Translations under genes and position numbers: made by a program
DNA from: a virus
Virus record (IMG/VR): IMGVR_UViG_3300000116_000049
Span: 17,357-41,513 of that record
Reading direction: 5' to 3' (one strand)
Length of the DNA stretch: 24,157 nt
Shown: positions 1-24,157 of the stretch, one piece after another
Layout of the letters: each line of letters begins with the position of its first letter
Numbering within the stretch: the stretch's first letter is position 1
The notes under the pieces: model-generated
Seen by the model: the letters and a program-made list of their open reading frames with translations, nothing else
Told to the model about the DNA's origin: nothing
Database searches by the model: none

Positions 1-743
1 CCCTGAACAGATGTTTTGTTCTTCTTTGTTATTCTTTTTGACGGCTCTCTAAACGCTAACTCCATTCGAGGGTTTGTAGTTCCATCTTGAATGGGTTTAA
101 AGAAAAAAGGATAAGACTTATAAATAGGTACAACCTTTTTCATAAAGATATTCTCTTGTGCGTCTGTTCCAGTCTTAGACATAATGCCAAGCAGTTTATC
201 TTTAACCTGAGTTGCTTCCCCTACCAGCAAAGAAGAAGACATTTGAGTATAGCCAGAACGTCTACACTTTGTGTATACTTGTCCTAGACATCTTGGGTCT
301 CTGAAGCATGCCTCCATGTGTAAGAACAGTTGCTGTTGGAACTGTAAAAAACTGGGGTATCCCACATCAATCTTGGACCACTGAAGAAAGAAATAGTGGT
401 GTCCTGAGATATAGGTTGGTTCTCCGTTATTGTAAAACCAAACTCCGTTTCTTCTTCTTTCATATTCTGTTTTAATATAAGATTCATATTTTTTTCTAAA
501 CTCATCTGGAGTTTGAGACCATTCATCCATGGAAGATATTAAGGCTAAGTCACTTGGAAGTTCCTGGCGTTTCCAATACTGATCTTGCTTCTTTAAGTTA
601 TGAAATAATATTTTCTTTTTGGTGGGGACCTTTGGTAACTGGATTGGCAAATCACCTATGCTTATAACCTTACCCTGAGTTCCATCTGGACATATGTTTA
701 CCACAGGCTCCTCTCTACCTTCTAGGTCTACAAGAACACTCAC
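1..743 (-). CDS. terL: Terminase large subunit, N-terminal part, cut by the window edge
   Basis: This frame stays open to the left edge (about 247 residues). It should be the ATPase that drives DNA packaging at the portal. Seen: a GTG start whose GTGA overlaps the TGA stop of the upstream gene, then segments such as YWKRQELP, YIKTEYERRRNGVWFYNNG and YISGHHYFFLQW, a P-loop-like stretch KCRRSGYTQMSSS, and GIMSKTGTDAQENIF. I recognise this order (YW, RRNGxWFYNNGxPTYIxGxHYFxLQW, arginine-rich P-loop) from large terminases of crAss-like and other Bacteroidota phages. The nuclease domain lies outside the window. Odd point: the P-loop reads RRSGYT, without the usual Lys before Ser/Thr. The gene lies directly after a possible small terminase, as is usual. 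Confidence 0.8.
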   Translation of the reverse strand, partial: MSVLVDLEGREEPVVNICPDGTQGKVISIGDLPIQLPKVPTKKKILFHNLKKQDQYWKRQELPSDLALISSMDEWSQTPDEFRKKYESYIKTEYERRRNGVWFYNNGEPTYISGHHYFFLQWSKIDVGYPSFLQFQQQLFLHMEACFRDPRCLGQVYTKCRRSGYTQMSSSLLVGEATQVKDKLLGIMSKTGTDAQENIFMKKVVPIYKSYPFFFKPIQDGTTNPRMELAFREPSKRITKKNKTSVQ

Positions 744-1039
744 GGCCTAGAGTATTGCTCCGCAAATCCACTTGAGTAATCCTTAGCACCTTCTATCGTT
801 CCATCTTTAGTTAGGCTATTTATAATAGCCGTAGTCTTCTCTATCTCTATAATTAATTCTTTAGCATCTACTGCTGTTTGCTTAATTGCCTGGAGTTCTG
901 CTTTACGCTGTGAACCTGACAGTTCATTGTCTACAGGTTTTTTAATTTCTTCAATCATGTTATGTACCGCTATTTGCATAGAAGACCTAAGGTTTTTAGC
1001 CGTAGCGATATTGTCGTATTTATTCTTGGACTGTCCCAT
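740..1039 (-). CDS. Small helical protein just upstream of terL, candidate small terminase
   Basis: A protein of 99 residues from MGQSKNKY; an in-frame ATG nine bases upstream (1048) is also possible. It is predicted to be almost all helical, rich in Lys, Glu, Ala and Ile, with a coiled-coil-like middle (LQAIKQTAVDAKELIIEIE) and a polar C-terminus. It overlaps the preceding gene by about 20 bases, and its TGA overlaps the terL GTG start, so the two are probably translated together. The small terminase often sits directly before terL, and short helical proteins are common there, so that is my inference. No helix-turn-helix is clear by eye. It could equally be an unrelated packaging accessory protein. 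Confidence 0.6.
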   Translation of the reverse strand: MGQSKNKYDNIATAKNLRSSMQIAVHNMIEEIKKPVDNELSGSQRKAELQAIKQTAVDAKELIIEIEKTTAIINSLTKDGTIEGAKDYSSGFAEQYSRP

Positions 1040-1658
1040 GTACTGCATCTATTATAGTTCTGTACACTTTCTCACCTTCTACTTCCATTTCGTAATCTGA
1101 GGAGTCTCGAATCCAACAAGTGTCGCCTACATTTAATCCTATCTCTTTCGCTACTCGACTAGGATATTTTAAGATACCATATTTTCTACCGTGATCGTAA
1201 TTTTTTTCATCTAAGACAAGTTCAAACATTGAAGACTTAGGTAAGACAGGCTTCCATGGTTTCAGGAACAACCAATTACCTAGGGTATGTATCTGGTTAT
1301 CTTGATTATAAGCAAAGGCTTGATTGCCAAAGTGATCCCATTCGTCATAGACAACATAATACAATCTCTTTTGATGGTCTATAATTTGACCCCTTGGGCC
1401 TTTATTTTCCTTCATCTCTTTACCTTCGGATCCGTCTAAGTGAACCCCTCCTAATACTACATTATGATGAAAGTAAAGAAGGTCTCCGGGCTTGGCTCCT
1501 GTTTTATGCTTCTCTGGGGTTGCAACAATTTTTGCAGAAGAAACTCTATTTGCAAACTCATTCCACTTTGCGTCAAGATACATTTCCTTGTCACCAATCT
1601 TTACGGTCTCTTTAAGTGTTTTAGGAATGTGTACTATAAAATGATACAATCCTTTCAT
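1020..1658 (-). CDS. Possible phage GroES-like co-chaperonin (beta-barrel protein)
   Basis: 212 residues. Seen: a region with alternating hydrophobic strands around residues 35-135, with SSAKIVATPE, GAKPGDLLYFHHNVV, YYVVYDEWDHFGNQAFAY and LGNWLFLKPWKP. This pattern (a change-of-value strand, then 'GDLLYFHHNVV', then a strand ending in a 'LFLKP' segment) resembles GroES-fold proteins of Bacteroidota phages, which would help fold capsid proteins with host GroEL. The C-terminal 80 residues (GRKYGILKYPS, GLNVGDTCWIRD) look like a second small beta domain with an AbrB-like 'GDxCWI' strand. It overlaps its upstream neighbour by ATGA. The GroES assignment is by eye and moderate; the mobile loop cannot be placed with certainty. 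Confidence 0.55.
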   Translation of the reverse strand: MKGLYHFIVHIPKTLKETVKIGDKEMYLDAKWNEFANRVSSAKIVATPEKHKTGAKPGDLLYFHHNVVLGGVHLDGSEGKEMKENKGPRGQIIDHQKRLYYVVYDEWDHFGNQAFAYNQDNQIHTLGNWLFLKPWKPVLPKSSMFELVLDEKNYDHGRKYGILKYPSRVAKEIGLNVGDTCWIRDSSDYEMEVEGEKVYRTIIDAVHGTVQE

Positions 1659-1894
1659 GAGAAATCACAATCATGCTCTATAAGACAAGGCATACTTTCT
1701 ACCGTCTTCCACAACATTATACCATCCTCCTCATTTTCTATGTATATTAACCAGCGGTTAATTCCATACTTAGACATACACTTATCGTCTTTGACGATGG
1801 CGTGAACTTTACCTGCTCCCGCTCTTTGCCCAACATAGTATGCCATCGCATCTTTAGGATTTTGACCTACTACTATTTTTCTTATTAAATCCAC
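1655..1894 (-). CDS. Small conserved-looking phage protein, function unknown
   Basis: 79 residues, starting at GTG (MDLIRKIVVGQNP), with no in-frame ATG at the N-terminus. The sequence is an alpha/beta mix: a short helix, a basic-aromatic middle (DAMAYYVGQRAGAG), then strands KVHAIVKDD, RWLIYIENE and DGIMLWKTVESMP. Its TGA stop overlaps the ATG of the following beta-barrel gene, so the two are probably coupled in translation. I do not recognise a named family. The position between fibre-like and packaging genes suggests a late virion or assembly role, which is inference only. Confidence 0.65.
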   Translation of the reverse strand: MDLIRKIVVGQNPKDAMAYYVGQRAGAGKVHAIVKDDKCMSKYGINRWLIYIENEEDGIMLWKTVESMPCLIEHDCDFS

Positions 1895-1914
1895 TTTTTC
1901 TCAATTTACTTATA

Positions 1915-2229
1915 TTAATCTTTATTTAACCAGTGGTCGATTGATGAGGTATCTGTTTCAGAACTTACTGTGTTAAAGTAATCAAGGAGCATAGTCTGAG
2001 TCATTGTCTGAATCTCTAGGGGAGTTTCTGCGCTAAACCCTGACATGTGTTCTACTTGAGAATGACCATCAATATCTTCGCTCATGGGTCTCATAATAGC
2101 AAAACAATAACAAGCCATAAAGTCGTTTTCTAGTCCATTGTCTTTGACGAGATCTGAAATCTCATCGATCTTATCTCTTATCTGTAGAAAAGTTTCTGCT
2201 CTTATTTTCTCTTCGTAGTTGTCGCTCAT
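1915..2229 (-). CDS. Hypothetical acidic helical protein
   Basis: 104 residues, acidic overall. The N-terminal half looks helical (EEKIRAETFLQIRDKIDEIS), followed by NDFMACYCFAIMRP with two Cys, and a Thr/Ser-rich C-terminal third (PLEIQTMTQTMLLDYF). No signal peptide or clear membrane segment is present. It lies 13 bases downstream of the fibre-like gene on the same strand and 20 bases before the next gene, so it belongs to the same late unit. I see no motif that gives a function. Confidence 0.6.
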   Translation of the reverse strand: MSDNYEEKIRAETFLQIRDKIDEISDLVKDNGLENDFMACYCFAIMRPMSEDIDGHSQVEHMSGFSAETPLEIQTMTQTMLLDYFNTVSSETDTSSIDHWLNKD

Positions 2230-2242
2230 AACGTATACTAAG

Positions 2243-3163
2243 TTACGCTATCTGTGTTACAATGCAATATGAGTTGGTAGAGTATGTGGCTGTAATAGAC
2301 GAAGACATAAATATAGAGAAGTCTTCTCCTGCTGTTACTTGTCTTGTTCCCGTTAAGGTAACGACTCCCAAGTTTTCTGAATTCATAGTTTGATTCATTT
2401 CTTGAAAAGTTGCCGTGTTGCTATTGTCTACTATTTTAGCATTAACAACAGGTGTTCCTGAGGAAGATTCTATCTGCATACAGACTTCAAACTTATATGT
2501 TCCCGAAACATTTATTAATATTGAAGATCTCAATTCAGCAGCGTCTTGAAGTTGTATTTGATCTGTGACACTAAATCCAGCGGTAGAAGATTTTCCTGCG
2601 CCATCAGCAATAGACTGCCAAGAAACAACTGTAGATGCGGTTGGTATAGATGTGCCTGCATTAGCAACTAAAGAAAGAACAGGCAAGAAGTTTGTGGTTC
2701 CTGCCGAATTCTGAACAAAAGTTACTAAGTCTGAAAATAATATATACTTATAAGAAGATGTAGATTCATCCCATATTAAATATTTATCCGCAGGAAGTGC
2801 TGTTGTAGATGTTAACTGAGAAAGGTTAACAGGATCGTCAACACCGATGGTGTTTCCTGTAGCAGCCAATGGTGAGTTTGCAGTTATTGAAGCACTACCA
2901 AATGCTGATGTATCTAGTTCTCTTGTTACTACAGTACCTGATGTTGCTATAAGCAACGCTGTCAACTCTGTAGAAGTTGTTGCAGGCTGGGGAACAATAG
3001 ATAAAGCGCCAGCGACTTCTACGTCGCTAGTAGATATTTTTAATGCTGAGTTATTTCCGTCTCCGTCCTGCACACTTTGCTTAGTTCCAGAGAGTGTAGA
3101 TGTTGCCATCTTCAATAATATATTGAAAGAGTCTTTTATTTTAGTTCCACTAAGTGATGCCAT
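2243..3163 (-). CDS. Fibre-like or decoration virion protein
   Basis: 306 residues, strongly enriched in Ser, Thr, Ala and Val, and poor in Lys and Cys, as in beta-rich phage fibres. The N-terminus has a short motif (SLSGTKIKDSFNILLKM) that I know from fibre-like proteins of aquatic phages; LSGTK recurs about 20 residues later (LSGTKQSVQDGDGN). The middle has short repeats of polar strands. The C-terminal 120 residues (GTYKFEVCMQIES, VVTLTGTRQVTAGEDFSIFM, ending NSYCIVTQIA) look like a TNF/C1q-type jelly-roll trimer head. I infer a tail fibre or capsid fibre used in host contact. A promoter-like box lies 15 bases before the ATG, and the divergent plus-strand island starts 37 bases away. Confidence 0.65.
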   Translation of the reverse strand: MASLSGTKIKDSFNILLKMATSTLSGTKQSVQDGDGNNSALKISTSDVEVAGALSIVPQPATTSTELTALLIATSGTVVTRELDTSAFGSASITANSPLAATGNTIGVDDPVNLSQLTSTTALPADKYLIWDESTSSYKYILFSDLVTFVQNSAGTTNFLPVLSLVANAGTSIPTASTVVSWQSIADGAGKSSTAGFSVTDQIQLQDAAELRSSILINVSGTYKFEVCMQIESSSGTPVVNAKIVDNSNTATFQEMNQTMNSENLGVVTLTGTRQVTAGEDFSIFMSSSITATYSTNSYCIVTQIA

Positions 3164-3178
3164 ATCTTTACTTTTTTA

Positions 3179-3189
3179 CAAAGATACAA
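3179..3189 (-). promoter_or_regulatory. Bacteroidota-type -7 box before the fibre-like gene
   Basis: On the minus strand the bases read TTGTATCTTTG, which contains a perfect TAnnTTTG box (3186 to 3179), 15 bases before the ATG at 3163. Near-identical strings occur on the plus strand at 8538-8548 and 20527-20537. No good TTG/TTTG is seen at the usual -33 distance, so this is a partial match only. Confidence 0.4.
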
Positions 3190-3199
3190 TTAATAGATC

Positions 3200-3631
3200 A
3201 TGCCTAAGAGCCGTGTGAAAAGGAGCAAGATGTTCAGGGACTTTTCCTTTATAGATAAGAAATCTATTGGAAATAATTACGTCAAGAATTACAAAAGGGT
3301 AATGAAGAGAGCCGTGAATACTTATGGCTTGAGTGCTAGGCAGATACTGTTTTTAATTCATGCTTACGACTTAGAGTTCTGGACTTTAGATTATATATCC
3401 AAATCACTAGAGGAACGCAGGAATCAAATAGGAATTAAAGTTTTATACCCTTTGCAAAACAAGGGCTATGTATATAAGCACTTTGATAAACTAACGCCAT
3501 CAGACAGTTTAGAAGATCATATCTTTAGGGATGAAACAAAATACAATTATCGAGTGAGGTATGCTATAACTCAAAAAGCCAGACTTCTTGTTTCCAGGTT
3601 CTATAATATGCTTGAAGGCAAAGTTAAATGA
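3200..3631 (+). CDS. Winged-helix (MarR-like) DNA-binding protein
   Basis: 143 residues. After a basic N-terminus, residues 45-100 give a helix-turn-helix pattern: a long helix (ARQILFLIHAYDLEF), a short helix (TLDYISKSLEERR) and a recognition-type helix (NQIGIKVLYPLQNKG). They are followed by a beta-wing with charged turns and a closing helix (KARLLVSRFYNMLEG). This is the usual layout of MarR/PadR-like winged helices and suggests a small transcription regulator. It overlaps the next gene by ATGA, so the two form a plus-strand pair inserted among minus-strand late genes. What it regulates is unknown; the glycosyltransferase and the divergent fibre gene are the nearest candidates. Confidence 0.6.
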   Translation: MPKSRVKRSKMFRDFSFIDKKSIGNNYVKNYKRVMKRAVNTYGLSARQILFLIHAYDLEFWTLDYISKSLEERRNQIGIKVLYPLQNKGYVYKHFDKLTPSDSLEDHIFRDETKYNYRVRYAITQKARLLVSRFYNMLEGKVK

Positions 3632-4347
3632 TGGAAGATGTTTCTTTTTTTATGTTGGCATACAGCCAACCCAAAGCAACCGACGAGTGCTTAAAGTCAG
3701 TTAGAAAATATTACAAGACAGAAAAGATTGTAGTCTTTGAAAACGGGACCAATGTTTTAGAAGACATATGCGTAAAGCACAACGCAATATATATACATCA
3801 GACTAGAAACTATCAAAAGCCAAGACCTGGCTTGGGTAAGTACGCCTCAATGAAAGATCTTAATGATTTTATAATCTTCATGAATCAACATAAAGTGGCC
3901 TGTGAATTAACAGATACTAAGTGGTTAGTGTTCCTGGAGTCTGACTGTTTACTTAGAAGAAGGTTTGAGTATTTCCCTAAGGTGAGTGTAGGTGGACACT
4001 TACACAATATAAACACCTTCAGTAAAAGTACAACGGGGTGCATTAATAGATTTCGAAAAGGAGATCATAAAGAAGAGTATGTCTATTCTCTTTCAGGAGG
4101 TAGCGTGGTTAATAGAGAGGATCTAATGCGAGTATGTTTATCTAACTGGAAAAAGCATTTACTGTACGCCATGGATGTCAATAGACAATCTGAAATAAGA
4201 TGCAGAGACGCAACCCTTAGTTATTTGTTTTATATAAACGAACTAGAGATAGAAGACTGGAAAGAGTTGACAGAGATAAAATGGTCTGACGAATTACGAT
4301 CTCTCACAGCAGCAATGGTTCACGACTTTAAATATTTTTATGAGTAA
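3628..4347 (+). CDS. GT-A-like glycosyltransferase
   Basis: 239 residues. The N-terminus (VSFFMLAYSQPKATDECLKSV) and the following KIVVFENGT fit the nucleotide-binding half of a GT-A fold. WLVFLESDCLLRR (about residues 104-116) contains the acidic ESDC cluster that would act as the DxD metal site. SLSGGSVVNREDL resembles the acceptor-side 'GG' loop. There is no signal peptide or membrane segment, so it should work in the cytoplasm on an NDP-sugar. The substrate could be the virion fibre, host surface glycan precursors or DNA; nothing in the sequence decides this. It is coupled to the winged-helix gene by ATGA and ends six bases before a convergent minus-strand gene. Confidence 0.6.
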   Translation: MMEDVSFFMLAYSQPKATDECLKSVRKYYKTEKIVVFENGTNVLEDICVKHNAIYIHQTRNYQKPRPGLGKYASMKDLNDFIIFMNQHKVACELTDTKWLVFLESDCLLRRRFEYFPKVSVGGHLHNINTFSKSTTGCINRFRKGDHKEEYVYSLSGGSVVNREDLMRVCLSNWKKHLLYAMDVNRQSEIRCRDATLSYLFYINELEIEDWKELTEIKWSDELRSLTAAMVHDFKYFYE

Positions 4348-4353
4348 GGTTTT

Positions 4354-4674
4354 TTAATCGTCTATTATATGGTCAGAGTATTCGTCCTCTAATCTGGGGT
4401 AACTAGATTTATCTTCATCCATCCATATGTTGCAAACACTAGCCGTAAGTTGAAAATATTCTACCTCAGAAAGCCCAGTTCCTTTTTGCATTTCTGAAAC
4501 CCTACAGATATTCGGCCTGGTTTCATATATAGAACAAGAGTTATCTGATTTTAGATTAGTGCAGGAGCCGTCGGCATTGACGGATAAATTATTAAATGCT
4601 AGTATCTCTTTAGGCATTGTGCCTACCCTTCGGCAACACGCGCCACATCCATTACATTTAAACTCCAGTGACAC
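4354..4674 (-). CDS. YkgJ-type Cys-cluster (zinc/iron-binding) protein
   Basis: 106 residues. Seen: Cys7-x2-Cys10-x2-Cys13-Cys14 (FKCNGCGACCRRVG), Cys38, Cys47 and RPNICR with Cys57. This CxxCxxCC...C...C...RPxxCR pattern is the hallmark of the YkgJ/UPF0153 family, thought to bind zinc or an iron-sulfur centre. No biochemical role is firmly known; some family members neighbour methylases or glycan genes. The start overlaps the end of the upstream methyltransferase by 17 bases, so the two are likely made together, and the protein may act on the same substrate. Residues after 60 are variable and acidic (SYPRLEDEYSDHIIDD). Confidence 0.75.
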   Translation of the reverse strand: MSLEFKCNGCGACCRRVGTMPKEILAFNNLSVNADGSCTNLKSDNSCSIYETRPNICRVSEMQKGTGLSEVEYFQLTASVCNIWMDEDKSSYPRLEDEYSDHIIDD

Positions 4675-5308
4675 AGTTTTGATACCTGTATGGTCTATTG
4701 GTAAGGGTTTCTTCTTCTCTTGTTTTTTTAGTAATGACTACACAATTATGAGCAAATGTAATAGTAGAGATACTTAAACTATTTTTGCTTTGATTGAACT
4801 CACTATTAATTTGATCAGGAATTCTTCTTAGATAATCCATAATGCTAAAGTGTCCTATAGTATATCCGTAAACCGAAGATTCAGGATGCCAATAATTACA
4901 CTCTATATCTTCAATAATATAAATACCACCCCACTCAAGAGTGTTCTCAAACAACTCTAAAAACGTAATCAATTGATGCTGAGGGTGATGCGATCCATCA
5001 TCTATAACAAACTTACAAGAGGGAACAGTTTTAACTATTTCTTTTAAATCCTCTGGCTTGCTTTGGTCAAATTTATAAACAACACTCCTTTTGTTTTGCT
5101 GTTCTTTATCTATGTCAACACCGTATATTGATGCGTGAGGAAAATATCTTTCCCAGAGTTTTAAAGATCCACCATCGTCGACCCCGATTTCGAGCATGTT
5201 AAACTTACTATTCCTTAGTGGCTCTAAAAATAAAGGGTAAAACCTATCGTATCTGTGATGTGGTATTTTGTCAGTAAGGTTTTTTCCTATGGTGTAAAAA
5301 TCTTTCAT
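4658..5308 (-). CDS. Class I SAM-dependent methyltransferase
   Basis: 216 residues. Motif I is MLEIGVDDGGSLKLW (about residues 38-52), followed by the acidic loop YGVDID (62-67), then KFVIDDGSHHPQHQ and GGIYIIEDIECNYWHPE. This set of 'GGSLxxW', 'DDGSHxxxHQ' and 'GGxYxIEDxxxxYW' is typical of the CmcI/Methyltransf_24-like group, often found in sugar or antibiotic O-methylation clusters. It probably methylates a small molecule or a glycan. Its ATG overlaps the stop of a 34-residue membrane peptide gene, and its 3' end overlaps the YkgJ-type gene. With the convergent glycosyltransferase it suggests a small glycan-modification island, which is inference. Confidence 0.72.
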   Translation of the reverse strand: MKDFYTIGKNLTDKIPHHRYDRFYPLFLEPLRNSKFNMLEIGVDDGGSLKLWERYFPHASIYGVDIDKEQQNKRSVVYKFDQSKPEDLKEIVKTVPSCKFVIDDGSHHPQHQLITFLELFENTLEWGGIYIIEDIECNYWHPESSVYGYTIGHFSIMDYLRRIPDQINSEFNQSKNSLSISTITFAHNCVVITKKTREEETLTNRPYRYQNCVTGV

Positions 5309-5409
5309 ATCACTAAGATAGACATAGTGGAGAAGACTCCCAATAATAATCCTAAAGCCAATGCAAAAGAAAGATAAATAAATAACTCTCCTTGATCTAT
5401 TTTACGCAT
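5305..5409 (-). CDS. 34-residue single-pass membrane peptide
   Basis: A small frame fills the gap between the basic protein and the methyltransferase: a charged start (MRKIDQGELF) followed by a long hydrophobic run, YLSFALALGLLLGVFSTMSI, ending LVI. Its ATG lies within the 3' end of the upstream gene (eight-base overlap, ATGCGTAA), and its TGA overlaps the methyltransferase ATG as ATGA. This double coupling with no spare bases supports a real gene. One membrane helix with a short charged N-terminus is all that can be seen. A holin-like, anti-holin or membrane-anchor role is possible but not shown. Confidence 0.6.
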   Translation of the reverse strand: MRKIDQGELFIYLSFALALGLLLGVFSTMSILVI

Positions 5410-6490
5410 TTCCTGATCTTCCTGCTCTACCCATAGCAGCAAATTTCTTAGGGCCATACTTTTTTCTTCCTATTGAGGCAGCAATCGCGTTGGCTGCCGC
5501 CTTGCTCTTGCCTGATTTTTGAATCTTCTTAGATAACTTCTTGAATCGCATTCCTGACTTTGCAGTAGGAATTTTATCTTCTAATTCTTCTCCCACGCTA
5601 CCTGCTCCAATTTGTCCTATTGCTGCACTCGCGCCTCCCTTCAAAGCACCTTTAAGTGCTCCAGTTAATACTGCTCCTCCGCTAAAGAAATCTCTAGTTT
5701 GTTTTGACGGCTCCATTGCTTGTATGCCCTCACTCATTCCTTCTTTTCCCATGCTTGACACAATGTCTTTAATTGACCCAAACTGTTTATCAGTTAGTTT
5801 TTGGGTCTTTAATTCTCTTGATGGCCCTCCGTTCTTAGAAACCTTTACTCTTTGCTTTCCTTGCTTAGGCTCATCGTCCATCATTAATCCAGTCAACATA
5901 TTTATTTTCTGTTGCTCAGTCATAGACGCTCTTCCTTTTCGTGTACGTTCAGACTGTCTTTCAAAGTATTCTTTGTCGCTCAATGGTTTTGCTCTTTTAA
6001 CCCCTTTAGTTGGAGCAGCCTCTGGAACCATACCCATTTCAGATTTCTTTCTCTTAGCCATACCTCCCTCTTCAAAAAATTGACCTAGTTGAATATTCTT
6101 AACACCTATAGAGTTTATATCATTGCTACTGAACGATAGATACTGTGCTAGTGCTGCTTGTCTTTCTGGACCCGCTGGAATAGATAAGAGATCATAGTTA
6201 GATACCTTTCCTCCTCTTTTATATGTCTTGGCTTTTCCTCCTTTTTTCATGGTTCGATATTGTTTAGTTTTCTTGGCGATGTTTTTTGGTTGAGCAACAA
6301 ACTGCTTTCCTTTTTTAGTTCCTTTTCTTTTGGCTGCCGTAGTGGCTGCATACTCTTCATCAGTTAGATTATCGATAGCAGCCTTTGGCAAATATCGTTC
6401 TCCAGTCTCTGAAGACTTCTTACCAGACTTAGTCCTCCATTTCTGAGCGGTCCAGTTCTTTAATGACTGTTGTGACTTTTTTAATGCCAT
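5402..6490 (-). CDS. Very basic phage protein with DUF5872-like N-terminus
   Basis: 362 residues, extremely rich in Lys, Gly and Ala. The N-terminus (SLKNWTAQKWRTKSGKKSS, then ETGERYLPKAAIDNL and AATTAAKRKGTKKGKQF) is a block I recognise from many aquatic phage proteins (DUF5872-like). The middle is low in complexity with repeated KRGG/KKGG segments. It also contains an Ala/Gly stretch (VLTGALKGALKGGASAAIG) that may be an amphipathic or membrane-active helix. The C-terminus (KSGKSKAAANAIAASIGRKK, then FAAMGRAGRSG) is another module widely shared by such proteins. The composition suggests nucleic-acid binding or packing inside the head. Its start overlaps the upstream stop by ATGA. Confidence 0.65.
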   Translation of the reverse strand: MALKKSQQSLKNWTAQKWRTKSGKKSSETGERYLPKAAIDNLTDEEYAATTAAKRKGTKKGKQFVAQPKNIAKKTKQYRTMKKGGKAKTYKRGGKVSNYDLLSIPAGPERQAALAQYLSFSSNDINSIGVKNIQLGQFFEEGGMAKRKKSEMGMVPEAAPTKGVKRAKPLSDKEYFERQSERTRKGRASMTEQQKINMLTGLMMDDEPKQGKQRVKVSKNGGPSRELKTQKLTDKQFGSIKDIVSSMGKEGMSEGIQAMEPSKQTRDFFSGGAVLTGALKGALKGGASAAIGQIGAGSVGEELEDKIPTAKSGMRFKKLSKKIQKSGKSKAAANAIAASIGRKKYGPKKFAAMGRAGRSGNA

Positions 6491-6930
6491 CAGTTTGTAT
6501 AGCCCCCTCCAGCCTTTTTATAAGCAGAGGCTAACATTTGTGCTTTCCTTGCAGACCATTGTCCTGCACCGCCTCCTTTAGTTCCAGCCTTTATTCTGTT
6601 GAATATTCTTTTACGCATTGTTGGCTTAGTATAATTACCTGCGGCATTTACTCCTCCACTCTTATAGTAAGACATTCCACTTGGCGCAGATACATCTACT
6701 CTCATTCCTTTGTTGGCTTTCTTAGCGTGGTCTACTAATTTAAAGTCAGCCGTCCGGCTCGCCCCAGGGTGTGGTTTATAATCTCCCTTCATTAAGTAAT
6801 ACCTGCCACCTTCCAACATCCAATGATGTCCTTCTGGCGCGGGCACCTTTGCTTTCTTGCTAGAAATATTTAAGGTTCCTTTAGGTACTGAAGAAGATTC
6901 TTTTTTCCTGGTATATTTCTTGACGGCCAT
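6490..6930 (-). CDS. Basic phage protein with a shared C-terminal module
   Basis: 146 residues, pI clearly high. The N-terminal part has a small beta unit (GHHWMLEGGRYYLMKGDY). The C-terminal 50 residues (AAGNYTKPTMRKRIFNRIKA, then GGGAGQWSARKAQMLASAYK, then GGGYTN) form a module that recurs at the ends of phage proteins of unknown function, often next to DUF5872-like proteins as here. A nucleic-acid or virion-core role is likely from composition. The gene is preceded at four bases by a TAAATTTG box that overlaps the amidase stop codon, so it may have its own leaderless transcript. It is coupled to the next basic protein by ATGA. Confidence 0.65.
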   Translation of the reverse strand: MAVKKYTRKKESSSVPKGTLNISSKKAKVPAPEGHHWMLEGGRYYLMKGDYKPHPGASRTADFKLVDHAKKANKGMRVDVSAPSGMSYYKSGGVNAAGNYTKPTMRKRIFNRIKAGTKGGGAGQWSARKAQMLASAYKKAGGGYTN

Positions 6931-6934
6931 TCTA

Positions 6935-6942
6935 CAAATTTA
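6935..6942 (-). promoter_or_regulatory. -7 box TAAATTTG, four bases before a start codon
   Basis: The minus strand reads TAAATTTG-TAGA-ATG, a perfect TAnnTTTG with four bases before the ATG at 6930. Since the -7 box normally ends about five bases before the transcription start, the mRNA could begin at the A of ATG. The box overlaps the TAA stop of the amidase gene. No -33 TTG is visible at the usual spacing. Confidence 0.4.
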
Positions 6943-7362
6943 CAATAACCAGTCGTACTTTTTAGGTACCGAGAATGAAGGACAGGCTTTGGCTGCGAAT
7001 TCATTGTGGCCATTGATCCTAATCTTTCCATAATCTCTATACTTCTCCCTAATAGCGAGTATAAGGTTCACCATTGCAGTGTCCTGCTCTTCGGTCATGG
7101 TGTCTTTCGGCGTCTTGCCATCCGCCTCCACACCACCTATATAACATACACCAATACTTCCTTTATTTCTTCCTTTGCAGTGAGCACCCATTCTTTCTAC
7201 TGGACGGCCTTCATGTACTGATCCATCAAGATAAATAACATAGTGGTATCCGATATCACTCCATCCTCTTTTGATGTGCCACTCTCTAATAGTCTCTACT
7301 GATACATCCTGCCCTTCTCTAGTTGCAGAGCAATGCAATATAATACTGTCGATTTTTCTCAT
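6940..7362 (-). CDS. T7-lysozyme-type N-acetylmuramoyl-L-alanine amidase (endolysin)
   Basis: 140 residues, an Amidase_2/PGRP zinc hydrolase that cuts the amide bond between muramic acid and L-alanine in peptidoglycan. Residues line up with T7 lysozyme: zinc ligands His10 (IILHCSA), His119 and Cys127 (GHNEFAAKACPSF), with Tyr39 and Lys125 as the catalytic pair. The spacings (10 to 39, 119 to 127) equal those of T7 (17 to 46, 122 to 130). There is no signal peptide, so it needs a holin or other route across the inner membrane. It is not in the holin/spanin cassette (22742-23705) but shares with the holin-like gene the same TAnnTTTG-N4-ATG start. T7 lysozyme also inhibits T7 RNA polymerase; no T7-type polymerase is in this window. 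Confidence 0.9.
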   Translation of the reverse strand: MRKIDSIILHCSATREGQDVSVETIREWHIKRGWSDIGYHYVIYLDGSVHEGRPVERMGAHCKGRNKGSIGVCYIGGVEADGKTPKDTMTEEQDTAMVNLILAIREKYRDYGKIRINGHNEFAAKACPSFSVPKKYDWLL

Positions 7363-7366
7363 AAGA

Positions 7367-7374
7367 CAAATGTA
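7367..7374 (-). promoter_or_regulatory. -7 box TACATTTG, four bases before the amidase start
   Basis: The minus strand reads TACATTTG-TCTT-ATG, a perfect TAnnTTTG match placed exactly as at 6935-6942 and 23710-23717. A related plus-strand string, TATCTTAG at 7377-7384, lies next to it, five bases before the HNH gene, so this 30-base gap may hold two divergent start sites. Confidence 0.45.
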
Positions 7375-7389
7375 TATATCTTAGTCTTA

Positions 7390-7719
7390 ATGATTACGAG
7401 AGAGAAATATCTTCAGAAGAAAAAATGGAGAAATAAAAAGTTAAAAGAATTCTACGCATACAAGAAAACACTATCGTGTGAAATATGTGGTGAGTCTCAT
7501 TACAGATGCTTAGAGTTTCACCATATAGATCCTTCTAGTAAAATAGCCCATATTGCTAACTTAGCAAAATCAGCATCTACGACTACGCTAATGAATGAGA
7601 TTAAAAAGTGTAAGGTCTTATGTGCCAACTGCCATAGAAAAGAACACGATGTTATTGGGAACTTAGGTCATAAGATTAGCCGTCAAGGGCCACCCACCAA
7701 TCAGATGTCTTTGTTCTAA
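7390..7719 (+). CDS. HNH endonuclease
   Basis: 109 residues from MITREKY. Zinc-binding CxxC pairs are Cys30/Cys33 (SCEICGESHYR) and Cys78/Cys81 (VLCANCHRKEH). Between them sits the ββα-metal core with His44-His45-Ile-Asp47 (LEFHHIDPSSK), the HNH catalytic stretch. This is a free-standing HNH nuclease, of the kind that spreads as a homing endonuclease or works in packaging. I prefer this start because an ATG at 7333 would overlap the divergent amidase gene by 30 bases, whereas this one has its own -7-like box. It is a lone plus-strand gene at the junction of late and early regions, as expected for a mobile endonuclease. Confidence 0.8.
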   Translation: MITREKYLQKKKWRNKKLKEFYAYKKTLSCEICGESHYRCLEFHHIDPSSKIAHIANLAKSASTTTLMNEIKKCKVLCANCHRKEHDVIGNLGHKISRQGPPTNQMSLF

Positions 7720-7733
7720 TAGGTGTTGTAACA

Positions 7734-7756
7734 AGTATTGCATACTAACTTTTTTT
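7734..7756 (+). terminator. Weak intrinsic terminator after the HNH gene
   Basis: AGTAT-TGC-ATACT forms a five-base-pair stem (7734-7746), followed by AAC and seven T residues (7750-7756). The stem is AT-rich, so it is weak, but it lies 15 bases after the HNH stop codon on the right strand. Confidence 0.45.
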
Positions 7757-7785
7757 ACTGTACCTTCGCTTTGATCTTCATTGAT

Positions 7786-7801
7786 TCATTCATCTGAATG
7801 A
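7786..7801. repeat. Perfect inverted repeat TCATTCA-TC-TGAATGA
   Basis: Seven-base arms with a two-base centre. It is compact enough to be a dimeric repressor site rather than an RNA hairpin. It lies just before a second dyad at 7805-7828. Confidence 0.5.
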
Positions 7802-7804
7802 CGA

Positions 7805-7828
7805 GGGGTCGCGTAAGCAAATGACCCC
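7805..7828. repeat. Inverted repeat GGGGTC / GACCCC
   Basis: GGGGTC (7805-7810) and GACCCC (7823-7828) are perfect six-base arms around a 12-base loop. There is no T-run after the 3' arm on either strand, so it is not a simple terminator. It could be an RNA hairpin or an operator. Confidence 0.45.
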
Positions 7829-7913
7829 GTAAGATAGATCGATCCACTAAACTTGTCGGAATATCCATATCCGGAAAACGACGCAGCAGGAACATTAGAA
7901 TACGCGCTAAAAC

Positions 7914-7930
7914 TGTATATACAATATACA
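7914..7930. repeat. Perfect inverted repeat TGTATAT-ACA-ATATACA
   Basis: Seven-base arms with a three-base centre, 17 bases in total, the size of a typical operator for a small helix-turn-helix repressor. No phage repressor gene is seen beside it; the nearest small winged-helix gene is at 3200. Confidence 0.5.
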
Positions 7931-7942
7931 CATGTTTGAACA

Positions 7943-7970
7943 CGCTTCAAGCGCAAAGCGCTTCCGCTTG
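7943..7970. repeat. Clustered CGCTT/AAGCG inverted and direct repeats
   Basis: CGCTT-C-AAGCG (7943-7953) and AAGCGC-AAA-GCGCTT (7949-7963) overlap, and a further CGCTTG ends at 7970 and can pair with CAAGCG at 7948-7953. Within 28 bases the element CGCTT or its complement occurs four times, so alternative hairpins are possible, as in iteron or operator clusters. Confidence 0.5.
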
Positions 7971-8329
7971 GACCACTTGCTGTTACGGCTTATTCTCTAC
8001 ACACAACATAACTACATTTCGAGCACAACACTCTCCACTAACGTCTCTCGCAAAATAATATGAGATATGTTTACCCTGGGGATTATATAATATAATATCC
8101 TTAATTTATTTTCTCCTAAACTCTTTTTTCTTGCCCACCCCCCTCGAATATCTTTTATACTTTACAAAACTTTTGTCGTTTCTCAGGTCCAACCATACAA
8201 GACAAAAACAAATATTACCACCGGATCAATTATTAAACTATAATAAACTTGTATCGTTTTATAATAGTAAAGCAAATCATTCATCCAGGCTAACCATTCA
8301 ACCAAAACCTTTAGGCCTTCCCTTAAATT

Positions 8330-8355
8330 GTGCAAGTCCTACGGAAGTACTGCAC
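8330..8355. repeat. Hairpin GTGCA(A)GT / AC-TGCAC
   Basis: GTGCA at 8330-8334 and TGCAC at 8351-8355 pair, and the stem can extend inward by GT/AC past a single bulged A. The loop is about 11 bases. There is no T-run. It lies in the G-poor stretch upstream of the early promoter. Confidence 0.35.
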
Positions 8356-8493
8356 AAACAACACCCCACATTTGAGAACATATATATTTAACCTTAAAAG
8401 ATAACACACTAGCCCCGCCATACAAATAGTATTCCTTTGATATGCTCGAAAAGTAGGTCCAACTATCAAGCGTTAAACCGGACCACTAAAAAC

Positions 8494-8530
8494 ATTTGTG
8501 TAATTAGTTAAATATATTTGTGTAATTGGT
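8494..8530 (+). repeat. Tandem direct repeat in the early promoter
   Basis: ATTTGTGTAATTAGT (8494-8508) and ATTTGTGTAATTGGT (8516-8530) differ at one base and start 22 bases apart, about two helical turns, so a protein would meet both copies on the same face of DNA. The second copy overlaps the proposed -33 box. Confidence 0.65.
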
Positions 8531-8548
8531 AAAAGTTTTGTATCATTG
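8517..8548 (+). promoter_or_regulatory. Probable early promoter, Bacteroidota -33/-7 type
   Basis: TTTG at 8517-8520, then 20 bases, then TATCATTG at 8541-8548. This fits the Bacteroidota consensus TTTG-N19/20-TAnnTTTG except for one base. The -7 is part of TTGTATCATTG, close to the strings at 20527-20537 and, on the minus strand, 3189-3179. A perfect TATATTTG at 8513-8520 overlaps the -33. Transcription would start near 8553 and enter the early operon. Confidence 0.6.
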
Positions 8549-8597
8549 TTATGTCGATGGGGTTACCCTCGGCATTCTAACCAAAACGAAAATCAAC

Positions 8598-8822
8598 ATG
8601 GAACACAATACAATGAAGGTATACATCAAGAATGTATATGGCAAGCAAATGATTTACCCACTTTGCCGAAAAGCGCAAATCCTGTGCGCAAATACCGGCC
8701 GATCAACATTCGGCGAATTTTATCTAAACGCATCAAATGACATGAATGATCAACTGCCATGGATTAATCAAATTGGCTTTGATGTTGTTCTAGGTCATGA
8801 ATTTGAAAAAGATACATTATGA
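8598..8822 (+). CDS. Small early protein of a family common in Bacteroidota mobile elements
   Basis: 74 residues from MEHNTMKVY; a second ATG at 8613 would give 69. The opening MKVYIKNVYGKQMIYPLCRKAQI resembles a family of 50-70 residue proteins common in phages and plasmids, in which 'KNVYGxxxIYPxxxxA' is followed by an 'F...TG..TF' turn and a final 'IxxxGFxVV' strand; NQIGFDVVLG fits the end. The function of the family is unknown to me. It is the first gene after the proposed early promoter, and its stop overlaps the next start as ATGA. An upstream TTG at 8526 is unlikely because it lies inside the promoter. Confidence 0.7.
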   Translation: MEHNTMKVYIKNVYGKQMIYPLCRKAQILCANTGRSTFGEFYLNASNDMNDQLPWINQIGFDVVLGHEFEKDTL

Positions 8823-9217
8823 ACATTTACGATATCAAACGCGCAACCAAAGAAACCGCGCCTTATTACTTCAGCAAAAAAACCTTGGCCCACTTTGGGC
8901 AAACGATGAAGGACTTTACGGTTCGCAAATTAGAAAGCGGAATGTACGTTGTCGAGGCCCCTTCATACGATCGAGAGGGCAAATTTATGGGGTATAGTTT
9001 ACGGATATTTGATCCGGCAACTAATGAGTTAATATTCCCGGATAAAGTAAAATGGTATTCGGGCGGAAAGGTCGCACCGGTTAAAAAATCGCTCGATAAG
9101 CAAAGGAGTGCAATACAATTACTCGAAATGAATACCGAGCATGCATTGCGATTGATTCCGTTTAAGGCCCAAATTAAACTCATTAAGGAAATAAGAAAGG
9201 ATTTGGAATCTGAATGA
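8819..9217 (+). CDS. Early protein, DUF7447-like, function unknown
   Basis: 132 residues. It opens with MNIYDIKRATKETAPYYFSK, then THFGQTM-like AHFGQTMKDFTVRKLES, a strand pair GMYVVEAPSYD and GYSLRIFDPATNEL. Small phage proteins with 'YYFxxxTLxFFGQTMxxF' are widespread in phages and prophages, with no known activity. The C-terminal third is helical and basic (KQRSAIQLLEMN, IKLIKEIRKDLES), possibly an added segment. Arginine is mainly encoded by CGN here, unlike the AGA/AGG use further right. The start is fixed by the ATGA overlap with the previous gene. Confidence 0.7.
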   Translation: MNIYDIKRATKETAPYYFSKKTLAHFGQTMKDFTVRKLESGMYVVEAPSYDREGKFMGYSLRIFDPATNELIFPDKVKWYSGGKVAPVKKSLDKQRSAIQLLEMNTEHALRLIPFKAQIKLIKEIRKDLESE

Positions 9218-9231
9218 AACCCTAAACCCCT

Positions 9232-9266
9232 CCACTAGTCCGCCATAAAACGCGGGCTTTTGGTGG
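9232..9266 (+). ncRNA. Structured intergenic element A (terminator-like, related to element B)
   Basis: An inner stem GTCCGC / GCGGGC (9238-9243 with 9252-9257, one T-G pair) closes the loop CATAAAAC, followed by TTTT. An outer stem CCACT / GGTGG (9232-9236 with 9262-9266) can form around it. The order stem, ATAAAAC loop, stem, TTTTGG, GGT-CAA is shared with the element at 10578-10628, although the stem bases differ. It could be a terminator between early genes or a conserved RNA motif. Confidence 0.5.
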
Positions 9267-9302
9267 TACAAACCATTAATAAACTTTAAATAATCTCTAG
9301 CC

Positions 9303-9515
9303 ATGGAAATTCTAAAAACAAACGTAACAAAGATAGGAAACGATATATATTCCTATAAGACAAAGGTCGCAGTAATCGAGGGTAAAAATCTTCGCCTATT
9401 AGATTGGGAAATTGTCCGCAAATGGAACAACGAAACCCAAACCATAACTAAATCCCCCACTACTAGCCGGCACATAAAGTATGTCGCCGAAAAGTTAAAT
9501 CTTAATATAGTTTAG
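9303..9515 (+). CDS. Small early protein (DUF8033-like), function unknown
   Basis: 70 residues. The strand pairs YSYKTKVAVIEGKNLRLLDW and the C-terminal TTSRHIKYVAEKLNLNIV are like a small phage family in which 'Y-T-VA-I-' is followed by 'S-TTSRHIN-VA-ELGL-'. No activity is known to me. The AT-rich leader ends in AATCTCTAGCC before the ATG, nearly the same as the leader of the gene at 12340, so the two may share a start signal. It is the first gene after element A. Confidence 0.65.
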   Translation: MEILKTNVTKIGNDIYSYKTKVAVIEGKNLRLLDWEIVRKWNNETQTITKSPTTSRHIKYVAEKLNLNIV

Positions 9516-9517
9516 TT

Positions 9518-9715
9518 ATGAAATCAAATATTATATCTAGTCCAATAATTGGATACATTACAGATGTTAATTGGGACGAAAACCCATACTACGAAGTAAA
9601 GTATCTCAATAGTAAGGATCAAGTTACTTTTAAAAACTTCGACACAATGAAGGAGGTTCAAAAGCATTTATCCAAATTTAGAATTAACGGATCAACTCAA
9701 TATATTATATTATGA
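9518..9715 (+). CDS. Small early protein, function unknown
   Basis: 65 residues starting two bases after the previous stop and ending in an ATGA overlap with the glycosylase-like gene. The sequence is beta-rich (SPIIGYITDVNWDENPYYEV, TQYIIL) with one short helix (TMKEVQKHLSKF). It could be a small OB-like or ferredoxin-like fold, but that is guesswork. I do not recognise it. Confidence 0.55.
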   Translation: MKSNIISSPIIGYITDVNWDENPYYEVKYLNSKDQVTFKNFDTMKEVQKHLSKFRINGSTQYIIL

Positions 9716-10311
9716 AGTTATTTAATTTAACCCCATACCACCGGCGCAAGATCAAAACGAATCTTATGAATGCGTACAATATGCGTACGCCGGAAGATGT
9801 AAAGCAAGGCCTCGAATGGTATCCCCGCGCGCATGATATTTGCGCTGACATGGGCAAAGAATTGGATTTTAATTCTCAGTCTGTCGCCCACGCATTAAGT
9901 GCGCTCAGTCCACGCAATAAGTGGGAACGTAACATAATCGATGCGCGCAACGTATTGGAAGCCGTAAACGATGGAAAGGGGCCGGACGATGTGAAGGTAT
10001 GCACCTTCAATACTAATAAGGTAAAGGCCTTTGAAATAGCACGCGGGAATTTGACCATTGATAAGGTATCGCCAAAAACGTACTCATTTGTTAAGAATAT
10101 CGCTGAACTAGACGAAACAAGGGTAACCATTGATGTATGGCATTTACGCGCATCCTTTGGGAAGACAATTGAAAGCGGACTGACTCCATACCGGTATAAA
10201 GTTATTGAGGATATTACTTTAAAATGCGCTCGCGAAGTAGGTCGAAAGGGCTACGAATTTCAAGCGATCGTTTGGGGTATAGTTAGAAACAAATCAATTA
10301 ATAATAATTAA
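9712..10311 (+). CDS. HhH-GPD DNA-glycosylase-like phage protein
   Basis: 199 residues. The stretch with Lys122 (VSPKTYSFVKNI) and Asp141 (RVTIDVWHLRASFG) aligns by eye with endonuclease III, where the catalytic Lys120 and Asp138 sit in 'GRKTANVV' and 'VDTHIFRV'. The spacing is 19 here and 18 there. The N-terminal half is helical (SVAHALSALSPRNKWERNI) and the end reads FQAIVWGIVR. Phages carry an uncharacterised family with 'ALSPxxxWxxNI', 'PKxxxFxxNI' and 'VTIDVW' (DUF7178-like), and this belongs with it. A base-excision or DNA-binding role is inferred from fold only; the helix-hairpin-helix glycine motif is not obvious. It is coupled by ATGA to the previous gene. Confidence 0.6.
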   Translation: MKLFNLTPYHRRKIKTNLMNAYNMRTPEDVKQGLEWYPRAHDICADMGKELDFNSQSVAHALSALSPRNKWERNIIDARNVLEAVNDGKGPDDVKVCTFNTNKVKAFEIARGNLTIDKVSPKTYSFVKNIAELDETRVTIDVWHLRASFGKTIESGLTPYRYKVIEDITLKCAREVGRKGYEFQAIVWGIVRNKSINNN

Positions 10312-10314
10312 ATC

Positions 10315-10548
10315 ATGGGATATATATATTTTATTAAAGATTGGGCCGGCTATAGAAAATTCGCGCCGAAGACCTTCAAGACTACAGAAGATGCATCGGA
10401 TTTTCTTTTAACAAAAGTAAACGAAGATGAACTAGAGGAATTCGTTATTCATTCGATCATGATAACCCTGCCACCGGATGCAACACCACATGAGTTGAGC
10501 ATTTGGGAAAGTCAAACGAAGGTACGTTGTAATTTAATTACTGAGTAA
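10315..10548 (+). CDS. Small early protein, function unknown
   Basis: 77 residues, acidic. It begins with a strand (YIYFIKDWAGYRKFAPK) followed by a helix (TTEDASDFLLTKV), an acidic turn and a second strand (EFVIHSIMITLPP), and ends with a short amphipathic segment. No known motif. It follows the glycosylase-like gene by three bases and precedes structured element B, so it may be the last gene of the first early transcript. Confidence 0.55.
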   Translation: MGYIYFIKDWAGYRKFAPKTFKTTEDASDFLLTKVNEDELEEFVIHSIMITLPPDATPHELSIWESQTKVRCNLITE

Positions 10549-10577
10549 CCCTTAACAATATACTTTGGTTAGTTATC

Positions 10578-10628
10578 CATTGCCTCGGTCCTATAAAACG
10601 GTCCGGGGTTTTGGGGTGCAAGGCAATG
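10578..10628 (+). ncRNA. Structured intergenic element B (related to element A)
   Basis: A perfect eight-base outer stem CATTGCCT / AGGCAATG (10578-10585 with 10621-10628) encloses an inner imperfect stem. CCTCGGTCC can also pair with GGTCCGGGG around the loop TATAAAAC (10583-10608), followed by TTTTGGGG. The two stems compete for CCT at 10583-10585, so the RNA can switch between a terminator-like form and a longer form. The loop and the TTTTGG plus GGTGCAA tail match element A. Confidence 0.55.
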
Positions 10629-10652
10629 AAGTCTAGCATTAAATATATAACA

Positions 10653-10790
10653 ATGAATAAAAAATCAGAATTAAAACACGTACAAAGCCTATTAGATGAG
10701 GCATATGGAATAGTAATGAACATTACAGAAAATGATCATCCAATTTTACACAAAATAGATGAGGTCCAAAATAATATCGATGAATTATAA
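10653..10790 (+). CDS. 45-residue helical peptide
   Basis: A short frame with an AT-rich leader (ATATATAACA before ATG). The product, MNKKSELKHVQSLLDEAYGI followed by a second acidic helix (HKIDEVQNNIDEL), is a small helical hairpin with a heptad-like pattern. It begins the transcription unit after element B and ends ten bases before the next gene. Coding is likely because of the amino-acid pattern and tidy spacing, but it has no recognisable family. Confidence 0.55.
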   Translation: MNKKSELKHVQSLLDEAYGIVMNITENDHPILHKIDEVQNNIDEL

Positions 10791-10800
10791 ATTAAATAAA

Positions 10801-11013
10801 ATGGAATACAGGGCAACTATACAATGGAACGATAACTTAAACTATGAAGATGTTATTGTGACCACCAACAAAGAAACGGATGACGACGATTATATATTCT
10901 TTTATTTTAAAGACGAAGATGAAATAATTTCTTATAAGCAAAGGGGAATGCATGAGTTTAAAATCATTGACCATTATCCAATCGTAACAAATGTAAACTT
11001 TAATAAAGTATAA
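10801..11013 (+). CDS. Small acidic early protein, function unknown
   Basis: 70 residues from MEYRATIQW, chosen because the leader AATTAAATAAA resembles other starts here and because an earlier in-frame ATG (10759) lies inside the previous small gene. It has alternating strands (ATIQWNDNLNYEDVIVTT, DDYIFFYFKDED) and a YKQRGMHEFKIIDHYPI end. This is a compact beta protein with a DDDD turn. Acidic small early phage proteins often bind host enzymes, but there is no direct evidence here. Confidence 0.55.
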   Translation: MEYRATIQWNDNLNYEDVIVTTNKETDDDDYIFFYFKDEDEIISYKQRGMHEFKIIDHYPIVTNVNFNKV

Positions 11014-11015
11014 AC

Positions 11016-11375
11016 ATGGAGGAAGGTAATAAGTTGATAGCGGAATTTATGGGTGGTAAATTATCTCAAGATGGGTATAGAGTAGAATTTCCATTGTCAG
11101 ATAATGAGGCAAGAATATTTAATGTTGCGAATAGCCCCATAACATTTGATAAAGGGTTGACACAAATAAGTTATGTTGACGAGTTAAAATATCATTCCTC
11201 TTGGGATTCGCTGATGCCCATAGTACACAAGATTATAAAATCAAGAGATGATCAAAATGCTGATTGGGATTTATACGAAACAATCCACAACCTAAATTAT
11301 TCTTTGCAGACTACCAACATTGAATTAGTTTATCAAGCAGTAGTAGAATTTATTAATAGAAATTATGACAAGTAG
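11016..11375 (+). CDS. Phage ABA-sandwich-like protein, paralogue of the 12573 gene
   Basis: 119 residues. It starts NKLIAEFMGGK, followed by a variable beta region, then YHSSWDSLMPIVHKI (about residues 65-80), and ends with IELVYQAVVEFINRN. This order (IAEFMG, SWDxLMPVVxKI, VYxAVVEFI) is that of a small domain common in Bacteroidota phages and prophages, predicted as an alpha-beta-alpha sandwich of unknown function. The same three blocks recur at the C-terminal half of the protein at 12573-13175. The overlap of ten bases with the next gene suggests coupling. Confidence 0.65.
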   Translation: MEEGNKLIAEFMGGKLSQDGYRVEFPLSDNEARIFNVANSPITFDKGLTQISYVDELKYHSSWDSLMPIVHKIIKSRDDQNADWDLYETIHNLNYSLQTTNIELVYQAVVEFINRNYDK

Positions 11376-11727
11376 AGAAATTGAAATTATAGATGCGGTC
11401 GGTGAGTATGTCGACCGAAAGTTCGGGGATGATGCCTATGATGGCGAGAGTTATACCGAAGAGGTTCAAGATTACTTTAATGAACTACTAGATAGAGTAG
11501 AGGATGCGTATAGTGATGTTGATCTGTTGGCTTTCCCTTGTCCTAATTGTTCCTATGACGTAACATTTATAGACTCAGATGATGGGGACTTGGTCATGGC
11601 GGGACATGATTGTTCGAATGACGAAGATGTTGAGCCGTACACGCTGAGGTCTATTGAAGATCAAGCAAAAGAGATGTATCAAGATGAGATGGCAACACGT
11701 ACACTTAAAAATGCTTTAGGATTATGA
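11365..11727 (+). CDS. Acidic protein with a CxxC zinc-ribbon-like segment
   Basis: 120 residues, strongly acidic. An N-terminal helix (SREIEIIDAVGEYVDRKFGD) is followed by an acidic helix with EVQDYFNELLDRVEDAY. Then comes AFPCPNCSYDVTFI, which with HDC (residues about 84-86) could supply three or four zinc ligands, as in half of a zinc ribbon. One more ligand is missing or is a His. Such proteins can be DNA mimics or small adaptors, but I can support only the composition and the cysteine pair. Its TGA overlaps the next ATG. Confidence 0.55.
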   Translation: MTSREIEIIDAVGEYVDRKFGDDAYDGESYTEEVQDYFNELLDRVEDAYSDVDLLAFPCPNCSYDVTFIDSDDGDLVMAGHDCSNDEDVEPYTLRSIEDQAKEMYQDEMATRTLKNALGL

Positions 11728-11894
11728 GTGATATCGAGGAAATGCTGACCTATATGTATGAGGTTGATCGAGGGAATTGTCTCATGACAAATGAAGATTG
11801 GATAAAGGAACTAGCATTAGCAATGACCGATCCGGACTATAAATCTAAATTCTTGGTAGCGCATCAATCATACATCAACGCAATGAACGAATGA
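11724..11894 (+). CDS. 56-residue acidic peptide
   Basis: The frame is linked at both ends by ATGA overlaps (11724-11727 and 11891-11894), which is strong support for a real gene despite its length. The product starts MSDIEEMLTYMYEVDRGNCL and continues as a helix-turn-helix-like pair (EDWIKELALAMTDPDYKSKF), a layout often seen in small host-modifying phage proteins. No family recognised. Confidence 0.6.
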   Translation: MSDIEEMLTYMYEVDRGNCLMTNEDWIKELALAMTDPDYKSKFLVAHQSYINAMNE

Positions 11895-12016
11895 AAAAAC
11901 ATCGGGAGCATTATAATCCTACGGCAACAATGATTATTGGAATCATTGGCCTACTTACTACCATACTTGCCTATTGGTTGGCAATCTATGGGATATATAA
12001 ACTTTTTTTTTATTAA
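11891..12016 (+). CDS. 41-residue single-pass membrane peptide
   Basis: A basic N-terminus (MKKHREHYNP) precedes one hydrophobic segment of about 20 residues (MIIGIIGLLTTILAYWLAIY), with a short tail GIYKLFFY. The ATG overlaps the stop of the preceding peptide as ATGA. By the positive-inside rule the N-terminus should stay in the cytoplasm. Small membrane peptides of early regions may block superinfection or alter host membranes; that role is not shown here. Confidence 0.6.
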   Translation: MKKHREHYNPTATMIIGIIGLLTTILAYWLAIYGIYKLFFY

Positions 12017-12031
12017 TAATATCAATTCAAA

Positions 12032-12310
12032 ATGAAGTATTTCTCAATGGAGGGCGATGGCCTCAACAATCAGATAACTGAGCATTCTGATCCGCTAAAG
12101 TTCTTATCAAGTCTATCAAGCCACGATAGTGAAGAGTTCCTAAAGGGGCTTTACGTTGGCGATGGTAAGAGAATATATAGCACATCCAAAACTTACCTTA
12201 AAAAAATAAGGACTCAATTTTACAGAACGGAAATGTGGATGCTCCGAAAGGCCATTAGTGACCTTAGAACTAAAAATCCCAAATTTGGAAATGATTCAAA
12301 TAATTCTTAA
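12032..12310 (+). CDS. Early protein, function unknown
   Basis: 92 residues. It opens MKYFSMEGDGLNNQITEHSD, has a Ser-rich middle (SSLSSHDSEEFLKGLYVGDG) and ends with a basic helical part (YLKKIRTQFYRTEMWMLRKA). The Gly-Asp-Gly turn and basic helix could bind nucleic acid, but no named domain is visible. The leader is AT-rich, with no Shine-Dalgarno. Confidence 0.55.
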   Translation: MKYFSMEGDGLNNQITEHSDPLKFLSSLSSHDSEEFLKGLYVGDGKRIYSTSKTYLKKIRTQFYRTEMWMLRKAISDLRTKNPKFGNDSNNS

Positions 12311-12339
12311 CTTTAATTTAAATAAATAAATCTCTAACT

Positions 12340-12576
12340 ATGAACAATTTAAAAGTAACATCAGTAAGGTATTTCGAAACCCGCAGAGGACTCGGATACG
12401 AATGCAAAACAAACATTCCTAAGGTAACAATTTGGAATGATGGAATGGGCGGAGGCACATACTTCGAAAGATGTATGGAGGCCAAGCACCATAAACTATA
12501 TGATCTCGAAATAGATCAAGACTATATGGAAGAACTGATTGATATATACGAAGGTAAAAACCAAGTATCGTCATGA
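12340..12576 (+). CDS. Small early protein with GYxCxTN...WNDGxGGGTY motif
   Basis: 78 residues. RRGLGYECKTN and VTIWNDGMGGGTYFE form a glycine-rich beta core that I have seen in other phage early proteins of unknown function; the remainder is a helix with DYMEELIDIYEG. Its leader AAATCTCTAACTATG nearly repeats that at 9303. The stop overlaps the following start (ATGA). Confidence 0.6.
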   Translation: MNNLKVTSVRYFETRRGLGYECKTNIPKVTIWNDGMGGGTYFERCMEAKHHKLYDLEIDQDYMEELIDIYEGKNQVSS

Positions 12577-13175
12577 GTTATATTTCCAAAAGCGGAGCGG
12601 ACTTCTTAGAGGAGTCCAACGCAGTCAGATACTTGAAAGGTGATCACAAGTGTCAAAAATCAAGGGCCACAGATTGGATTCAACGTAATGGTATTCCGGA
12701 GTCCGTAAGAGGAGAGTTGAGTTGCTTTAGTGTAAAGACTCCCTTTTCAGTTAATGAAAAATTCTTTCTTAACCTCCCCGATGCAATGGAAATTGCAGAA
12801 GGCACTAAGAACTCCATCATCTATGAATACGAATGGAAAACAAGACGATGGGTAGACTTAACCGAGGGCCAATCGAAGGCTGACATGATAGCCGACTTCA
12901 TGATGTATGACTCAGACGATGATTGTAATTGGTTAATCGACACCGATGATGATCATTATACCATATGCCAAAGCGATTTAGAGACTGAAGAGCAATGGAG
13001 TTCGTCTTGGAATTGGTTAATGCCTGTAGTTCGGACTATATGTAAGAATGAAAAGTATATAGGTGATGCCTACCGAGAACATATAGCAGATATAATTTGC
13101 TTTGCTCATATAGATGACGTTCATGAAGCCGTAATTAGTTTCCTAGAACATTTGGCAAGAAAAGAATTTGACTGA
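12573..13175 (+). CDS. Two-part early protein ending in an ABA-sandwich-like domain
   Basis: 200 residues. Residues 1-95 (SYISKSGADFLEESNAVRYL onward) are unique to this protein and contain WIQRNGIPESVRGELSCF. The rest repeats the domain of the 11016 gene: ADMIADFM for NKLIAEFM, QWSSSWNWLMPVVRTI for YHSSWDSLMPIVHKI, and VHEAVISFLEHL for VYQAVVEFINRN. So this is a fusion or an extended paralogue. The acidic middle (DSDDDCNWLIDTDDDHYTI) could bind metal or mimic DNA. Function unknown; both ends overlap or abut neighbours, so it belongs to one operon. Confidence 0.65.
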   Translation: MSYISKSGADFLEESNAVRYLKGDHKCQKSRATDWIQRNGIPESVRGELSCFSVKTPFSVNEKFFLNLPDAMEIAEGTKNSIIYEYEWKTRRWVDLTEGQSKADMIADFMMYDSDDDCNWLIDTDDDHYTICQSDLETEEQWSSSWNWLMPVVRTICKNEKYIGDAYREHIADIICFAHIDDVHEAVISFLEHLARKEFD

Positions 13176-13411
13176 TGGCAAGGGAAACATTTAAACACAA
13201 CGGAGAAACAAGGGATCCACTCAAGGTAGTAGGAACATTTAATTGCAACTACGATCCTCATGAAATGATAACTTATCAGAACTGCCGTATAGAGGCAATG
13301 GAGAAACACATTGACACATTAGAATTTATTAATGCTATGATGGGTGCTGATCTTGAAGAAGAAAACGCAACCGCATCTATTTTTATTAACGCAGTCCAAG
13401 AAGGACTCTAA
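13175..13411 (+). CDS. Small early protein, function unknown
   Basis: 78 residues. It opens ARETFKHNGETRDPLKVVGT with a His/Cys-containing middle (FNCNYDPHEMITYQNCRI), and then a long helix (EAMEKHIDTLEFINAMMG). Two Cys and two His could make a metal site, but spacing does not match a known finger. It begins at the last base of the preceding gene, so is translated with it. Confidence 0.55.
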   Translation: MARETFKHNGETRDPLKVVGTFNCNYDPHEMITYQNCRIEAMEKHIDTLEFINAMMGADLEEENATASIFINAVQEGL

Positions 13412-13423
13412 TTTTATTTTATT

Positions 13424-13687
13424 ATGAAACAATATCTTGTAACAGTACCTTACCCATTCAACACTCGTGGGATATCAAAAGTAAAAGGTAAACAGAAGAA
13501 GACTGAGGTTTTTTTATGGACTTGCGATAGTCAGAGAGACGCTAGGGCCTTAACGGCTAACGCTATAGGCACTAAGTATGTTCCCGATGGAACTAAAACC
13601 TTCTACCTAGTAGGTCTTAACGATAAAAGATCAAGAGATAAACAAACCAATATCTTTACATCAATTAAAAAAATCTTTAATTATTAG
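13424..13687 (+). CDS. Small basic early protein, function unknown
   Basis: 87 residues, basic. It has beta strands (KQYLVTVPYPF, TEVFLWTCDSQRDARALTAN) and ends KRSRDKQTNIFTSIKKIFNY. The start follows an ATTTTATTTTATT leader. It looks like a small alpha/beta nucleic-acid-associated protein, without a recognised motif. It is followed within two bases by another small gene. Confidence 0.55.
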   Translation: MKQYLVTVPYPFNTRGISKVKGKQKKTEVFLWTCDSQRDARALTANAIGTKYVPDGTKTFYLVGLNDKRSRDKQTNIFTSIKKIFNY

Positions 13688-13688
13688 T

Positions 13689-13850
13689 ATGACAACACAA
13701 GCGTTAGGAGAAGTCCAAGAACTAAAGGAAGCCGTACTCAGAATGAAAGTCTACTCAGCAATCCAAGGCGATATGATTATGCAAATGAAATTACAAACCT
13801 TAGATAAGACTCTCGAAAGATTGGAGGAGGCTCTTGCAAAACAAGGATAG
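13689..13850 (+). CDS. 53-residue coiled-coil peptide
   Basis: The frame opens one base after the previous stop. The product is one long amphipathic helix: LGEVQELKEAVLRMKVYSAI, then QMKLQTLDKTLERLEEALAK. Leucines fall at heptad spacing, so it probably forms a coiled coil or a helical hairpin. It precedes the annealing-protein gene by 35 bases and may be part of that unit. No family recognised. Confidence 0.6.
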   Translation: MTTQALGEVQELKEAVLRMKVYSAIQGDMIMQMKLQTLDKTLERLEEALAKQG

Positions 13851-13885
13851 AAAGACTATCTTCAAACCCCTAAATTTAATTTAAT

Positions 13886-14425
13886 ATGAGCAATTCAAAA
13901 ATAAAGACTGTCAAAATCCAAAAAACGGAATATGTGATGGTCAATGAGAAAGTAAAATTCTTTCGTAGTGAAGATCAATACAAAGGTTGGGCCATTGAGT
14001 CTAATATTTTTAAACACGAAGGCGATGATGTGATAATTAGGACAACGATTAAGAACACTGAAGGTGTTGTAATATCTACGGGCATAGCGCATGAGGTTGC
14101 GGGTTCAAGTATGGTTAATAGCACATCCCACATAGAGAACTGCGAGACATCGGCGATTGGTCGTGCGCTTGCCGGACTAGGAATAGGTGTTGATTCATCT
14201 TACTCTAGCCACAATGAGGTTTCAATGGCTATCGAGAAGCAAAAAAAAGGTATAGTTAATACTAAACCTAAGGCAACCGCCACCGAAGATGTATTCACAA
14301 AAGCCATGGAGCATTTGAAGTCTCTTAAACCTCAAGAAAGACCGATGGAGTTACAGAAAGTAAGGAAGCATAAAGGCTCTCAAATTACTCCTGCTCAGTA
14401 TAAAAAACTTGAGGAGATAAAGTAA
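13886..14425 (+). CDS. ERF/Sak-like single-strand annealing protein
   Basis: 179 residues. The diagnostic segment is NSTSHIENCETSAIGRALAG (about residues 78-97), followed by LGIGVDSSYSSHNEV. It is preceded by a beta sheet (GWAIESNIFKHEGD, VIIRTTIKNTEGVVISTGIA). Phage proteins of this type sit with a RecE-like exonuclease and are thought to anneal single strands in recombination, as in ERF- and Rad52-like families. The C-terminal third (TKAMEHLKSLKPQERPMELQ onward) is a linker and basic helix. The next gene, an exonuclease, starts at the final base of this one, which supports the pairing. Confidence 0.65.
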   Translation: MSNSKIKTVKIQKTEYVMVNEKVKFFRSEDQYKGWAIESNIFKHEGDDVIIRTTIKNTEGVVISTGIAHEVAGSSMVNSTSHIENCETSAIGRALAGLGIGVDSSYSSHNEVSMAIEKQKKGIVNTKPKATATEDVFTKAMEHLKSLKPQERPMELQKVRKHKGSQITPAQYKKLEEIK

Positions 14426-15222
14426 TGGATATCATCAAAGAGTTGAAGAAGAAAACGGGGGGGAAGAAAGACTACCTATCTTATTCTACTATAAAGTACG
14501 GACACCCTACCGGAGACATGAGATTATTTGAATTAAAGTTTCAAGATAAGATTAAATATACCACACCCGCCTTGCAGTTTGGCTCTCTTTATGACTGCTT
14601 ACTACTTACGCCGGAAAAGTTCGATGAAAGGTTTGTCATGGTGGAGGATGACGATATCGTTGATAACCTAAAAGGAAAGGGAATGAAGAATCCTAGGGCA
14701 ACGAAAGTCTACAAAGAATACATTCAAAACCTAGAGGAAAAAAACCCCGGAAAGGACATGGTAAATGCAGACGATCACACCAAAGCAATTGACATGATTA
14801 CTAGGTTAGAGGACTGCGGTATTAAAGATCTTTACTTAACCGGAGATTGTCAAGCAGAATTTAAAAAGCCAATACCTACAGAAAACCATGGAGATATAAT
14901 GATCCGAGGGTTTCTTGATTGTCTAGGTGATACATTCATAAGCGATAGTAAGTCGACTCAAAGTGTTCAAGGCCTACGCTATGATATAAAGAAATATATG
15001 TATTCTTTGCAGAGTTACCTCTATTGTGAAGCCTATGGAATTTGGGACTTCTATTGGGTAGGTCAAGAAAAAGCATACCCCTATTTACCCGCCGTCTATA
15101 AAGCCTCAGAGGAAACTCTAAACTTGGGTAAAAAGCAATTTAACGAGGCTATAGACAACATCGCTCGCTTTATTGAGAGTGATCGCGCTAGTGAGACACA
15201 CTATCGCATTGATACCATTTAA
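14425..15222 (+). CDS. RecE-like PD-(D/E)XK exonuclease
   Basis: 265 residues. Seen: the N-terminal YLSYSTIK block, then LQFGSLYDCLLLTPEKFDER (about residues 50-69) and the nuclease core RGFLDCLGDTFISDSKST (161-178) with Asp165, Asp174 and Lys176. The helix LQSYLYCEAYG follows. This order matches the RecE/exonuclease VIII family of PD-(D/E)XK nucleases, which resect one strand of linear duplex DNA from the ends. With the annealing protein upstream and the SSB-like protein downstream it forms a recombination module. The length is similar to that of other phage RecE-type domains. Confidence 0.82.
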   Translation: MDIIKELKKKTGGKKDYLSYSTIKYGHPTGDMRLFELKFQDKIKYTTPALQFGSLYDCLLLTPEKFDERFVMVEDDDIVDNLKGKGMKNPRATKVYKEYIQNLEEKNPGKDMVNADDHTKAIDMITRLEDCGIKDLYLTGDCQAEFKKPIPTENHGDIMIRGFLDCLGDTFISDSKSTQSVQGLRYDIKKYMYSLQSYLYCEAYGIWDFYWVGQEKAYPYLPAVYKASEETLNLGKKQFNEAIDNIARFIESDRASETHYRIDTI

Positions 15223-15236
15223 TTAAATTGAACACC

Positions 15237-15503
15237 ATGGCAAACGCTAAGAGAATCTACTGCTGTTATGTCGCTGACCCAAAAAAATTCGAGTCGGGGA
15301 CAACCGTTTATAACTTGAGTTTTAAAGAAGAACAAGTGAATGACCTTCTGAAGTACAAGACCAAGTCGGGTAATGTTAATTGCGATTTCGTAGTTATGAA
15401 AGACGACAAGGCTTTTATGACTGTCTTTGATCCGAACGATCCGGAGAATCAGAAGTACATGAAGAACAAGCCGGAAGAGGTAAAAGAAGACTTACCATTC
15501 TAA
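15237..15503 (+). CDS. Small SSB-like protein with acidic C-terminal tip
   Basis: 88 residues from MANAKRIYCCY; an upstream ATG at 15228 adds three residues. It has three or four strands (RIYCCYVADPKKF, GTTVYNLSFKEEQVN, CDFVVMKDDKAFMTVF) and a short acidic tail ending KEDLPF. The end resembles the DDIPF tip of bacterial SSB, which recruits replication and repair proteins. The small size would fit a minimal OB-fold, but the OB topology is inferred, not proven. It lies between the recombinase pair and the replication genes, as SSB genes often do. Confidence 0.55.
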   Translation: MANAKRIYCCYVADPKKFESGTTVYNLSFKEEQVNDLLKYKTKSGNVNCDFVVMKDDKAFMTVFDPNDPENQKYMKNKPEEVKEDLPF

Positions 15504-15528
15504 ATGTTCTCAATCATTAAGGATAATT

Positions 15529-15549
15529 TGGGGGGTGCAATTCCCCCCA
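15529..15549 (+). promoter_or_regulatory. GC hairpin TGGGGGG-TGCAATT-CCCCCCA before a start
   Basis: Six G residues and six C residues pair across a seven-base loop, with an outer T-A pair. No T-run follows; instead there is the AT-rich leader ATTATTAATAATATTAAA and the ATG at 15567. The hairpin could slow transcription or shape translation. The loop TGCAA is also found in the GGGGTGCAA of element B. Confidence 0.4.
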
Positions 15550-15566
15550 TTATTAATAATATTAAA

Positions 15567-15731
15567 ATGGAAGAGAATGAACTCGAAGAAATGGAACAGT
15601 TTCAACGAATTGCCAACGCAAGACTCAGAAAAAAAATTATCTTTAGCCCTCAAAGGAGAGCAGTCGTTGCTAAAATGTACAGAAGTTGGAGAGAAAAAAA
15701 AAGATGGGATAAAGCGTGGGGCAATTTCTAA
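15567..15731 (+). CDS. 54-residue basic peptide overlapping another frame
   Basis: It starts at ATTAAAATGG, a typical start for this window. The product is an acidic N-terminus (MEENELEEMEQFQRIANARL) followed by a basic Arg/Lys/Trp helix (KMYRSWREKKRWDKAWGNF). It overlaps a 114-residue frame that starts ten bases later, in +1. The end of this frame lies just after the A9 run at 15694-15702. It may be a separate small gene, or the start of one protein joined to the other frame by a frameshift; I cannot tell which. Confidence 0.4.
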   Translation: MEENELEEMEQFQRIANARLRKKIIFSPQRRAVVAKMYRSWREKKRWDKAWGNF

Positions 15732-15921
15732 AACTAAAGTTTACTCTCATGACAGGTACGGAAAGTATCAAATACTAAAGATTAGATCCACATATATACT
15801 TCAAAGGTCGGGACATTCATTGTTTTCATCTAGGGATAGAAAAAAATTAGAAGATGTTTTCACGAACATCATAAAAAATAATGGAGGGTTTCTTTCCACT
15901 TCGTTTAAAAGCAGAACATAA
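15577..15921 (+). CDS. Protein in a frame overlapping the 15567 peptide
   Basis: 114 residues from MNSKKWNSFNELPTQDSEKK. Its second half looks like a normal small beta protein (GAISKTKVYSHDRYGKYQIL, STYILQRSGHSLFSS) with a closing helix (RKKLEDVFTNIIKNN). It runs to the base where the DnaA-like gene starts (TAATG), so the stretch after 15731 is almost certainly coding. The first 40 residues overlap the other frame and may not be the true N-terminus. Family unknown. Confidence 0.55.
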   Translation: MNSKKWNSFNELPTQDSEKKLSLALKGEQSLLKCTEVGEKKKDGIKRGAISKTKVYSHDRYGKYQILKIRSTYILQRSGHSLFSSRDRKKLEDVFTNIIKNNGGFLSTSFKSRT

Positions 15922-16463
15922 TGCAGAGATTTACTTTGGAAAGTATTTATTTTGGCGGATCGGAACCCGATGTTAAGAGGATCTTGAGGTACTGCCCAAA
16001 GAATACAATTAGAAAAACGTGCGACTACCTTTGCATACAAGAACACAAACTTTTGAGTCCATGCAGAGAAAGAAATCTCGTTGACGCAAGATCAATGCTG
16101 ACTGCATTGTTTCGTTATCATAGCAAAACTAGACTTCCCTATATCAAGATCGGTAAGATGATGAACCGGGATCACGCAACGGCAATCAATGCCTTGAAGA
16201 GGCACGCCAACATGACGACACTAAACAAAAAAGGAAAGGCAATGCATCCCGACTACGTCAATACATACAACACATTGCGTAACGACCTATGCTATCTGTA
16301 CGATCCAAAGGCAAAGAAGAAAATAATTTATGGAAGGGAATTAAGATTAGCAATCCAACCTTCAGCGGTAGCCTATTCTGAGTGGCAGTTAATTATGAAA
16401 ATGGAATTTGACATCGTTCAATTGAAAAACTTAATAGATCAACACCCACTACTTGATGCTTGA
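15921..16463 (+). CDS. DnaA domain IV-like DNA-binding protein
   Basis: 180 residues. NLVDARSMLTALFRYHSKT (about residues 52-70), LPYIKIGKMMNRDHATAINA (72-91) and LKRHANM match the C-terminal DNA-binding domain of DnaA, where 'AR..M.L.R..T..S...IG..FGRDHTT' includes the helix-turn-helix that reads DnaA boxes. The AAA+ ATPase domain is absent, so this is not a full initiator. It may mark the phage origin or compete with host DnaA. It is followed by the primase-helicase with an eight-base overlap. The remaining residues (LEDxx-like NLIDQHPLLDA at the end) have no known motif. Confidence 0.72.
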   Translation: MQRFTLESIYFGGSEPDVKRILRYCPKNTIRKTCDYLCIQEHKLLSPCRERNLVDARSMLTALFRYHSKTRLPYIKIGKMMNRDHATAINALKRHANMTTLNKKGKAMHPDYVNTYNTLRNDLCYLYDPKAKKKIIYGRELRLAIQPSAVAYSEWQLIMKMEFDIVQLKNLIDQHPLLDA

Positions 16464-18246
16464 AGAAAAGATTACAATGTATAAGTCCGTTGTAGACACT
16501 ACGAAACCTGTGGTGGTTTCTCTGAGCACGGCTTTAGAAAGAATTAAGAACGGCAAAAGTGAGTCTACTGTTACTGAAATCAGAGGTGGGGATAAGTCCA
16601 AAAAAAAAGATCTACCTATAGCCTTGTTCTCCGGGGTTTTTAAAGGAAGGAAAGACCAAGACCTAAATGTTCATAGTGGACTTATTGTACTAGACTTTGA
16701 TCATATTAATGTACAAGAATCGAAGTCACTACTAGGGACAGATGACTATGTCCTTGCTTGTTGGGCAAGTCCTTCGGGCGATGGACTAAAAGCATTAGTC
16801 AAGGTCAGCAACCCCGATAAACATCGTGATCATTTTCGATCACTACAATCTTACTTTGAAACACAATATGGATTAGAGGTTGATCCATCCGGAGTTAATG
16901 AGGCAAGGGCGTGTTACGAAAGTCATGATCCGGACTTGGTAATTAATACTACGGCTCAACCTTTTGGAATGATGCTCTCTGAGAAATCATTGGACCAATC
17001 AGCGGAACTAAAAGACGAAAGAACCTATACCGATTACAATAAGTTAAACATCATATGCTCTATGATAAGGGGCGCATCAGATGGAGAGAAGCACCTTATG
17101 TTATGTAAGGCGGCAGTCTTGGCCGGGGGTTACATTGCCGCGGGTCGAATGGAAGAGGCTGAAGCCGTAAGAGTCATTGAGCGTGAGTTAGGTTATAAAG
17201 GGGTTGAAGATGAGGCGCACGCAAGAAGAACGCTTTTAGATGGGATTGAACAAGGGAAGAGGCAACCAATAAGAGAAACACTTCAAGAGGAGGCCGCCGC
17301 AATAAGAGAAATGCAGATCAACAATGGGGATATGTCTTTCATTGCATCAGATACTGAGGATTATAAATGGATAGAGGGTTACTATCGAGGAGAGATAGAG
17401 ATGGGATTAACTACGGGTTGTTCTCAATTAGACAAATACTTTTTATTCAAGAAAGAGTTTGTTGTTATAGTAGGCCACTCTAATATTGGAAAGACTACAA
17501 TGGCATTAAGTCTTTTAATGGCAAGTGCCATTCATCATAAGTGGAAGTGGATCGTTTATTCTTCAGAGAATAAAACCGGCGCAGTGAAGATGAGGTTAAT
17601 GGAGTTCTGCATGAACAAACCTTTATACAGAATGAACGGCGAAGAAAGATTGTTCGCTTTCAACTTTGTAAAGAATCATTTCGTATTAATAAACAATCAC
17701 GAGACATACGGCTATACAGATATGCTAGTTTTTGCAGAAAAGTTAATGAGGCAGGAGCAGTATCAAGGACTGTTAATAGATCCATACAATAGTTTAAAAC
17801 TGCAAATGGGAAACAGTGGACTCAACTCTCATGAGTATCATTACGAAGCGGCATCAGAGTTATTAACAATGTCAAACAAGAACGAAATGGCGGTATGGCT
17901 TAACACTCATTCAGTTACATCGGCACAAAGAGAGAAGGGTGAAGACGGTTTGTCATCGGCCCCATTAGGCTCTCAAAGTGAAGGGGGTTCGAAATTTAGT
18001 AATCGTGCAGACTCAATGCTTGTATGGCATCGCAAGGTTCAAGCAGATGACGAAGACTTACGCAGAATTACTGAGTTCCATGTAGTTAAGCAGAGAAATA
18101 AAGAAACAGGAGGAGAGCCTACCCCTAGGAGTTCACCGGTTCTTTTTCAAATCAATAGAAGCATGACAGGGTTCTCTACTTTCATCTCTGGTTCAAAACT
18201 ATTTGATCCTTTAACACTAGAAGATCGTCAGAAATACTTATTTTAA
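16456..18246 (+). CDS. BT4734/VirE-type primase fused to DnaB-like helicase
   Basis: 596 residues; the ATG at 16456 is preferred over the TTG just before it. Residues 55-165 form the N-terminal domain typical of Bacteroidota proteins (LNVHSGLIVLDFDHI, ACWASPSGDGLKALVKV, NEARACYESHDPDL), where DFD and SPSGDG are the recognised signatures. A helical linker follows. Residues 315-560 form the RecA-like helicase core: Walker A GHSNIGKTT (341-349), Walker B LLIDPYNSL (440-448), and the sensor-like WLNTHSVTSAQR. It should synthesise primers and unwind the fork. The primase catalytic metal site is inferred by family only. Confidence 0.82.
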   Translation: MLEEKITMYKSVVDTTKPVVVSLSTALERIKNGKSESTVTEIRGGDKSKKKDLPIALFSGVFKGRKDQDLNVHSGLIVLDFDHINVQESKSLLGTDDYVLACWASPSGDGLKALVKVSNPDKHRDHFRSLQSYFETQYGLEVDPSGVNEARACYESHDPDLVINTTAQPFGMMLSEKSLDQSAELKDERTYTDYNKLNIICSMIRGASDGEKHLMLCKAAVLAGGYIAAGRMEEAEAVRVIERELGYKGVEDEAHARRTLLDGIEQGKRQPIRETLQEEAAAIREMQINNGDMSFIASDTEDYKWIEGYYRGEIEMGLTTGCSQLDKYFLFKKEFVVIVGHSNIGKTTMALSLLMASAIHHKWKWIVYSSENKTGAVKMRLMEFCMNKPLYRMNGEERLFAFNFVKNHFVLINNHETYGYTDMLVFAEKLMRQEQYQGLLIDPYNSLKLQMGNSGLNSHEYHYEAASELLTMSNKNEMAVWLNTHSVTSAQREKGEDGLSSAPLGSQSEGGSKFSNRADSMLVWHRKVQADDEDLRRITEFHVVKQRNKETGGEPTPRSSPVLFQINRSMTGFSTFISGSKLFDPLTLEDRQKYLF

Positions 18247-18250
18247 TGGT

Positions 18251-18628
18251 GTGATTGAAGACTACTATGAAGTTACACTCAACCTTCCGAAACCGCCGAG
18301 CCTTAATGCATTTTATGCGGGACGTCATTGGACTGCTAGAACTAGGGCCAAGGAGTCTTACTTTAAAAGCATCAAGGAAGAACTTAAAGAAGTACCTAAT
18401 TTTACTACAGAAAGATTTTCACTTTCTGTTAGGTATAACTGTCGGTTTGATGTGGATAATAGTATTATTTGTATTAAGTTTCTTGCAGATTATTTACGCA
18501 ACAATGATTACGTTACTGACGACACGCCAAAATATTTCATGAAACAATCTACGGCCTTTGATCCATCACTAGAGAAGAACCAATTTCTCGCCACAATAAA
18601 ATGCCATGGATTCCAAAGAACTGAGTAA
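18251..18628 (+). CDS. RusA-type Holliday junction resolvase
   Basis: 125 residues beginning at GTG, because the ATG at 18246 runs into a stop after two codons. It has the RusA pattern: a strand with LPKPPSLNAFYAGRHW, a basic helix, then RFDVDNSIICIKFLADYLRN followed by DYVTDDTP. The Asp residues of FDVDN and of VTDD are the metal ligands known in RusA (Asp70, Asp72, Asp91), and the basic residues shape the DNA groove. It cuts four-way junctions made by recombination, which fits the RecE-like pair upstream. Size is normal for the family. Confidence 0.82.
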   Translation: MIEDYYEVTLNLPKPPSLNAFYAGRHWTARTRAKESYFKSIKEELKEVPNFTTERFSLSVRYNCRFDVDNSIICIKFLADYLRNNDYVTDDTPKYFMKQSTAFDPSLEKNQFLATIKCHGFQRTE

Positions 18629-18833
18629 GCAATACTTTAATTGCACGCACCGAATACATAATGCTGCTACGGCTTTATATGAAGCCTTGCATTCAGAAGG
18701 AGGAGAGCCAAAAAGAAACACTGATGCTCTTCACAATACTATAAGAAAATATAAGCGTGAAACGGACGGAGAGTTTGACCAAATAAGATCACTAATAAAT
18801 GAGTTCAAAGACAATCATACTGATATTTCTTGA
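18606..18833 (+). CDS. Small helical protein, function unknown
   Basis: 75 residues, almost all helical and charged, starting MDSKELSKQYFNCTHRIHNA with a middle GEPKRNTDALHNTIRKY. It overlaps the RusA gene by 23 bases and the following glycosyltransferase gene by 35, so it is part of the same operon. No motif is visible. The composition suits a small DNA- or protein-binding helical bundle. Confidence 0.55.
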   Translation: MDSKELSKQYFNCTHRIHNAATALYEALHSEGGEPKRNTDALHNTIRKYKRETDGEFDQIRSLINEFKDNHTDIS

Positions 18834-19791
18834 TGGCTTAAACGGCATCAACTATCACAGACTTATGACACCGTTTGTTAGGCTCCGATCAAAAGAGGGG
18901 GTTAACATACATTTCTTTCAATCCTACAACGAGATAAAAAAGTTTGACCTTACCAAGGTTAAAGCCGTCGTTACCTCTAGGAGGTGTACTGTTACGGATC
19001 ACAAAGCGTTTAAGGACTACCTAGTAAAGAACGATGTCAAGTTAATCCTAGACAATGATGACTATTGGAAGTTGCCTAAGAGTAATGATGCCTATAAGTA
19101 TTATAGAAAGACAGCGGGGCCAGACATACTTAAATCTATAAAGATCGCTGATGAAATTTGGACACCTTCAGAATACCTGGGGGAAAGAATGAGAAAGATT
19201 AATCCTAATGTACCCATTAGGTTAGTTCCTAATACTGTAAACGAAAAGGAGGAGCAATGGCGAGAGTATGAGAAGGATCCTACTGATGTGGTTAGGTTTG
19301 GGTATCTAGGAGCCAATGGACATATGGATGACATCAAGTCAATGGGAATAACTTTTGAAGACCATGAACTTTATTGTACTCACCTCGGTGGAAGAGTAGC
19401 GAGCGAGGGTCACTATGATCAGTATCTAAAAGCAAAGCATAGGTTAATCCCTAAAGACATACATCAATACGCATCCTTCTATAAAAAGTTTGATGTTTCT
19501 CTGGCGCCCCTTTTGGGAGGGGCTTTTAATAAGTCCAAGTCAAACCTTAAAGTAATAGAGGCGGCCTTCACAAGGACGGCTATCATAGCATCCAATGTAA
19601 CACCGTATCAGGAATGTATAAAACATAACAAGACTGGAATCCTATGTAACAACGGAGATGATTGGAGAAAAGCCGTCAAAGAAATGACTCTGGAAAGGGC
19701 TAGAGAACTAGGGGAAGCCTTATATGAGGACATGAAGGAAAAATATAGCCTAGATAGAATCAATAAAGAAAGACTTAAAGGATTGATCTAA
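18799..19791 (+). CDS. GT-B-like glycosyltransferase
   Basis: 330 residues. The N-terminal Rossmann half starts ILIFLDGLNGINYHRLMTPF and includes KLILDNDDYWKLP. ADEIWTPSEYLGERM and PIRLVPNTV are the usual joining segments. The C-terminal donor half has VSLAPLLGGAFNKSKSNLK and VIEAAFTRTAIIASNVTPYQ, the GT4/GT1-type nucleotide-sugar site with its EA pair. The order and spacing are those of family 4-like glycosyltransferases. It is unusual to find such a gene inside the replication operon, so DNA or a replication-time substrate is possible, but no DNA-base hydroxymethylase is seen in this window. It starts within the previous gene. Confidence 0.68.
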   Translation: MSSKTIILIFLDGLNGINYHRLMTPFVRLRSKEGVNIHFFQSYNEIKKFDLTKVKAVVTSRRCTVTDHKAFKDYLVKNDVKLILDNDDYWKLPKSNDAYKYYRKTAGPDILKSIKIADEIWTPSEYLGERMRKINPNVPIRLVPNTVNEKEEQWREYEKDPTDVVRFGYLGANGHMDDIKSMGITFEDHELYCTHLGGRVASEGHYDQYLKAKHRLIPKDIHQYASFYKKFDVSLAPLLGGAFNKSKSNLKVIEAAFTRTAIIASNVTPYQECIKHNKTGILCNNGDDWRKAVKEMTLERARELGEALYEDMKEKYSLDRINKERLKGLI

Positions 19792-20309
19792 TGAACTATC
19801 AACCGATACCATCCTATCTAAAAGAGTATGCTGATGCGCTTACTCTTCTAAGAGTGGAGATAAATCGGAAGAGATATAAAGGCACACATAAACAAAGAAC
19901 AGGAACAAAGAACTCAAAGTTGTTAGGGGAAGTTGAAAGAGAATATTACACCGAGTATTTAGGGATACTGGGTGAACTCTTGGTCCGAAATTATTATGAA
20001 ACCAATCCAGAGTTCTCATCATACAAGGCATCCACTTTTATTAAGGGAGCAAGAAGCGTTAAAGACGATAGTGATCTTATCGTTGTGAAGAATGGAGTAA
20101 GTAATAAAATAAGCATTAAGACTTGCGAGTATTCTTTTAAAGCAAACTGTAGAGCAATGGATAAAGAGACGTCAGACATCGTTGTGTTTCTTTTATTTAT
20201 ATCGCCAGATGAGTATGTTGTTTCCAACTACACTCCGAACCAAGTTAAGAACTGGGAAGTCAGACACGGCTACTCACCATACTATGAACTACACCCAACT
20301 AAAAAATGA
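19791..20309 (+). CDS. PD-(D/E)XK nuclease-like protein
   Basis: 172 residues. After a basic N-terminal helix, YLGILGELLVRNYYE (about residues 56-70) carries Glu62, and KDDSDLIVVKNGVSNKISIK (91-110) carries Asp95 and Lys110. Together they form the E, D and xxK pattern of PD-(D/E)XK nucleases, of the small restriction-like kind. The remaining strands (SDIVVFLLFIS, EYVVSNYTP) fit the fold. It lacks a recognised DNA-binding domain, so the target is not known. It lies directly after the glycosyltransferase, starting at its last base, and overlaps the next gene by ATGA. Confidence 0.6.
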   Translation: MNYQPIPSYLKEYADALTLLRVEINRKRYKGTHKQRTGTKNSKLLGEVEREYYTEYLGILGELLVRNYYETNPEFSSYKASTFIKGARSVKDDSDLIVVKNGVSNKISIKTCEYSFKANCRAMDKETSDIVVFLLFISPDEYVVSNYTPNQVKNWEVRHGYSPYYELHPTKK

Positions 20310-20515
20310 TAAAGTTTAAACACAAGGAAACTGGAGAAACGATAACTGTTTCCCAGGTCAGAACCTATATCAATAGCGATGGGTCAAAAAGAAACGTAGA
20401 TCTCACGAACAAATATGACCTCGATGAATATGACGAAGTAAAAGAAAAGACTGACTATAAGTCTATTCATTGCACTCAAGCACCTAACGATAAAAAAAAT
20501 TGGAGCCTGAGATAA
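20306..20515 (+). CDS. Small early/middle protein, function unknown
   Basis: 69 residues, charged and mostly beta at the N-terminus (IKFKHKETGETITVSQVRTY). Then comes DGSKRNVDLTNKYDLDEYDE and a Lys/Asn-rich end. It starts in the ATGA overlap with the PD-(D/E)XK gene and is the last gene before the terminator at 20541. No family recognised. Confidence 0.55.
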   Translation: MIKFKHKETGETITVSQVRTYINSDGSKRNVDLTNKYDLDEYDEVKEKTDYKSIHCTQAPNDKKNWSLR

Positions 20516-20526
20516 TTAAGATAATT

Positions 20527-20537
20527 TTGTATCTTCG
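20527..20537 (+). promoter_or_regulatory. Possible promoter -7 box before the reductase gene
   Basis: TTGTATCTTCG contains a seven-of-eight match to TAnnTTTG-type boxes and nearly equals the early promoter string TTGTATCATTG at 8538-8548. A -33 TTG is not found at the normal spacing. Transcription from here would pass through the terminator hairpin at 20541, so attenuation is conceivable. Confidence 0.35.
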
Positions 20538-20540
20538 ATC

Positions 20541-20563
20541 AGCCCCAGAGATGGGGCTTTTTT
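20541..20563 (+). terminator. Intrinsic terminator between the operon and the reductase gene
   Basis: AGCCCC (20541-20546) pairs with GGGGCT (20553-20558) across the loop AGAGAT, followed directly by a run of T residues (20558-20563). It lies between the stop at 20515 and the ATG at 20585. It should end most transcripts from the replication operon before the reductase gene. Confidence 0.8.
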
Positions 20564-20584
20564 AACCTTAAAAACTTTTAAAAT

Positions 20585-22489
20585 ATGACACCAATTACTT
20601 ATCGGCCTGAGGACATTCCTTGGGGTGAAGTGGGATACGTGACTTACAAACGTACCTATGCCAGACCTACAACAAAAGGACAGACAGAAGAGTGGGAAGA
20701 CACAGTAGATAGAATAATGCAGGCGGCAAATAAGCAATTGGATTGTGGATTTAATGAACAAGAAGTAGAAGAATTTAAGGGGTACATGATGAACCTTAAA
20801 GGAACGGTAGCAGGACGGTTCTTATGGCAGTTAGGTACCAAGACAGTGGACACATTAGGTCTGCCATCATTGCAGAATTGTGCGTTCACAGTTATCGATG
20901 AGCCAATACGGCCTTTCACTTGGGCATTTGAAATGCTCATGCTAGGCTCTGGTGTCGGGTATAACATTCAAAGAGAGCACGTATATCAATTGCCTAAGGT
21001 TAAAAAGAAAGTTAAGGTCACACGATCAGATGTAAACGATGCAGACTTCATTGTACCTGACAGCAGAGAAGGATGGGTCGAGTTACTAAAGCGGACGCTA
21101 GAGGCGTCCTTTGTCACAGGAGAATCATTCACCTATGCTACTCACTTAATACGCGCTAAGGGTTCTTTAATTAAGGGATTCGGTGGTGTTGCTTCAGGGG
21201 CAGAAGACCTAGCAAAAGGAATGACCTTGATCAATGAAGTATTGAATACTCGTTCAGGAAAAAGACTACGATCTGTGGATGCATTAGATGTAATGAATAT
21301 CATAGGTATGGTTGTTGTTTCTGGTAACGTAAGGCGATCTGCTCAGATTGCTATCGGTGATCATGATGACTTAGAATATTTAAGAGCAAAGCGTTGGGAT
21401 CTTGGAAACATACCCAACTGGAGAGCCATGAGTAATAACTCAGTAGCCTGTGACGATACCGACTCATTACCTGAAGAGTTCTGGGAAGGATACAAAGGAA
21501 ATGGTGAGCCGTATGGTCTTATCAATCTCGCTACAGCCAGGAAGATGGGAAGAACAGGAGAGCATCAATACCCTGACCCAGATGTGATGGGCTTTAATCC
21601 ATGCGCTGAACAATCATTGGCCGACAAAGAGACTTGTTGTTTGTCAGAGATCTACCTACCCAACATAGAGAACGAAGAAGAATTGAAGAAGGTTGCTACA
21701 TACCTATACAGGATATCAAAGCACAGTCTATCTATTAAGTGTTCATTAAAAGAAACAGAAGCCATCGTACATAAGAATATGAGGATGGGAATTGGAGTGA
21801 CGGGGTATCTTCAGGCTAGTGACGAACAAAGGTCATGGCTATCTGATACATATCTATACTTGCGTAAGTATGACCAGGAGTATTCTGATATCAAAGGATG
21901 GAATAGATCCATTAAGTTAACGACGGTTAAGCCGTCGGGGACATTGTCTTTGCTTGCGGGAGTTACTCCAGGAGCACACCCAGGATACAGTACGTTCTTT
22001 ATACGTCGTATAAGGATGGCTAGTAATTCACCTTTGATTGATGTTGCTCGCGGCAACGGCTTCGATGTAGAGTACGTTCAAAACTTTGACGGAACCGAAG
22101 ACCACCAGACTATGGTTGTTTCATTTCCTTGCAGGTTCCCATCAAGAACTATGGTAGCCAGTGACCTCAGCGCGGTTGATCAGTTAGGAGTTATACAAAG
22201 ACTCCAAAGAGAGTGGAGCGATAACGCTGTGTCTGTAACCATTTACTATAGGCTAGAAGAATTAGAAGGTATCAAGGATTGGTTAAGTGTTAATTACATT
22301 AACGTAAAGACTGTATCGTTTTTATTACACAACGATCACGGCTTTGCCCAGGCCCCCTTCGAAGAGATAGACGAGGCAACATACCTAGACATGAAGTCAA
22401 AGACAACACCTATCGTAAGCATTGGTCAATTGAATATGGAAGATATTGAACTAGCAGATTGTGATACAGGAGCATGTCCAGTAAGGTAG
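20585..22489 (+). CDS. nrdJ: Class II (adenosylcobalamin-dependent) monomeric ribonucleotide reductase
   Basis: 634 residues. The enzyme reduces ribonucleoside triphosphates to deoxy forms, raising dNTP for phage DNA synthesis. Residues match Lactobacillus leichmannii RTPR (739 residues): Cys99 in LQNCAF for Cys119, NPCAEQ with Asn338, Cys340 and Glu342 for Asn406, Cys408 and Glu410, Cys351 for Cys419, and the C-terminal CDTGACPVR (Cys626, Cys631) for the shuttle pair Cys731 and Cys736. The spacing of each pair is the same. SGNVRRSAQIAIGD and TLSLLAGVTPGAHPG are further family segments. It is about 105 residues shorter than the reference, mostly within loops or the cobalamin-region. It depends on host B12 or uptake; no B12 gene is in the window. 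Confidence 0.92.
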   Translation: MTPITYRPEDIPWGEVGYVTYKRTYARPTTKGQTEEWEDTVDRIMQAANKQLDCGFNEQEVEEFKGYMMNLKGTVAGRFLWQLGTKTVDTLGLPSLQNCAFTVIDEPIRPFTWAFEMLMLGSGVGYNIQREHVYQLPKVKKKVKVTRSDVNDADFIVPDSREGWVELLKRTLEASFVTGESFTYATHLIRAKGSLIKGFGGVASGAEDLAKGMTLINEVLNTRSGKRLRSVDALDVMNIIGMVVVSGNVRRSAQIAIGDHDDLEYLRAKRWDLGNIPNWRAMSNNSVACDDTDSLPEEFWEGYKGNGEPYGLINLATARKMGRTGEHQYPDPDVMGFNPCAEQSLADKETCCLSEIYLPNIENEEELKKVATYLYRISKHSLSIKCSLKETEAIVHKNMRMGIGVTGYLQASDEQRSWLSDTYLYLRKYDQEYSDIKGWNRSIKLTTVKPSGTLSLLAGVTPGAHPGYSTFFIRRIRMASNSPLIDVARGNGFDVEYVQNFDGTEDHQTMVVSFPCRFPSRTMVASDLSAVDQLGVIQRLQREWSDNAVSVTIYYRLEELEGIKDWLSVNYINVKTVSFLLHNDHGFAQAPFEEIDEATYLDMKSKTTPIVSIGQLNMEDIELADCDTGACPVR

Positions 22490-22716
22490 AGTTAGAAGAA
22501 CTGATCAATAATGATCCGTTATCTCAGCGCATTGTAGACCTAAAGGTTGGTGAGAAGTTACCAATTAAAGACCCTAAGGCCATACAAAAGATTAAGGAAG
22601 TCAATGAGTCCATGCTCATTGGCTATGCCTTAGATGTAAACCAGGAGAATATGACTATAGAAAAGATTCGTCCAACTGCTGCTGAAACTTTGCTTAGGTT
22701 CTATGGACTGGATTGA
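22474..22716 (+). CDS. Small protein coupled to the reductase, function unknown
   Basis: 80 residues, overlapping the reductase end by 16 bases. It opens SSKVELEELINNDPLSQRIV, then DLKVGEKLPIKDPKAIQKIK, a NESMLIGYALDVNQENMTIE strand-helix-strand part, and a short helix at the end. It may be a small partner protein or thioredoxin-linked helper, but it lacks a CxxC pair, so a redox role is not supported. No family recognised. Confidence 0.6.
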   Translation: MSSKVELEELINNDPLSQRIVDLKVGEKLPIKDPKAIQKIKEVNESMLIGYALDVNQENMTIEKIRPTAAETLLRFYGLD

Positions 22717-22819
22717 AGAACTATATTACAAGAGAATGTGGTTAACTGAATCTGAAGATTCTTCTAAGACCTTCAGCACCGAGACCAAAGAGCAAGAGGA
22801 AGAACGACCACTTATATAA
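22703..22819 (+). CDS. Possible 38-residue peptide overlapping an antisense gene
   Basis: The frame starts within the end of the previous gene (22703) and reads MDWIEELYYKRMWLTESEDS and then a Glu-rich tail. The last 26 codons are antisense to the 3' end of the minus-strand spanin-like gene (78-base overlap). That gene codes for a Leu/Phe-rich membrane helix there, whose antisense naturally reads as Glu and Lys, so the tail may be only a shadow. The opening residues are outside the overlap and look plausible. Confidence 0.35.
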   Translation: MDWIEELYYKRMWLTESEDSSKTFSTETKEQEEERPLI

Positions 22820-23182
22820 TTTGTGATACCATTTTTCTCTTTCGTGGTACACTATTTTTTCTATAGGAACTTCAACCGTCCTCACTATGGTATCGGACTC
22901 ACAACCTCCATCGATTATAAGGGTGTCGTAACTCCGCATAATCTTTACTCGGAAGTTGTTCTTTACGATCTCTATTGTATCTACTTTTGAGATGGTGACC
23001 GTATCCAATACAGCAGTCGGGTTTGTCACAACCGTGTCCAAGACAACTACGGTATCCTGAACTAGAATTGTTGGGTCTTTTTTGATCGCTCTCTGGAGAT
23101 GCCATTGTGTACTACAGCCTGTTGTTAAACATATCAACAACAAAGTTAAGAAAAGTATTACACTTAGTACAGAACATTTCAT
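22742..23182 (-). CDS. Candidate unimolecular spanin (lipoprotein with C-terminal membrane helix)
   Basis: 146 residues. The N-terminus is a lipoprotein signal peptide: MKCSVLSVILFLTLLLICLT, then TGC with the modified Cys23. The middle is beta-rich and full of Asp-Thr-Val strands (VVVLDTVVTNPTAVLDTVTI). The end has a membrane helix (YKWSFFLLLFGLGAEGL) and a basic tail. One protein with an outer-membrane lipid anchor and an inner-membrane helix is the layout of the u-spanin of phage T1 (gp11), which fuses the two membranes in the last step of lysis. The place after the holin-like gene agrees. The lipobox -3 residue is Thr rather than Leu. Confidence 0.68.
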   Translation of the reverse strand: MKCSVLSVILFLTLLLICLTTGCSTQWHLQRAIKKDPTILVQDTVVVLDTVVTNPTAVLDTVTISKVDTIEIVKNNFRVKIMRSYDTLIIDGGCESDTIVRTVEVPIEKIVYHEREKWYHKLYKWSFFLLLFGLGAEGLRRIFRFS

Positions 23183-23484
23183 TTCCTGGACAAATTGTAT
23201 AATCTTTCGTCAATTTTTTTAAGGCTAGAGTTTATATTTTCAATATCGGCTTTTGTCTCCAGGATAGCGTTATCAATTATCTCTGTCTGGAGCCGGAACA
23301 TCTCAGCAGAAACAGGTGCTTCGGGTAATAACTTAGCCTGCTCGATATCTTGTTTTATCATAGTATAACCAGAGGCCGCTACCGCTACAGTCATTCCTAT
23401 CGCAACAAGAGACTTAATACTAATTCCCATTACTCTATCTTCTCCAAACGAATCTAACATATCTATAGGTGATTTTTTTCTCAT
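23179..23484 (-). CDS. One-TM coiled-coil protein of the lysis cassette
   Basis: 101 residues from MRKKSPIDML, chosen because its ATG overlaps the stop of the holin-like gene as ATGA. Its own stop overlaps the spanin-like ATG. It has one hydrophobic segment (SIKSLVAIGMTVAVAASGYT) near residue 30, followed by a Gln/Lys/Ile-rich coiled coil (RLQTEIIDNAILETKADIEN, SSLKKIDERLYNL). A tail-anchor or i-spanin-like layout (N-terminal helix and periplasmic coiled coil) or an anti-holin is possible; no named family is recognised. Confidence 0.62.
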   Translation of the reverse strand: MRKKSPIDMLDSFGEDRVMGISIKSLVAIGMTVAVAASGYTMIKQDIEQAKLLPEAPVSAEMFRLQTEIIDNAILETKADIENINSSLKKIDERLYNLSRK

Positions 23485-23705
23485 TTTTTCTGTGAGAATT
23501 TTTCTAATCCAGAGATGCCAAAGCACCCCAATGTAATAAATAGGAAACTGTTATAGATGAACTCATTAACTACTAAGTCCTTCCCACACCATCCTGTTAT
23601 GATGTCAATTAACATTACCAAAATCATAATGGCAAATGAAATAAATCCGACTACGGACTTTTCATTGATGTCATTATCGTCTTTAAAAATATCTGTGAAT
23701 CCCAT
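23481..23705 (-). CDS. Two-TM holin-like protein
   Basis: 74 residues from MGFTDIFKDDND; a GTG at 23723 would add six residues but covers the -7 box. Two membrane helices are visible: KSVVGFISFAIMILVMLIDI (about residues 16-35) and FIYNSFLFITLGCFGISGLE (about 48-67), with a short link GWCGKDLVVNE. Two helices with a charged N-terminus fit a class II holin, which opens the inner membrane to let the amidase reach the wall. I recall similar proteins in flavobacterial phages. It begins the three-gene lysis cassette linked by ATGA overlaps. Confidence 0.68.
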   Translation of the reverse strand: MGFTDIFKDDNDINEKSVVGFISFAIMILVMLIDIITGWCGKDLVVNEFIYNSFLFITLGCFGISGLEKFSQKK

Positions 23706-23709
23706 ACTA

Positions 23710-23717
23710 CAAAGGTA
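23710..23717 (-). promoter_or_regulatory. -7 box TACCTTTG, four bases before the holin-like start
   Basis: The minus strand reads TACCTTTG-TAGT-ATG, perfect TAnnTTTG with the same four-base gap as before the amidase and the 6930 gene. A TTG is found 15 bases upstream, which is shorter than the usual 17-20. Transcription could begin at the ATG itself. Confidence 0.45.
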
Positions 23718-23748
23718 ATACACTAATTATACCAATGCGTTAGTGAAA

Positions 23749-24157
23749 TTAATTGTCTAACTTTTTCTTTATCCTTTCATAGATGCCCAATAGGTTCTTC
23801 TGCTGCCTGTTTCTCTGTTCATAAAGATTGTCCAATCTGTTTTGATATATCTCTTTTCTATTTTCTATGACTGATGGAGATAGATTTAATGTAGAAAGAT
23901 TTTCTAGTGCCTCTTTAACTTTTTTAATTTGTTTTGAAATCTTACCCATAGATCCCTTCGAAGATGTAACACTTCTTCTAAAGCCTTCTAACTGACTCAA
24001 GACTGGATCTGTCTTGTTGTCTTTATACCTTTTGTTGTACGTTCTTAATTGGTCTTGCATGGTAAGCCACTCGTCATACACCACAAATTGATTAGGCTTC
24101 CTTATAAAAGACCTTACGATAGGTATTTGATTAATCTTCACCTGATCCTCTATGTTT
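23749..24157 (-). CDS. C-terminal end of a large phage protein, cut by the window edge
   Basis: The frame is open to the right edge, so at least 135 residues of a longer protein lie here. A GTG at 24141 is an alternative start, but codons before it (NIEDQ) are open too. The visible part begins with IPIVRSFIRKPNQFVVYDEW and then a long charged coiled coil (GSMGKISKQIKKVKEALENL, EQRNRQQKNLLGIYERIKKK). It recalls the end of large polyvalent or internal virion proteins of phages, which have a similar 'PIVRSFxxKP' entry to a helical tail. That is a weak match. It is followed by the lysis cassette. Confidence 0.6.
   Translation of the reverse strand, partial: NIEDQVKINQIPIVRSFIRKPNQFVVYDEWLTMQDQLRTYNKRYKDNKTDPVLSQLEGFRRSVTSSKGSMGKISKQIKKVKEALENLSTLNLSPSVIENRKEIYQNRLDNLYEQRNRQQKNLLGIYERIKKKLDN

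Follow-up and report, generated by a model that had tools for sequence, protein, structure and literature searches.

Leaderless mRNA is already known both in Bacteroidota and in phages. In phage lambda, the repressor gene cI, which is under sigma-70 control, is expressed from PRM as a leaderless transcript. Among Bacteroidota, about 3.7% of the 5' UTRs of Bacteroides thetaiotaomicron are under 10 nt, and in Flavobacterium psychrophilum 5.5% of mapped mRNAs are leaderless (PMC9723704). The -7 element of sigma-ABfr promoters, TAnnTTTG, has been refined to TAHHTTTG in F. johnsoniae, where transcription start sites (TSSs) have been mapped 4 or 5 nt downstream of the box and where, as in Flavobacterium generally, the -33 element is weak and barely detectable (PMC6847099); in F. 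psychrophilum the box occupies positions -12 to -5 (PMC9723704). Bacteroidota ribosomes do not depend on Shine-Dalgarno pairing, the 16S tail (anti-Shine-Dalgarno) being sequestered (PMC9976891). Leaderless TA-like -10 signals have been surveyed in Actinobacteria and Deinococcus with a sigma-70-like reference that could miss TAnnTTTG, and the Bacteroidetes signals were left as 'atypical' (PMC3160421). Here we describe -7 boxes that lie four nucleotides before the start codons of late genes in a phage and its relatives, and whose transcripts are predicted to be leaderless.

Four -7 boxes precede late genes at the same spacing

The window, the whole 24,157-nucleotide stretch of DNA analysed, forms the right-hand portion of a virus contig of 41,513 bp (G000). 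Genes for early functions and replication (primase/helicase, ribonucleotide reductase, DnaA-C-like) occupy the plus strand, and late genes, including those for terminase, portal and amidase, the minus strand. Because the isolate relatives of the portal and terminase are podovirus-like phages of the Flavobacteriia genera Cellulophaga, Flavobacterium, Maribacter and Tenacibaculum, the host almost certainly belongs to the Flavobacteriia and is probably marine. Scanning the window for Rfam families and tRNAs gave no matches.

A sequence-only reading of the window had proposed that three late genes share a perfect Bacteroidota -7 box exactly four bases before ATG, a geometry fit for leaderless transcripts. 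All three sites are present on the minus strand, and TANNTTTGNNNNATG has no further match in the window. At the first, the box TACCTTTG (23717-23710) is followed by TAGT (box and spacer, 23706..23717), which places the predicted +1 on the A of ATG at 23705; the gene (23481..23705, minus strand) encodes a 74-aa small membrane protein upstream of spanin-like genes. The second consists of TACATTTG (7374-7367) and TCTT (together 7363..7374), with the predicted +1 on the A of ATG at 7362, and belongs to an N-acetylmuramoyl-L-alanine amidase (endolysin) gene (6940..7362, minus strand; PHROG 822, 4.9e-56). No other perfect minus-strand box occurs between 7374 and 8987. An HNH-endonuclease-like ORF lies upstream of the amidase on the opposite strand. 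The third, TAAATTTG (6942-6935) with TAGA (together 6931..6942), puts the predicted +1 on the A of ATG at 6930, ahead of a gene (6490..6930, minus strand) for a 146-aa basic protein with a C-terminal PHROG 17747 domain (3.9e-30); here the TAA of the box is the amidase stop codon. The amidase label of the earlier reading thus stands, while 'holin-like' for the 74-aa protein, given by hydrophobicity only, finds no convincing PHROGs or Pfam match. A search with phrog_17747 returned loci mostly with few boxes, probably from non-Bacteroidota phages, and was little used. For comparison, a leadered late promoter on the same strand (3164..3186) has its box TATCTTTG at 3186-3179, 15 nt before the ATG at 3163, and about 25 relatives retain this box, 15-24 nt from ATG or slightly farther away.

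By shuffling, three matches in the window alone are only mildly unusual, the mean in shuffles being 0.58 and at least three being reached in 4 of 100. The whole contig holds four matches to TANNTTTGNNNNATG, the fourth at G000:13221-13207 ahead of the gene following the portal, and a reversed control pattern does not match anywhere in it. The four sites are confined to the minus strand, which bears out the earlier remark that no equal case precedes the plus-strand genes. When the count is anchored to the 58 called gene starts and k denotes the distance in nucleotides from the -7 box to ATG, four starts at k=4 are seen against about 0.025 expected (P ~2e-8, or ~7e-7 allowing for 41 possible spacings).

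The spacing peak recurs across related phages

We profiled k in 136 related loci, hereafter the clade (1.49 Mb; 920 non-redundant starts, each taken as the leftmost ATG as called, with no experimental starts among them). The profile is two-peaked, with a sharp maximum at 4 nt followed by a broad leadered hump at 15-27 nt: one start has a box at k=3, 43 at k=4, 10 at k=5, three at k=6, two at k=7 and none at k=8-10, on a background of about 0.5 per k. The 43 starts at k=4 compare with about 0.4 expected, so that the excess over chance is clear in the related phages as it is in the contig (P ~1e-70 with starts treated as independent; ~1e-20 with one per family). Neither reversed boxes, scrambled boxes nor in-frame internal ATGs of the clade produce a peak at k=4. 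Redundancy was rejected as the cause, the 43 starts falling into 16 unrelated families, although 19 of them come from a single one. A start-caller artefact, conceivable in that a box TAA is in frame with the ATG at k=4, is likewise excluded, because TA[CT]H boxes, which are unable to be stop codons, peak at the same spacing (23 at k=4, eight at k=5) and because the other spacings that bring TAA into frame (k=1, 7, 10) are not raised. Fifteen isolate Bacteroidota phages show a similar profile, with no start at k=3, 10 at k=4 and four at k=5.

The spacing is also conserved between orthologues of divergent sequence. For the gene after the portal, TANNTTTG-N4-ATG is found in 43 of 91 readable relatives, in 17 different box-plus-N4 sequences, and this geometry is kept at protein identities reaching down below 40%; the relatives lacking it have no box within 60 nt. 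For the amidase, TACATTTG-N4-ATG is kept in loci L129, L301 and L302, with upstream sequence that differs from that of the window, and the same three loci keep the N4 arrangement of the basic protein. An orthologue of the 74-aa membrane protein in L359 (61% identity) retains k=4 with a different box and spacer, TATTTTTG-TACA, and a relative in L279 (76%) is leadered, with k=21. Since many relatives of the same genes lack a box, the box is not essential, and those genes must be expressed from upstream promoters. Orthologue N-termini align from residue 1, which supports the ATG as the real start codon, and at three isolate sites (L227:9188, L228:43907 and L228:48880) annotated CDS starts coincide with the predicted ATG. 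Isolates in which k=4 starts are annotated are Flavobacterium phage elemoE, Maribacter phage Panino and phage 11b.

A spacer of four nucleotides together with the published TSS spacing of 4-5 nt predicts that +1 is the A of ATG and that the mRNAs begin with 5'-AUG. We consider it probable (about 0.85) that the boxes are host sigma-ABfr -7 elements employed at one set distance from ATG as embedded late promoters, with transcripts predicted to be leaderless. The boxes could instead be promoters whose transcripts are near-leaderless, with a leader of 1-3 nt or a start 1-2 bases inside the ORF, as might be suggested by the spread of the published spacing over 4 or 5 nt and by the 10 clade starts at k=5; this is unlikely, given that the k=4 peak is four times that at k=5 and that A is the commonest base at offset +12 of the leadered promoters too.

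The boxes resemble host promoters and lie on the late strand

To judge from their sequence, the k=4 boxes look like genuine sigma-ABfr -7 elements. At the free positions of the 43 clade boxes, G occurs at 0 of 86, against 26/224 and 94/224 in-gene. The AT content at -9..-2 before the box is 0.78 for k=4 boxes and 0.79 for leadered boxes, against 0.58 in-gene, and both classes carry C/T then A directly after the box. No enriched position of a -33 TTTG was detected in either the k=4 or the leadered class of the clade; as this element is weak in Flavobacterium (PMC6847099), we did not require it of a sigma-ABfr promoter.

In eight clade contigs, k=4 starts make up 15 of 162 on the late strand and 0 of 135 on the other (P ~9e-5), and leadered boxes 21 of 162 and two of 135, respectively. 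For comparison with the host, we used 80 Bacteroidota chromosomal loci around rpoD together with whole-genome pattern counts. The chromosomal loci show no sharp peak (3, 7, 3, 7 and 4 starts at k=3 to 7) alongside about 130 leadered boxes. Among boxes at k=4 or k=13-35, those at k=4 account for 43 of 153 in the clade and 7 of 137 in the chromosomal loci (odds ratio 7.3); relative to these loci, the ratio of k=4 to leadered boxes is raised 7-fold in the clade (P ~1e-7) and about 3-fold in the 15 isolate phages (P 0.03). Across 20 Flavobacteriia genomes, N4 exceeds N8 by 6.6 per Mb, with a positive excess in 20 of 20, and the same geometry is therefore present in the host at low frequency; the clade records reach about 32 per Mb, a figure obtained with a different control from that of the host. 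The host frequency of N4 is consistent with the 5.5% of leaderless mRNAs in F. psychrophilum (PMC9723704).

These observations bear on the suggestion, made in the sequence-only reading, of a phage-altered polymerase or an unusual late promoter, according to which a phage-modified polymerase or phage factor would replace the -33 contact and the sites would form a special late promoter class. The near-confinement of boxes near starts to the late strand and the lack of a visible -33 TTTG would fit such a factor, and none of the three window sites has a good -33 box, as that reading had noted. Yet the leadered promoters here are without a -33 box as well, a finding on which we rejected a special -33-less late promoter, and across Flavobacterium the element can hardly be detected (PMC6847099), so that an altered polymerase is unnecessary. 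Furthermore, the late boxes, leaderless or leadered, conform to one host consensus, TAHHTTTG, host chromosomes carry the same geometry, and Pfam or PHROGs scans of proteins from the phage and a few relatives turned up neither a polymerase nor a sigma factor, many small early proteins being without a match. We therefore regard the suggestion as unsupported and a modified polymerase as very unlikely.

Terminators and stop codons adjoin some of the boxes

A hairpin and T-run stand directly before the box at L042:12663, L042:6586, L069:5528 and L035:1919, ending about 0-10 nt from it (folding z-scores -2.6 to -4.1), and a similar hairpin/T-run-like sequence precedes the box in the isolate phage 11b. 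Terminators are found before five of 43 k=4 boxes compared with 10 of 713 box-less starts (P ~0.001). Since the hairpin and T-run adjoin the box, upstream transcripts should end there, and at such sites the arrangement suggests that the downstream mRNA can begin hardly anywhere except at the box. Where neighbouring genes are separated by a 9-nt gap, the box begins with the upstream stop codon TAA in 10 of 13 pairs, among them the step from the amidase to the basic protein in the window and that from the portal to its successor.

Such overlaps raise the possibility that the element is no promoter and acts in translation, either as a start signal or through stop-to-start reinitiation in a polycistronic mRNA: the distance from box to ATG is fixed, and in some genes the box TAA is an upstream stop in frame with the next ATG. 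We think this very unlikely, as most of the remaining k=4 boxes do not double as stop codons, the identical 8-mer with identical flanks is found 15-27 nt upstream of other genes, the AT-rich patch upstream equals that of leadered promoters, and several boxes come directly after terminator hairpins; on the terminator-adjacent boxes, we rejected an element acting in translation only. Chance, whereby three of the -7-like octamers common in AT-rich DNA fell four bases before ATG, could be entertained from the window shuffles but is refuted at the clade level by the observed count, the 16 gene families and the conserved spacing, and its likelihood is negligible.

Discussion

The sequence evidence for mRNAs that would begin on the start codon is strong, and the leaderless idea of the earlier reading draws its support from the spacing peak among relatives, the spacing conserved in divergent orthologues, the abutting terminators and the published TSS spacing. 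In the mechanism that we propose, an ordinary host sigma-ABfr -7 box would serve as an embedded late promoter, and RNA polymerase would start 4-5 nt past the box, on the A of ATG, yielding a leaderless transcript. During infection, this mRNA could be translated by Bacteroidota ribosomes, which need no Shine-Dalgarno pairing. Compaction may be the reason for the arrangement, as a complete promoter would fit in as little as the upstream stop codon and 9 nt; a stop codon that doubles as part of a promoter is economical and would allow independent transcription of tightly packed genes. That the leaderless late mRNAs form a regulatory class, in which the phage during infection shifts host translation to 5'-AUG mRNAs so that late proteins are produced selectively and leadered host mRNAs go untranslated, seems to us very unlikely.

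A hint from three sites has in this way become a statistically solid signature of promoter and start codon that extends to an entire family of marine Bacteroidota phages. With this signature, start codons can be fixed and the exact starts of transcripts predicted for phage genomes that lack annotation, and it offers a simple test of how leaderless mRNAs are handled by Bacteroidota ribosomes, in which the anti-Shine-Dalgarno tail is sequestered (PMC9976891). In the open literature that we searched, we came upon nothing relevant to leaderless transcription in phages of Bacteroides or Flavobacterium, and a conserved late-strand leaderless class in Bacteroidota phages, sometimes sharing bases of the upstream stop codon, appears undescribed there.

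Compared with known systems, the phage boxes share with sigma-ABfr promoters (TAnnTTTG/TAHHTTTG, optional -33 TTTG) the octamer, the lack of G at the free positions, the AT-rich patch upstream and a TSS expected 4-5 nt downstream (PMC6847099, PMC9723704). They differ from the usual promoter of this type in being fixed 4 nt before ATG instead of 15-30 nt, in sometimes overlapping the upstream stop codon and in showing no -33 TTTG. In the TA-like -10 signals of Actinobacteria and Deinococcus, too, a box that precedes the start codon by a short, fixed distance is the mark of leaderless genes, albeit with a different sigma consensus (PMC3160421). The likeness to lambda cI lies in a phage gene whose mRNA begins at AUG. 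Here, in contrast, multiple structural and lysis genes are concerned, the promoter is of the Bacteroidota type and the leaderless state is predicted. The leaderless mRNAs of the Bacteroidota themselves have the same promoter-to-AUG geometry; compared with these, the phage class is far sharper in its peak, denser per Mb and restricted to the late strand.

Box spacing at the gene following portal

Among 91 relatives of the gene that follows the portal gene (family PHROG 1084), the Bacteroidota -7 octamer TAnnTTTG stands exactly 4 nt before the start in 43, and the remaining members have no box within 60 nt of the start; a box at leadered spacing was found in none of the 91. Directly after this gene on the late strand of the contig lies a gene for a 1742-residue collagen-like protein (G000:7579-12807, locus L005), rich in GxK/GPP repeats.

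Other genes of the contig

The amidase start is overlapped on the opposite strand by an HNH-endonuclease-like ORF (window 7333-7719, plus strand; weak match to Pfam PF01844), and the stretch of about 0.8 kb between this ORF and the early operon (window 7720-8500) holds no clear genes; Rfam returned no match. The early region encodes a ribonucleotide reductase (window 20585-22489, PHROG 367), whose C-terminal tail, DCDTGACPVR, contains cysteine. Several glycosyltransferase-, methyltransferase- and oxygenase-like ORFs, unusual for a small podovirus, occur on both strands (L005:3443-4683, 4680-6971 and 6968-7516; window 3628-4347 and 18799-19791); the Pfam check covered the two window genes, both weakly matching glycosyltransferases.

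The terminase translation (within L005 15997-17598) contains one X, which reflects an ambiguous contig base. Upstream of terminase, the gene at window 1020-1658 matches PHROG 13932, labelled 'co-chaperonin GroES', a label found at the same place in the Flavobacterium phage elemoE and the Maribacter phage Panino, and near the late region in phi38:1. This label looks doubtful, because phi38:1 and elemoE have chaperonin Cpn10/GroES genes annotated separately from the PHROG 13932-labelled gene.
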